Part shown: positions 1-54,105 of the stretch, one piece after another
How positions within the stretch are numbered: position 1 is the first letter of the stretch
Layout of the letters: the number at the start of each line of letters is the position of its first letter
Source of the DNA: Acidobacteriota bacterium
Lineage (GTDB): Bacteria; Acidobacteriota; Blastocatellia; UBA7656
DNA length: 54,105 nucleotides
Direction: 5' to 3'
Assembly (NCBI GenBank): GCA_016201275.1
Contig: JACQDB010000148.1
Coordinates: 1-54,105, forward strand
The notes under the pieces: generated by a model
Databases searched by the model: none
What the model saw: only the letters and a program-made list of their open reading frames with translations
What the model was told of the DNA's origin: nothing
Program-made: the position numbers and the translations under genes

Positions 1-1
1 G

Positions 2-112
2 AAAGCGGAGAAGAAAGCGCCGGAGGGTTTCAAGCGAGCGCCGCTGAAAAGAACGTATGTGCCCTCCCCAGAGCATCCGTGGAGAAAGAGTTGGAAGAGA
101 TGAGGAGGAAGG
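2..112 (+). pseudogene. C-terminal end of a transposase (partial at window edge)
   Basis: Reading frame 2 is open from the first base and stops with TGA at 110-112, giving 36 residues that are basic and end in a HPWRKSWKR motif. A Pro-rich stretch followed by DHPWR/EHPWR at the extreme C-terminus is typical of integrase-core (DDE) transposases of the ISNCY/IS481-like type. The IS-end-like repeats directly downstream (123-209) support this. The gene body lies outside the window, so family and integrity cannot be judged. Confidence 0.5.
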
Positions 113-122
113 GGAAAAGACG

Positions 123-209
123 CTCTGTAGAGCAAGATAATTGAGGCAACTCTAGGTTTGCTCTACAGAGGACATTTCTAAAGAGTTAGAGGACATTTCT
201 AAAGAGTTA
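123..209. repeat. Insertion-sequence terminal region: hairpin plus two direct 21-bp repeats
   Basis: A perfect 13-bp inverted repeat (ctctgtagagcaa at 123-135, its complement at 158-170) is followed by two exact tandem copies of a 21-bp unit beginning gaggacatttct (168-188 and 189-209). The position just after the transposase C-terminus fits the right end of the element. Tandem subterminal repeats of this kind are usual transposase-binding sites. The exact boundary with flanking DNA cannot be fixed without the other end. Confidence 0.5.
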
Positions 210-443
210 CAACAGAAAAATTTTCTTTACGCAGAAATTAATTGTAACGAGAAGAAGGAAGTTCCTCATTCTCAACTTCAGGCTTACTGGCATTCAATTC
301 AATTTGGGAGTTTCGTGGAAGCGCGTGCGGCGACTTGCAAGATAAATGCGCGGAGCTGATATTCACAGCCTCTGAGACCAGCACGCGAGCCGCGTGCGCT
401 CCCAGGATAAAATAAACCGGCGGTTTCACAACGCCGCGACCGC

Positions 444-815
444 TTATTCTTTCGTCGGCTCGCGGACTTCAACTTTGTCTTTGGGCGCTTCCATCATTTG
501 GCCGCCGGGTTGCTCGATGAAATAGACCTGTCCGCGTCTGGGCGAGGTGCCTTCGCCGCGAATGATGCCCACGTAATCGCCCGTGCCTTTGGCGTAAGCG
601 AACTTGCCTGCCGCAGGGCTGGGCGGTTTCTCTTTGCGGAAATAGCTATCGAACATGGTGCCGCCGTATTGGGTGTAGGTGTAGAGATTGGCGAGCGCCA
701 AACCCAGCACCACCGCCAGCACCGCACCGATAATCATATTGCGAAGGCGGCGCTTCGAGAACAGCGACTCGTTGTCAAAATCAAAGTCTTGATCAGTCGG
801 TTCTTTCATCTTCAT
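444..815 (-). CDS. Small single-pass membrane protein coupled to mgtE
   Basis: A protein of 123 residues with an acidic N-terminus, one membrane segment at about residues 27-47 (MIIGAVLAVVLGLALANLY) and a hydrophilic C-terminal part rich in Gly, Pro and charged residues. Its start codon overlaps the mgtE stop (ATGA), so the two are almost certainly translationally coupled. I do not recognise a family. The tight coupling suggests a role with the magnesium transporter or its membrane environment. A second in-frame ATG two codons in could be the real start. Confidence 0.75.
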   Translation of the reverse strand: MKMKEPTDQDFDFDNESLFSKRRLRNMIIGAVLAVVLGLALANLYTYTQYGGTMFDSYFRKEKPPSPAAGKFAYAKGTGDYVGIIRGEGTSPRRGQVYFIEQPGGQMMEAPKDKVEVREPTKE

Positions 816-2176
816 AGTTTAAAATATTTGATCAGCATGGAGGCAATGCCTAAATAAAAAAAGAGCGTGATGACATCGGTCAAGGTCACGACAAAGACCG
901 CAGAGACCAAGGCCGGGTCAAGGCCAAAGCGTTTCAACAACACCGGAATCCAGGTTCCCAACACCCCCGCTATCAACAGACTCAAAATCATGGTCAAGGC
1001 GATGATGCCGCCCAGTCGCCAGTCAAACCACAGGGCGATAATCACAAAGGTCAACGCCCCTACCAACAAGCCGGTAATCAAGCCGACCAGCCCTTCTTTC
1101 AACACCACCCGCCAACTGGTATCCCAATTAATTTCTCCAAGCCCTATGCCGCGCACCACCACCGTCATGGTCTGCGTCGCCGCATAACTTCCCATCGTCA
1201 CCACCACCGGAATTAATACCGCAAGCAAGATCGAATGCTCAATCGTTGCCAGATAAAATTGCATGACCGCAACCCCCAACAAAGCGGCTCCCAGCGACAA
1301 CCCCAGCCACGGCAGACGCAAACGCACAGAGGTAATCGCCGAACCCATAGCGCGGTCGTCTGCATCAACTCCCGCCAGCGCGTATATATCTTCGGTCGCC
1401 TCTTCGCGCATCACGTCTATGATGTCGTCAACGGTGATGATGCCTGCGAGTTTGTTCTCTTCATCAATGACCGGCACGGCCAGTAAATTATAGGTTGCCA
1501 CGATGCGCGCCACTTCTTCCTGATCGGTGTCGGTGGTGACTTTGATGACATCGCCTATCATGATTTTTTTCAGCGGCGTGGAGGGCGAATTCAACAGCAA
1601 CTGGCGCAGGCTGACGACGCCCAACAAGTGATTGCGCGAATCCACTACGTACAGATAAAAGGCCATCTCGAAATCTTCCGAGCGGCGTTGCAAAGCGGTG
1701 ATAGCTTCGGAAACCGTCACGTCTTCATCGAGGGCAAAATAATCCGGCGTCATGATGCGCCCGGCGGTTTCATCGGCGAAGCCTAACAACTCCTGCACGT
1801 CGGTCGAATGCTCGACCTTCATGGTGTCGAGCAATTCTTCGCGCAACTCTGCGGGCATTTCGCCAACCAACAGCGCCGCATCATCCGAAGGCAGCTCCTG
1901 CAACAGGCGCGTCACGTCGGCTTTCTCCAATTTAGAGAGCAGGGCGACAGCGGTTTCGGTCTCCATTTCCGAAACCGCTTCGGCGGCTTTGGTCAGATCG
2001 TGATGGGTGAAGGCTTTGAAAAGAGTTTCACGTTCGTAGGCTTGCAGTTGCGAAAGGATTTGCGCGATGTCAACGGGGCGAAGTTTGGTCAGCAGATTAA
2101 TGGCATTGGCCATCGCGCCGCGCCGCACCAGACGGATAACGGAGTCGAGCATCAGGTTGAGCCGTTGAGCCTGCAT
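812..2176 (-). CDS. mgtE: Magnesium transporter MgtE
   Basis: A channel-like Mg2+ importer of the inner membrane, 454 residues, the usual length for the family. The helical MgtE N domain spans about 22-125, two CBS domains lie at about 139-200 and 203-258 (first one opened by GRIMTPDYFAL), and a five-helix membrane domain covers about 285-450. The last helix keeps the Asp (TLTDVITLFFYLG, about residue 424) that lines the ion pore in known MgtE. The cytosolic N/CBS part acts as the Mg2+ sensor that gates the pore. The start is preceded by an aggact-type ribosome site. No M-box riboswitch is evident upstream. It forms a two-gene operon with the small membrane protein after it. Confidence 0.95.
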   Translation of the reverse strand: MQAQRLNLMLDSVIRLVRRGAMANAINLLTKLRPVDIAQILSQLQAYERETLFKAFTHHDLTKAAEAVSEMETETAVALLSKLEKADVTRLLQELPSDDAALLVGEMPAELREELLDTMKVEHSTDVQELLGFADETAGRIMTPDYFALDEDVTVSEAITALQRRSEDFEMAFYLYVVDSRNHLLGVVSLRQLLLNSPSTPLKKIMIGDVIKVTTDTDQEEVARIVATYNLLAVPVIDEENKLAGIITVDDIIDVMREEATEDIYALAGVDADDRAMGSAITSVRLRLPWLGLSLGAALLGVAVMQFYLATIEHSILLAVLIPVVVTMGSYAATQTMTVVVRGIGLGEINWDTSWRVVLKEGLVGLITGLLVGALTFVIIALWFDWRLGGIIALTMILSLLIAGVLGTWIPVLLKRFGLDPALVSAVFVVTLTDVITLFFYLGIASMLIKYFKL

Positions 2177-2662
2177 AAGCGGAGTCCTTTATCTTGTTAC
2201 TGTCAGTGTCCATAAATGCGAAAAAGATTGTAACGGCTGAAGCGGAATTTGCAAATTTCAAATGCCACAAAGCGGAAAAAAATTGCCGCGCCGATGCCAA
2301 CAGGTCGCTTGCCAAAAGCGACTTGCGTTCATCAGGAAAATTCTTGGCGGGGCTTGGCAACTTGGCGCGAAATCATTTTGCCGGAGACATCTCTTTCACC
2401 TCTAACCGCAACCTCGCGCCAAGTTGCCAAGACGCGCCAAGACCAAAGCCCTGAGTTCCCTTCTCGAACCTGTAGCGCCGGGCAAAAATTAATGCATGAA
2501 AAAAAAGGATGCGCTGATACAACACGCATCCACTAGGAGAACCCGAGATGTTTACCCAAATCAGTAGAGCCAGCGGCTCAGAAGAAAATACATCTTGAAT
2601 AAATTTTCTTGATCCCGATTTTTTTATACGAAATAGAAAACCGGCGACGGCTGGAAAGGAGT
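2177..2662. repeat. 486-bp intergenic region with a long inverted repeat (2353-2431)
   Basis: No credible gene is seen between the mgtE start and the end of the penicillin-binding protein gene. It holds an 18-bp perfect inverted repeat: cttggcaacttggcgcga at 2353-2370 and its complement at 2414-2431, separated by 43 bases. The arms extend outward imperfectly with tcttggcg-type sequence. The cttggc/gccaag wording is typical of dispersed intergenic repeats rather than a gene terminator. A short 7-bp hairpin (ggatgcg/cgcatcc) lies near 2508-2532. Confidence 0.6.
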
Positions 2663-5266
2663 TCAAGGCTTTCGGCCTTCCTGGCGTTCGCGCATCATGC
2701 GTTTCATATTGCCCAGCGGATCATTTACGGGCGCGGGGCGACGTTCGGCGGGTCGCCTATCCCCTGGCGTATGGTCAGCGGACGGGCGTTCCGGCGGTCG
2801 GCGGTTCGTGGACGGCGGTTCAACAGGTCGTCGGTCCGCAGGCTTCTCAGGTGGTTCGGCATCGCCAGGTTCTTTCGGCTGCCCCTCGGCAGGCGTCTCT
2901 CCGGTGGCCTGTCCGCCGCAAGTTTCTTTGGGTTCCGTACCGGCAATAAAGTATTCCGTGCGATGCACCGGGCAAACGGCTTGGTCGGCCAGCAAGCCAC
3001 TGGTCGGGTCTATTTCGGCGCTGGTGATGCCATCGGGTTTGGGGAATTCATTGCCACCAAGTTCCGGCCTGATGGCCAGAGCCTGCTTCATAAATGCCGC
3101 CCAAATCGGCAAAGCGGATTTCGCGCCTTCCAATCCCAACTCCGAATTATCATCAAAGCCTACCCACACGACGCACACCAGATTCGGCGTGTATCCGGCA
3201 AACCAACCGTCACGCGAGGTTCCGGTCTTGCCCGCCGCCAGCGCATTAAAACCCATCGCTCGCGCCCGCGACGCCGTGCCTCGGTTCAACACATCCTGCA
3301 TGATGTTGGTCATCAACCAGGCGACTTCCGGGCGCAGCGCCTGTTGCTTCTGCGCTTTGATTTCGCTGACCGTGGTGCCGGTGGAATTGGTGACGCGCTT
3401 TAACGCCACGGCATCGGTAAGCGTGCCGTTGTTGGCAAACGCCGTGTAGGCTTGCGCGACCTGTAAGGGCGTCGCTTCTGCCGCGCCGAGCGCCGTCGAA
3501 GGCAACGCCTGCGGACGCGGCAAACCGAGTTTCTGCGCCATCTGCGTCACTTTGTTGTAGCCAACTTTTTCGGCGATCTCGACGGTCACGACATTGAGCG
3601 AATGCACCAGCGCATCGCGCACCGTCACATTTTTATTGGAGTATTTGTCATCGAAATTGCCGGGGTCGTAAGTTTTGCTGCCGCCATATAAAAAGGTCTT
3701 AGGCTCGTCCAGAAAAACCGTGGCCGGAGTGATGGCCTCGTCATCGCCCTTTTCAAAAGCGGTGTTCAAGGCCGCCGCATAGACAATCGGCTTGAAGACC
3801 GAACCGGGTTGACGATTGGCGTCCACGGCGCGATTCAACTGGCTGGCGCTGTAATCGCGTCCGCCCGACAGCGCCAGAATCTCGCCGGTCTTGGCATTCA
3901 TAGCAACTAGCGCTGCCTGCAAAGTGCCGGGCGCTACAGGATTTTTTTTGCGCTTGGAAAACAGCGGGTCGAGTTGCGCCAAAGTATCCGTCAAGGCTTT
4001 ATCGGCGGCGCGTTGCAAATCCATATCAATGGTCGTATAGACGCGATACGATTCCCGCGCCGCATCATGGGTCGCCATTTCACTAGCCATCTGTTGTTGC
4101 AGATAGTCGAGGAAATAAGGCGCGTCGGAGTTCAAAGCCTTTTTCTTCGACTCGATTTTTAACTCCGTAGCTTTGGCTTTGTCGGCCTCTTCGCGGGTGA
4201 TGAATTGCGCTTCGACCATCGAATCCAGCACCTGATTGCGGCGCGCTTTGGCGCGTTCGGGATCACGATACGGTGAATACAAACTGGGGCCGCGAATGAT
4301 GCCCGCTAAAAAAGCGCACTCCGGCAAACTCAAATTCACTACGTCTTTGTTGAAATAGACCGCCGCCGCTTCGCCTACGCCGTTGATGGAATAGTTGCCG
4401 TTTTGTCCCATGAAAATTTCGTTGGCATAGAGTTGAAAAATCTCTTCCTTCGATAATTTGGTCTCCAAAACCACGGCTATCATCATCTCCTGCATCTTGC
4501 GTTTGAGGGTGCGTTCGGGCGTCAGGAAAAAGTTTTTCACCAGTTGCTGCGTCACCGACGAGCCGCCCTGCTGGGTTTCGCCTTCGCTGACGTTGCGTAG
4601 CAGCGCACGAAAGATGCCGCGAATATTGATGCCCGAATGCTCGAAGAACTGGCGGTCTTCGATGGCAACCACGGCATTGACATAATTTTTGGGCAGGTCT
4701 TTGTACGAGACCAGTTTCTGTTTCTGTTTCTCTTTTTCGTTGGAAATCGCCGTCAATTGTTCAGGTTCAAGCAAAGCGCTGTTGAGCATTTTTTTGCTGT
4801 CGAGGTCAACGATTTTATCAACCCCTTTGGCGTTAAAGGTGACAGCGAGGTTGGGAAACTGGCGCACACTGTTGACGATAGCATCGCTGCTGGTGCGAAT
4901 TTCCAGGGTGTTGCCTTTGATGGTATAACGTCCGCGTTTGGAATCGGCCTCTTTGCTGGCGTCCACGTAACCGAGCGCATCGAGATAGGCTTTCAGCGTG
5001 GCGAGCGACCAACTGGTTTGCCCGTCGCGTATCGAACGCGGCGCGGCGTAAATGCCGGTGGTGCGGATTAAGATGTCGCCGCGCAACCGCGCATCAATCA
5101 TCTTCGAGTAAGTCATGTAGAAATAGGCGAAGACGCTGCCGCAAATCAGCAAGAACACGGCGAAAATGGAAAGCGTGATCGGCGAAAAGATTCTGCGCCA
5201 GATGCTTTTGCGCTCGACGTTTTGTTTAATGACGCGAGTTTTGCTTTTTGCCGTTACGGTAGCCAA
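2663..5266 (-). CDS. Class A penicillin-binding protein (PBP1-type transglycosylase/transpeptidase)
   Basis: A bifunctional peptidoglycan synthase of 867 residues. It has an N-terminal membrane anchor (about 29-52), then a region resembling the UB2H domain of PBP1B (about 60-150). The GT51 transglycosylase has the catalytic EDRQFFEHSGI motif and GGSSVTQQLVKN. The transpeptidase has all three motifs: SVFK (Ser nucleophile, in RQPGSVFKP), SLN, and KTGTSRD. The last ~90 residues are Pro/Arg/Glu-rich and disordered (RRPPERPSADH), an extension common in PBP1 proteins. It acts outside the inner membrane, polymerising and cross-linking lipid II. It is transcribed divergently from the M20 peptidase gene across a 188-bp gap. 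Confidence 0.95.
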   Translation of the reverse strand: MATVTAKSKTRVIKQNVERKSIWRRIFSPITLSIFAVFLLICGSVFAYFYMTYSKMIDARLRGDILIRTTGIYAAPRSIRDGQTSWSLATLKAYLDALGYVDASKEADSKRGRYTIKGNTLEIRTSSDAIVNSVRQFPNLAVTFNAKGVDKIVDLDSKKMLNSALLEPEQLTAISNEKEKQKQKLVSYKDLPKNYVNAVVAIEDRQFFEHSGINIRGIFRALLRNVSEGETQQGGSSVTQQLVKNFFLTPERTLKRKMQEMMIAVVLETKLSKEEIFQLYANEIFMGQNGNYSINGVGEAAAVYFNKDVVNLSLPECAFLAGIIRGPSLYSPYRDPERAKARRNQVLDSMVEAQFITREEADKAKATELKIESKKKALNSDAPYFLDYLQQQMASEMATHDAARESYRVYTTIDMDLQRAADKALTDTLAQLDPLFSKRKKNPVAPGTLQAALVAMNAKTGEILALSGGRDYSASQLNRAVDANRQPGSVFKPIVYAAALNTAFEKGDDEAITPATVFLDEPKTFLYGGSKTYDPGNFDDKYSNKNVTVRDALVHSLNVVTVEIAEKVGYNKVTQMAQKLGLPRPQALPSTALGAAEATPLQVAQAYTAFANNGTLTDAVALKRVTNSTGTTVSEIKAQKQQALRPEVAWLMTNIMQDVLNRGTASRARAMGFNALAAGKTGTSRDGWFAGYTPNLVCVVWVGFDDNSELGLEGAKSALPIWAAFMKQALAIRPELGGNEFPKPDGITSAEIDPTSGLLADQAVCPVHRTEYFIAGTEPKETCGGQATGETPAEGQPKEPGDAEPPEKPADRRPVEPPSTNRRPPERPSADHTPGDRRPAERRPAPVNDPLGNMKRMMRERQEGRKP

Positions 5267-5454
5267 TAATTTACCTACACTCTTGGAGTCTTCGGGGGGC
5301 TTTGATTCCTACTCGCCTGATTTGGTTTGTCCATTATTTTTTGCAACATTCGAGAGCCGGAGTAAAACTTTAGCATCGCTCTGCGCGTGAAAACAAGAAC
5401 GATGAGCCGCCGCCACTTGACCTAAGATTAAGCGCACCGCCATGATGTTCGCCT

Positions 5455-6453
5455 ATGGACGCACTTGAACTAACCAGAGAACTCATACGCATCGAATCCA
5501 TCAGTGGCAATGAAGCGGCACTCGTCAAGTATCTGGCCGCTTATCTGGAGAGGCTGGGCTTGGTGGTTGAATTGCAGGAAGCCGAAGCCAATCGCCCGAA
5601 TCTCTATGCCAGACGCGGCGAACCCGTTGTCGTGCTTTCGACGCACACCGACACCGTACCGCCTTACGTCGAACTGCGTGAAGACGACGACTATATTTAC
5701 GGGCGCGGCGCTTGCGACACCAAAGGCTTGATGGCGGCGATGCTCAAGGCTGCGGAAAAATTAATCGCGGAAAACGTCAATGATTTCGGGGTTTTATTAC
5801 TGGTCGGCGAAGAAAATGGCAGCATCGGCGCAAGCGTCGCCAACGCGATTCCGAACGCCTGCAAGTATCTGATTAATGGCGAGCCGACGGAATCAAAACT
5901 GGTGCTTGGCTCGAAAGGCACACTCAGAGCCATCCTGCGCGCCAGCGGTCGAGCGGCGCATTCGGCCTATCCGCACATGGGCGAATCGGCGATTGAAAAA
6001 CTGCTGGACGTGTTAACCGATGTCCGCCAGATGCCCTTGCCTAGGGATGAAACGCTGGGCGCAACGACCTTGAACATAGGTTTGATTTCCGGCGGCATCG
6101 CGCCCAATGTGATTCCGCCAGCGGCGCAAGCGGAAATCCTGCTGCGCGTGGTCAGCGACACCGCGACGCTGAAAAAGATTTTGGAAGCGACGGTCGCCGG
6201 TCGTGTAGGCATTGAGTACGGCTTTCAATGCGAGCCAGTGTTTATGGAAAAACTGGAAGGGTACGAAACCGACGTGGTGGCTTTCACCACGGATATTCCA
6301 GCGTTGACCAATTGGGGCAAGCCCTTGTTGTACGGCCCCGGCTCGATTCTCGACGCGCACACGGCGGGCGAAAAAATCCGCAAGCGCGACCTCCTCGACG
6401 CCACAGAAGTTTACGCGGCGATGGTCAGGCAGTTGCAGCATAAAATCGTATGA
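5455..6453 (+). CDS. M20-family metallo-deacylase (ArgE/DapE/LysK-like)
   Basis: A predicted cytosolic di-zinc amidohydrolase of 332 residues. Expected M20 ligands and catalytic residues are visible: His64/Asp66 in STHTDTVPP, Asp88 in GRGACDTKG, the Glu pair at 119-120 in GEENGS, Glu143 in NGEPTE, His169 in AHSAYP at the lid domain, and His302 near the C-terminus in DAHTAGE. The GEPTES and SKGTLRA wording resembles acetylornithine/acetyl-lysine deacetylases, so N-acyl amino-acid hydrolysis in arginine or lysine metabolism is likely. No biosynthetic neighbours confirm the substrate. Its TGA overlaps the next gene's ATG. Confidence 0.85.
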   Translation: MDALELTRELIRIESISGNEAALVKYLAAYLERLGLVVELQEAEANRPNLYARRGEPVVVLSTHTDTVPPYVELREDDDYIYGRGACDTKGLMAAMLKAAEKLIAENVNDFGVLLLVGEENGSIGASVANAIPNACKYLINGEPTESKLVLGSKGTLRAILRASGRAAHSAYPHMGESAIEKLLDVLTDVRQMPLPRDETLGATTLNIGLISGGIAPNVIPPAAQAEILLRVVSDTATLKKILEATVAGRVGIEYGFQCEPVFMEKLEGYETDVVAFTTDIPALTNWGKPLLYGPGSILDAHTAGEKIRKRDLLDATEVYAAMVRQLQHKIV

Positions 6454-7367
6454 GTACCAAACCCTATGACCAGGCCTTCAAATATTTTGCCGAGCAGGAC
6501 GCCGAGTCCTTATTGATTCTGCTCGGTTATTTGAAACCGGGCGAAGCAGCAGAGATTGAACCGCTGCCGCTTGAATTGAGCGTTTCGACGCTGCTAACCG
6601 ATCAGGCATATCTGGTCAAACGCGGCAGCAAACAATTCATCGTGCATCCCGAAGCGCAGATTGCTTGGAAAGACGATTTGCTGGAACGTATGCCGGATTA
6701 TGATGCGCGTTTGTGGATGAAATACCGCCTGCCGATTTACAGCAATGTGTTGCTGCTGACCCGCAAAGGCTTGCCCAAACCGGTGCCGCACGCCGGTATC
6801 ATTCACGCCGGTTCGCTGAAAATTGAATCGTCGTTTCGAGTGACGAAAATATGGGAGAGTTCGGCGCAACAATATCTGGCCATGAAGCGTGATGGCATTC
6901 TGCCTTTCATTCCTTTGATGAGGGGCAGCTATGAAGATTTGGAAGCCAGTGTGAAACTGCTGCGCGCCGTCAAAGACAAACAGAAGCAGCGCGATTTAGG
7001 CGTTCACTTTCTCATGCTTGGCGGATTGCGCTATAATCGTGCCGACTTGCTAGAAATGATTTTGGAGAAAGGTATGATTCCCTTAAAAGAATTCAAAGAA
7101 TCGAGCTTCTATCAAATGGTACTTGATGAAGGCCGCGAAGAAGGCCGCGAAGCAGGCCGCGAAGAAGGCCGCGAAGCAGGCCGCGAAGCAGGCTTGACCA
7201 AAACGCTGTTGCTTCTGGTTGCTCATAAATTTCCTGCGCTTGATGTAAAAGCGAAAATTGAAAGCATCAACGATGCCGCGTTGTTGGAAAAACTCTACAA
7301 GCAGGCGTTGGAGGCCAAAGACGCCGACACCTTTCTGAAACGCCTCGCCAGGATTCGCAAACGATAA
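6450..7367 (+). CDS. Rpn/YhgA-like PD-(D/E)XK nuclease ('putative transposase')
   Basis: A 305-residue protein of the recombination-promoting nuclease (Rpn/YhgA-like) group, whose members nick DNA and promote RecA-independent recombination. The N-terminus (YDQAFKYFAEQD) and the LLTDQAYLV and IVHPEAQI segments match the acidic positions of the PD-(D/E)XK core. A charged repeat GREE/GREA, five times over, sits near residues 228-247, typical of this family before the C-terminal helices. The ATG overlaps the stop of the M20 gene, so the pair is cotranscribed, though a functional link is doubtful. These genes are usually accessory and copy-number variable. Confidence 0.75.
   Translation: MSTKPYDQAFKYFAEQDAESLLILLGYLKPGEAAEIEPLPLELSVSTLLTDQAYLVKRGSKQFIVHPEAQIAWKDDLLERMPDYDARLWMKYRLPIYSNVLLLTRKGLPKPVPHAGIIHAGSLKIESSFRVTKIWESSAQQYLAMKRDGILPFIPLMRGSYEDLEASVKLLRAVKDKQKQRDLGVHFLMLGGLRYNRADLLEMILEKGMIPLKEFKESSFYQMVLDEGREEGREAGREEGREAGREAGLTKTLLLLVAHKFPALDVKAKIESINDAALLEKLYKQALEAKDADTFLKRLARIRKR
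7131..7190 (+). repeat. Five 12-bp in-frame tandem repeats in the Rpn-like gene
   Basis: Five consecutive copies of ggccgcgaag(a/c)a encode Gly-Arg-Glu-(Glu/Ala). The unit is a multiple of three, so copy-number change would lengthen or shorten the charged linker without a frameshift. Confidence 0.9.
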
Positions 7368-7486
7368 CGTCGGATGAGGTTTGCATGATCCGAGTCTGCC
7401 ACGCGCCGTTTGCTATATTGTAAATCGGCCTCGTGAACCAACGGTAAGAAATCTATAATGCGGAATCGCAGAATCTCAAGTTATGA

Positions 7487-7540
7487 GTTGAGAGGCGGTC
7501 TCTGACCGCCGGAATGCACGGTCAGAGACCGCCTCTCAAC
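7487..7540. repeat. Perfect 22-bp inverted repeat with 10-bp loop
   Basis: Arms 7487-7508 and 7519-7540 are exactly complementary (left arm begins gttgagaggcggtctctg). It lies between two convergent genes but has no T-tract, so it resembles a dispersed palindromic element more than an intrinsic terminator. Confidence 0.8.
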
Positions 7541-7625
7541 CAAGGGTTTCTCCACTGATTTGTGCGAAAAGCAATTTGGCGTTGCGCTGCGCCAACTGTC
7601 GTTTACGGTTGCCTGCTGGTCTCTC

Positions 7626-7820
7626 TCAATTCTTTTTCACCAGATGCACGGCCTCGCAAAATTCACAGGCGACAATCTTCGCCAACTCCTGCGGGTCATA
7701 GAAAACCGTGCAGCTATCGTTATCGCACCCCTGGCAGGTCCAACGCAGCGCCGGAAATTCATCGTGCAGCATCTTGATGATTTCGCCTTCAACTTCGTAT
7801 TGATAAGGTTCTGCGTTCAT
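7626..7820 (-). CDS. Small four-cysteine protein, possible zinc ribbon
   Basis: 64 residues with two CxxC pairs (CQGC and CEFC) plus one lone Cys, an arrangement suggesting a small zinc-binding fold. The acidic N-terminus (MNAEPYQYEVEGEIIKML) and a possible gggaa ribosome site upstream support it as a real gene. I do not recognise a family. It stands alone, convergent with the Rpn-like gene and divergent from the AhpD-like gene. Confidence 0.55.
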   Translation of the reverse strand: MNAEPYQYEVEGEIIKMLHDEFPALRWTCQGCDNDSCTVFYDPQELAKIVACEFCEAVHLVKKN

Positions 7821-8054
7821 ATTCGGTTCCCTATTGTCGGTGCGTCCGGCGGTCTGGTCAAGCCCTACGGGCTTCGGGCGTTGAAAACTGAACTGGGCGT
7901 GTGGTAGAAGTCTTGCGAAGCCTTTGTGGAAAACTCAGCCGCCAAAGGCGGTGACCTGGAGAAATGATTTCGCGTACAGGCAACAGAATTCACGTAGCGA
8001 TTGCCGCGCTTGCTGGTGCAACGGCAGTCCAAATTTTAAGGAGATTTTACAGAC

Positions 8055-8498
8055 ATGGATAACACTTCATCCCCAATCGTTGAGACTCAGGAAACCGACT
8101 CGCAAAGCGAGATTCCGCAGCTCAACCCGGAGGCGAAAGTTCAAGGCAAGCCCGATTCCTATTCGATGATGGAACCCAAAATGCGGCGCATTTACGGCGA
8201 ATTCTATCGCGAAATTTACTTCACCGAAAATAAAGTTCTTGACACCAAGACGCAGGAACTAATCTCAATTGCTGCCTCTCTGGTGGCCAAATGTCAGGGC
8301 TGCCTCGAAGGCCACATGAAGAAGGCGTTATCGGTAGGCGCAACCCCCGAAGAGATCAGCGAAACCATTTCAATTGCGGCTGCCATCAACGCCGCCGCCA
8401 TCATAGACATGACGGACGTAACGGCGGCCAATCTCCACCTCAATCATTTCCCCAGTCAAGGGCCGCGCTTTATGGTGAAACAAAATGAAAAAAGTTAA
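8055..8498 (+). CDS. Carboxymuconolactone decarboxylase/AhpD-like protein
   Basis: 147 residues. After a polar, probably disordered 35-residue N-terminus comes a CMD/AhpD fold with the CxxC-x3-H motif (Cys80, Cys83, His87 in CQGCLEGHMKKA). In AhpD these are the peroxidatic and resolving thiols that reduce alkyl-hydroperoxide reductase, so a thiol-peroxidase or redox role is likely. A strong aaggag ribosome site lies about 11 bases before the ATG. The end overlaps the start of the esterase gene by 14 bp, so they form an operon. Confidence 0.85.
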   Translation: MDNTSSPIVETQETDSQSEIPQLNPEAKVQGKPDSYSMMEPKMRRIYGEFYREIYFTENKVLDTKTQELISIAASLVAKCQGCLEGHMKKALSVGATPEEISETISIAAAINAAAIIDMTDVTAANLHLNHFPSQGPRFMVKQNEKS

Positions 8499-9462
8499 TT
8501 GGCTTTCGACCACTGCTATCTTCGCCATCCTCGCAATAACCGGCGTATCCATACAAGCCAGCGCCTGCCTGCAACAACCTGCCGCGCCCACTGCGCCACC
8601 AGCGGCAAGCGATGGTAGCCACATCGTCTATTCCTCGCTGCCTTCGGCGGCGCTTGGCAGCGAGTTGAAATTCGCGGTGCAATTGCCCCCCTCGTATGAC
8701 AAAGACGCGAAGCGCAAATATCCCGTGCTGTATTTCCTGCACGGAATGTTTGGCAACGAAGGCGAATTTGAACGACGCGGGGTAGCGGCGGCGATCAACC
8801 GCCTGCGCGACAGCGGCATCATAGGGGAAATGATTATCGTTGCGCCCAACGGCAAAAACAGCTTTTATCTGAATGCCAAAAACGGCGACAAGTACGAAGA
8901 CGCCATCATCAAAGATTTGATTCCCTTCATCGAAAAGACCTATCGCGTGGATGGCACACGCGACGGGCGAGCAATTCAAGGCATCTCCATGGGCGGCTTC
9001 GGAGCGCTAGTCTTGGCCTTCAAACACCCGCAGATGTTTTCTTCGGTGACGGCGCATTGCGCGGCGGTGTTTGCCGAATTGCCTACGGCGTCCGGCACTG
9101 ACCGGCGCTCGCAATTCCGCGCCCAACTGGCCGGTAACATCTTCGGCAACCCGCCGGATAACGATTACTTTCACGCCAACAACCCTATGGATGTGGCGGA
9201 GACCAACGCCGCGATGATTAAGAAATCGGGCTTGAAGATTTATTTCGATGTCGGCGATCAGGATCATTACGGCTTTACCGAACCCAACAAAGATTTCGAT
9301 GCGCGCTTGACCAAAGCCGGAATCGCCCACGAGTTTCATGTCTTTCCCGGCAGGCACGGCTGGGAGTACATGATTTCGGTGGCCGATCATTCCTATGCGT
9401 TTCTGTGGAGCAATTTCAAAATCAACGGCAAGGTGCCAGCCAAAAGCGCCGGGTCTGAGTAA
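8485..9462 (+). CDS. Secreted esterase-D-like alpha/beta hydrolase (putative lipoprotein)
   Basis: 325 residues. An N-terminal signal region ends at a lipobox-like ASAC (Cys28), suggesting export and lipid anchoring. The body is an esterase of the PF00756 type (esterase D, antigen 85, feruloyl esterase): oxyanion region YFLHGMFGN, nucleophile Ser168 in GISMGGFG, acid in GDQDHYG (about 258-260), and His291 in PGRHGWEYM. The complete triad predicts an active periplasmic or surface ester hydrolase; the substrate is unknown. It overlaps the AhpD-like gene on its 5' side. Confidence 0.85.
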   Translation: MKKVNWLSTTAIFAILAITGVSIQASACLQQPAAPTAPPAASDGSHIVYSSLPSAALGSELKFAVQLPPSYDKDAKRKYPVLYFLHGMFGNEGEFERRGVAAAINRLRDSGIIGEMIIVAPNGKNSFYLNAKNGDKYEDAIIKDLIPFIEKTYRVDGTRDGRAIQGISMGGFGALVLAFKHPQMFSSVTAHCAAVFAELPTASGTDRRSQFRAQLAGNIFGNPPDNDYFHANNPMDVAETNAAMIKKSGLKIYFDVGDQDHYGFTEPNKDFDARLTKAGIAHEFHVFPGRHGWEYMISVADHSYAFLWSNFKINGKVPAKSAGSE

Positions 9463-9549
9463 GCAAGTAAAATCGGTGAAGGCGGCAATCGCGCATCCAT
9501 TGCGGGTTGGCGAATTGTCGCCTTTGCCCAATTTTGAGAAGCGAAGTTT

Positions 9550-9756
9550 ATGGCCAGCAATACTCCTACCATATCAGCAAACGTGAAGTTGCCGATAGCC
9601 GTGCCTAACGATTTCGTTATGCGGTTGTCGGTCGAGCAGTATCACGAAATGATAAACGCGAGCATTCTTACGGAAGGCGACCGCGTAGAACTTCTGGAAG
9701 GATGGTTGGTATATAAAGTGACCAAGAAACCTCCGCATCGCATCAGTACAGGTTGA
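9550..9756 (+). pseudogene. Truncated Uma2-family (DUF820) nuclease gene
   Basis: The 68 residues match only the N-terminal third of a Uma2 protein: RLSVEQYHEMINASILTEGDRVELLEG followed by KVTKKPPH, where homologues continue for another ~120 residues including the PD-(D/E)XK core. The reading frame ends right after PPHRIST. The missing part is not found downstream, where the SirB1-like gene begins, so this is a 3'-deleted remnant. Confidence 0.65.
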
Positions 9757-9827
9757 ATCCGCTGGGCATTTTTTTCGTTTGGCAGAGCCAGTATCCCACT
9801 TTGCAGTCGCAGATTTTTTTGAGAACG

Positions 9828-10673
9828 ATGTCCAAACAGTTTGCCAACAATGTCAGAGCGCGATTCACAGAGAGCATATCGCGCAGTGAAAACGACATCC
9901 CGCTGGCCGAAGCGGCTTTGCTCATTGCCGCCGAAGAATACCCGCGCCTGGATGTAGCGTTGTATCTGGAAAAGCTCGAACGCTTGGGCGACCGGGTGCG
10001 TGAACGCGCCGCCCAAGCACAGAATGCGCTCGAAGTGCTTGCCTGTCTCAACACCTCTTTGTTCGATGAACTGGGATTTCAAGGCAATCGAGAAAATTAT
10101 TACGACCCGCGCAACAGCTTTCTCAACGAAGTCATAGACCGACGCATAGGCATTCCGATTACTCTGTCGGTCGTCTATATCGAAGTCGCCCGGCAAAGCG
10201 GTTTTGCGCTTCACGGCATAGGCTTGCCCGGCCATTTCATCGTCGGCTATTTGCAGCCGCCGGAAAATTTATTCATAGACGTGTTCAATGGCGGCAGACT
10301 GCTTGGCGAAAATGCGTTGGCCGATTTGGTAGCCGGTATGAGCGGCGGCAAACTCGCATTTCACCCTTCACAGTTATTGCCGGTCACCAAAAAGCAGATC
10401 ATCACGCGAATGCTGGCGAACTTGTTGGGAATTTATTCCGGCAGTCAGGATTACAGCCGCGCCGTGGCAACCATTGAGCGCATCTTGATCTTGATGCCGG
10501 AGTCTTTGGCGCATCAGCGCGATTACGGCTTGCTGCTGGCACAGCTAGGCAAAACCAGCAAAGCCATCGAGCAACTGGAAACTTATTTACAACAAATGCC
10601 CGAAGCCACCGACGCCGAAACCATCACCGAGCAGATTAAGAAATTGAAGCAAGCACGAGCGCGCTTAAATTGA
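9828..10673 (+). CDS. SirB1-like transglutaminase-fold/TPR protein
   Basis: 281 residues from the ATG at 9828 (MSKQFANNV); the open frame extends 25 codons further only via TTG and without homology. It matches the SirB1 family: a transglutaminase-like core with NYYDPRNSFLNEVIDRR, GIPITLSVVYIEVA and LPGHFIVGY, then two TPR-like helical pairs (about 190-265). Family members are conserved but of unclear function, probably non-enzymatic scaffold proteins. It is convergent with the PEGA/TPR gene 34 bp downstream. Confidence 0.8.
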   Translation: MSKQFANNVRARFTESISRSENDIPLAEAALLIAAEEYPRLDVALYLEKLERLGDRVRERAAQAQNALEVLACLNTSLFDELGFQGNRENYYDPRNSFLNEVIDRRIGIPITLSVVYIEVARQSGFALHGIGLPGHFIVGYLQPPENLFIDVFNGGRLLGENALADLVAGMSGGKLAFHPSQLLPVTKKQIITRMLANLLGIYSGSQDYSRAVATIERILILMPESLAHQRDYGLLLAQLGKTSKAIEQLETYLQQMPEATDAETITEQIKKLKQARARLN

Positions 10674-10707
10674 CTGGAGTCAAAACGCAAATGCCCAACA
10701 GCAACGG

Positions 10708-12000
10708 CTACTTGCGCTTCTGCAAATCGGTGATGAATTGTTCGGCGCGGACGTTTTGAAATTCCAGATTGCCAGCGTTTTTTTGTATCGCCGTCTTGAA
10801 CTCCTGCACGGCGCGGTTGCGCTCTTTGCTTTTCTTGGACTGCGCGAAAAACATTCCTAAACAAAGGTTCGGCACGCCACTGGTCGCATCCAATTGCACG
10901 GCGCGTTCCATATCTTTGATGCCGTCCTTGTCGCCTTTGACGGCACGCGCCAAACCCACTCCGGCCAACGCCGCCGCCGAAGTCGGGTTCAACGCTACGG
11001 CTTTGCGATACGCTTCAATAGATTCTTTATAGCGTTTGGTTTCGTAATAGACCGCGCCCATTCCGGTGTAGCCGACGAACCATTGCGGCTCCATTTGCAG
11101 GGTTTTCACAAACGCTGCTTCCGCGCCGCTCAAATCGTTGGCATACAATTTCACGATGCCCGTTTGATAAACTGCTGGCGCATAGCTGGCATCAAGCGTC
11201 AACACTTTATCCAGTTCACTCTGCGCTGTCGTCAAGCCGTCCGCCGCGCCCACAGTCTGCCAGTTGCGAAGCGCCACTATCGCTCGCAAGTAAGCCGCTT
11301 CGGCCTGTATACGGAGGTCTTCGCTCTTCAACTCTGTGGCTTTCGTTGCCGCTGCCAAGGCGTGCGCCATTTCATCCTGCGCGACTTTGCGCCAGTTCTT
11401 CACCGAGTTGAGAATGGTCGGTTGCGCCGTGTCTATTAACTTCGTCGCCAGCACACCGCGCATACGCAAAATCTCCGGGCGGGTGGGATATTTCTCCGAA
11501 AGCTGGGTCACCAGTTGCAAAGCGTTACGACTGTCGGGCGTCAACAAATTGCCTGCGGCAATCAGTTCATCGAATTCTTTGACCACATCTTCGAGCGCCG
11601 GTTCCAGTTTGAAGACCAGGGTCGGCGATTCGGTTCCGGCATTGAAAATGCGACTGCCGGGATGAAAGCCCTCTTTTTTAACTTCGACTAGATATTGGCC
11701 GAGTGCCAGTTTTTCGATGACAAATTTACCTTCAGCATTGGACACGCCGCGACGGTTGCCGTTGAGAATTACTTCGCTCTCTGCCGGTTCGGTCAACACC
11801 GTAAAAATAACCGTAGGCGCAGGCGGCGGCGTCTTGATCACTTTCGGCGGCGGATTTTTGGACGGATTGACTCTTGGCGGCTTCGGCGTTCGGGTCGGCC
11901 TGCCGGTCGAGTCCTGCGCCCCGGCAAAGGCACAAAACACCAATAAAATCAGGGTCAAAACCACAACTATGTTTGCAGCTAAGGAGTTCTGTCTCACCAT
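10708..12000 (-). CDS. Exported PEGA-domain and TPR protein
   Basis: 430 residues from the ATG at 12000, which has a gaggtg site upstream. A signal peptide (about 1-29, cleaved near AGAQ) precedes a Pro/Lys-rich linker (TPKPPRVNPSKNPPPK), a PEGA-like beta domain (about 65-125, with EPAESEVILNGNRRG and LALGQYLVEVKKEGF) and then TPR repeats to the end (for example YKESIEAYRKAVALNP). PEGA domains are surface or periplasmic modules, and TPRs bind partner proteins. A periplasmic scaffold role is likely. No paired gene on this strand. Confidence 0.8.
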   Translation of the reverse strand: MVRQNSLAANIVVVLTLILLVFCAFAGAQDSTGRPTRTPKPPRVNPSKNPPPKVIKTPPPAPTVIFTVLTEPAESEVILNGNRRGVSNAEGKFVIEKLALGQYLVEVKKEGFHPGSRIFNAGTESPTLVFKLEPALEDVVKEFDELIAAGNLLTPDSRNALQLVTQLSEKYPTRPEILRMRGVLATKLIDTAQPTILNSVKNWRKVAQDEMAHALAAATKATELKSEDLRIQAEAAYLRAIVALRNWQTVGAADGLTTAQSELDKVLTLDASYAPAVYQTGIVKLYANDLSGAEAAFVKTLQMEPQWFVGYTGMGAVYYETKRYKESIEAYRKAVALNPTSAAALAGVGLARAVKGDKDGIKDMERAVQLDATSGVPNLCLGMFFAQSKKSKERNRAVQEFKTAIQKNAGNLEFQNVRAEQFITDLQKRK

Positions 12001-12197
12001 AACAATCACCTCGGTCGGCTATTATAACCTACTTGAAAAGCGCCATGAATTCTTTCTTGAAAGGAATAGCAAGGAAGGTGCGGGAGCAGTCGGGGCAATC
12101 CCTTCTTGCAAAAAAACTCAACCGCCTTGCCATCAACACCGTGGGGTCGGCGCGGCGCGGCGTTGACACCTCGTTTCCTCAAGATGTCAACGACAGG

Positions 12198-12316
12198 CGT
12201 TAGGATGGGGGATGAAATAACCTGCAACCTTGTACGGGCGACCCTGCGGTGGTCGCCCGTACAAGGCATTGAAAAATCACTCATGCCTTGCAGGTCATTT
12301 CATCCATAATCCTTAG
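12198..12316. mobile_element. MITE-like element, copy 1 (complete)
   Basis: About 119 bp bounded by imperfect terminal inverted repeats: left end ttaggatgggggatgaaat (to 12218) and right end atttcatccataatcctta (from 12297). Inside is a perfect 15-bp palindrome with a 7-bp loop (cttgtacgggcgacc 12229-12243, complement 12251-12265), and the outer flanks cctgcaa/ttgcagg also pair. It shares its ends with elements at 37410-37543 and 52621-52725. It has no coding capacity. Confidence 0.6.
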
Positions 12317-12333
12317 TGAAATGGCAACAAGCC

Positions 12334-13380
12334 TTACTTGGCGTTGACCGATTCGATTTGCAGGCGGCGCGTTTCTCGGAGAATCGCTCTGGCGACGGGT
12401 CTGCCTTTTTCGTCAACGCTCGAATACAAAGGGTCGCGCAAAGCTTCATCGAGCGAGATGAACCGTGCGCCCAGCATTTGATACCACGCCAGCACCTCGC
12501 CCAGATAATCGCAGGTGAATTGATTGACGCCGACCGTCAAAATCAACTTCACATCATAGCCGGTGCGGTTGCGGGTCGCGGTGCGAGTTTTCAAGGTCGT
12601 ATCGAGCAACAGCATATTGAAATTCTGCTTGATGAGATTGACGCAGGTTTCATCGCCGCGCGCCTGCGCCGCGCAATAAATTTCGCTGAACTGCATATCG
12701 GGCGCTTCTATGGTGGCCATCGCTTCGACATAACCTTTGGCTTTCAGAAAGTCCTTGATCTGGTCGCGGCTCTGGGCATCGCGGCTGAGTTTGAGGCGCG
12801 GATAGCGAAAATATTTTTTCGCGGCGGCATATTTTTCCAGCAACGGCGCAAGCAGTTTGTCATTCGCCATTACATCATCTATGAAGCGTTGCGGGTCGCT
12901 CTTTTTCGCCTTGATGCGGCTGTAGGTCATGTTGCCAAGCAGATTGCCGCTTTGCAGCCAACGCTCCAGCATGGTTTTGTCAATCGCTTGCCCGACCACG
13001 AAATCAACCGTCGGCGGCAGATGATTAGCTTGCAAAGCGCGAATGAATTTATCGAGATTTTCGCGGCGGTTTTCATTGGCGCACCAGTTGTCTATATTGT
13101 CATCGTCGTCTTCCTGGCTCTTAATCATGCCGTTGACGGTGAGGGCGATTTCCAGCCCTTCGAGCGGACGCGCCTGATCCTGATAATCTCTGGCTTGCGA
13201 TTTCAACAGCGCCGCTACCTCCGGTATGCGGTTAATCTCCTCTAAGCATTTCCCCATCGGCGACTTCACGGCGTCCGCTTTTTTCTGCTTGCAATAGGCC
13301 GCCAGAAACGCCGCCAGCAAAATGATAGCCGCCAACGCCACGCGCATCTTCACGCTTAAATTCTGTTCAGAACTTTCCAC
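12334..13380 (-). CDS. Catalytically degenerate polysaccharide deacetylase (NodB-fold) lipoprotein
   Basis: 348 residues; a signal segment (from Met12, MRVALAAIILLAAFLAAYC) ends in a lipobox-like Cys30. The rest follows NodB-type deacetylases closely: LERWLQSGNLLGN, KKYFRYPRL, IKDFLKAKGYVEA, RFISLDEALRDPLYSS. The catalytic motifs are altered: expected TFDD is TVNG (81-84), expected NHTYSH is NMTYSR (150-155, removing both metal His), and expected LLLHIG is LILTVG (279-284). It is probably an inactive, glycan-binding or regulatory pseudo-enzyme at the membrane surface. It lies 25 bp after a GT-C gene and is likely cotranscribed with it. Confidence 0.75.
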   Translation of the reverse strand: MESSEQNLSVKMRVALAAIILLAAFLAAYCKQKKADAVKSPMGKCLEEINRIPEVAALLKSQARDYQDQARPLEGLEIALTVNGMIKSQEDDDDNIDNWCANENRRENLDKFIRALQANHLPPTVDFVVGQAIDKTMLERWLQSGNLLGNMTYSRIKAKKSDPQRFIDDVMANDKLLAPLLEKYAAAKKYFRYPRLKLSRDAQSRDQIKDFLKAKGYVEAMATIEAPDMQFSEIYCAAQARGDETCVNLIKQNFNMLLLDTTLKTRTATRNRTGYDVKLILTVGVNQFTCDYLGEVLAWYQMLGARFISLDEALRDPLYSSVDEKGRPVARAILRETRRLQIESVNAK

Positions 13381-13405
13381 AAATTCCTCGTCGCATCGTT
13401 ACCCT

Positions 13406-14980
13406 TCAAGGTTGACGGCGTATGTAAATCGGCTTGCCATCGGTGATGGTGAGTTCATCATAATGCGCTTTCGCCCAGTTCTCCAACTCGGCTTTGTTGG
13501 TCAAAGTTCGCAATCGCGTCAGCGAAATAATTTTGGGCGCTTGAGCATCCATCTCGGCAATGATGTCTTTGAACTCGACGCCTTTTTTATAAGCGGCAAA
13601 CTGGTCGGCTCCCCAATCCAGCAACACATAGGGATTGAGATTGCGCCGTTTCAACAACACCAGCACTTCCATAGTACCGTGAACATACACCTTGTCATCG
13701 GGGCCTAAGGCTGCCGCCACCGGCTGCAAATCTCTGTACTGATCCTGCAACGTCATACCGGCAATCCTATATTTCGTGGCGCGCCGCAAAACCACTCCGG
13801 TCATCAACGCGATGACCAGACAAGTCGCCAACACTTCCCAACTGAGATGCGGACGTTGCAGCAATTTGATTTTGCCAATCACGGTTCCAACGCGGAAAAT
13901 AAACCATCCGGCAAACAAACCTATGAACGGAATGAACGGAATCAAATCCGGCCCCGCCTGCATATTGATGAGGCAAAATAAAAAATAGACCAGCACAGGA
14001 AAGATCAAGGCGTCTTTGAACCAAGCCTCTGTGTAAGAATTCTCCTTGCCTTTCCAGCGCCGATAAATGCGTTCACCGACAAACAAAAAATAACCGCCGA
14101 TGCTCAAGACGAGAAACACGATGTCAATTTCAAAGATGCGCCGCATCACCCGCCACATATGCTGCAAGGCGCGCTCCAACCCGCGATTGGCGTCCGGGCC
14201 AAAGACGCCGTAGTTGTACTCCATTGACCACGCCCAGAAATCGCCGAACGCGCCCTTCAAATAAAAGTAGCCAAACAACACCAGCAGCGGAATCAACGCG
14301 CCCGCGACGACTTTCACAGCACGCAGGTCACGCCAGTTTCGCAAGTAATTCGAGGCGACCAAGCCTGCGGTTCCGGTAAACAGCAAGCCGGGTTGCCAGC
14401 ACATACAGGCGAGCATAGAAGTAAAGCCGGCCCAGAAGGGTTTATCTTTGGCCAACAACCACAGCGACAACATACCGAAAACCATCAGCGGCAATTTCGG
14501 CTGGCTGCCCATCACCACCCAGGCGGCGAAGTTTTTATTCAACAGCGGAAATAGCGCGGCGATGACGCCGACAGCGCGATTTTTCAAATAGACTTCGGCT
14601 ACCAGAAAGGTAAAAATCGAAAGCAATCCGACTTCGATAATCTGCATCAGGCGAATGGCGAAAATGTCTTGCAAGCCAAAACCTTGGCCGATCCACACCG
14701 CAATGGCGTTGATATAAACGCTGGCTGGCCATTTGATGTCGGCGATGTCGCGATAGGGCAACTGGCCGCGCAGTATGGATTGCGTGATGTAGTCGTAAAT
14801 CGCTTGGTCGCCTTCGACGATCTGTTTGAAAGGCTTGTAAAAGAGCATCACGATGACGCTGATGCCAAACAACCCGATGCAGATGACGCGGCGGTTATCC
14901 AAACGCGCCAGCCAGCCACCGAGCTTGCCGAACCTATCATCAACGGGTTTGGTTTCTTGAATCGTATCGTTTTCTACCAT
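13406..14980 (-). CDS. GT-C membrane glycosyltransferase (family 39-like)
   Basis: 524 residues with about ten membrane helices and a soluble C-terminal domain (about 420-524). The first periplasmic loop carries an acidic EGDQAIYD motif and GQLPYRDIADIKWPA, the arrangement of GT-C enzymes that use polyprenyl-phosphate sugars outside the inner membrane. The same PYRD loop recurs in the genes at 31644 and 33567, so these are paralogues. The sugar and acceptor are unknown. It follows a SAM methyltransferase gene by 64 bp and precedes the degenerate deacetylase. Confidence 0.8.
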   Translation of the reverse strand: MVENDTIQETKPVDDRFGKLGGWLARLDNRRVICIGLFGISVIVMLFYKPFKQIVEGDQAIYDYITQSILRGQLPYRDIADIKWPASVYINAIAVWIGQGFGLQDIFAIRLMQIIEVGLLSIFTFLVAEVYLKNRAVGVIAALFPLLNKNFAAWVVMGSQPKLPLMVFGMLSLWLLAKDKPFWAGFTSMLACMCWQPGLLFTGTAGLVASNYLRNWRDLRAVKVVAGALIPLLVLFGYFYLKGAFGDFWAWSMEYNYGVFGPDANRGLERALQHMWRVMRRIFEIDIVFLVLSIGGYFLFVGERIYRRWKGKENSYTEAWFKDALIFPVLVYFLFCLINMQAGPDLIPFIPFIGLFAGWFIFRVGTVIGKIKLLQRPHLSWEVLATCLVIALMTGVVLRRATKYRIAGMTLQDQYRDLQPVAAALGPDDKVYVHGTMEVLVLLKRRNLNPYVLLDWGADQFAAYKKGVEFKDIIAEMDAQAPKIISLTRLRTLTNKAELENWAKAHYDELTITDGKPIYIRRQP

Positions 14981-15044
14981 CTGGTTTCTATCCTGAAAAA
15001 CGGTATGCAGGGCGCAGTTCCCATGAAGTTGTCGAAGTAGAGGT

Positions 15045-15782
15045 TCATTTTTCGGCGACCATTATAACCGACAACCCAAAGGGAAACGAAAGCCGCGACA
15101 GCCATCGCGCTTCCCATTTCAAGGTCGCCGCGAATAGTTTATTCATCAAGGGATGCACCGGCTGCACGTCGGAGGCTTCGCTCTTTTGCAGACGCGATAA
15201 CAAGCGATGCGGCATCGCCAGCGGAAACAGCAAAGTGTTGGCATAGGTGGCGCGGCGAATCTGAAACCCTTGGGCGGCCAGCAAATCCTGCAAACGCGGG
15301 CGCGTGAAGCGATGTTTGGTGGCGACGACGATATCATGACTGCCGCGCATCCATTCATAAGCGGGTTCGCGAATGTAGAGCAATCCGCCTTGCTTGAGAA
15401 CGCGAAAAAATTCGCTCGCGGCTTGGGTCGCATCGGCTTTCGAGAGTTGATAAATCACATCGAAGCAGGTGAGCAGATCGAATTCATCAGCGGCAAACGG
15501 CAAGGCCTCGGCAGAAGCGACCGCCGCCGTGTGAATCTCGTGCAAACGCCAGAGCGCCGCCGCTTGATAAAACCGATCAACGCCGAACACCTCGGCAGTT
15601 GGAAAGCGCCGCCGCAGCCAGGTCATCGCATAGCCAGTGCCACAACCCACGTCCAGTATTCGCAGATTATTTTTTCGCTGGAGATTTTCATCCAGCAGCG
15701 ATGCCGTAATCTCGCGCATCCCCTGATACCACCAGAGGCTTTGTTCGAGATCAAACATCGCGCGGTATTCATCATCGCGCAT
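15045..15782 (-). CDS. Class I SAM-dependent methyltransferase
   Basis: 245 residues with a Rossmann methyltransferase core: motif I ILDVGCGTGYAM (about 41-52), acidic FGVDRF after strand 2, ASAEALPFAADEFDLLTCFDV (motifs II/III) and GGLLYIREPAYEW. Type 11-like, small-molecule or glycan/lipid substrates are usual. Its place between glycosyltransferase genes suggests methylation of a sugar or lipid carrier. A ggag site precedes the ATG. A purine-rich repeat separates it from the upstream GT2 gene. Confidence 0.8.
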   Translation of the reverse strand: MRDDEYRAMFDLEQSLWWYQGMREITASLLDENLQRKNNLRILDVGCGTGYAMTWLRRRFPTAEVFGVDRFYQAAALWRLHEIHTAAVASAEALPFAADEFDLLTCFDVIYQLSKADATQAASEFFRVLKQGGLLYIREPAYEWMRGSHDIVVATKHRFTRPRLQDLLAAQGFQIRRATYANTLLFPLAMPHRLLSRLQKSEASDVQPVHPLMNKLFAATLKWEARWLSRLSFPFGLSVIMVAEK

Positions 15783-15789
15783 ATCACTC

Positions 15790-15931
15790 CAGAGTGAGGG
15801 AGTGGAGGAGAAAAGGAGTAGGGGAGACAGGGAGTAGGGGAGATTTTTTATCAGTCGAAAAATTCTCCATCGCTTCTTCTCCCTTTCTCCCCGTCTCCCT
15901 GTCTCCCTTTCTCCCCTACTCTCCTACTCCT
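15790..15931. repeat. Polypurine/polypyrimidine imperfect inverted repeat
   Basis: The left half is built from gggag, gtagggg and agacaggga words, and the right half from ctccc, tctcccc and ctactc words, so a long imperfect hairpin is possible on either strand. The right end runs into the last codons of the GT2 gene (stop at 15916). Related words occur at 32351-32412 and 36620-36660. Confidence 0.6.
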
Positions 15932-16701
15932 AACGTCTTCTCCACGGCCTTGAGCGGTTCAATTTTTTCTTCGGTGGGCGAGACAATTTGCACATCGCGT
16001 TTGATTACCAGTTTCCACCACAGGGCGCTCAAATCGCGGAAGGTTTTGAACAGGCGTTTGAAGTTGAAGAACTGCGATTTACCATAGGCCCGATGATAGT
16101 GATGCACCGGACATTCGGCAAAACGCAGTCCGGCGTCCTGTAAACTTTTCACCATCTCTACGCAAATCGTACCGCTGTTGGAAAACAGTCGCACTTTGTT
16201 GAACCCCTGGCGGCGGATTAAACGAAAATCACAATCCACATCGCGGATTTTCAAACCAAAGGCGAGCTTGATAATGGCGCGATAGATGCCGCCAATAATT
16301 ACGCGATGAAAGGGGTCGGAGCGGCTGATTTTATAGCCGTTGACGACATCCACATCGGCGGTCATCAGCGGCACTAGCAACGCCAGTTCGCGGGCGTCAT
16401 ACTGCGCGTCGCCATCCGTGTAAAAGATTAACTCTTTCGTCGCACTGGCAAAGCCAGACCGCAACGCGCCGCCATAGCCGCGATTTTTTTCATGCGTGAC
16501 GACGCGCAGCTTGGGGTACTTGGTGGCAAGCTCGGCCAGTATGTCGCCAGTGTGATCGGGGCTGCCGTCATTGACGACAATCACTTCGTAATCGTCGGTC
16601 AACTCTCTACAGGTTTTATCGGCCAGCACCACCAGGCTGGCAATGGTTCCGGCATCGTTATAGGCAGGAAAAAAAACGCTGATGCTTGGTCTTTTGGTCA
16701 T
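15916..16701 (-). CDS. GT2 glycosyltransferase, polyprenyl-phosphate sugar synthase type
   Basis: 261 residues from MTKRPSISV; 17 extra upstream codons exist but lack homology. It has a GT-A fold: FFPAYNDAG, EVIVVNDGSPDHTG, the DGDAQYD metal-binding motif, and RDVDCDFRLIRR, which is typical of DPM1-like synthases making polyprenyl-phosphate mannose or glucose. No C-terminal membrane helices are seen, so it acts peripherally at the inner face. It could supply donors for the three GT-C enzymes. It lies 57 bp after the adenine methylase. The last residues are encoded by the edge of a dispersed repeat. Confidence 0.85.
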   Translation of the reverse strand: MTKRPSISVFFPAYNDAGTIASLVVLADKTCRELTDDYEVIVVNDGSPDHTGDILAELATKYPKLRVVTHEKNRGYGGALRSGFASATKELIFYTDGDAQYDARELALLVPLMTADVDVVNGYKISRSDPFHRVIIGGIYRAIIKLAFGLKIRDVDCDFRLIRRQGFNKVRLFSNSGTICVEMVKSLQDAGLRFAECPVHHYHRAYGKSQFFNFKRLFKTFRDLSALWWKLVIKRDVQIVSPTEEKIEPLKAVEKTLGVGE

Positions 16702-16758
16702 TATGATTTCAGTTTGGAAAAACGAAACCCGAATTGTACAACCCGCACTCATAGGCTT

Positions 16759-17661
16759 TCAAGCGGATTGCATGACTGTGCCTCTTGCCCAATCTAGGTT
16801 TTTGCCGATCAACAGTTCTTTCAGTTCCGCGTGATGAGTATTTTTCATGGCAACGACTTGTGTATCAAAGCCATGCTTTCGCGACAGCTCTCGTATGCTC
16901 TCCGCATCATCATACGTCATTAGAAAATCTCCCTGAACAGCCGCAACCAAACCGAACAATTCCTCATGCTTTACTTCGTGATGGGTGTACAATCGCTTCC
17001 CCGCTTTTTTGCCGGAAGCGGTATATGGCGGGTCTATAAAAAAAGCGGTGTTGCGTCTCTTCAAGTTCGTTTTGATGATTTCGATACCATCGCCCTGGAT
17101 GAAATGGAGGCGCTGGCAAATTTCGCCGATTGCCAGAATGCGTTTTTTTAAGGTCTCGGCATACCAGCGCGACTTGATGCCTTTGCCATTTTCGCCATGT
17201 TTCAAAGGCGCAGAACCGGCGGCGAGAATGCCGCCATGAAAAGTTCGGTTTTTCAAAATAGTTTGAAAGGCTTGTTCTTGAATCGAAGTCGCTTTGACCG
17301 CTAAAGCGTTATGAAGCGATTCAGGAGTGAGATCAAAGGTGGCTATCCGGTCAGCTAACCACTCGCCCTTTCCATCGGTGAGAATGGTTTGCCACACTGC
17401 CGCCACCTGCTCGTCTATTTCAATCATGGTGATATGCTCCGCTAGGTTTTCTGCGGCCACGGTCAAGCTGATGATGCCCCCGCCTGCAAATGGTTCAATG
17501 AATTCATCAGGCCGTTTTTTCAGCCACTGTCGGATTTTTGGCACCAGCCAGGTTTTGCCGCCCGGATACCGAAACGGACTGCGTTGTGGCACGGCAGCCA
17601 CATTGACGACTGCATGATGGAGATCCGGAAACCGTAGTTCCGGTTGGAATGATTGCCTCAT
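16759..17661 (-). CDS. D12-class DNA adenine (N6) methyltransferase
   Basis: 300 residues. The SAM-binding motif FRYPGGKTWLVP opens the domain, EPFAGGGIISL follows, and the catalytic motif IV is DPPYTASG. FxPGGK-first order plus DPPY is the D12 (Dam/DpnM) class, which methylates adenine N6. It starts just after the stop of the NotI-like gene on the same strand, so the two form a compact restriction-modification unit. Protection of the nuclease's recognition site is the likely job, though the site is not known. It sits between glycosyltransferase genes and was probably acquired with its partner. Confidence 0.85.
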   Translation of the reverse strand: MRQSFQPELRFPDLHHAVVNVAAVPQRSPFRYPGGKTWLVPKIRQWLKKRPDEFIEPFAGGGIISLTVAAENLAEHITMIEIDEQVAAVWQTILTDGKGEWLADRIATFDLTPESLHNALAVKATSIQEQAFQTILKNRTFHGGILAAGSAPLKHGENGKGIKSRWYAETLKKRILAIGEICQRLHFIQGDGIEIIKTNLKRRNTAFFIDPPYTASGKKAGKRLYTHHEVKHEELFGLVAAVQGDFLMTYDDAESIRELSRKHGFDTQVVAMKNTHHAELKELLIGKNLDWARGTVMQSA

Positions 17662-17666
17662 CAGAA

Positions 17667-18545
17667 TTAACTCAGTCCCATATCGGTCAGCAACGGCGCA
17701 TCCGGTGGATGCGGCTCCAATTTTTCATCGAGCTTCGCCTGCAAGTGTTCCACAAAGGTTTCCAGCGCGCCAGCTTCTGCGGTTGTCAACTTCAACATAG
17801 TCGGTTCAAACTTGGTGTAGATGATTTGCCCACGCTTGAGAGTATAAATATTTTGCTCATCATCATGAACCAGTTCATAGATCATCCAGGCAATCTCCGC
17901 ATCATCGGCAGAAACCGGTTCGAGTGGAGGCAGCGTATCAAAAAATCCTCGATGAATCGCTACCGCCTGTTTTTTCCCCCAACGATGAAAAATACCGCCT
18001 TTGAACAATAACTGAGGCGCAAGCCGTTTGCGTGAAGAGGATAAATAATCCGGTCTGGGGTAATGAGGTCTTCCCATCCAATCCATATTGAAATGCTGCG
18101 TCGGGTCATCCATGAAATATTCAAAAGGGGCGCGAACATTGCCAGAGATATACACCGCTTGCACTTCGCAGGAACCAAAATCCAGCACCTTCCCTTGGTC
18201 ATCATACGAGACCAATACCAAATCAATATTGCCCGCTGATTTTCCATGCCGGTCATTGAGCCGCACTTCGACAAGCGAGGTCCATCTGACCTCCGGAGAA
18301 AAGAAAAAGGCCGCCGCATCTTCCGCGATTAACCAATCCTCACGGAAGCGAATCGGACAAGTGATAGCGACCCTGTCGCCATCATTGACACTGCAAACTC
18401 CCAACGGATCATTCGCTTTATCCTTCGTACAATTCGGCACTTTATTATTAAACGGGCAAAGTCGTTTTTGACGATAGCGACTGGCTTCCGCTGATAAATT
18501 CTTGATTGGAAATCCAAAGACCTCTGCAAGAGGTTGTTTCGGCAT
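17667..18545 (-). CDS. NotI-family type II restriction endonuclease
   Basis: 292 residues from the ATG at 18545 (MPKQPLAEVFGFPI), which has a gggagaa ribosome site. The longer open frame overlaps the upstream gene and lacks homology. Four cysteines (30, 39, 51, 63; LCPF, NCTK, GVCS, ITCP) match the metal-binding Cys cluster of NotI-type enzymes. The PD-(D/E)XK core is Asp108 in NIDLVLVSYDD and Glu127-Val-Gln129 in SCEVQAVY, with Gln in place of Lys as in NotI. It would cut double-stranded DNA at a rare, unknown site. Its methylase follows directly. Confidence 0.75.
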   Translation of the reverse strand: MPKQPLAEVFGFPIKNLSAEASRYRQKRLCPFNNKVPNCTKDKANDPLGVCSVNDGDRVAITCPIRFREDWLIAEDAAAFFFSPEVRWTSLVEVRLNDRHGKSAGNIDLVLVSYDDQGKVLDFGSCEVQAVYISGNVRAPFEYFMDDPTQHFNMDWMGRPHYPRPDYLSSSRKRLAPQLLFKGGIFHRWGKKQAVAIHRGFFDTLPPLEPVSADDAEIAWMIYELVHDDEQNIYTLKRGQIIYTKFEPTMLKLTTAEAGALETFVEHLQAKLDEKLEPHPPDAPLLTDMGLS

Positions 18546-18559
18546 TGCAGTTCTCCCGC

Positions 18560-19897
18560 TTATGAATGTTGCAGACCAAATTTCGTCCGCACCTCTGTGA
18601 CCGAAAGGCTGCGCCCTGGTGCGCGGTCCGCTAGTCCGTCTGCTATGGCCTGCTGCACCTGTTGCAAAACTTCTTCGGCGCTGATGGTCATCAAACAATC
18701 GTGATGCGGACACAGATGCACCTGCGCGTCGCCTTCGAGTTTGAAACAGGGGCTGCACGGCAAAGGGTGACGAATGACCGTATGTTGACTGCCAAGTGGT
18801 GCGGTGCGGCGCAAATCCGTAGGCCCGTAAATCGCCACCACCGGCGTATCAACGGCGACCGCTACGTGCATCAAGCCGCTGTCATTGCAGACCAGCAAAT
18901 CACATTGCTCGATCAATGCAGCGACCTGCTTGATGGTGGTTTTACCTGCGGCAATGGCGAGGTTGCCGCGCACTCCTGCCGCCAGTTCTTCAATCATTGC
19001 CGCTTCATTTGGCGCGCCGAATAAAATAATCTGCGCTTCGGGCTGCTCCAGCGTCAGGCGTTCGAGCAATTGGCGATAGCGCTCCAGCGGCCACTGCTTC
19101 CAACGCATCGTCGGCGAAGTGCCGGGTTGTACGCCTATGACCTTTGCGATGCGTTTGCCTGCTTGAGGATTTGCCGCTTGCCATTCTCCATTGCTTGCTT
19201 GCGAAGCGCTTTGTTGATTCGCCGTCGCTTTACCATTCATTTGATAGTGCGCGGCGATGAAGGCTTGCGCGAACGCTCTATCAGCTTCGGCCAAATGCAT
19301 GAAAGGTTTGACGGCTGCGGGTTCAAGTTGTCCCGCCCCGATGGCGGCCACCAAATCGAGGTATCTTTGGGTTTCATGTTCTTCTTCGCGCATCGTCACC
19401 GGCAGATTAAAAACGAAACTGTAACGACTGAAGCGCGCAGACCAGCCGGGACTGGTGACGTGGCCTACACGAAACGGCGCATCGCTGAACGCCACCATCA
19501 AGGCCAGCGGCCACGAATGGCTGTGAAATTCATTGATGGTGATGTCATAGCGCGTGGCGCGAATCTCTCGGATACGTTTCAACCAGGCAAAAAAGCCCGA
19601 TTTATAAGGCAAATTGTAAATATTATCGAAAAAATCCGCGCCCGCTAAAACCTCTTCGCAGCCCGTGTTGTTGCCAACCTGCAAATCAATTCGCGCCTTT
19701 GGGTAACGCTGACGCAGGAGTTTCAAAGCTGGCGTGTAGAGAATAAAATTGCCCAGCCCGTGATAAGCAAACACCAATATGCGTTCGATTTTTTGCGGCG
19801 CAAAATCCACGCTCGGCAGACTTGACAGATACACCCTGAGCAACGCTTCCAGCGCTCTCCGCAAGGCGTCTTTGATTTTCTGCTTGGCGTTCATCAT
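18560..19897 (-). CDS. GT9 glycosyltransferase (heptosyltransferase-like)
   Basis: 445 residues from ATG at 19897; a TTG six codons earlier is possible but has no ribosome site. The N-terminal domain has RILVFAYHGLGNFILYTPALK; the C-terminal nucleotide-sugar domain has GVQPGTSPTMRWKQWP, CNDSGLMHVAVAVDTPVVAIYGPTD and the Cys-rich tail CSPCFK/CPHHDC, all typical of ADP-heptose:LPS transferases. A non-conserved Gln/Ala/Asn-rich insert lies mid-protein (about 225-250). It probably adds heptose or a similar sugar to a lipid-linked core. It is followed by the restriction-modification pair after 14 bp. Confidence 0.85.
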   Translation of the reverse strand: MMNAKQKIKDALRRALEALLRVYLSSLPSVDFAPQKIERILVFAYHGLGNFILYTPALKLLRQRYPKARIDLQVGNNTGCEEVLAGADFFDNIYNLPYKSGFFAWLKRIREIRATRYDITINEFHSHSWPLALMVAFSDAPFRVGHVTSPGWSARFSRYSFVFNLPVTMREEEHETQRYLDLVAAIGAGQLEPAAVKPFMHLAEADRAFAQAFIAAHYQMNGKATANQQSASQASNGEWQAANPQAGKRIAKVIGVQPGTSPTMRWKQWPLERYRQLLERLTLEQPEAQIILFGAPNEAAMIEELAAGVRGNLAIAAGKTTIKQVAALIEQCDLLVCNDSGLMHVAVAVDTPVVAIYGPTDLRRTAPLGSQHTVIRHPLPCSPCFKLEGDAQVHLCPHHDCLMTISAEEVLQQVQQAIADGLADRAPGRSLSVTEVRTKFGLQHS

Positions 19898-19957
19898 CAA
19901 TTTTATTTCCGACAATCTTCAGTGTGAAAATTCGATTGCTTAATCTTGAATCAGTCT

Positions 19958-21625
19958 TCAACCCATGTAGCCCAAACTTCGCAAACGCTCAATCACTTCT
20001 TCATTCTCTGCCGCTGTAAATTCCGCTTCGCCAGTGTCGCTCGTTTCATCCTGCTTGGCATAGCGCACCGGATTGGCCTGCAAAAAATTTTCCTCGATGA
20101 TGTTTTCCAGAATCTGCCCGTCCATATCTTCCGGCACTGCGTAACCGAGCAGGTAAAGAATCGTTGGCGTCACATCATAAATACTCGTCTGCACCACATC
20201 CACGCCGCGTTTGATCGCTGCGCCTTTGGCTATCATCACGCCTTCCATGCGATGACAACCCGATATGCCAAAGGCTTCGACCATAAATTTATTCGAGGTG
20301 AAATCGGCGCTGCCGATTGGCAAGTAACGCATATCTCGCGGCAAAAAAGAAATGTCCGGCGCGTCCGCAACTCGCGCTCCTTGATAAATCTCTTCGCGGC
20401 GATGCAGACGGCCAATCCACGGCTCGCCGGTTTGCGCGTCGCGCATCGCTTGGAGTCTGGCGACCAGCATCTCGCACACTTTGTCGTAGTCGCTTGCGTC
20501 CACAGAGCCGTGTGCTTCGCGGCCTTTCAAGTTCACATAAATCTGTCCGTAGTTGCCTTTTGAAAATGCCTTCGTCCGTGTCCAATCCACATCGTTGAAC
20601 GATAGAAAAAAAGTCGAGAGCGCTTTCGATGCGCCTGCCGTGTTGCCGACGCCACGCGCCGGACGCAGTTTGCCGAGCGGCAATTTCTTGACGATTTTGA
20701 AAGCGTTTTCGGGCGTGATGCCCACATTAAACATCAGCTTTTTCAGGCGCGTCACCGCGTCTGTCTTCAATTGCAAAAAACCTTCCTGCAACAACCAGTT
20801 GTTGAACGAGCAATATTTGTGCGCCGCGCCGAAGCCGTGATCGGAAGCTATCCATACCAGCGCTTCCGCTCCTGCAAGCTCTATCAAACGCCCGACGATT
20901 TCATCTACGCGGCGAAAATATTGATAGACGCGCTCACGGTATTTCGCCGCTTCCGCTTTATTGTGGCGCGGGTGTTCGTCGTCGAAGACGTGCCAGAGTT
21001 CATGTTGAAGGCGATCCGTTCCCCAGAAATATTGAAAGAAAGCATCCCATTCATAATTCGTCATCAGATATTCGCTGACCTGTGCTTTGTATTCCAACTC
21101 GTCGTTCAATTCGTTCAAGACGCCTTCAACATTGCCGTTGGCGTAAGTCTGCGACAGGTGCAGGCGATAATCACCAAAACGTGCTTCGAGTTCTTCGAGC
21201 AAAGTTGCAGGACAGGTAAAATCTCTGCGCCCACGCGGGGTCATAAAATCGGCAATCATCAAACCGTTGATTTCATGCGGCGGATAAGTGCAGGGAAAAT
21301 TATGCACGATGACGCGCTGGCCTGCTTCGCTCAAGATATCCCAGATGGCGCGGCCTTGCCTGAGCGTGGCGTTGACGGCAAGCTGGCGATGCGACTTTTG
21401 CTCGCGCATGACAAATTCAAAGATGCCGTGTTTGCCGGGATTTTTGCCAGTCATAAACGACGACCAGGCAACGGCGGTGATCGGCGGAAAAGTCGTTTCG
21501 AGGTTGGCGCGTGCGCCTGCGGCAATCAATTCGGCCAGGTTCGGCAGATAGCCTTTCGCCATCAGCGGGTCTAAGACGTTGAAGGACGCGCCATCGAGTC
21601 CTATGACTAATAACTTGTTACGCAT
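19958..21625 (-). CDS. Type I phosphodiesterase/alkaline-phosphatase-superfamily protein (paralogue 1)
   Basis: 555 residues of the PF01663 type with no signal peptide or membrane segment. Metal and catalytic residues are present: Asp11 in GLDGASF, Thr nucleophile in PPITAVAWSSF, TDRLQHELWH, SDHGFG and the last His in CHRMEGVMIAKG. It ends in ERLRSLGYMG, a tail shared by all four paralogues. It is closest to paralogue 2 (both have PRGR-DFT after the nucleophile). Family members hydrolyse or transfer phosphodiester groups; the substrate here is unknown. Its glycan-locus position suggests nucleotide-sugar or phospho-glycan processing. It is divergent from the sulfatase-like gene. Confidence 0.85.
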   Translation of the reverse strand: MRNKLLVIGLDGASFNVLDPLMAKGYLPNLAELIAAGARANLETTFPPITAVAWSSFMTGKNPGKHGIFEFVMREQKSHRQLAVNATLRQGRAIWDILSEAGQRVIVHNFPCTYPPHEINGLMIADFMTPRGRRDFTCPATLLEELEARFGDYRLHLSQTYANGNVEGVLNELNDELEYKAQVSEYLMTNYEWDAFFQYFWGTDRLQHELWHVFDDEHPRHNKAEAAKYRERVYQYFRRVDEIVGRLIELAGAEALVWIASDHGFGAAHKYCSFNNWLLQEGFLQLKTDAVTRLKKLMFNVGITPENAFKIVKKLPLGKLRPARGVGNTAGASKALSTFFLSFNDVDWTRTKAFSKGNYGQIYVNLKGREAHGSVDASDYDKVCEMLVARLQAMRDAQTGEPWIGRLHRREEIYQGARVADAPDISFLPRDMRYLPIGSADFTSNKFMVEAFGISGCHRMEGVMIAKGAAIKRGVDVVQTSIYDVTPTILYLLGYAVPEDMDGQILENIIEENFLQANPVRYAKQDETSDTGEAEFTAAENEEVIERLRSLGYMG

Positions 21626-21765
21626 AAAAAATGTGTCGGCTCCAAAGGTAAAAATAATACGTTGCCGCCGAGGGTTTGTACAATTTCCGTCGCGGCAATT
21701 TCACCCGTGAGGTTTTCCGGTGCGGCCTTTACCAAGGGCGCAGAAGGGTTTCAAGATAGCCGTGT

Positions 21766-21795
21766 TTGACATCAATTGAAGCGGCTGTTTACTAT
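21766..21795 (+). promoter_or_regulatory. Predicted sigma-70-type promoter of the sulfatase-like gene
   Basis: A perfect TTGACA box (21766-21771) is spaced 18 bases from TACTAT (21790-21795), 48 bases before the TTG start. Prediction from sequence only. Confidence 0.5.
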
Positions 21796-21842
21796 CCCTG
21801 TTTACCTTTTGGTCGGTTTACTTTTCAACAGGAGTCAGCGCT

Positions 21843-24110
21843 TTGTCATCTTCTCGAACAGAACTTGCTGCGGCTTCCGCTGCAACCCATGAATTGCACG
21901 CCAACGATTCGCCAATCCCTTGGCTCACTTCCCTGCGACGCTATGCGTTGGTCGGCGGCGGCGCGGCGTTAGGGTTAAGCCTGGTGGAATGGCTCGATTT
22001 GCAAGTGCAATTGACGCCGGTCTTCGCTTCGTTCAAAGAGCGAATCGTCTTTACCGCCTATTTCAGTTTGAACCTCGTCGTCGGTCTTTTGCTCGGCCTG
22101 CTCATCGGCGTGTTCGTTCGCGCCAGCGTGTTTCTGAAAGACCGCCTCGTAAACCTGTTGGGGCAAAAAAATCATCGCTGGACTCAATGGTTCGCCGGAC
22201 TTGCGGTCTTCACCGTAGCGGCGATTCTTTTGAAACAACAGCCGCATCTGCATGGCTACCTGATTGGTTTGATTCGTGAAGCCGAAAAGATAGACCCGCT
22301 TCGCGATCTGCTGTTGAATCATGAACGCTCGATCTCTTACGCGATGATGCTCGGCTTTCTCCTCTTCTTCTGGCTGCTGTGGCGTGCGGCACGAAGCGTA
22401 AATCGGTTGAAAAAGCCAATAAAATTGGGCTTTTTTCTACTCACCGTCGGGTTGATTCTCGTCGCCTACTACATAGATTCCCGCATCGAGGTGCAGCTTT
22501 ACGACCCATCGCTGCATCGCTCGTTGTTCATTCTGACTTTCGCTTTGACGATGACTCTGGTGAGCGCCAGCTATGTCGCTTTGCCGCGCCTGCAAGCCCT
22601 TCGCATCAAACCACTCGTTCTTAGCCTTGCCGCGATTGCCTTGCTTGCGGCCACGGCTTTCACCTTCAATCATTTCGATAAAAATCAAAACCTCAAAAAT
22701 CAAACGGTCTTTCGCACCAGCCAAACCCATCAACACCTGCGCTTGCTGCAATGGGCGCTGGATCGAGACCGCGATGGCTGGTCGCCCTATCTGGGCGGCG
22801 GCGATGCCGACGATCATAACGCCGCCATCAACCCGGCGCACCCTGAAGTCGTAGGCGATGGCGTGGACAACAATTGTATAGGCGGCGACCTGACGCCGCA
22901 GGACAGGGACGAATGGACACAGAGTTGGCAAGCTTACCACGCCGCGCCCAACCCCAAGGCCAAACGCTTGAATGTGATTTATGTGTTTGTGGACGCTTTG
23001 CGCGCCGACCATCTGGGCGCGTATGGCTACCCCAGAAACACCAGTCCGAATTTCGACAAACTCGCCGCCAAAGCGCAACTTTTTGAAAACGGTTTCACGC
23101 CTGCACCGAATACCTTTGAAGCGCTGCCGAAATTTACGCAGGGCAATTACTGGGACGCGCACTTGGAAGGCTGGCCGGAAATCATCGCCAAAAACGATTA
23201 CAACGCCATGGTTTTTCCGCGTCGCCTGCCGGTGTTGCTGCGCCACGTCAAAGGCATGAAGGTTGTGCAGGAAGCCCGCGTTAAAACTTTTGCCGAGACT
23301 ATTGATGTCGCCATCAAAGTTTTACAGGAGGCACCAAAAGAGAAACCCTTTGCGGCTTATCTGTACGCCACAGACACCCATCGCCCGTACAAATTTCATG
23401 AGCAATTCAATTTCGGCCAGTCCTTGACCGACCTGTATGATGGCGAGGTTGCTTATGTGGATTATCACCTAGGGCGTTTGTTCGCTTGGCTAGAGCGCGC
23501 CGGACGTATGCAGGACACCATGATTGTGATTATGGCAGACCACGGCGAATCGCTCGGCGAACGCGGAATGTACAAGCATTCGTCGTTGCTGTACAACGAA
23601 CAGTTGCACATTCCCTACCTGATTTATGTGCCGGAACTTGCGCCGCAGAAAATTTCCGCCTACGTCAGCAGCATTGATTTAGGGCCGACGATTTTAACCA
23701 CCCTCGGTTTGGATTATCCGCAAGCGTGCGCGGGTGTCAGTCTGTTGCCCTTGATGAAGAATGAACCATTCACGCCGCCGCCGGTTTACGCGGAGCAAAC
23801 CTATCGCTATCAATCGTTCTTTGTGCGCCCCGACCAGACAGTTTCCTTGGAGACCAAAAAATACGCGGTCATCACGCAGGACGGCTACAAATTAATTTAC
23901 AATCGCAATCCCTACAGCTTTGAATTATTCAATTTGAAAAGCGACCCGCGAGAAGAACACAATCGCTTCGACGAGGAACCGCAACGCGCCGAAGCGATGA
24001 AGAAAATGGTAGGCCGCTACGTGGACATGATTTCAGTGAGCCGCCCGTGGGACGCCGACGAAAGCCAATTCGTCTGGGGACAACCCGAAATCCACGATGT
24101 AGTGAAATAG
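21843..24110 (+). CDS. Membrane-anchored sulfatase-fold protein with MopE-like calcium motif
   Basis: 755 residues starting with TTG, eight bases after an aggag site. The first ~275 residues hold about seven membrane segments. Next comes a calcium-type metal-binding motif (DRDRDGW, GGDADDHNAAINP, GDGVDNNCIGGD, about 305-350), then a sulfatase domain from about 378 (FVDALRADHLGAYGYPRNTS) with MADHGESLGERGMYKHSS. The position of the formylglycine Cys is Thr (in APNTFEALPKF) and no CxPxR is present. It is therefore probably not a matured sulfatase but a phospho-transferase or phosphatase of the EptA/LtaS kind, acting outside the inner membrane. Confidence 0.8.
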   Translation: MSSSRTELAAASAATHELHANDSPIPWLTSLRRYALVGGGAALGLSLVEWLDLQVQLTPVFASFKERIVFTAYFSLNLVVGLLLGLLIGVFVRASVFLKDRLVNLLGQKNHRWTQWFAGLAVFTVAAILLKQQPHLHGYLIGLIREAEKIDPLRDLLLNHERSISYAMMLGFLLFFWLLWRAARSVNRLKKPIKLGFFLLTVGLILVAYYIDSRIEVQLYDPSLHRSLFILTFALTMTLVSASYVALPRLQALRIKPLVLSLAAIALLAATAFTFNHFDKNQNLKNQTVFRTSQTHQHLRLLQWALDRDRDGWSPYLGGGDADDHNAAINPAHPEVVGDGVDNNCIGGDLTPQDRDEWTQSWQAYHAAPNPKAKRLNVIYVFVDALRADHLGAYGYPRNTSPNFDKLAAKAQLFENGFTPAPNTFEALPKFTQGNYWDAHLEGWPEIIAKNDYNAMVFPRRLPVLLRHVKGMKVVQEARVKTFAETIDVAIKVLQEAPKEKPFAAYLYATDTHRPYKFHEQFNFGQSLTDLYDGEVAYVDYHLGRLFAWLERAGRMQDTMIVIMADHGESLGERGMYKHSSLLYNEQLHIPYLIYVPELAPQKISAYVSSIDLGPTILTTLGLDYPQACAGVSLLPLMKNEPFTPPPVYAEQTYRYQSFFVRPDQTVSLETKKYAVITQDGYKLIYNRNPYSFELFNLKSDPREEHNRFDEEPQRAEAMKKMVGRYVDMISVSRPWDADESQFVWGQPEIHDVVK

Positions 24111-24312
24111 GCCAAGACAAAAGTAAATTTGCCAGGATTCATTTTTATACATCGCCTGCGCGATTCCCATACAGAGAGCGGTTCATTGCCGCCGTTCAGT
24201 TGAAAAAAACCGCTTATTCCGGTCCGTCAGCGCGTCAAGTTTCTGGCACTTCGCTTGCCTTCTTCAGCAGCGAAATCTGTAGCGAGAAATATTCTCGACA
24301 AGCGGAGGGCTT

Positions 24313-24885
24313 ATGATCTTCAAAAAAAAATCGCGTGAAGAAAATCTTCTCAAGGGCGTCGCCGCAGGCGTCATCGCCGGGCTTGCCGCATCATTTGTGA
24401 TGAGTCAGTTTCAAGCTTGGTTGATACACCTAACCAAGTCGGACAAAGAAAAAAAAGACTCGCAGAAATCTCCGACCAACGGCCAGAGCAAAAATCCTGA
24501 AGGCAATTTGAAAACGGAAACCCATGAAGATGCACCGGCTACGGAGAAGGCCGCGGTGGCAATTTCAGCAACGGTCTTTCATCATCCTTTACAACAAGAG
24601 GAAAAGAAGTCCGCTGGCGAAGCCGTGCATTACGCTATGGGTGCAGCATCGGGAGCGCTTTATGGAGGGCTGGCGGAGTTGATGCCGCAAGTCACTTTGG
24701 GGCTGGGGCTGCCGTTTGGCACAGCGGTCTGGCTGGTTGCGGATGAAGTGCTGGTCCCGGCGCTCGGCTTGGCAAAAGCACCAACGCAATATCCGCTTTC
24801 AACGCACGCCTCTGCGCTGGCCTCGCACTTCGTTTATGGCGTGGCGACCGATGTGGTACGCCGCGCTGTCCGCGAAGTTTTATAG
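24313..24885 (+). CDS. DUF1440 (YagU-like) membrane protein
   Basis: 190 residues. It has a membrane segment at about 14-34 (GVAAGVIAGLAASFVMSQFQ), a long charged linker rich in Lys, Glu and Asn (about 40-95) and two more hydrophobic segments. The HYAMGAASGALYGGLAE and ALASHFVYGVATDVVRRAVR blocks match DUF1440. E. coli YagU is an inner-membrane protein linked to acid resistance; the molecular activity is unknown. The ATG is preceded by ggaggg. It is followed by a palindrome and a bidirectional terminator. Confidence 0.75.
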   Translation: MIFKKKSREENLLKGVAAGVIAGLAASFVMSQFQAWLIHLTKSDKEKKDSQKSPTNGQSKNPEGNLKTETHEDAPATEKAAVAISATVFHHPLQQEEKKSAGEAVHYAMGAASGALYGGLAELMPQVTLGLGLPFGTAVWLVADEVLVPALGLAKAPTQYPLSTHASALASHFVYGVATDVVRRAVREVL

Positions 24886-24971
24886 CATTGCCGCGAGGGT
24901 CAAACGGATGATGCCCCGCAGGGTAGTGCGAAACAAGTAAGGCGCGACCGCCAACCCACTGCGCCGGTTTC

Positions 24972-25044
24972 GCTGCGTAGGCGCGACCGGTCTATAGAAA
25001 ACTTCGCGTACTCCATCTCTATAGACCGGTCGCGCCTACGCAGC
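24972..25044. repeat. Perfect 26-bp inverted repeat
   Basis: Arms 24972-24997 (gctgcgtaggcgcgaccggt...) and 25019-25044 are exactly complementary with a 21-bp spacer. Part of the arm word (gtaggcgcgacc) is also repeated just upstream in altered form (aaggcgcgacc). No T-tract follows. It resembles the other dispersed palindromes of this window. Confidence 0.8.
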
Positions 25045-25106
25045 TACTCATCGGTTCAAGCGTTCTCACTTCCGCATTACTTTTTCAGCACTACCCCCAG
25101 AAGTAT

Positions 25107-25135
25107 AAAAATGCCCAATAAAATTGGGCATTTTT
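25107..25135. terminator. Bidirectional intrinsic terminator
   Basis: A 13-bp perfect stem with a 3-base loop, aaaaatgcccaat at 25107-25119 and attgggcattttt at 25123-25135, with A/T tracts on both sides. It lies between the convergent DUF1440 and histidine-kinase genes and can end transcription from both. Confidence 0.85.
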
Positions 25136-25184
25136 AGCACTCTCAGTCTGAGTTTCAGGCTACGGATACGGGCATCCTCAATTC

Positions 25185-27419
25185 TTATTTTCCATTGAAG
25201 GAAACCGGATGGCTGTCTATCACCTCGCGCACTTTGTTGGCCAGCGATACAGTGGTAAACGGCTTCTGAATAAAAGCGACATCGGAATCCAGTATGCCAT
25301 GTTGAACAATCGCGTCATCGGTGTAGCCTGACATAAACAACACTTTCATGTCCTGGTGCAACAATATGGCTTTTTCGACAAATTCCCGTCCGCTCATAAA
25401 CGGCATAATCACATCGGTGATAATCAGGTGCGGCGGTTGCACCAATTGTTTCAACAGCAACAATCCATCTACGCCGTTGGAAGCTTCCAGTACGCTGTAG
25501 CCTCTGGCCAGCAATACCTGTTTGACCAAATTGCGAACCGCTTCTTCGTCCTCGACCAACAAAATCACTTCATTGCCCGGAGAAGCGACCACCAAAATTT
25601 CGACCGGCTCTTCAACATCAGTTTCACTTTTGATGCGCGGCAGATAGACCTTAAAACTGGTGCCGATGCCGGGTTCGCTATACACCCACAGGTGTCCGCC
25701 GTTCTGTTTGACTATGCCATAGACGGTGGACAATCCCAGCCCTGTGCCTTTGCCGAGTTCTTTGGTGGTAAAGAACGGCTCGAACAGATGCGCCATAGTC
25801 AAAGCATCCATGCCCGTGCCGGTGTCGCTGACCGCCAACATCGCATAATCGCCGGGTTCCACATCTATATGGTGGCGCGCATATACATCGTCGAGTCGCA
25901 CGTTGCCGGTATCTATGGTCAACTTGCCGCCCTGGGGCATGGCATCGCGGGCATTGACGACCAGATTCATCAACACCTGTTCCAGTTGTCCTTCATCAGC
26001 TTTCACCTGCCAGAGATTGGGATGCAGGAACATCGCCACTTCAATATCTTCGCCAATCAAACGCGCCACCATTTTCTCCATATCGCTAATGGCGTCGTTA
26101 AGATTGATGAGCTTGGGTTGAATAACCTGCTTGCGGCTGAAGGCCAGCATCTTGCTGGTTAAACTGGCGGCGCGTTTACCAGCCTTTTCAATCTCTTCAA
26201 AATAATTGTGCAAGGGATTATCGGGTTTCAATCCTTTAAGCGCCAGTTGGCTATAGCCGATGATGGCGGTCAACAGATTGTTGAAATCGTGAGCAATGCC
26301 ACCGGCCAGTCGGCCTATGGCTTCCATCTTTTGCGACTGACGAAACTGGTCTTCCAGCAACTTGCGCCCGGTGATGTCGCGATTGATACTGAGCAAGGCT
26401 TGTCGGCCTTTGTAATTAATCAGCGTGGTGTTGATTTCCAAATGAATTTCGCTGCCGTCCTTGCGGCGATGCGTCATTTCAAAACTCTGCGCGCTGTGAT
26501 TCTCAAGCGCCTGTTGCATCTGTTCGTGAACCCGGGTGGCCTCGCGGGTCAGCTTGCCCAGCGACTTGCCGACAAACTCCGATTTGTTGAAGCCATAGAG
26601 CGCACAAGCTTGATAGTTTACGTCCAGCACCATTTCATCGGCGGGGTCGAAAATAATCAGCGCGTCGTGCGCCTGATCGAACAGGCCGTGGTAATCATGT
26701 TCGGATTGACGCAGCGCTTCGGCCATCGTTTTGTTAAGCGTCTCATCGCGTCCGATGAGGGAAACGCCGATGATTTCCGCCTCGGCATTGCGAATCGGCG
26801 ACAAGGTAAGCGACACCTCTATGGACTTACCGGCGCGACTCAGACAAGTGCTGTCAAAGCGGGTGAAACTCTCGCCGGTTTTGATGCCCTGTAACCGTGC
26901 GCTAATCTCTTCGTAGCTGGGCGACGGAAATAAAATCTCGAAAGACCGCCCGACGATTTCGCCGCTCGCATAGCCAAAGATTTTCTCTGCCGCTTGATTC
27001 CAACTGCTGACTTTGCCTTCAAGCGAGGCGCTGATTACGGCGTCATCCGACGATTCAACAATCGCCGCCAGCCGCGCTATCGAATCCTGAAACTGACTTT
27101 GCTGTTCCAGCCCGCGACGCACCAGCAAATACAACATCCAGCCGGTCACCAGCACAAAGAAAGCGCCTTTGGCGATCTGTAATTCGCTGTACGAAGATGA
27201 AAAATTGATCACTCCACCCAGTAAAGAATCCGACAGAAAAACCCATAGCAGCCCGACCAGTACATAGATGCCGACAATTTTGAAAGCTAGATTTTTTGAG
27301 TTTGGCGTATGCGTTTTTTTCATTTCAGCGTGTGCCTCTTTCGCATTATCGTTCAAAGCGGCGTTCACATCCATACTGTTGTTGGCCTTTGCCTGGCGAC
27401 GCCAACAAGCAATTATCAT
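25185..27419 (-). CDS. Hybrid sensor histidine kinase with PAS domains and receiver
   Basis: 744 residues; later starts at Met16 or Met33 are possible. Two membrane helices (about 46-68 and 83-101) with a very short outer loop, two PAS domains (about 112-215 and 237-350, the first with SSDDAVISASLEGKVSSWNQ), a HisKA domain with the phospho-His in GGIAHDFNNLLTAI, an ATPase domain (DTGTGMDALTMAHLFEPFFTT, GTGLGLSTVYGIVKQNGG) and a C-terminal receiver with phospho-Asp in LIITDVIMP. The signal is probably intracellular or membrane-borne. No separate response regulator gene is adjacent, so an orphan role is likely; it may or may not regulate the glycan genes. Confidence 0.9.
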   Translation of the reverse strand: MIIACWRRQAKANNSMDVNAALNDNAKEAHAEMKKTHTPNSKNLAFKIVGIYVLVGLLWVFLSDSLLGGVINFSSSYSELQIAKGAFFVLVTGWMLYLLVRRGLEQQSQFQDSIARLAAIVESSDDAVISASLEGKVSSWNQAAEKIFGYASGEIVGRSFEILFPSPSYEEISARLQGIKTGESFTRFDSTCLSRAGKSIEVSLTLSPIRNAEAEIIGVSLIGRDETLNKTMAEALRQSEHDYHGLFDQAHDALIIFDPADEMVLDVNYQACALYGFNKSEFVGKSLGKLTREATRVHEQMQQALENHSAQSFEMTHRRKDGSEIHLEINTTLINYKGRQALLSINRDITGRKLLEDQFRQSQKMEAIGRLAGGIAHDFNNLLTAIIGYSQLALKGLKPDNPLHNYFEEIEKAGKRAASLTSKMLAFSRKQVIQPKLINLNDAISDMEKMVARLIGEDIEVAMFLHPNLWQVKADEGQLEQVLMNLVVNARDAMPQGGKLTIDTGNVRLDDVYARHHIDVEPGDYAMLAVSDTGTGMDALTMAHLFEPFFTTKELGKGTGLGLSTVYGIVKQNGGHLWVYSEPGIGTSFKVYLPRIKSETDVEEPVEILVVASPGNEVILLVEDEEAVRNLVKQVLLARGYSVLEASNGVDGLLLLKQLVQPPHLIITDVIMPFMSGREFVEKAILLHQDMKVLFMSGYTDDAIVQHGILDSDVAFIQKPFTTVSLANKVREVIDSHPVSFNGK

Positions 27420-28000
27420 TCACCACCCGACGCGGCCTTGCACAAGAATGCCCACATAGGCGTTGCGCGAGTAGGAGGGATTGAGGCTCATACTCTTGCA
27501 AAAACCGCTACGGGCTGGGGATGGTGAAAATTCCTTCAACTCAAGTTGAGAAGCGACGGCTGCCGATACACGAGCAGAATAGACTCCGGCATTCAACAAG
27601 GGGCTGTAGATTAGGCTATCAAAACGAGAAAGCGATTGGATTGAAAATCCCCGTCTCGCTTTCACTTCACGCCCCTTAGGGGGCTGCACAAGCTGCGTTG
27701 ATGGCGTGGCTCACAGCGCTCTACAGCGCCGTGTGTCGCCAGCGATTTCCTTCTTAAATTCGTTAAGGGAGGCACAGCAGATGCAAGATTTATTAAACTC
27801 CTGTCACGCTCAAATGACAAATAAAAATCGCTCGCCGCCAGAGCCATCAAGCGCAAAGTCATGTCGTTTGACCGATAAAAGAAAAGTGGAGATTGCCGGT
27901 TTTTTTCCGTCGGTGTTTATCGGTGTTCATCGGTGGTGGCGTTCCTCTCTTACTTGAATGAGAACTGCATGATCTTATAGCGAGAGTCGAGAACACCTTT
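27420..28000. other. 581-bp region without a convincing gene
   Basis: Short open frames here have no recognisable domains. A dispersed-repeat-like stretch lies at about 27900-27945 (cggtgtttatcggtgttcat). The region must hold the histidine-kinase promoter on the minus strand, but no clear -35/-10 pair stands out. Confidence 0.4.
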
Positions 28001-29491
28001 CTATTTTTTGATGATGCGCTTCAAGATTGCAACATCATCGCGCCCGATTTCACGGCTCACCAACAACGCCGTAACATAAACCAACCCCAAAACTGCAAGC
28101 TTGATGAGGATCCATATCTTTGCGGCTGGCGAAAAACTCAACGACAGCGCATAGACCAGCGCCGCGCAAGCCGTGATTCGCAACGCCGATAGCCAAGGCA
28201 AAAAAGCTTGGAAGCGCGCTGCCAGATACGCCGCCCCGCCCACTGCGCCAACGCACATCGCAACGGTGGTCGCCGTGGCCGCGCCCCGCAATCCAGCAAG
28301 CGGAATCAATAAATAATTCAACGCCGCGCTCAACAGCAAGGTCAGCGCTCCAATCAACAGCGACACCTTCGGCTCGCCGCTTGCCGAAATGATCGTCGTC
28401 AACACATACAGCATTCCGAAAAACAACATTCCGAAAGCCACTACACGCAAAGCCGCGCCGCCCGCTTGATAATCCGCCGGATAAACCACCGCCAAAGCGC
28501 CTCTGGCATTGGCTGAAAACAACGTCGCAAGACCCGCCATAATCATCAGCGTATAGCGCAAGGTGTTGGCGATATAACTTTGCGTCTTCGCCCGTTCAGC
28601 GGCAAAGGTCGCTTGTGAAATCAATGGAAAAATCACGAAGGTGATCGAGATGATGATTTGATACGTCAGATTCGCCAGGTCTAAAGCCGCGCCATAATAG
28701 GCGGCATTTTCGCTGGCTATCGTCGCATCAGCCGACGACAGCGCTTTGATCAAAACCAGATCAACCTTTTGCAGAAGATTCAACAACAGCGTGAAGCCCA
28801 AAAGGTAGGCTTGAAATTTCAACAACTCCGCCGCCGGCACTTCGCCTTCGCGCCGCCCTCTGCCAGCGACCATGACCGACAAGGCCAAAACGCTTGCCGC
28901 CGCCAGCGCGAACCCCCCAACGCCGCCCATCACGCCAAAGCCCAACCCAACGAATAACACGATGTAGCCCAACTTCATCGTTGAATACGCCACGTCGAGC
29001 AAAGCCTGCTTGAGAAAATCTTTCCGCCCGTTGAAATAGCCAATGAATACGGCATAAAACCCATAAGACAGGGTGATGAGCGACGCCACGCGCAGATAAT
29101 TAGTCAAGCGCTCATCGTGCAAATATCTGGCGATCAACGGGGCAAGCAGAAAGAAACCCAACGCCGCCGCACCGCCTACCAGCGTTTGCAATCGCAAGGC
29201 TTTCGCTTTTACCGCATCGGCTTTGCTCTCTTCCTGCGAAATGTATTTCGAGACGGTTTGTTGCGTGCCGGTGACGATGACCGCGTTGATGATGGAGACC
29301 ACGCCGATGACAATTTTATAAAGGCCGAATTCATCTTTGCTGATCAAGCGCGGCAGGGCAAAGCTGATGCCGTAGCCGCTGATCATAAACCAGAGTTTGG
29401 CCAAGGTGATGAGAATCGTGCCGCGCCCGGCGGTTTTCGCTACATCAGCAGTTTGATCGGGCGGCGGTTTGATAACCTGTGACTGAGCCAT
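28001..29491 (-). CDS. Wzx-type polysaccharide flippase (MOP superfamily), first copy
   Basis: 496 residues with about 14 predicted membrane helices and no soluble domain. The opening GTILITLAKLWFMISGYGISFALPRLISKDEFGLYKIVIG is the PST/MOP exporter pattern. It would move lipid-linked oligosaccharide from the inner to the outer face of the inner membrane. It is the last gene of the 37.4-28.0 kb operon and overlaps the GT4 gene before it by 47 bp, strong evidence of cotranscription. A second flippase of the same superfamily lies at 39912. Confidence 0.85.
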   Translation of the reverse strand: MAQSQVIKPPPDQTADVAKTAGRGTILITLAKLWFMISGYGISFALPRLISKDEFGLYKIVIGVVSIINAVIVTGTQQTVSKYISQEESKADAVKAKALRLQTLVGGAAALGFFLLAPLIARYLHDERLTNYLRVASLITLSYGFYAVFIGYFNGRKDFLKQALLDVAYSTMKLGYIVLFVGLGFGVMGGVGGFALAAASVLALSVMVAGRGRREGEVPAAELLKFQAYLLGFTLLLNLLQKVDLVLIKALSSADATIASENAAYYGAALDLANLTYQIIISITFVIFPLISQATFAAERAKTQSYIANTLRYTLMIMAGLATLFSANARGALAVVYPADYQAGGAALRVVAFGMLFFGMLYVLTTIISASGEPKVSLLIGALTLLLSAALNYLLIPLAGLRGAATATTVAMCVGAVGGAAYLAARFQAFLPWLSALRITACAALVYALSLSFSPAAKIWILIKLAVLGLVYVTALLVSREIGRDDVAILKRIIKK

Positions 29492-30818
29492 TCGCAGTTA
29501 GAGAATCCTTCAAGAGGTCGTTGAATGTTGCGCCGATGAGTTGCCAATCATAAGCCTGCGCGGTGCGCTTCGCATTCTTTGCCAGGCGCTCGCGCAGGGT
29601 TTTATCATCGCGCAGAAGTTTTATCTTATCAGCAAGCAGCGACGGATTGCCTGCCGTAAAGAGCAAACCATTTTGCCCCGCCTCGATGATTTCCGAAACT
29701 CCGCCGACCCGCGCCGCTATCAACGGTCGCCCCGCCGCCAACGCCTCCAGCGCCACCACCGGCATTCCTTCGCAACGGCCATCCGGCAAACAGACGGAAG
29801 GAAGCACCACCGCATCGCATAATTTCAGGAGCCGCGCTTTTTCCGTTTTGTCCACCGTGCCGAAAAAAACGGCGTCAACATTGAGTTTTTTTGCCAAGCG
29901 CGCCAGCGCCATGCGTTGTTCGCCATCACCGGCGATTAACACTTGGACCTGGGGCAACGTCGCCGCCGCCTGCAATAAAATATGCACGCCTTTGATTTCC
30001 ACCAACCGCCCTATGAACAGAAGTTTATAAAGAGAGGGGGAATCATCCCCCTTGTGCGGACCACCCTCTGTGGTCGCCCCGGCTGGCAAGGCACTAGGAA
30101 AAACATCAGGCGCGGTCAGCGACGACCGCCCGTACATTTTTTTTGCTTCATCTTCACAACACTGCTGCGCCTTGAAAGTTGGGCGCGCAGAAATCCCTTC
30201 GGCCTCAAACACGGAAACCTTTATGCCCATCGGCATCACGGTAGTTTTCGCTTCTGCTGCAGGACAAAGCCGGATGAGTTTCTGCCGCAAATCATCGCTG
30301 ACCGTAACCAGGCGATGACTGCCGGAAACAATGAAGCGCAACAGCCAGCCGCCGCCGCGCCGCCGCATCAACCAATGCAACGCCCCGGAATGTTCTATGA
30401 CCAGATGCGGCTTTCGCAAAACTCTCGATAGCACTGCGCCGATCAAACCCGCAGGCAACAGCCAATGCGAGCAGATCACTTCAGCGCGCCGCGCCAGTCG
30501 AAAGGCGGTCACCAAAAAGCCGAGCAAGGAAATCGCGGTCAGCAATTTGGTCAAGAGATTACCGGCTAACACGCCGTGCCAATCGCGGCTCGCCTGCAAA
30601 GGGTCTAAAGCTGGCGGCAGCAAACTGTGCGAGCGTGTTAGTTGGAACTCCGGATAAGACGTAGCCTCTGCCCGAACCTCGGCAGGCGCGAGGACTTGCA
30701 CGGCGAACTCTTGCGCTACACAGCGCGCCAAGTCGCGCACATAACCGCAGGTCTCGTCATCCGGCGACGCCGGAAACGAACTCGTCAACATCAATAGCGA
30801 AGGTTTCGCTTGCGTCAT
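29445..30818 (-). CDS. GT4 glycosyltransferase with an unusual internal insert
   Basis: 457 residues, GT-B fold. The N-terminal domain starts with LLMLTSSFPASPDDETCGYV; the C-terminal domain has LLFIGRLVEIKGVHILL, IAGDGEQR and the donor-site EGMPVVALEALAAGRPLIAARVGGVSEI. Between the domains, residues of about 215-262 (from CCEDEAKKMYGRSS to GGPHKGDDSPS) do not fit the family and are encoded by a dispersed palindrome-like sequence (about 30030-30180). The predicted catalytic residues are intact, so it is probably functional. It is 7 bp from the GT2 gene before it and overlaps the flippase gene after it. Confidence 0.85.
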   Translation of the reverse strand: MTQAKPSLLMLTSSFPASPDDETCGYVRDLARCVAQEFAVQVLAPAEVRAEATSYPEFQLTRSHSLLPPALDPLQASRDWHGVLAGNLLTKLLTAISLLGFLVTAFRLARRAEVICSHWLLPAGLIGAVLSRVLRKPHLVIEHSGALHWLMRRRGGGWLLRFIVSGSHRLVTVSDDLRQKLIRLCPAAEAKTTVMPMGIKVSVFEAEGISARPTFKAQQCCEDEAKKMYGRSSLTAPDVFPSALPAGATTEGGPHKGDDSPSLYKLLFIGRLVEIKGVHILLQAAATLPQVQVLIAGDGEQRMALARLAKKLNVDAVFFGTVDKTEKARLLKLCDAVVLPSVCLPDGRCEGMPVVALEALAAGRPLIAARVGGVSEIIEAGQNGLLFTAGNPSLLADKIKLLRDDKTLRERLAKNAKRTAQAYDWQLIGATFNDLLKDSLTANGSVTGYQTAARSNC

Positions 30819-30825
30819 GATTCGC

Positions 30826-31593
30826 TTAGTTTGCCGAATGATTTTCGACCTCCTGCAAAAGCCGTGTCGGCATCGTCCGCGACTTGGAAAAACGCCTGCG
30901 AAGATAGCTCTTCACAATTAAGAAGCTGATTACCGGCACGGCAGTCAACGGATTAATGCCCGACACTTCATCATCATAAACGGCGCGCACCGCTACGCTT
31001 TCAACCCGCAAGCCGGCGCGACAGGCTGCAAAAAACATCTCGTTCGGAAAGCCGTAGCGATTATATAGCGCCGCCAGATTCAAGCGTTGCAACGCCTCGC
31101 GACGAATCACCGTGTACCCGCATTGGGCGTCCAGACTCGCGCCAAACCTAGCGGCGCGGCGCGTCAAAAAACTAAAAATCCGGTTGCCTACAAACCGCGC
31201 CAACGGCATACAAGCAATAGTCTGCGATAGAAAACGATTGCCCTTCACATAATCGCTTCCGCCAATGGCGCACTCCACCAAGCCGCCCAAATCGCGCCCG
31301 TCCATCTGCCCATCGCCATCCATCACAGCAATAAAATCGGCGGCAGTTTGCAGACAATATTGGTAGCCGGTTTTCGTCGCCGCACCGACGCCAAGATTTT
31401 CTTTGTGCCGCAAGCGCACCAGCCGCGCATCAACAATCGCCGCAAGCTGCTGCCACGTAGCATCCGAACTGCCGTCATCAATCGCCACAATCGCATCAAC
31501 AAAATCGGGAACCCGCGCCCACGCTCTGGCGATATGATTCTCTTCGTTATGCACCGGCATCACTACTGCAACGCGAAAGCCTTTGTACATCAT
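30826..31593 (-). CDS. GT2 glycosyltransferase
   Basis: 255 residues, GT-A fold: VVMPVHNEENHI, AIVAIDDGSSDATWQQL, ENLGVGAATKTGYQ and the metal-binding VMDGDGQMDG. RREALQRLNLAALYNRYGFPNEMF is the usual later part of dolichyl-phosphate-sugar-synthase-like enzymes. It probably makes a lipid-phosphate sugar at the cytoplasmic face. It lies between a GT-C gene (50 bp before) and the GT4 gene (7 bp after) in the operon. Confidence 0.85.
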   Translation of the reverse strand: MMYKGFRVAVVMPVHNEENHIARAWARVPDFVDAIVAIDDGSSDATWQQLAAIVDARLVRLRHKENLGVGAATKTGYQYCLQTAADFIAVMDGDGQMDGRDLGGLVECAIGGSDYVKGNRFLSQTIACMPLARFVGNRIFSFLTRRAARFGASLDAQCGYTVIRREALQRLNLAALYNRYGFPNEMFFAACRAGLRVESVAVRAVYDDEVSGINPLTAVPVISFLIVKSYLRRRFSKSRTMPTRLLQEVENHSAN

Positions 31594-31643
31594 GCCCTCA
31601 AAAAAATTATGGAACTGCGCCGCGCCCCTGCCTCAATTCGGCG

Positions 31644-33566
31644 TCATGGGTTGCGAGCATAAACGCCCAAGCCGCTGGCCGCACCGACCCGCGTGTAATT
31701 GGCGTTGACCGCCTCGCGCACCCGCGCATCTTTCAAACTGTCCTGCAACAAAATCAATTTTGCGCCTTGTTGATTAATCATCTGCATTACGGCTTCCCGA
31801 TCTTCCCGGCCTATGCCGACGTTGCGCCACCAGACAAACTTTGTCGGATTGCGCCGCCCCGCCAGAAAATAGAAGCCCGTGCCGCGTTGCCCGAAAGAAA
31901 AAACGGTCTCATCGGGGGCGCTGTTAGCGATAATCAAAGCGGTCAATTCCTTAATAAATTCGGCCTGTTTCGGCGGCACCAGAATTCCCTGCCCACGTTC
32001 GATAGCTAACGGCGTGCGGTCTAGCAGGCGAAAATGCGAATCAAAATTCGGCTGCCAGGTGTTCACCAAACCGACGAGCATCAATAGCGCCAGCGCCACA
32101 CCGCCACTCCATTTCACCGCACTGTGCGGCGCAGCCACATACTTCGCCAGACGCTCACGCAGCCACGATAAAAGTTGTGCGCCCAGCACCGCGATGAGCA
32201 AAAAGGTCGGCGGCAAAGCGCGCACCAGATGATAATAATCGGCTCGCGGGTACAACTCCATATACGCTCCCAGAGCAAACCAGGCGACGATGATAAGCGC
32301 CCCGTGTTGTTGCCACCAATGAAGGCGGAGGGGAGTGAGAGAATGGGGAAGACCGGGAGACCGGGAGACCGGGAGACCGGGAGACGGACAGACGGACAGA
32401 CGGGCAGACGGAGCCTTGATTTCACTTTCTGGTTCTGAGGTTCGATCATCGGCTACTGAGTTTTGCGAAGCGCTTTCGTCATTCGGTGGTTCACCTCGAA
32501 GCGTTTTTTTCCATTGCCAGAACCAAGCTAGGGTGATGCCGATGAACAGAAAAATCGGCAGGTAGGCCATAAATGCCATTGCCGAATTTTTGATGATGAA
32601 GGCACGCTGCGGAATCACTAGCGCGATTGCCGCAAGCAGAAAAATGATGACCAGATAAGTTGAGAAAAACTTCGGCGCTCGGCGCAGCAACAGCCAAGCG
32701 CCGGTCACAACAACAACCAATCCGGCCACCGTCGGCGCAAGCAATTTCAGCGATGGCAAAGGCACGGCGCGCTCGTGACCGTAAGCCGAAGCGTGATGCA
32801 GGAAGTGGTCAAGCATGGCTCGCAATGCCTGATGGCGCGTCAAGTAAATCACCAATGGCAACAGCGCTAGGGCAAAACCTAGCCAATAAATACAGGCTTT
32901 TTTCGATGCGGCGAGCGCGCTTTGAAGGATTTTTTTTTCGTTGAGGGTCAATTCGCGGGTGACCAGGGCCAGCGTTCCGCAACCGCCCAACAGAATGCCG
33001 ACGTTGTATTTGAACAAGAACACTATGCCTATGCACAACCCGCTGAGGAGTAGAAAACGTAGGCCTTCGTCTTCGTTAAACCGCAGCATGAAAATCAAGC
33101 CGAGCAACACGAAGAGCATCGCATATTGCGTTGGAAAAATCCCGAAGATGTATTTGTAGCCAATCCAACTGAGCGACAAAGCCACAGGGACAAGCGCCGC
33201 CCACGCGCCAATCAAGCGCTTTGCCGCTTGATACAAAACCACCAGCGTAGCAAGTTTGAAGACCAGCAAACCGAGGTTAATGGTCAGCAAGGTGGTGCCA
33301 AATATTCGCATGAAAAAAGCGTTGAGCCAGAGAATGCCGGGCGTGTAGTTGTAAAGAAAATCGCGGTACGGCACTTCGCCTTGTAACACTCTTTCGGCGG
33401 GCGACACGCTATAGCCGATGACCGAAAGCCAGGCGCTGCGATTGTAAAACAAGCCGTAACCAAGTGCGCCCGCAAGCAGAGTGATGAGCAACGGCAACCA
33501 GCGCGTCAGCGACGATTGCGGCGCGGCCTCGGTTGATTTTTCCCGTGATGGTTTTGCCAGCATCAT
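31644..33566 (-). CDS. GT-C membrane glycosyltransferase (family 39-like) with repeat-encoded loop
   Basis: 640 residues, about 11-12 membrane helices and a soluble C-terminal part. The catalytic-type first loop is GEVPYRDFLYNYTPGILWLNA. A cytoplasmic loop at about 370-415 (EPPNDESASQNSVADDRTSE onwards) is not conserved in the paralogue. Its second half is encoded by octanucleotide tandem repeats and reads SVCPSPGLPVSRSPGLP. The C-terminal domain ends in VGAASGLGVYARNP. It directly follows its paralogue at 33567 (stop and ATG adjacent), so both are coexpressed. It presumably transfers a sugar from a polyprenyl-phosphate donor outside the inner membrane. Confidence 0.8.
   Translation of the reverse strand: MMLAKPSREKSTEAAPQSSLTRWLPLLITLLAGALGYGLFYNRSAWLSVIGYSVSPAERVLQGEVPYRDFLYNYTPGILWLNAFFMRIFGTTLLTINLGLLVFKLATLVVLYQAAKRLIGAWAALVPVALSLSWIGYKYIFGIFPTQYAMLFVLLGLIFMLRFNEDEGLRFLLLSGLCIGIVFLFKYNVGILLGGCGTLALVTRELTLNEKKILQSALAASKKACIYWLGFALALLPLVIYLTRHQALRAMLDHFLHHASAYGHERAVPLPSLKLLAPTVAGLVVVVTGAWLLLRRAPKFFSTYLVIIFLLAAIALVIPQRAFIIKNSAMAFMAYLPIFLFIGITLAWFWQWKKTLRGEPPNDESASQNSVADDRTSEPESEIKAPSARLSVCPSPGLPVSRSPGLPHSLTPLRLHWWQQHGALIIVAWFALGAYMELYPRADYYHLVRALPPTFLLIAVLGAQLLSWLRERLAKYVAAPHSAVKWSGGVALALLMLVGLVNTWQPNFDSHFRLLDRTPLAIERGQGILVPPKQAEFIKELTALIIANSAPDETVFSFGQRGTGFYFLAGRRNPTKFVWWRNVGIGREDREAVMQMINQQGAKLILLQDSLKDARVREAVNANYTRVGAASGLGVYARNP
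32351..32412. repeat. Octanucleotide tandem repeat inside a GT-C coding sequence
   Basis: Plus-strand order: gaccggga four times (32351-32382), gacggaca twice (32383-32398), gacgggca once (32399-32406), then gacgga. Eight is not a multiple of three, so gain or loss of one unit shifts the reading frame of the GT-C gene. Related purine-rich words occur at 15790-15931 and 36620-36660. Confidence 0.9.
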
Positions 33567-35264
33567 TTATCGTTCGAGTATCAAGGTCTCGCCAAACTCC
33601 CGGCTCAAGGTAAAATTTTGGTTGATGAAATCGCGCATCGGCTGATACTTTTCCGCCGCCAAATCTTTGCGGCTGGTGACAATCAAACCGACACGCTGGC
33701 GTTGCAAAGCTTCCAGTGTAGCAGCGCGTTCGGCATCCTTCACGCCGACGCCGCCCCAGAATTGCGCCCCCGATGGATTGTTTCGATCCGCTAAAAAAAG
33801 ATACGACGACCCGGCATACGATTGCGCGAAGAAGTAGCCGCCGACCGGAACGCGCTCTTGCAAATAGGCAACCGTTTGGTTGATTTCATTGGCTTTTTCG
33901 GCGGGAAAGAAAACCTTGCGTCCGCGCTCTAGGCTTAATTCGGTGTCGCTTTTGCAATGCAGGCGCGAGTCAAAAAAGGTCTGCAAAAACAGTCGTCCGC
34001 CCAGCGAAAAAATTATCAATGGCAAAGTTACCAAAGCCAGTTTGAAGCGCCATTGATCCAGCGCAAACGCGGCGATAGCGGCGCGCAAACTGAACAGAAG
34101 GTAGAGCAGCAGCAAAGCGACAAACGGCATGGAGGCGATGGATTGCTCGCGAGCAAAGCGCGGAAAGGCTTCCATAAAAGCCGCCGCCGCACACACCGTC
34201 ACCGCCAGCATAGCCTTCGGATTTTCCACGCCAAAGCGTTTGCCAAACCCGCTGAAGCCAAATCCCGCGAGGATCGTCATCACCGGCGCATAAAAAATCA
34301 GCGCATCAACATAATCCTGTCTGGCGAACCATAAAAAAAGCGACGCGCCTGCCAGCGTTATGGCAAGAATCGCCAACGCCAAAGCTGCCTGCGCCTGAAA
34401 ACGTCTGGCCAGATAACCCCCCATCACCAGCCAGAGCGCAAACAACATCGGGATAATAGGCAAAGGCACGGCAGCTAAACGGGTCAACAAAAATTCGCCG
34501 GGGCCAAACAACAAAGTTTTCATCATCGGCGCGAGCGCGGTTTTCGTCTGCATATAAACCGCCAATGGCAGCACCGTCGCCGCGCAACCCAAAATCAGCC
34601 ATCCGGCGCGGCGGTAATTGCCGAGCCATTGTTTTACCGAAACCGCAGGCGCGCCGTCATCGAGCAACACCACGACCAGCGCTCCCGCCAACGCATACGC
34701 GCCAATGTTATGCTTGCACAAGGCGAGCAAGCCCAACGCCACACCGGCAAAAAAAAGCCCGGTTTTATTGACTTTTTTGCTCAATATAAAAAACAACGCG
34801 GCGGCGAGAAACCACGCGCCGTAGTGCATAGGCACAGCTTTGAAAGGGCCATTGGGGCGCAGCCAAACGAGCGAAAATGCCGCCGCACTCAACGCCCACG
34901 CCCACGGCATCAAGCGTCTGGCGCACCCATACAGCATCAAGGTCGTAAGGACTTTAAAGATCAGCACGCCGAACAAAGCGTTGAACAAAGTGACGCCGAA
35001 AGCTTTGAAGATGGCGGCATTCAAATAGATGGTCGCCGGTGGATAGAGCGTATGAAAATCGCGGTAGGGAATTTCGCCGCCCAGCACACGCGCTGCGCCG
35101 TAGAGGTTATAGCCTATCGAATACGACAGCGAATTTTCTTTATTAAAAAGCAACGCGAAGACGACGACTGTGCCGATGACCAACAGCGCGAAGCAGACAA
35201 ACTCTTGCCGCCTGGAGTGCGGTTTTGCGTTTTGCTTCGCAGCGCTTTGCACCGGCACATTCAT
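33567..35264 (-). CDS. GT-C membrane glycosyltransferase (family 39-like)
   Basis: 565 residues with about 11-12 membrane helices and a C-terminal soluble part (about 450-565). The first loop GGEIPYRDFHTLYPPATIYLNA is the family's donor/acceptor site and closely matches the gene that follows, indicating tandem duplication. Unlike that copy it has no low-complexity cytoplasmic loop. Its stop codon is immediately followed by the ATG of the paralogue. It is four bases after a small two-helix protein gene. Confidence 0.8.
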   Translation of the reverse strand: MNVPVQSAAKQNAKPHSRRQEFVCFALLVIGTVVVFALLFNKENSLSYSIGYNLYGAARVLGGEIPYRDFHTLYPPATIYLNAAIFKAFGVTLFNALFGVLIFKVLTTLMLYGCARRLMPWAWALSAAAFSLVWLRPNGPFKAVPMHYGAWFLAAALFFILSKKVNKTGLFFAGVALGLLALCKHNIGAYALAGALVVVLLDDGAPAVSVKQWLGNYRRAGWLILGCAATVLPLAVYMQTKTALAPMMKTLLFGPGEFLLTRLAAVPLPIIPMLFALWLVMGGYLARRFQAQAALALAILAITLAGASLFLWFARQDYVDALIFYAPVMTILAGFGFSGFGKRFGVENPKAMLAVTVCAAAAFMEAFPRFAREQSIASMPFVALLLLYLLFSLRAAIAAFALDQWRFKLALVTLPLIIFSLGGRLFLQTFFDSRLHCKSDTELSLERGRKVFFPAEKANEINQTVAYLQERVPVGGYFFAQSYAGSSYLFLADRNNPSGAQFWGGVGVKDAERAATLEALQRQRVGLIVTSRKDLAAEKYQPMRDFINQNFTLSREFGETLILER

Positions 35265-35268
35265 GTGA

Positions 35269-35514
35269 TTAGCGGAGGGAATTCACGATCACGCCCGCGC
35301 CCAGCAATACCAGCGATACGCCGGCAACGGTGTAGGTGGCTTTCATCAACAACAAGGCTTCGTGTGAATAACTGCTGATCCATATACGTCCCAGCAGTCG
35401 GCTGTTTATCGAATCATCTATCTTCTTCATGTGTTCATGAAAAAAGATAAAAACCATGCCGAGGGCGATCAGCAATCCCCCCTCTACGATATTGGTAAGC
35501 AATACATTTTCCAT
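35269..35514 (-). CDS. Small two-helix membrane protein in the glycan operon
   Basis: 81 residues with hydrophobic segments at about 7-27 (TNIVEGGLLIALGMVFIFFH) and 60-79 (YTVAGVSLVLLGAGVIVNSL), and a polar hairpin between. I do not recognise a family. Gaps of 2 and 4 bp to its neighbours on the same strand make it a real operon member, perhaps an accessory subunit of the GT-C or flippase-like proteins. Confidence 0.7.
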   Translation of the reverse strand: MENVLLTNIVEGGLLIALGMVFIFFHEHMKKIDDSINSRLLGRIWISSYSHEALLLMKATYTVAGVSLVLLGAGVIVNSLR

Positions 35515-35516
35515 TT

Positions 35517-36566
35517 TTATGATCTACTTATCTCTACAGGTGAAGGTTTAGGGACTTGCAATTCTGGCCTCAAAAGACCAGCGCTTGAAGTGTACAGTAT
35601 GCCGCCTATCAAGGCATTGAGCAACACCGGCGCAAAGACCAACAGCGAAAATAACAACGCCTGTTCGCGGGCGATACCGGCTCCGGCAAACAACGCCACC
35701 AACGCCCATTCGCGCACTCCTATGCCGCCGCCCCAAGTCGGCAGCATACGAATCATGTCCACCAGCGAAATGAAGGAAAAGACCACCGCAAAACTCAAAG
35801 GCAGACTCATCGCCTGCGCCACCACAAAACAACCGGCTCCCCAAACCACACGAATCAACACCGACAACAACACGGTAGTCAGCAACATACGTTTCTGTTG
35901 GCGAAGTTCGGCAATCGCTTCGAGGGTGCGCGCCGCCGCTGCTCCTAAGCGTTCGACTTTGAACTTCGCGCTCATCCACACCGCCAATCGCCCAAGCGTG
36001 GTCGCAAGCCTTGCGCTCAGTAACGCGCTGGCCGCCAGCAAAGCCAGCGCCAATATTGCTTCGCCTACATAAAAGGCTCGCCCGTCGGGAAGGCTGCCGC
36101 GACTGGCAACCGTAGCGCCGAAGCCCAACAACAACAGGGTGAACAGACCAACCAGTCTTTCATAAATGAGCGAAGACAATACGAAAGGCTTATCGCGCAC
36201 GTCGCGGTCAGCGAAAAATAAGCGCGCCACATCGCCGCTGACACCGCCGCCCGGCACGAAGTTCATAAAGAAAATGCCGATCAGGTAATAGACCAACAAG
36301 CGATAGGTTTTCACTTTATGGCCGCGCACCTTTAAGATCACGCCCCAACGGTACGCCATCAACCAGTTGACACACACGGTCGCCAGAAACGCCAACGGCA
36401 GGTACGCAATCCGGGTCAGCTTGATGGCTTCGAGCAGTCTGCGAGTATCCGATTTGAAAATCAACAAGGCGAGCGCGCCCACGCCGATGACGACCTGCAC
36501 CAGGCCACGCACATTGATGCCGCGCTTCGGCTCGATCCTTGAATTCGGCTGTTCCATTTCCTTCAT
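35517..36566 (-). CDS. Flippase-like membrane protein (LPG-synthase TM domain, UPF0104)
   Basis: 349 residues with about eight membrane helices. It has the hallmarks of the lysylphosphatidylglycerol-synthase TM family (MprF/AglD-like): YLIGIFFMNFVPGGGVSGDVARLFF, SSLIYERLVGLFTLLLLG and MLPTWGGGIGVREWAL. No aminoacyl-transferase domain is attached. In glycan loci such proteins are thought to flip or handle lipid-linked sugars. It stands second in the operon, 87 bp after the first GT2 gene. The first ~15 residues are polar and cytoplasmic. Confidence 0.85.
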   Translation of the reverse strand: MKEMEQPNSRIEPKRGINVRGLVQVVIGVGALALLIFKSDTRRLLEAIKLTRIAYLPLAFLATVCVNWLMAYRWGVILKVRGHKVKTYRLLVYYLIGIFFMNFVPGGGVSGDVARLFFADRDVRDKPFVLSSLIYERLVGLFTLLLLGFGATVASRGSLPDGRAFYVGEAILALALLAASALLSARLATTLGRLAVWMSAKFKVERLGAAAARTLEAIAELRQQKRMLLTTVLLSVLIRVVWGAGCFVVAQAMSLPLSFAVVFSFISLVDMIRMLPTWGGGIGVREWALVALFAGAGIAREQALLFSLLVFAPVLLNALIGGILYTSSAGLLRPELQVPKPSPVEISRS

Positions 36567-36653
36567 CGCTTTGGCTCATTCAGTCATCGGCTACGGCGTC
36601 TCCTCCATACCAAAAGCCGAGAGCCTAACGGTCTCCCGGTCTCCCCATCTCCC

Positions 36654-37379
36654 CTACTTCCCTTTCGCAGAGCGGCGCGATTTCGCGTGAATGTTGAACC
36701 ACATCTGCGCGATTTCCTTCAAGGTCGAAAAGATGTGACTGGCGCGCACGGTGGATTGTCCGGCTTGACGCGGGTAATGGCGCACGCCGATTTCGATTAA
36801 CTGCAGGCCGTAATATTTCGCTTTGGCAAGTATCTCCGCATCTACGAAAAACTTTTTCGATTCAATGGTCACCTGGTCAAAGACCTCGCGGCGAAATAAT
36901 TTGAAGGCGCAATCCACATCGCGCACATTGATGCGGAAAATCATACGCACCAGAAGATTGTAGCCCCACGCCAGCACCAGACGGGTGAGCGGGTCAAAGC
37001 GATAGATGCGAAAGCCGCAAACAATGTCGGCATCTTCGATAAGCGGCAGCAGGCTCTTGATCTCGCGCACATCGAATTGATTATCGGAATCGGTATAAAA
37101 AATCAATTGATGGCGGGCGCTGGTAAAGCCGCTACGCAACGCCTGCGCGTACCCTTTGTTGGGAACGTGATGAAGCACACGCAAGTGGTCGGGGTCGGCG
37201 GCGGCGAGGCGGTCGGTGATTTCGCCGGTGTGGTCGGTCGAGCCGTCATCTACGACGATGACTTCCCAATCGCGCAGTGGCAACGAGCGCAACACCTCCG
37301 CCATTCGCGTCACCGCGATTTCGATATTCTCTTCTTCGTTATAAGCAGGCAAGACTGCCGAAATAGAGTCCCTAGTCAT
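36654..37379 (-). CDS. GT2 glycosyltransferase, DPM1-like
   Basis: 241 residues: AVLPAYNEEENIEIAV, EVIVVDDGSTDHTGEI, the metal site YTDSDNQFD and RDVDCAFKLFRREVFDQV. It is a single-domain polyprenyl-phosphate sugar synthase with no membrane helices, likely making donors for the GT-C enzymes downstream. It is the first gene of the long operon reaching 28001. The last codons (KSRRSAKGK) run into a purine-rich dispersed repeat at 36620-36660. Upstream lie short tagtc(c/a)tt-type repeats and a MITE-like element. Confidence 0.85.
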   Translation of the reverse strand: MTRDSISAVLPAYNEEENIEIAVTRMAEVLRSLPLRDWEVIVVDDGSTDHTGEITDRLAAADPDHLRVLHHVPNKGYAQALRSGFTSARHQLIFYTDSDNQFDVREIKSLLPLIEDADIVCGFRIYRFDPLTRLVLAWGYNLLVRMIFRINVRDVDCAFKLFRREVFDQVTIESKKFFVDAEILAKAKYYGLQLIEIGVRHYPRQAGQSTVRASHIFSTLKEIAQMWFNIHAKSRRSAKGK

Positions 37380-37409
37380 TAGTCCTTAGTCATTCGTCCC
37401 GATCAGTAA

Positions 37410-37543
37410 CGCTTAGGATGGTGGATGAAATCAAGTGCAAGTTCAGAGGTACGCCTTTCGACGTGAAGCGTCTGCGTCAACTCACGCCGAAAGGCGTACC
37501 TCTGAACCTCAAAAACTGCGTCTTATTTCATCCATAATCGTTA
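37410..37543. mobile_element. MITE-like element, copy 2 (complete, different core)
   Basis: Ends match copy 1: left cttaggatggtggatgaaat (to 37431), right atttcatccataatcgtta (37525-37543). The centre differs: a perfect 20-bp inverted repeat (gttcagaggtacgcctttcg at 37441-37460, complement 37488-37507). The right end lies two bases from the stop codon of PF01663 paralogue 2, so it may serve as its 3' hairpin. Confidence 0.6.
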
Positions 37544-37545
37544 TT

Positions 37546-39225
37546 CTATCCCAGATAACCGAGACTTCGCAGGCGTTCGCGTATCTCTTCGCTCTCTTCG
37601 TCCGACATCAACTCCATATCGCTGCTGCCTTCATAAACCGAGGCATCCGATTTCCGCACCGGGTTGGCGCGCCTATACTCTTCGGTAAAAATCTCTTCCC
37701 ATACGCGCCCATCCATATCGGCGGGAATCTCTGCGCCAAAGGCGTGCAAAATCGTCGGCGCGTAATCAATGATGCGCGCCGTATGAAAGCGCAAGCCTTT
37801 TTGCAAATCGGGGCCGCGCCCAATCATAATGCCGTGCATACGATGATCGCCCGAATTGCCATACACCGGGGTGATGAATTTATTGGAAGTCAGGTCCAAA
37901 GTGCCTAGCGGTTTGTTGGTCATATCCGTAGGCAGAAATTGCAGGTCCGGCGATTCGTCGGTGTGTGCGCCGCTGTAGAGGTCTTCGCGTCGCCAGATGT
38001 CGCCAATTAAAGGCTCGCGGGTTTCCGGGTCGGTGAGTTGTTTCAAGCGTGTGGTCAAATCCTGCAAGACCCGCTCGTACTCTGCGCCCGGTTCGACGAT
38101 GCCGTGTTCTTCGCGGCCTTTCAGATTGATGAACATCTGCCCGTAGTTGCCTTTGGAAAAGGCCACGGTGCGCGACCAATCCACATCATCAAGCGACAGC
38201 ATCAACGAATTCGCCAGCTTCATCAAACTGGAGCGATTGCTCACGCCTACCGACAAACGCAGATGCGCCAGCCCCAGTTTCATCGCCGAACGATACGCCA
38301 GATCGGGCGTCAAACCCAAACGAAACAGCGCTTTTTTGAAGCGCGTCAGCGCATCGCGTTTCAATACCAGCAAGCCCTCGTTGAGTAACCATACATTGAA
38401 GCAGAGGAATTTTTTAATCGGCCCGAACCCGTGATCCGACCCCATAAACACTGTGGTATCGTCGCCGATGGCATCGAACAATTGCCCTAGTGTGGCGTCA
38501 ACCGCGCTCCAGTATTCGTTGATGCGACCGATGTGGGCATCGTGTTCTTTTTGGTCAAAGAAGGGGTGCGTTTGGTCCAAGAGGTGCCACAACTCATGTT
38601 GAAAACGGTCGGTGCTCCAATAATGTGTGACGTAAATTTCCCAAGGGTAATTCTGCATCAGGTAGAGATTGACTTTGGTTTTGTATTCGAGTTCGGCAAA
38701 CAACTGGTCAAGAATTTTATCCACATTGCCGGGCGTATAAACTTCCGTGATGTAGAGTTGATACTCGCCAAATTGGGCTTCGATTTCCTGCCGCAGGCTT
38801 TCAGGAAAAGTAAAATCGCTGCGCCCTCGCGGCGTGAGAAAATCGGCAACCATCACGCCGTTGGTCATGGTCGGCGGATAGGTCACTGGCATATTGGTGA
38901 CGATGGCGGGTTTGCCTTGATTGCCGAGAATATCCCAAAAGGGCAGGCCGTCGCGTACACGCGCACTGACCGGCATATCGGGGAGTTTGCCCGAGCCTTT
39001 GCGGCGCAACAGAAATTCAAAGATGCCGTGTTTGCCGGGGTTCGTCCCGGTCGCAAACGACACCCACGCAGTCGGCGTAATCGGCGGAATCGTGGTTTCC
39101 AGCGGCGACCGCACACCGTCCTCAATGAAGCGTTGCAAGCGCGGCATCAAGCCCTGCTGCATCAACGGGTCAAGAACATCAAAGGTCGAACCATCGAGGC
39201 CAATAAATAAGACTTTTTTACTCAT
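37546..39225 (-). CDS. Type I phosphodiesterase/alkaline-phosphatase-superfamily protein (paralogue 2)
   Basis: 559 residues, soluble and cytosolic by sequence. Key positions: Asp in GLDGSTFDVL, Thr nucleophile in PPITPTAWVSF, TGTNPGKHGIFEF, TDRFQHELWH, MGSDHGFGP and the final His in DHRMHGIMIGRG. It ends ERLRSLGYLG. It resembles paralogue 1 along its whole length, including SKGNYGQMFINLKGREEHG. As an apparently intact enzyme it should act on a phosphodiester or phosphate group, but the substrate is unknown. It precedes the GT2-to-flippase operon and follows the Uma2 gene by 9 bp. Confidence 0.85.
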   Translation of the reverse strand: MSKKVLFIGLDGSTFDVLDPLMQQGLMPRLQRFIEDGVRSPLETTIPPITPTAWVSFATGTNPGKHGIFEFLLRRKGSGKLPDMPVSARVRDGLPFWDILGNQGKPAIVTNMPVTYPPTMTNGVMVADFLTPRGRSDFTFPESLRQEIEAQFGEYQLYITEVYTPGNVDKILDQLFAELEYKTKVNLYLMQNYPWEIYVTHYWSTDRFQHELWHLLDQTHPFFDQKEHDAHIGRINEYWSAVDATLGQLFDAIGDDTTVFMGSDHGFGPIKKFLCFNVWLLNEGLLVLKRDALTRFKKALFRLGLTPDLAYRSAMKLGLAHLRLSVGVSNRSSLMKLANSLMLSLDDVDWSRTVAFSKGNYGQMFINLKGREEHGIVEPGAEYERVLQDLTTRLKQLTDPETREPLIGDIWRREDLYSGAHTDESPDLQFLPTDMTNKPLGTLDLTSNKFITPVYGNSGDHRMHGIMIGRGPDLQKGLRFHTARIIDYAPTILHAFGAEIPADMDGRVWEEIFTEEYRRANPVRKSDASVYEGSSDMELMSDEESEEIRERLRSLGYLG

Positions 39226-39234
39226 ATCGTTTTT

Positions 39235-39822
39235 TCAAGCCTGTGCTTCTTCTGGAAATTTAATCTTGTTATACAATCCGGCGAGGGCAATTGTGCAATT
39301 AATCGCAGCGATGTGCAGCGTATTTTCCAGCCCTTTGACCACCACATAACGCCAGCTACCGTCTTCCTGCCGGATGAAATGTTCCACACGCGGTTCGTCC
39401 TGCGCGATTAACACATAATCGGTGAAGCTCTCAAGAATTTGATAACGCAGAAATTTCGCGCCTCTATCGAAGGCTTCCGTCGAAGGCGACAGAATTTCAA
39501 AGATCACTTTCGGGTTGAGCAGCACCTCGCCCTTGTCATCGAGAAAAATTGGCTCGCCGCACACCACGGATAAATCTGGGTACGAATAAAGCCCGCTATA
39601 GCTTGACCTGACCTTTGTATCATTGGAAAAGCCTCGACAGGAGGTGCTTCTCAACTGCGGGTTTACTTCACCATACAGATTAAAGGTTATGGCGGAATGC
39701 GCCGGACTTGCGCCCGCCATCGCGTAAATCTGGCCGTCGAGATATTCGCTCTTGAAGTCTGCTTGTCGTTCCAACTCTAAATACTCTTCGGGAGTAAAGT
39801 GCTGTTTCGGATTTGAAGCCAT
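39235..39822 (-). CDS. Uma2-family PD-(D/E)XK protein (full length)
   Basis: 195 residues, the normal Uma2 (DUF820) length: HFTPEEYLELERQADFKSEYLDGQIYAMAGASPAHS, then YPDLSVVCGEP (catalytic-type Asp), NPKVIFEILSPSTE (Glu-x-hydrophobic) and FRYQ-type helix YQILESFTDYVLIAQDEP. These are putative endonucleases found in many copies in cyanobacteria and acidobacteria, of unknown role. It is 9 bp before paralogue 2 on the same strand and is probably cotranscribed. A truncated relative lies at 9550. Confidence 0.8.
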   Translation of the reverse strand: MASNPKQHFTPEEYLELERQADFKSEYLDGQIYAMAGASPAHSAITFNLYGEVNPQLRSTSCRGFSNDTKVRSSYSGLYSYPDLSVVCGEPIFLDDKGEVLLNPKVIFEILSPSTEAFDRGAKFLRYQILESFTDYVLIAQDEPRVEHFIRQEDGSWRYVVVKGLENTLHIAAINCTIALAGLYNKIKFPEEAQA

Positions 39823-39911
39823 ACGAAAACTCCTCTACTGCTTTTCATCGTCTGGTCTGTCATCACAGTCGTCAATGAAACTTTCGACTATAAAGTACGC
39901 CCCGGCAATTT

Positions 39912-41564
39912 TCAACCATGCGCGTTTCGTGCGGCAACCAACAGAAAGCCCAACAGAATAATGCCGCCAACCCCAAGCAGCCCAATCAACCAGGCTTCGC
40001 GGCGTCGGCGTTTCTTTATCTCAACAACCAGTTGCTGCCATAATTCGTGGATGCGATGCAATTCTCTGGCATCGTAAAACCGCAAAGCGTATAGCAGAAA
40101 CGGAAACGACAACGCCAGCAGCGTCTTGAGGCTCAAGGACAACAGCAGGGTAACGGTTTGCGGCGCTGCACCGCGCAAATAATCCATCGCGTAAAAAATC
40201 GCCACCATCAACGTGCCTACGCCCAGCAAGGTAAAGATGCGCTGCCATTCATAACGCACTTTGAAAAAACGATTCGACACAAAGTAACGCAAACCGCAAA
40301 ACAGCAGGTAAGAAAAAAACGTCGCAACGGTCGCGCCCAGACTGCCGTATGTCGGGATCAAGGCGAAGTTCAAAGCGACATTCACGCCCAACGCCACCAG
40401 CGTCAACAGCGGCCCGTAGATGGTGCGTTTGCGAAGCGTGATGCCAACATTCAAAACCCGCGAGGCGCTGTCTAAAACTACCGTCAACGCCAGCAACGGC
40501 AAAATCGTCGCCACCGGGTAATAACCTTTCAACGCATAAATCAACAGCCCGTCGCCGCCCACCGCCGCCACTCCCAAGGCCAAAAACATACTGACAAACA
40601 GTATATAAGTCAGCACCCGCGAGTAGTATTCTTCCGCGCCCGCTTCGTTCATCACCTTGAAGCGCATTACCGTCCAGACCTGCGCGAATGGCATGGTCGC
40701 CAGCATCGTCACCACGCCCGTCAAATTATTCGCCATCGCATAGACGCCGACTTCGCTCGATCCTTTGCGTGCGTAATGCTCCAGGAAAAATCGGTCAATC
40801 ATAATGAAGAGCGTGGACGCAATGGTGCCGAAAATAAACGGCGTGCCGAAGGCTAACATCTCTTTGAGTTCGGCAAATGAAAAGCTCAAACTCAACTCGC
40901 GGCGCACCGCAATAAAAAAGATCGCCGTTTCAAAAGCCGCGCTAATCAAGCGTCCGGTCAAGACGCTGCGCGCCGAGGCTTCAACGAAGATGACCAGATA
41001 AGCGATGATGGCAATTTGAAACACGAAGGCGATGATGTTTAGCACCGAATAGCGCGCCGAATGAAATTTCGCCCGTAGTATGGAATCGGGAATGGTGTTG
41101 ACGACTTCAAAAAAACCAATCAGAAAAATCAGTTTCAACAAGCCTTCTCGCGTCCCGTCACCTTTGAAAATCAGCGGCGCAAGCTGTGGCGCAAGGCCGT
41201 ACAACAAGGCCGTGAACAACAGTGACGAGACCAGCAAAAAGACTAGCGTAGAGCCAACGATGCGGCGGCGATGCGCGGCGTCTTCGGTATCGTAATAATG
41301 GCGAAAGAAAGCGTGATTGAGGCCGAATTTCAACACGATGGAAACCAGCGTCAAAGTGATCGTCAACAAGGACAAGACGCCGTATTCGCTGGCCTTGAGT
41401 TTGCGCGTGTAGAGCGGCACCAGCAGTACGCCAAAGGCGCTGTTGACGATGCTGCCGAGGCTGAAGATGAGCGTGTGTTTAACCGTCTTTTGTATCTTGT
41501 CGTAAATCGTAAGCGCTCTCCCGATTGCGGATTGCGGATTGCGGATTTTGTTCATCCGTCGCAT
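39912..41564 (-). CDS. Polysaccharide flippase (MOP superfamily), second copy
   Basis: About 550 residues with about 14 membrane helices; TLIFSLGSIVNSAFGVLLVPLYTRKLKASEYGVLSLLTI is typical of Wzx/PST exporters. The start is uncertain: TTG at 41570, ATG at 41564 or ATG at 41555. All use codons from a dispersed attgcggattgcgg repeat that encodes IRNPQSAIG, so the true N-terminus may be shorter. It would export lipid-linked glycan. It differs clearly from the flippase at 28001, so the region may build two polymers. Confidence 0.8.
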   Translation of the reverse strand: MRRMNKIRNPQSAIGRALTIYDKIQKTVKHTLIFSLGSIVNSAFGVLLVPLYTRKLKASEYGVLSLLTITLTLVSIVLKFGLNHAFFRHYYDTEDAAHRRRIVGSTLVFLLVSSLLFTALLYGLAPQLAPLIFKGDGTREGLLKLIFLIGFFEVVNTIPDSILRAKFHSARYSVLNIIAFVFQIAIIAYLVIFVEASARSVLTGRLISAAFETAIFFIAVRRELSLSFSFAELKEMLAFGTPFIFGTIASTLFIMIDRFFLEHYARKGSSEVGVYAMANNLTGVVTMLATMPFAQVWTVMRFKVMNEAGAEEYYSRVLTYILFVSMFLALGVAAVGGDGLLIYALKGYYPVATILPLLALTVVLDSASRVLNVGITLRKRTIYGPLLTLVALGVNVALNFALIPTYGSLGATVATFFSYLLFCGLRYFVSNRFFKVRYEWQRIFTLLGVGTLMVAIFYAMDYLRGAAPQTVTLLLSLSLKTLLALSFPFLLYALRFYDARELHRIHELWQQLVVEIKKRRRREAWLIGLLGVGGIILLGFLLVAARNAHG

Positions 41565-41622
41565 CAGCAATCGTCACTTTATAATTTTCAATTTGCTCTT
41601 TGGAACTAACTCAAATCTCTTC

Positions 41623-41697
41623 ACCACGAAGAACACCAAGAACACGAAGCTGAAAAAACTGGACAAAAACCTTCGCATTTTTGGTGTTCTTCGTGGT
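41623..41697. repeat. 17-bp inverted repeat of the accacgaagaacacc type
   Basis: Arms 41623-41639 (accacgaagaacaccaa) and 41681-41697 are exactly complementary. Further tandem-like agaacacgaag words follow the left arm. It lies between the YfhO-like gene and the flippase gene and could act as a hairpin terminator for the former. Confidence 0.75.
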
Positions 41698-41715
41698 TGA
41701 TAAATTTTTCCATCT

Positions 41716-44403
41716 TTATTTGCGCCGCCGGATTCGCAATATCAGCAAGGCCGCGAAAACGCCGATGGCGGCAGTAATACTCAAATAAACCGAGGCGCGA
41801 AACACTCGCGGAGCAAAGCGGAATGATAGCACATGACTTCCCGCAGGCACGCTGACAGCGCGCATCGTATGATTGGCGTGAAAGATTTCCACGGGCTTTC
41901 CGTCAATCTCCGCCTGCCATCCGGGGTAAAAATTATCGCTCAAAACTAACCAGCCATCGCCCGCGTTTTCGGTCTCGATCACGACGCGATTGCGGCGGTC
42001 TTCGCTGATCGTCGCCTTGCCGACGCTGCAGGTTTGCGTTGACAACTTCGCGCCTTGCACAACGGCTGTCGTCTTTATATCAAAATCCGCCTGACGCAAA
42101 CGCTCCAAGTCCGCCACGCCGGACGGCACACCGCCATCCATCACTTGTTGCACAAAGAAGGCACGCGGCAAGGCATGACGATTTTCATAAAGCGCCAAGC
42201 CATCGGCCTTCATCAACAATTCATAACTCGACGACACCTCCGCTGCCGCGTAGGTCAACAGATATTTCACATTCAGCGCATCGAAAAACGGCGACTCAGT
42301 GGTTTCAAAGACCACATGGCTCAACTGATTTTGTGCTTCGATGAGAGCACAAAATTCTCTGTAGGCTTTGGGGAAAAGTTGGTCTTTGCCGGTCACCGTG
42401 GGAATTTGATAAGGCAGCAAAGTATTGGGCGGCGCGATGATTTTGGCTTCCCGCGAAGTGTCCCGCGCCCGGCGGTTGGTGGCGAGGCCGGAAGGCGCAA
42501 CCAGCAGCCTGCCCGCTGGCAAGGCTTTCAATTTCTCGGTGATGGCGGTTATTGGAAAGACCCGCTTGCGGTCATGGGTTTTGTCGAATTGCTGGCTGTT
42601 GAGATACAAATCGCCAATCAACAAAGCGACCAGCAAAGTAAAAAACAGATTGCGGTTGATGCGGTTTTGGTTCAGCCAGTGCCACAGCAAATACACGGCA
42701 CTGACCACCAGAAGCGGCCATAAAACGCTGGCGCTCGGTCGGGTGAATTGCGCGGTCATGGCAACGGCTACGCTTCGCAGATAAGCTAGACGCCCTGAGC
42801 CTGCGACATATTCGATATTGGCATTGGCGATGAATCCTGAAAGTTTGACGAGCCATGAGACGATTGCCGCAATGATGACGAAAGCCAAAATCGCCAGCAG
42901 AATTTTTTTCACCAGGCGATGAAATTTTTTCAACTCATCGGCGCTGGCTTTGAGCAACAAGTCTGCGCCAAAGCCGACCAGCACAGAAGCCGCGAAGAGA
43001 AACAACACTCCGGCGCGCACGATGACGCGAATCGAACGCAACACCGGCACGAACTGCGTCAGATGAACATAGAGCGGCGCGGCCATCATCACGACCAATG
43101 CCAAGACCAATAAGAACATGAAAAAACTGATGCGATGCTGCACCAGCGTTTCACTATAGGAAGGTTGCACAGCGAGGGTTTGAGTTTCTCCCTGTTTATC
43201 AGAAGCCGTTGCCAAACTTGCGGCGGCTTGCTTCGTCGTTATCAACTCCGCTGCTGGCGCGGTGGTTTCTTTCGGTTGATGATTTTTCTGCATCCGAGGC
43301 AGCCAGGCGAAAAGTTTTCGCCAGCGTTTTCTCTGCGAGTAAAACAACAAGCCCAGAGGCAGCAGCGCCGCGATGCCTAGATACAGACTGTGATCGTGCG
43401 AGACGTTGAGCGCCGTAAACAGCGTCACCATTTTCGGGTCGTAAGCGGTGCCGAACAGATTCGGAAAAATCAGCGTGACCAGATACCACGGCGGCAAATA
43501 AATAAAGCCGGTTTCCGTCGGCACAATGCGGCGATTGGAATAGCCTAGCAACTCCACCACCGGCAGCCACTGCGTCGCCGCCAGCGCCAAGCCCGTTATC
43601 AACGTCACCGTCATCAGCAAAAAAAGCCTGATAACATTGAGTTTTTTCGCACTTTCCAGGTTGAGCAGGGTTCGGCTGCGCCAGCCGAACAGCAGAAAAT
43701 AGAGCGCGACCGCGCCGATGTAATAAATTTGATTCGGCATATAGGCGCAGAAAAATTGCAGCGCGATAACGATGCCGGCAATGATGGCCTGCGAAAAACT
43801 GCGGCGGGTGATGGCTCGATCAACATAGAGAAAAATTAACGGCAGCCACATCAAGCCGCCCCACCAACCCAAGCCGGTCAGGTGAAATAACGAATGCGCC
43901 GAGAGTTCAAACACCAACGCGCCCATCAACGCAGCCCGCGCCGTTACGCCTATGGCAATCAGGAACAAATACATGAAGATTGCGCCAAGCATTAATTCAA
44001 AGAGGCGCGCTACCGAATACCCCAGCGGCAAATCCAGAAAAGCGTACACCACCAGCGATGGCGAAAAGATGCGCGTCACGCCATCGGCATAAATCGGATG
44101 GCCTGCCATCGTATAAGGATTCCACAACGGCAACTCGCCATCTTGGTAGGCAGCGACAATGAAATATTCCCGCGTCAGATACATATCCGTAGGGTCACGG
44201 CGATTGTACGGATGATTGACCGTCTCCGCCGCGTCATAGCCCCACGGCAATTGATTGTTCAAGGTGTTGACATCAATGATGGTGTCGCCCAGAAAAAAGA
44301 CCCGCCAGTAAAGCGCCACAATGACCAGAAGCAGCAGCGCGATATTGATCGCGTGATTGCGCCAGGTTGCCTGTAGTGGTTGGGTAGATGCGTCGGTCAT
44401 CAA
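41716..44403 (-). CDS. YfhO-family large membrane glycosyltransferase-like protein
   Basis: 895 residues with about 12-13 membrane helices and a C-terminal beta-rich domain (about 770-870, VIETENAGDGWLVLSDNFYPGWQAEIDGK), the pattern of bacterial YfhO proteins (PF09586). The first loop has LPLWNPYTMAGHPIYADG, typical of the family. YfhO proteins are linked to glycosylation of cell-wall polymers, probably as GT-C-type enzymes using lipid-phosphate sugars. A Thr/Ala/Gln-rich insert (about 375-425) lies in a cytoplasmic loop. It precedes the second flippase on the same strand. Confidence 0.85.
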   Translation of the reverse strand: MMTDASTQPLQATWRNHAINIALLLLVIVALYWRVFFLGDTIIDVNTLNNQLPWGYDAAETVNHPYNRRDPTDMYLTREYFIVAAYQDGELPLWNPYTMAGHPIYADGVTRIFSPSLVVYAFLDLPLGYSVARLFELMLGAIFMYLFLIAIGVTARAALMGALVFELSAHSLFHLTGLGWWGGLMWLPLIFLYVDRAITRRSFSQAIIAGIVIALQFFCAYMPNQIYYIGAVALYFLLFGWRSRTLLNLESAKKLNVIRLFLLMTVTLITGLALAATQWLPVVELLGYSNRRIVPTETGFIYLPPWYLVTLIFPNLFGTAYDPKMVTLFTALNVSHDHSLYLGIAALLPLGLLFYSQRKRWRKLFAWLPRMQKNHQPKETTAPAAELITTKQAAASLATASDKQGETQTLAVQPSYSETLVQHRISFFMFLLVLALVVMMAAPLYVHLTQFVPVLRSIRVIVRAGVLFLFAASVLVGFGADLLLKASADELKKFHRLVKKILLAILAFVIIAAIVSWLVKLSGFIANANIEYVAGSGRLAYLRSVAVAMTAQFTRPSASVLWPLLVVSAVYLLWHWLNQNRINRNLFFTLLVALLIGDLYLNSQQFDKTHDRKRVFPITAITEKLKALPAGRLLVAPSGLATNRRARDTSREAKIIAPPNTLLPYQIPTVTGKDQLFPKAYREFCALIEAQNQLSHVVFETTESPFFDALNVKYLLTYAAAEVSSSYELLMKADGLALYENRHALPRAFFVQQVMDGGVPSGVADLERLRQADFDIKTTAVVQGAKLSTQTCSVGKATISEDRRNRVVIETENAGDGWLVLSDNFYPGWQAEIDGKPVEIFHANHTMRAVSVPAGSHVLSFRFAPRVFRASVYLSITAAIGVFAALLILRIRRRK

Positions 44404-44526
44404 TGGTGGTGATGGTGAGAGTTGAGCTAAGTAGGTTTGCGTATATCTTTTGAAAAAGATTTATTAAAAAGCCTGAAAAACAGGGGTTTTCTGTGATTAT
44501 TTTTCAAAAAACTTTTGCCTACTTAC

Positions 44527-44824
44527 TTAGTCAGTCTTAGACTCTGTATTCAATTTCACTTTTGCTTGCCGTTCTTTGCCTTCGCGTATGATGTCATTGA
44601 AAAAATTTTCCAGTTCTTCATTCGTGTTGCAGACGGTAACGCCCCGGCTGGAAATCTTCAGCGCCGCGCAGGATTTCTTTTCGTAGCGCTTCAAATTTTT
44701 CCTCATGGGGTTTCACCAAATGCAATAGCGCAGCAACTACATCATCAGGGTTTTCATAAGCGCCGCTTTGCACCTTTTCGGTCACGAATGCTTCCAACTC
44801 TTTTTCGGTTATCGTGATATTCAT
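44527..44824 (-). pseudogene. ParD/CopG-like antitoxin gene with frameshift
   Basis: The first frame (44618-44824) gives a ParD-like N-terminus: MNITITEKELEAFVTEKVQS, AYENPDDVVAALLHL, EALRKEILRGAEDFQ. It is then lost into PGRYRLQHE and a stop. The neighbouring frame continues the protein sensibly: RGVTVCNTNEELENFF then NDIIREGKERQAKVK to a TAA at 44527-44529. A one-base change near 44640-44648, in a run of c/g bases, explains both. No ParE/RelE toxin follows. It is either an orphan decayed antitoxin or a sequencing error. Confidence 0.55.
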
Positions 44825-44865
44825 AGCTCACGTCGTCGCCCAATCATAGCACACGATTCGGGCAA

Positions 44866-46494
44866 TTACAGATACCCCAAGGCGCGAAGTTTTTCTTCTA
44901 TCAAGCGTTCTTCTTCGTCGCTCAAGGCTTGGTTTTCGTCGGTGGTTTCGCGGCTCATCTTTGCAAATCGCACCGCTGAATCCTGGGCGTCGAGGGCTTC
45001 AATCACGCGCCCGTCCAAGCCTTCCGGCACCGCCAGTCCAGCAAGGTGCAGAAGCGTCGGCACTAGATCATAAACTTGCGGCGGGGTGGGCAAATTCAAT
45101 TCCTGCATCGGACGTATGCCTTTGCCGTGACCAATCAATATGCCTTCGGGGCGATGGTCGCCGCTCCACCAGAAACCTTTGGCCTGCACTTCGGCGGGCG
45201 GCTTGCCCAGGTGCGCGGCGCGATTCCAATAGACATACAAATCGCTGGCGCGCTCGGCATATTCGCCTTGATAAACTTCATCGCGGCGCGTCACACGCTC
45301 GACCACACGGTTGCCTCTGGCGTCTTTCCAGTTCAATAAATCAGTCATCAATTTATCGCAGACCTTCACATAATCTGCCGCCGCCACGCTGCCGTGTTGA
45401 TTGCGTCCGGCGAGATTGATATTGATGACGTGACGCCCCGCTTCGGTATAAGCAGAAGTCTCTGCCCAATCAATCGAAGCATAAAACGAGTCCTTGTCGG
45501 CGGCCTGCAATTGCTGCACACGCTCATCGCCGAGCTTCGCTTTGATCTTCTCCTTGAGTTTCGTCGGCAAAATATTTTTCGCGGCGCGACGACTGGCGCG
45601 CCGCAATGAAGCGCCTTTTTCGACAGGCTTCCGACGGCGCATATAGCCTCGCTGTTCCAGCCACTCGGCCAAATGATACGACGCGCCCGAATGCAAGCCC
45701 ATACCGTGATCGGAAATCACATAGACCTGGGTCGCTTCATTGGTGTATTGCAACAAGCGCTCAATCGCCGCATCCAGGGCGCGATAAATCGTCAACAGCG
45801 AATCCCGGTGCGGCGAACGCGGGTCGTAATCGGGATGATGTTCGTCCGCATATTTCCATAGATTGTGACCGCCCCAATCGCTGGCCGTATAAACCGTCAT
45901 GAAAAAATCCGGTTGATATTTATTCAACAGATATTCAGCGGCAGCAGTTTGATGACCAATCAGGTGCAACCACGTTTCTACGGCTTCGGTGATTTTTCCG
46001 GCGCTCATCAAATTGCCGAGCCGTGCAGGCGTGAAATGATAATCGGGAACGACGCGCAACAATTCTTCGCGCAGTTCGGGCGGGCAGAAACAATTAGCGT
46101 TCAACGAAGGCGCATCCAAACCGCTAATCATAAACCCACCGGCGCTGCATTCGGCGGGATAGGTCATCGGCACGTTGAGCATTCCCGTCGTCAACCCTTG
46201 CCGGGAAAGATGCCGGGTCAGCAGATCGCCTTGACGGTCGCCGCCTTTGAAAAAGACCTGTTGCGCGGTTTTGAAATCGCGGTCAGAAAAAACATACAGC
46301 CCGTGCCGCCCCGGATTTAAGCCCGTCAAAATAGAAGTCCAGGCCGAAGCGCTGTGCATATTCGGCGTCGAAAGCAGCATTGAATACGCGCCTTCCTGCA
46401 TCAAGCGCGCCAGTGTAGGCAGGTGTCCGGCCTGTGTCCAAGGCTTCACCAAATCCATTGTCGCGGCATCAAGGCCGATGATTAATATCTTCAT
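44866..46494 (-). CDS. Type I phosphodiesterase/alkaline-phosphatase-superfamily protein (paralogue 3)
   Basis: 542 residues, no signal peptide. Positions: Asp in GLDAATMDLV, Ser nucleophile in MHSASAWTSILTG (Thr in paralogues 1 and 2), LNPGRHGLYVF, SDWGGHNLWKY, VISDHGMGLHSG and the last His in GDHRPEGILIGHGKG. It ends EEKLRALGYL. The middle has a basic patch (RRKPVEKGASLRRASRRAAK). All expected metal ligands are present, so activity is likely on an unknown phosphate or sulfate ester. It forms a pair with paralogue 4 on the same strand, with an 80-bp gap containing a hairpin. Confidence 0.85.
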   Translation of the reverse strand: MKILIIGLDAATMDLVKPWTQAGHLPTLARLMQEGAYSMLLSTPNMHSASAWTSILTGLNPGRHGLYVFSDRDFKTAQQVFFKGGDRQGDLLTRHLSRQGLTTGMLNVPMTYPAECSAGGFMISGLDAPSLNANCFCPPELREELLRVVPDYHFTPARLGNLMSAGKITEAVETWLHLIGHQTAAAEYLLNKYQPDFFMTVYTASDWGGHNLWKYADEHHPDYDPRSPHRDSLLTIYRALDAAIERLLQYTNEATQVYVISDHGMGLHSGASYHLAEWLEQRGYMRRRKPVEKGASLRRASRRAAKNILPTKLKEKIKAKLGDERVQQLQAADKDSFYASIDWAETSAYTEAGRHVININLAGRNQHGSVAAADYVKVCDKLMTDLLNWKDARGNRVVERVTRRDEVYQGEYAERASDLYVYWNRAAHLGKPPAEVQAKGFWWSGDHRPEGILIGHGKGIRPMQELNLPTPPQVYDLVPTLLHLAGLAVPEGLDGRVIEALDAQDSAVRFAKMSRETTDENQALSDEEERLIEEKLRALGYL

Positions 46495-46506
46495 TTTTTG
46501 TCTGGC

Positions 46507-46571
46507 GTCCGGGGTCTGAAGTCCGGTGTCCGGTTTATCAAATTTACGACACCGAACTTCAGACCCCGGAC
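46507..46571. terminator. 16-bp inverted repeat between paralogues 3 and 4
   Basis: Arms gtccggggtctgaagt (46507-46522) and 46556-46571 pair perfectly, with an inner cggtgtc/gacaccg stem. It ends two bases before the paralogue 4 stop codon, so on the minus strand it follows that gene directly. It may end or attenuate transcription before paralogue 3; there is no clear T-tract. Confidence 0.5.
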
Positions 46572-46573
46572 GA

Positions 46574-48181
46574 TTATTCTATATATCCGAGCGCACGCAT
46601 ACGCTCACGGAGTTCCGCTTCTTCGTCCGCTTGATAAACCGATTCGTTTATCGTTTGCGAATCCGTCGAACGATACGAGCTGCCTTCTCTGACGATGTGT
46701 ATGTCGTCCGTGAAGACTTCATCCAGCACGCGCCCGTCGCCATCTGCGGTCAACGGACAACCCAATGACGCCAGCGCCGTCGCGCCAATGTCGCGCAGAT
46801 TCGGTTGTTGCCTGAAACTCGCGCCGCTGCGAATGCCGCGCCCCCACGCAATGAAGATGCCGTCTTTGGCGTGCGTCCCGGTAGTCGAATCGGCAGGCAC
46901 GATGGTCTCGCCATAACTCGGTCTTTCGTTATAAACGTATTCATCACGCGCCGGAACCATCACCACATCCGGCAACCGATCTTTGTATAAACCGGCAAAG
47001 GCTTCATCGCGGCGCAACACCTTTGCAAAAACGCGCTGCCCATCAACCGGCGATAGCAGATTGGTCAGACAGGTTCGCGCTTCTTCTATGACCGCTTCAC
47101 ATTGGTTTTCCGCAACCCAGCCTTGCGCTTCGCGGCCTTTGCGGTTCACCCACACGCCTTTGTCCTGCGCGAAAAAGGCGCGGGTGCGCGACCAATCTAT
47201 TTCATCCAGAAACGCCCCCCCTGCCTGCACTTTTCGTTCAAGCGAATTGCCCTGCAAGGAAGTGGAAGACAAGCGCCGAGTGATTTTTTCTTGTAGCGAT
47301 TTCAGCTTTGCACGGCTGCGGCGGAAGGCTGACGCTTTGAATTTGAGCAGGCCCGCAGAGGCCAGCAATTCATTGACGCGCACTTCGTACAACTCCGCAC
47401 AGAAGCCGTGATCGGAGACGATAAACAAGCGACAATCCGCCGGAAGTTTTTCCAGTAGCCTGCCGATGGCGGCGTCGAGTTGCGCGTAAGTGTCGGCGAT
47501 GAAGTGACGAAATTCGCTCGGCGCATAGGGACTATGGCGCGGGTGCGAAGCATCCATATCCGCCCAGAAATCATGTTGGGCGCGGTCAAGTACGGAAAAC
47601 ACCACCATCAAAAAATCCCAACTCTCGCGCTCCATCAAAAATTGCGTGACCTGTTCGTGCATCACCGTAGCGCGGCGGAATTCTGCGGCTCGCCGGTGTT
47701 TATCGGGATGGCGTCCAGGTTCAATCAAATAATCGGGAAGCGCCGTAAGAATTTCTGATTTCAGCGTCGCCGGATAGGTCCACTCGGAATTCATATTCGG
47801 CGTCAACATCCCTGTCACCATCACCCCGTTGAGCGGTTCAGGCGGATAAGCCGTCGGCACATTGATGACGATGGAGCGCCCCTGTTGCGCGCCGAGCAAA
47901 TCCCAAACGTGGCGCGTCATAATGTCGCGTCCACTCATGGCGCGTACCGCATAGTCATGATTTTTTTTGATGAAGGGGGAAAAGATGCCGTGCATTCCCT
48001 CGCTGGTTCCGGTCGTGCAACTAGACCAGCCGGGGAAACTATTCGGCAGTAGAGTTGAACGCAACGGCGCGTGCGACCCTTCGCGCATCAGTTCCGCCAA
48101 AACCGGCAACCGCCCGGCTTCGATAAGCGGCGTGAGCAGATCAAAGGTCGCGCCATCCAGTCCTATAATTACCGTCTTCAT
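46574..48181 (-). CDS. Type I phosphodiesterase/alkaline-phosphatase-superfamily protein (paralogue 4)
   Basis: 535 residues. Positions: Asp in GLDGATFDLL, Ser nucleophile in LPNSFPGWSSCTTG, SEGMHGIFSPFI, VLDRAQHDFWADMDASHP, IVSDHGFCAELYEVRV and the final His in THAKDGIFIAWGRG. It ends ERMRALGYIE. This copy diverges most around the nucleophile (PGW for AW). It is likely to have a different substrate from paralogues 1 and 2. The start MKTVIIGLDGATF is unambiguous. Upstream lies a long palindrome and then the APS kinase gene on the same strand. Confidence 0.85.
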   Translation of the reverse strand: MKTVIIGLDGATFDLLTPLIEAGRLPVLAELMREGSHAPLRSTLLPNSFPGWSSCTTGTSEGMHGIFSPFIKKNHDYAVRAMSGRDIMTRHVWDLLGAQQGRSIVINVPTAYPPEPLNGVMVTGMLTPNMNSEWTYPATLKSEILTALPDYLIEPGRHPDKHRRAAEFRRATVMHEQVTQFLMERESWDFLMVVFSVLDRAQHDFWADMDASHPRHSPYAPSEFRHFIADTYAQLDAAIGRLLEKLPADCRLFIVSDHGFCAELYEVRVNELLASAGLLKFKASAFRRSRAKLKSLQEKITRRLSSTSLQGNSLERKVQAGGAFLDEIDWSRTRAFFAQDKGVWVNRKGREAQGWVAENQCEAVIEEARTCLTNLLSPVDGQRVFAKVLRRDEAFAGLYKDRLPDVVMVPARDEYVYNERPSYGETIVPADSTTGTHAKDGIFIAWGRGIRSGASFRQQPNLRDIGATALASLGCPLTADGDGRVLDEVFTDDIHIVREGSSYRSTDSQTINESVYQADEEAELRERMRALGYIE

Positions 48182-48317
48182 GTGAAGCTCTGAAACCGCG
48201 AAGCAATGGTTAAACCGCTCCGCTGTTTGCTCAATTCATTCTTGCGTTGCGAATCGGCAAAACCGTCCGCCGTGATCATTTTATAGACTTGAAGGAAAGA
48301 TTACTTTTGAAACGACC

Positions 48318-48402
48318 TGTACGAGCGACCCTGCGGTGGTCGCCCCTTCCCACCAGACTAGGGATTTCACCAAGGGGCGACCGCCGCAGGGTCGCTCGTA
48401 CA
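48318..48402. repeat. Near-perfect 31-bp inverted repeat
   Basis: Left arm 48318-48348 (tgtacgagcgaccctgcggt...) and right arm 48372-48402 are complementary with one mismatch. The core word gcgaccctgcggtggtcgcc is shared with the palindromes at 12229-12265 and 52656-52694, but the MITE-type ends are missing here. Confidence 0.75.
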
Positions 48403-48444
48403 AGGTTGCCAATGATTTCTCCAAAAAACAATTTCTTAAAAGCT

Positions 48445-49005
48445 CTAGTTGGCGTTGGCCGCGTCAATCTTCGACGCAGCAATCAATTGCATCTCTTCGA
48501 GTTTGGCGAGGATTTTCGCCAGACTCTGTTCAGGAGTTTCCGAGTCTGAATGAGCAATGATTTCGGGGTTTTCCGGCGCTTCGTAAGGGTCGTCTATGCC
48601 GGTGAAATTTTTGATCTCGCCGGCCAGCGCTTTTTTGTACAAGCCCTTGACATCGCGTTCAGCCAACACCGGAATCGGGCATTCGACATACACTTCGACG
48701 AAATTTCTTAACGAGTCGCGCAGTTCATCGCGCACTTCTTTGTAGGGCGAAATCGCTGCGGCAATCGCTATCACATCATTGCGCGCCAGCAAATCACAGA
48801 CAAATCCTATGCGGCGAATATTGGTGTCGCGGTCTTCCTTGGAAAACCCCAGACCTTTGGACAGATTGGTGCGAATGATGTCGCCATCCAGCACTTCCAC
48901 TTTATAACCACGCGCCTGCAACTCTGGCTCAAGCAATCGCGCCAACGTCGTTTTGCCTGCGCCCGAAAGCCCGGTAAACCAAATTGTAAAACCTGTTTGT
49001 TCCAT
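48445..49005 (-). CDS. cysC: Adenylylsulfate (APS) kinase
   Basis: 186 residues from the ATG at 49005 ([17 protein letters not shown]), which has a ggagagg site; the longer open frame is repeat-derived. It phosphorylates APS to PAPS, the sulfate donor, in the cytosol. Walker A is GLSGAGKTT, followed by [43 protein letters not shown] and [10 protein letters not shown], all CysC hallmarks. No CysD/CysN sulfurylase or reductase is adjacent, so it is not in an assimilation operon. Its place beside the phosphodiesterase-like genes hints at PAPS supply for glycan sulfation, though no sulfotransferase is seen in the window. Confidence 0.92.
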
Positions 49006-49336
49006 TACCTCTCCAAAATATAAGTTAGCGGTTCGGCGGCTGTAGAACGCCGAACCAGTAGTATTACAAAGTTTCTGACTATACACGACCAGGCGGCGAT
49101 GCGAAAGGCACGCATAGTCCATAGTCCGTAGCATTTTGACTGGAGGAGGTTAGGAACGAGGAAGATTATTATACCCATTGGTCAATTTCTTAAATCCGTC
49201 ATCGTGCCTTCTTCTCACCGACGGGCTACGAACTACGAACTACGGACTAAATTGCTTGACATCGCTTTGCAGCAGAGTGAATAATCGCGGCGCTTCAACT
49301 GCATAGCAAAAGATCAAAAGAGGGTATCCCAAGATT
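49006..49336. other. 331-bp divergent intergenic region with dispersed repeat words
   Basis: Contains catagtccatagtccgtag near 49107-49130 and the inverse ctacgaactacgaactacgg near 49226-49245, which can pair over a wide loop. It separates cysC (minus) from the permease gene (plus). No extra gene is seen. Confidence 0.45.
49256..49285 (+). promoter_or_regulatory. Predicted sigma-70-type promoter of the amino-acid permease gene
   Basis: TTGACA at 49256-49261, 18-base spacer, AATAAT at 49280-49285, 51 bases before the ATG. Prediction from sequence only. Confidence 0.45.
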
Positions 49337-51274
<1,938 letters not shown>

Positions 51275-51332
51275 CCAATTATTCGACGAAGTGCCGAAGC
51301 ATTTGTAGAGCCAGTTGAATTCCCAGCGGATG

Positions 51333-51396
51333 CGGCGTATGCAGCGGATGTGGCAGATGATCGCGGATTATCTGTCCTCATCCGCTGCATACGCCG
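51333..51396. repeat. 18-bp inverted repeat downstream of the permease gene
   Basis: Arms 51333-51350 (cggcgtatgcagcggatg) and 51379-51396 pair perfectly with a 28-bp spacer. It may end permease transcription, though no T-tract follows. Confidence 0.7.
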
Positions 51397-51649
51397 GGAA
51401 TCTTACTGGCGCGTTCAAACGGCTCTGCCGCTCGGCGGGGTCGAGCGTTTTTCCCACATAAGTCATGCGCGCATCATTTTTCAAAAGCCCGCGAAAAAAT
51501 TGGTCAATCAATTGCTTCGTGGGCTTTTTACTTTTCCTATGGTTGCCGATTGACGATTCCTCCATCGGCGCGTCAACCCACCGACAAGCCGCTTCAGCGT
51601 CCGTTACGCAAACCAAAAGCGCAGTATCGAAAATCGAGTTTGACATCAT
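51368..51649 (-). pseudogene. Possible remnant of an unidentified minus-strand gene
   Basis: From about 51615 down to the stop at 51368, the minus strand reads as ordinary protein (VTDAEAACRWVDAPMEESS, KKPTKQLIDQFFRGLLKNDA, MTYVGKTLDPAERQSRLN), with codon use like the neighbours. The first ~12 codons of this open frame lie over the plus-strand gene instead. I do not recognise the family; it may be the C-terminus of a longer lost gene. Confidence 0.3.
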
Positions 51650-52586
51650 CGAAGGCCGCTTTCACGACGGGCTTGGCACCTTCGCCGAAATTAATTTAGC
51701 GAATGAAATCATCAAAGCCGCGAATTTATCGCAGCCCTTGTTTGACGCTTCACGCGCTGAATCGAAAATGCGCGAGGCTCTTGAAAGTCTTCCCTTAGCG
51801 CACGCGAGCCGCGCTATCTTTCAACAGGAAATCGCCACTATCACGGCGGCTACGCAGTCCGGCGCAAGAGCTTTGCTCCAGCGCACGAAACCGGCGGTGC
51901 TGTTGCGCGTGCGCCACACACCAAGCGATTATGCCGACGCCAAAGCCGCTGATTTGCGTTTACAGTTTGCCGATGACAACGACTTGCCGATCTCGGTCAA
52001 GACCGACAAATCGAATAAAGTCGCCGTCGCCGAAGGTCAAACGCCGCACCTGTATGAGAAGTGGGCGGCGCGTTACTTTCGCGTTTCCACAGAAGAATGG
52101 CAGCGGATCATTGCCGACCTGGGCTTTGCTTCGCAGGCGGAGTGGAAGTGGCATTATTTGAATGCGGCGCGCTTGGTCGCCGAAGTCTTGATTCGCAAAC
52201 TCAAGCTGAAAGATTACGCCCTTGATGATTTCAGTAAAGCCAAAGTCACCGATCTCGAAGCCTTGAAATACCTGTTGCGACAGTTGAAATTTTACAAGAG
52301 CGGCAACGACCGAAGTTGTGTAATCATCTTTGATCGCTCGACGGGCGCGGTGAAATGGGAGTCGCGGCTGGATGAAATTGATATAGAGAGTGTAACCGTA
52401 GATCGAGTTTCGTTTTTACCTGCCAGGCCGCGCAACGCTCATCCGATAGCTACCGAATTCGGAGTAAAAATAGACCTGCACACGGTGGTGAGTTTTCAAG
52501 TCAAACACAAACGCGGACGCGCTCGCCTCAGCGCGCAACAATTCGAGTTCTCCGATATCACCACTCGCCTGAGAATCAATCGCTAG
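51465..52586 (+). CDS. Possible PD-(D/E)XK restriction-type endonuclease
   Basis: 373 residues, but the first ~50 (MRASFFKSPRKNWSINCF...) overlap a minus-strand gene remnant and are doubtful. Credible protein begins near residue 52 (KSAVSKIEFDIIEG). The segment AADLRLQFADDNDLPISVKTDKSNK resembles a restriction-enzyme core (Asp, then a short strand ending in Ser-Val-Lys), and CVIIFDRSTGAVKWESRLDE with VVSFQVKHKRGRARL would suit a DNA-binding end. Type II enzymes of the HaeIII kind have this layout. No methylase gene is adjacent, so it may be a solitary or inactivated copy. Family assignment is tentative. Confidence 0.45.
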   Translation: MRASFFKSPRKNWSINCFVGFLLFLWLPIDDSSIGASTHRQAASASVTQTKSAVSKIEFDIIEGRFHDGLGTFAEINLANEIIKAANLSQPLFDASRAESKMREALESLPLAHASRAIFQQEIATITAATQSGARALLQRTKPAVLLRVRHTPSDYADAKAADLRLQFADDNDLPISVKTDKSNKVAVAEGQTPHLYEKWAARYFRVSTEEWQRIIADLGFASQAEWKWHYLNAARLVAEVLIRKLKLKDYALDDFSKAKVTDLEALKYLLRQLKFYKSGNDRSCVIIFDRSTGAVKWESRLDEIDIESVTVDRVSFLPARPRNAHPIATEFGVKIDLHTVVSFQVKHKRGRARLSAQQFEFSDITTRLRINR

Positions 52587-52620
52587 CACGACCACAGCGA
52601 AAACCTGAAGGAGTGTGGCT

Positions 52621-52725
52621 GCAATAACCTGCAAGGCTTGAGTGATTTTCCCATGCCCTGTATGGGCGACCCTGCGGTGATCGCCCATACAGGGCTGCAC
52701 TTTATTTCATCCACAATCCTAAGCG
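52621..52725. mobile_element. MITE-like element, copy 3 (left end missing)
   Basis: The right end atttcatccacaatcctaag (from 52704) matches copies 1 and 2. The core is a 14-bp palindrome with an 11-bp loop (ccctgtatgggcga 52656-52669, complement 52681-52694), like copy 1. The left side starts within the inner flank (ataacctgcaag), so the outer terminal repeat is lost. It lies just after the stop of the nuclease-like gene. Confidence 0.55.
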
Positions 52726-52841
52726 CGCCTTTGCCGGATAAGCATTCGGCGGGGGCGCTGAAAAACTCGTCCGTGCGGTGGCGCGCAGGTTTTTTTTCGC
52801 ATCTTTTCAAACTCTGCGAAACACGCCCTTGTCTAAACGGA

Positions 52842-52910
52842 AGTTGAAAGTTGAAAGTTGAAAGTTGAAAGTTGAAAGTTGAAAGTTGAAAGTTGAAAGT
52901 TGAAAGTTGA
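52842..52910. repeat. Heptanucleotide tandem repeat before the DoxX-like gene
   Basis: Nine exact copies of agttgaa plus one partial copy, ending ten bases before the ATG at 52921. The last unit overlaps the probable ribosome site (gagg). Copy-number change here would alter the leader and its spacing. Confidence 0.9.
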
Positions 52911-52920
52911 GGCAAGTGTG

Positions 52921-53385
52921 ATGACCGAAGAAGGCAATCTTTTTCACGTATATTCGGTAGCAGAGGTTAAGCCGCGCCCTGTGTTATCGCGGGTGCAGCT
53001 TGCCAAAGTAAAATCCATCTTCCTGTTGCGTTTGAGTCTGGCGGCAGTCTTTTTCTGGTTTGGGCTGTTGAAATTCACTGGCGTTAGTCCGGTGGTGGCC
53101 TTGCTCAACAATACCTTTCCGGTGCTGGCGCAGTCGCCTTGCATCGAAATGTTAGGGCTTGCGGAAATGGCTATCGCCGTTGGCCTGGTGATTGAGCGGT
53201 TATCGAAATACGCGGCGAGCCTGATGATTGTGCATCTGTTCGGCACTTTGAGCGTGATCTATGTAGCGCCGTCATTAATCTTCGCGCCGAGCTTTCCGGT
53301 GCTGACCATGACTGGCGAGTTCATCGTCAAAAATTTCGTCTTCATCATCGCCGGTTTGTTGGTGATCGAATCGCGCAAGCGGTAA
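52921..53385 (+). CDS. DoxX/DUF417-like four-helix membrane protein
   Basis: 154 residues from the ATG at 52921. A TTG seven codons earlier lies in the tandem repeat and is less likely. A cytoplasmic N-terminus is followed by four membrane segments (about 35-53, 72-93, 99-121, 133-150). FFWFGLLKFTGVSPVVALL, the mid-protein SPCIEMLGLAEMAIAVGL and LTMTGEFIVKNFVFIIAGLL match the DUF417/DoxX group. Roles in this group are poorly known and include respiratory-chain and stress links. Its leader contains the heptanucleotide repeats. A hairpin follows at 53427. Confidence 0.7.
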   Translation: MTEEGNLFHVYSVAEVKPRPVLSRVQLAKVKSIFLLRLSLAAVFFWFGLLKFTGVSPVVALLNNTFPVLAQSPCIEMLGLAEMAIAVGLVIERLSKYAASLMIVHLFGTLSVIYVAPSLIFAPSFPVLTMTGEFIVKNFVFIIAGLLVIESRKR

Positions 53386-53426
53386 AGGCAAACCGGAAGA
53401 AGAAGAAAAACTTTTTTGTGAAGCGA

Positions 53427-53486
53427 CAAAAGCCGCAGCACTATGATGGCCGTAAAAGATAACCCATCATGACGCTGCGGCTTTTG
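53427..53486. terminator. Stem-loop between convergent genes
   Basis: Outer arms caaaagccgcagc (53427-53439) and 53474-53486 pair perfectly; inner arms atgatgg/ccatcat (53443-53449, 53464-53470) extend the stem. The aaaag/ctttt edges suit a bidirectional terminator. Confidence 0.65.
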
Positions 53487-53530
53487 CGTGCGTGCCGATT
53501 CGCGTAGCTTGCGGGTGGATTTGCGAATGG

Positions 53531-53974
53531 TTATGGACAGGAACAAGTGTTGTTTAACGTATTCCTGTCGGTAATCGAGTACATTACGCCGGACGATAAA
53601 AGTTGCAAGGACGCTGTAGCTTTGTGCTGACAGGTATTTACTTTTGCCGTCACTCGGCGGTCAGCGCCATTGTGTTGCAGCGTAAGCGTACAGCCTTTTT
53701 TCAGTATCGTTCCGGTCCCGCCAACCGTGATTCCGCCGCATTGCGTAAACTGATATTCGCCGGTCGTGGAATTGAAGCCCAGAAAGCTATTACTACCCTC
53801 ATCCTGTAAACAAATATCAAAAGTAGGAGGCAAAGCAGAACAACTTTTTGGTGGAAAGACGGCTAAGGAAAGTAATCTATCCACATCATTTCCGACTAAT
53901 ACTGTCGGGGTTGCAAACGGCGATAAAACGCCATCTGGCGCTACCTGAAATATGCTAAAACCCCCTAAATACAC
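53531..53974 (-). CDS. Cys-rich C-terminal domain of a surface protein (probably 5'-incomplete)
   Basis: 147 residues, opening at a GTG (53974) with an in-frame TAG just upstream, so no signal peptide or N-terminal domains are present. The sequence ICLQDEGSNSFLGFNSTTGEY, FTQCGGITVGGTGTILKKGC, DRRVTAKVNTC and ITDRNTLNNTCSC resembles a small Cys-containing beta domain that I recall at the C-termini of acidobacterial secreted proteins. The piece is either a truncated gene copy or a very short family member. It is convergent with the DoxX-like gene. Confidence 0.5.
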   Translation of the reverse strand: MYLGGFSIFQVAPDGVLSPFATPTVLVGNDVDRLLSLAVFPPKSCSALPPTFDICLQDEGSNSFLGFNSTTGEYQFTQCGGITVGGTGTILKKGCTLTLQHNGADRRVTAKVNTCQHKATASLQLLSSGVMYSITDRNTLNNTCSCP

Positions 53975-54105
53975 CGGAACCTAAATTTCTAGGTATTTCA
54001 TATTTTCAGAATTTACCTTTGTATAATGCCTATTTAGTTTAGTTCTGGCTGTTTTGATTGAAAACTGCCAGTTGATTTTAACTGCTTTTTCACTTCGCTC
54101 TTTGA

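Follow-up and report, generated by a model that had tools for sequence, protein, structure and literature searches.

Four PF01663 paralogues in an acidobacterial glycan gene cluster are accompanied by an APS kinase and possibly take part in glycan sulfation

The window analysed here, a stretch of 54,105 nucleotides from an Acidobacteriota bacterium, contains a glycan gene cluster with four intact genes of the family PF01663, all on the minus strand, named here PDE1 to PDE4 (PDE1-4). The same gene run is headed by an APS kinase gene at 48445-49134, just outside the region covered by the earlier, sequence-only reading of this DNA. A link of this locus to sulfation is well supported, and we infer that PDE1-4 would themselves be the catalysts. 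The tentative reading preferred here, held with somewhat less than even confidence, is that PDE1-4 are cytosolic enzymes of the alkaline phosphatase (AP) fold which draw on PAPS made by the clustered APS kinase to sulfate lipid-linked glycans.

The PDE genes and their glycan cluster

The four genes are the following:

19958..21625, minus strand: PDE1, PF01663, Thr nucleophile (PPITAVAW); orthologous clade of 4 rows
37546..39225, minus strand: PDE2, PF01663, Thr nucleophile (PPITPTAW); AF2 model with mean pLDDT 85.1; orthologous clade of 10 rows
44866..46494, minus strand: PDE3, PF01663, Ser nucleophile (MHSASAW); orthologous clade of 5 rows
46574..48181, minus strand: PDE4, PF01663, Ser nucleophile (PNSFPGW); AF2 model with mean pLDDT 87.5; orthologous clade of 11 rows

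All four ORFs are uninterrupted (555, 559, 542 and 535 aa for PDE1 to PDE4) and reach 140.2, 137.8, 123.3 and 143.1 bits against PF01663, for a gathering score of 23, in agreement with the four intact paralogues recognised earlier at these positions. Their pairwise identity is 27-48%. The mutual alignment keeps GLDG/GLDA, the D-x3-H pair (DRLQH, DRFQH, DWGGH and DRAQH, in the order PDE1 to PDE4), SDHG and the last His in all of them, with T, T, S and S at the nucleophile position, so that the metal ligands and nucleophiles are those previously described. A C-terminal tail of the RLRxLGY type is also present in PDE1-4. Neither a signal peptide nor a membrane helix is seen in the models of PDE2 and PDE4 or in the hydropathy of all four proteins, since both models open with core strand 1 at residue 3-4 and hydropathy averaged over 19 residues peaks at 1.0-1.4 in the four. 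The cytosolic location put forward by the sequence-only reading is therefore upheld, and on the best reading PDE1-4 belong to a branch of the AP superfamily (PF01663) that is cytosolic and either soluble or peripheral. Across the 6.84 Mb of the genome that contains the window, PF01663 is matched eight times. Six of these matches exceed 100 bits, four of them within the window; the other two are weak, and the PF00884 protein at 21843 is one of this pair. The clustering of PDE1-4 in the window exceeds chance.

The other features of the locus are:

48445..49134, minus strand: APS kinase (CysC), Pfam PF01583, E 1.9e-61
41716..44403, minus strand: YfhO-like membrane protein, presumably of GT-C type, Pfam PF09586
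39912..41570, minus strand: Wzx-type flippase 2, Pfam PF13440
36654..37379, minus strand: GT2, polyprenyl-phosphate sugar synthase-like, Pfam PF00535; best NCBIfam match ArnC, far below cut-off
35517..36566, minus strand: LPG-synthase-TM (PF03706) membrane protein, from Pfam
31644-33566 and 33567-35264, minus strand: two GT-C (PMT_2-like) membrane glycosyltransferases, the second below the Pfam cut-off
28001..31593, minus strand: GT2 (30826), GT4 (29445) and flippase 1 (28001), from Pfam
21843..24110, plus strand: membrane-anchored PF00884 'sulfatase', no formylglycine motif
13406..19915, minus strand: PDE1 module, from Pfam, with GT9 (18560), GT2 (15916), SAM methyltransferase (15045) and a GT-C-like protein (13406, below the Pfam cut-off)

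The setting of a lipid-linked glycan, already proposed, is thus recovered: GT2 proteins resembling polyprenyl-phosphate-sugar synthases (the best matches of all three, far below the curated cut-offs), GT-C proteins, two flippases, YfhO, GT4 and GT9. An R-M pair (16759-18758) sits within the PDE1 module. No classical sulfotransferase was found among the 35 window proteins run against Pfam, which are a subset of the window ORFs, and the two PF13469 places of the genome are on other contigs. The protein at 21843 had been described as having a sulfatase fold. Its PF00884 membership stands, but it is probably not a true sulfatase: the motif C/S-x-P/A-x-R is found nowhere in its sequence and, because of this and of its hydrophobic N-terminal segments, it looks more like a membrane enzyme of the LtaS/EptA type.

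Orthology and gene order in relatives

PF01663 matches occur in all 39 genomes compared (up to 29 per genome), within which the homologues of PDE1-4, called class PDEs below, form a distinct subset present in 20 of the 39 (E 1e-10). A tree was built from 78 rows (ORFs of at least 400 aa and at least 200 bits only, omitting the duplicate loci L001, L002, L003 and L005 and the partial L066), and this phylogeny resolves PDE1-4 as four old orthologous groups of Blastocatellia and not as recent copies. A recent tandem duplication was considered and rejected, on account of the identities of 27-48% and of the orthologues that each copy has in other genera. The Thr/Ser split, to which the earlier reading gave special weight, turns out to be clade-bound. 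The Ser/Thr state needs at the fewest 5 changes on this tree, 2 of them forced by well-supported branches, versus 25 in shuffles; on this evidence the nucleophile is a clade marker, and the idea of Thr and Ser enzymes as two functional classes was discarded, each state tracking clades.

The gene order of relatives confirms that the PDE genes are, in the main, not scattered away from glycan genes. The four orthologues share one contig in unchanged order in G002, and three share one contig in G004, where PDE1 lies elsewhere with its own glycan module. The four split-off pieces that were read (G033:C65, G033:C87, G029:C13 and G029:C18) still accompany glycan genes; class genes also occur on G033:C115, G033:C130 and G029:C11. 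The APS-kinase operon of G033 is an exception to the glycan setting, its nearby genes being a DUF4328 gene, PolA and a PDH-type gene. Neighbours specific to each paralogue persist across genera and families. YfhO homologues adjoin PDE3 in L009, L012, L014 and L017, four loci in which flippase 2 also neighbours YfhO; the homologue of the GT2 at 36654 adjoins PDE2 in L015, L017, L040 and L105 and lies about 3 kb off in L012; homologues of the PDE1 module accompany PDE1 in L011, L019 and L023. In a neighbour test that left out the window itself, and for which 120 of the 138 ORFs near class PDEs and 106 of the 238 controls were scanned, glycan genes were modestly enriched around class PDEs. Greedy ORF calling masked some true genes, for instance at L025.

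The APS kinase as a recurrent partner

The APS kinase of the window scores 282.7 against an NCBIfam cut-off of 244 (PRK00889) and 227.9 against 138.7 (apsK), contains a P-loop and aligns across the whole domain with a PDB APS kinase (229 bits). Its true start is probably near 49005, since the PRK00889 match begins at residue 44. In 13 of the 18 relatives having both genes, an APS kinase lies 163-989 bp from a class PDE. The pair is a recurrent unit in five of the six families having both (f1 7/7, f2 1/1, f4 2/2, f8 2/2, f6 1/3, f5 0/3), for a crude random expectation, based on rounded genome sizes and the author's own locus counts, of 0.13 genomes with an APS kinase within 5 kb of a class PDE. 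An APS kinase is present in 18 of 19 genomes with a class PDE versus 9 of 20 without (Fisher p 0.0012, kinship uncorrected), and ATP sulfurylase in all 13 genomes having the unit. The earlier reading had left open phosphate or sulfate groups; an APS kinase as the conserved neighbour narrows this choice and points to sulfate.

Six of the 13 (G000, G002, G003, G004, G009 and G013) carry a second APS kinase next to a PF01507 gene of the PAPS reductase family, and in G027 a second copy lies less than 2 kb from such a gene; the copy at the PDE locus therefore looks dedicated in these seven genomes. G029 has an operon in the order APS kinase-PDE-PDE-PDE-PDE-GT2 and an ATP sulfurylase, and profile searches of this genome gave no match to PF01507, PF13469, PF00685 or PF03567; it could nevertheless hold a sulfotransferase of a family outside the last three. 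The fused ATP sulfurylase/APS kinase of G027 has as neighbours two divergent class PDEs, an epimerase, a GT-C enzyme and a PF00884 protein, and this genome likewise gave no match to the sulfotransferase families PF13469, PF00685 and PF03567. Several observations go against the PDEs as sulfating enzymes. In 6 of the 13 genomes the locus holds the sole APS kinase, which may have further functions; the large PDE arrays of family f5 are apart from its APS kinase, which lies next to ATP sulfurylase; in G008 the two class members are weaker and an APS kinase is absent; matches to sulfotransferase families are found elsewhere in most PDE genomes. A classical sulfotransferase is next to class PDEs in G022, G038 and G033, so that the PDE need not be the sulfotransferase there. 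In favour of the preferred reading, however, such an enzyme can take the neighbour place where no APS kinase adjoins the class PDEs, at a distance of 41 bp in G022 and 46 bp in G038.

Under the preferred reading of sulfation, ATP sulfurylase would produce APS, which the APS kinase of the locus would convert to PAPS. Each PDE paralogue, paired with its own glycosyltransferase partners, would then use its two-metal site and its Ser or Thr to sulfate one sugar of an undecaprenyl-linked intermediate, taking the sulfuryl group from PAPS, at the inner face of the membrane and before flipping. If this mechanism holds, the several ancient paralogues would correspond to several sugar positions.

Fold, active site and alternative functions

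As modelled with AF2, PDE2 and PDE4 adopt AP-superfamily folds nearest to nucleotide pyrophosphatases, with Z 27.8 and rmsd 3.7 A over 365 residues for PDE2 versus NPP/ENPP, and Z 28.6 and 3.4 A over 360 residues for PDE4 versus ENPP1. The top Foldseek row for a modelled PDE is phosphonoacetate hydrolase, and the nearest solved structures are NPP/ENPP enzymes, some with AMP or UDP-GlcNAc bound. The metal site of PDE1-4 is read from the alignment, where the six ligands of a putative two-metal site (D, D-x3-H, D-H, H) are present in PDE1-4 and in 77 of 78 homologues; the nucleophile is T in 44, S in 33 and P in 1. Ser and Thr both act as nucleophiles in the AP superfamily. A role of PDE1-4 or of the 21843 protein as formylglycine sulfatase was rejected, the motif C/S-x-P/A-x-R being absent also at the aligned nucleophile of PDE1-4 (TAVAW, TPTAW, SASAW, SFPGW).

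Phosphoester chemistry suits the fold, nucleophile and metal site of PDE1-4 at least as well as sulfation, and the nearest relatives by fold and sequence (phosphodiesterases, pyrophosphatases, phosphonoacetate hydrolase) perform the chemistry of phosphorus and not of sulfur, which goes against the preferred reading. PDE1-4 could accordingly be phosphodiesterases or pyrophosphatases of the inner face, cleaving or recycling polyprenyl-phosphate(-pyrophosphate) sugars or nucleotide sugars for editing or for control of chain length or donor, with sulfation left to other enzymes. This alternative, doubtful but a serious contender, draws on the PF01663 membership, the ligand-bound NPP/ENPP structures, the metal ligands and Thr/Ser nucleophile each kept in 77 of 78 homologues, the GT2 partners resembling polyprenyl-phosphate-sugar synthases and the classical sulfotransferases adjoining PDEs in G022, G038 and G033. 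It would, however, require four ancient hydrolases for one pathway, which is costly, and would leave G029 and G027 making PAPS with no match to the three known sulfotransferase families. Moreover, the column of the phosphate-contacting Asn of NPP, which follows the HGI motif and is presumably Asn111 of Xanthomonas NPP, reads F in 63, P in 14 and L in 1 of the 78 homologues. If this column, tentatively located on the printed alignment, is correctly assigned, PDE1-4 and their homologues depart here from the NPP/ENPP subfamily.

It is unlikely that PDE1-4 are phosphotransferases adding phosphoglycerol, phosphoethanolamine and the like in the manner of LtaS, EptA or the GPI-EtNP transferases, the APS kinase then serving an unrelated sulfation. 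Even if these enzymes share the superfamily, and the LtaS/EptA-like protein at 21843 lies in the locus, those known to us are membrane-anchored and work on the outer face, whereas PDE1-4 are unanchored; the 35 window proteins run against Pfam included none that would make a donor, for example a CDP-alcohol transferase, and the recurrent partner of the PDEs makes PAPS. Some homologues of APS kinase act on other substrates, and Cj1415 of the Campylobacter phosphoramidate pathway is reportedly a 3'-kinase of this kind. The neighbour could likewise prepare another nucleotide-activated group, to be transferred or released by the PDEs, but this is very unlikely in view of the NCBIfam and PDB matches, of the fusion to ATP sulfurylase in G027, of the ATP sulfurylase in all 13 unit genomes and of the absence of a glutamine kinase/cytidylyltransferase from the families found in the window. 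Mere coincidence, with common PF01663 genes falling in glycan islands of Blastocatellia that collect unrelated genes, fits the presence of the family in 39/39 genomes and the modest enrichment, but is highly improbable since class PDEs are a distinct subset and their paralogue-specific neighbours and gene order, kept across genera and families, already contradict it.

Relation to known systems

Xanthomonas NPP and mammalian ENPP1 and ENPP3, members of PF01663, are exported or membrane-anchored nucleotide-degrading enzymes, and ENPP1 has been linked to lipid-linked oligosaccharides. PDE1-4 resemble them in fold (Z about 28), metal ligands and nucleophile; unlike them, they have no export signal or anchor and carry F, P or L in the Asn column. 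PDE proteins are also about 150 residues longer than the solved Xanthomonas NPP. A further protein of interest is Agl7 of Haloferax volcanii, presumably entered as a 'sulfatase' in UniProt. According to passages of PMC3871713, it is needed to sulfate a dolichol-phosphate-bound hexose.

The statement that no described pathway has this combination does not hold, given the N-glycosylation cluster of Hbt. salinarum, where a 2025 study established two of the three AP-superfamily genes as glycan sulfotransferases (PMC11980604). Agl30 (VNG1056C) and the cytosolic Agl31 (VNG1057C) sulfate the N-glycan of Hbt. salinarum, also upon expression in Hfx. volcanii, and are argued by the authors to act on the lipid-linked glycan (PMC11980604). 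PDE1-4 are likewise AP-superfamily proteins, several per glycan assembly cluster, and share with the soluble Agl31 the lack of an export signal. They differ in being bacterial and in belonging to PF01663, a distinction that rests on family descriptions: by the InterPro account in PMC11980604, Agl31 is of an arylsulfatase family and Agl30 of no family, neither being PF01663. The reaction proposed for the PDEs would match, by analogy, that shown genetically for Agl30/Agl31, with a putative sulfate donor in both cases; the text of PMC11980604 contains none of the terms PAPS, donor, active site, APS kinase and adenylylsulfate.

Haloarchaeal plasmids encode 'alkaline phosphatase family proteins' (L090-L095) of the same class (227-335 bits to the profile), which lie among glycosyltransferase genes in all six loci viewed; unlike the window, none of these loci shows an APS kinase out to about 12 kb. 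The first of these points speaks for the preferred reading, the second against it. Nostocales plasmids carry a stand-alone CysC 56-63% identical to the APS kinase of the window, next to an annotated sulfotransferase in two of six loci viewed, and the six annotation tables contain no alkaline-phosphatase-family or phosphodiesterase gene. No paper on the combination of APS kinase and PF01663 glycan genes was found among the matches listed from the openly licensed literature, as far as their titles and abstract openings go, and the available part of the main text of a review of polysaccharide sulfotransferases (PMC11625862) leaves alkaline phosphatase unmentioned.

Significance

Proteins of glycan loci annotated as 'alkaline phosphatase family protein' or 'type I phosphodiesterase' occur in at least two lineages, Blastocatellia and haloarchaea, with a function so far unassigned, and the link to APS kinase provides a hint to their substrate, namely activated sulfate. 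It is possible, if rather doubtful, that a large PF01663 branch of Acidobacteriota and haloarchaea consists of new PAPS-dependent sulfotransferases that have a phosphodiesterase fold, bind two metals and use a Ser or Thr as nucleophile. A set would comprise up to six paralogues, each acting on its own sugar position of cytosolic polyprenyl-linked glycans, and in bacteria would often be co-inherited with its own APS kinase or ATP-sulfurylase/APS-kinase fusion. If so, surveys restricted to PF00685, PF13469 and PF03567 would overlook one way in which Blastocatellia come to have sulfated surface glycans, and the AP-fold sulfotransferases described from archaea in 2025 would represent a broader type of enzyme that bacteria have as well.

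The PDE paralogues and their conservation

The four PF01663 open reading frames (PDE1 to PDE4) picked out from the sequence alone are genuine and uninterrupted, their coordinates were right, and each surpasses the cut-off of the Pfam profile by at least 100 bits. The main features discussed are as follows.

19958-21625, reverse strand, PDE1
35517-36566, PF03706 membrane protein (LPG-TM)
36654-37379, GT2 glycosyltransferase (GT2b)
37546-39225, reverse strand, PDE2
39912-41570, flippase 2
41716-44403, YfhO
44866-46494, reverse strand, PDE3
46574-48181, reverse strand, PDE4
48445-49134, reverse strand, APS kinase

Alignment of the four proteins recovers every metal ligand named in the sequence-only reading, as well as the division of nucleophiles into Thr (PDE1, PDE2) and Ser (PDE3, PDE4). 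The absence of signal peptides is borne out by the models of PDE2 and PDE4, which begin at the first core strand, and by the lack of a strongly hydrophobic segment in any of the four. These AlphaFold models are confident, with a mean pLDDT of 87.5 for PDE4 (14-sequence alignment) and 85.1 for PDE2 (12-sequence alignment). Both superpose best on nucleotide pyrophosphatase/phosphodiesterase (NPP/ENPP) enzymes, PDE4 with Z 28.6 and rmsd 3.4 Å over 360 residues and PDE2 with Z 27.8 and rmsd 3.7 Å over 365 residues; a sulfatase module is found further down the PDE4 list (Z 24.5, rmsd 3.0 Å, 265 residues).

Homologues were sought in 39 genomes of one taxonomic class, the window's genome among them, two of which (G001 and G003) are members of the window's own family. 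PF01663 matches are present in all 39. A profile built from the four proteins, used here to define the class PDE, detects members in 20 genomes at E 1e-10, 19 of these at E 1e-40 or better. The relatives of PDE4 on named contigs are all from Acidobacteriota, four of the five being titled Blastocatellia or Chloracidobacterium. Six haloarchaeal plasmid loci and one named contig were added to the 39 genomes to give a set of 78 long homologues. Of these, 77 have all six metal ligands intact, and the nucleophile is Thr in 44, Ser in 33 and Pro in one. The column that we take, in the alignment, to match the NPP active-site Asn is occupied by Phe, Pro or Leu in all 78. The class has thus retained the metal site and lost one hallmark of the NPP enzymes. 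The sole exception to the ligands and the Ser/Thr nucleophile is a degenerate paralogue of genome G009 (L074:7748-9397), with the Pro nucleophile and two altered metal ligands, which is perhaps a non-catalytic partner. A C-terminal tail of the type RLRxLGY, with K/R and M/L variants, is carried by 56 of the 78 homologues, including five of the eight archaeal ones; it spans residues 547-553 of the quartet protein P0001. One locus (L036, G022:C20) holds six class paralogues in 14 kb, together with a GT4 and a flippase.

Phylogeny and gene order, which the sequence-only reading had put forward as checks, both separate the four copies. In a quick maximum likelihood tree, with SH-aLRT as the sole support measure, each window PDE groups with relatives of other genomes in a supported clade of its own (3 partners for PDE1, 9 for PDE2, 4 for PDE3 and 10 for PDE4); a fifth clade of shorter proteins (about 451 aa) has no member at the window's locus. 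As judged by sequence, PDE1 to PDE4 are old paralogues. Each also keeps its own neighbours. PDE1 is accompanied by GT9, GT2, methyltransferase and GT-C genes (window, L011, L019, L023), PDE2 adjoins GT2b in L015, L017, L040 and L105 and lies about 3 kb from it in L012, often joined by the LPG-TM protein, and YfhO and flippase 2 accompany PDE3 and PDE4 (L009, L012, L014, L017). Within the PDE1 glycan operon, a restriction enzyme of the NotI family and a DNA methyltransferase of the D12 class (16759-18758) stand between GT2 and GT9, genes whose counterparts adjoin in G002 (L011) without this pair. A Uma2-family nuclease-like gene (39235-39822) lies inside the glycan operon, 9 bp from PDE2.

Glycan and sulfate-activation genes near class PDEs

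A modest enrichment of glycan genes near class PDEs was observed when 120 scanned neighbour ORFs were compared with 106 control ORFs of the same genomes. The neighbours gave 7 GT2, 5 GT1/4, 5 flippase and 3 GT9 matches, or 20 if all are distinct proteins. The controls gave at least 5 GT2 and GT1/4 matches among the top 25 families, a number that could in truth be higher, and p is 0.005 with 5 control matches and 0.024 with 7. The commonest single neighbour family is APS kinase (8/120), which is absent from the list of 25 control families. The PF00884 'sulfatase' of the window (21843-24110) has several N-terminal hydrophobic segments and a sub-threshold MopE-type metal-binding stretch, and it lacks a formylglycine motif; its homologues adjoin glycan genes in G002 (L011) and G029 (L106).

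The APS kinase of the window heads a run of 14 reverse-strand genes reaching 28001, with gaps of up to 462 bp. Of the 18 genomes having both, 13 show a distance of 163-989 bp between an APS kinase domain and a class PDE, a number that is not an independent count since the genomes are related; a crude random-placement estimate predicts 0.13 genomes within 5 kb. This proximity is seen in families f1, f2, f4 and f8 and in one of three genomes of f6, and the three genomes of f5 show no APS kinase beside a class PDE. ATP sulfurylase is present in all 13. Six genomes (G000, G002, G003, G004, G009 and G013) have a further APS kinase next to a gene of the PF01507 reductase family, and G027 has one less than 2 kb from such a gene, so that the copy in the PDE locus of these seven genomes is probably not the assimilatory one. 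In G001, G005, G006, G007, G029 and G033, the only APS kinase is sited in the PDE locus.

In genome G029 (3.3 Mb, 97% complete), the operon runs APS kinase-PDE-PDE-PDE-PDE-GT2, with genes of other kinds on the flanks. This genome possesses ATP sulfurylase and has no match to PF01507 or to the classical sulfotransferase families PF13469, PF00685 and PF03567. These three families are also without a match in G027 (89% complete), where an ATP-sulfurylase/APS-kinase fusion is found beside two divergent class PDEs in a glycan operon that includes a PF00884 protein. G016, G020 and G031 present a contrasting case: to judge by coordinates, the fused enzyme has a classical sulfotransferase some 0.7-7 kb away, and the fusion stretches read (L075-L077) contain no class PDE. 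Classical sulfotransferases occur 41-46 bp from class PDEs in G022 and G038 (L102, L103; G022:C56, G038:C50) and 2 kb from one in G033. This arrangement is a further link between the PDEs and sulfation and, as the two proteins can coexist, counts against the view that the PDE is the sulfotransferase in every case.

Archaeal homologues and the role of the PDE proteins

A plasmid search with the quartet protein P0004 returned 59 records, of which the 40 listed all carry haloarchaeal genus names. Glycosyltransferases are present in all six haloarchaeal loci viewed, a flippase in four and 'sulfatase-like hydrolase/transferase' genes in two; in none of the six does an APS kinase occur within about 12 kb. 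The plasmid APS kinases nearest to the window's copy are cyanobacterial, with an annotated sulfotransferase next door in two of six loci viewed. According to Zaretsky et al. 2025 (PMC11980604), the N-glycosylation cluster of Hbt. salinarum encodes three alkaline phosphatase-superfamily proteins, two of which, one of them cytosolic, sulfate the glycan, as established by deletion and heterologous expression; the third has no role assigned to it. The paper treats neither the donor nor the catalytic mechanism: 'PAPS', 'donor', 'nucleophile' and 'active site' are not mentioned in it. In Hfx. volcanii, sulfation of a dolichol-linked hexose requires Agl7 (PMC3871713).

The main rival to sulfate transfer by the PDE proteins, doubtful and yet a serious candidate, is that they act as phosphodiesterases and that sulfation is carried out by a separate sulfotransferase. 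Phosphoester hydrolysis suits the fold, the nucleophile and the metal site at least equally well; set against it, the indications of sulfate are confined to the gene neighbourhood, the loss of the Asn and the archaeal precedent. Sulfate transfer by the PDE proteins themselves is a tentative proposal, a little short of an even call, and the locus of the window is quite probably part of a sulfated-glycan pathway.
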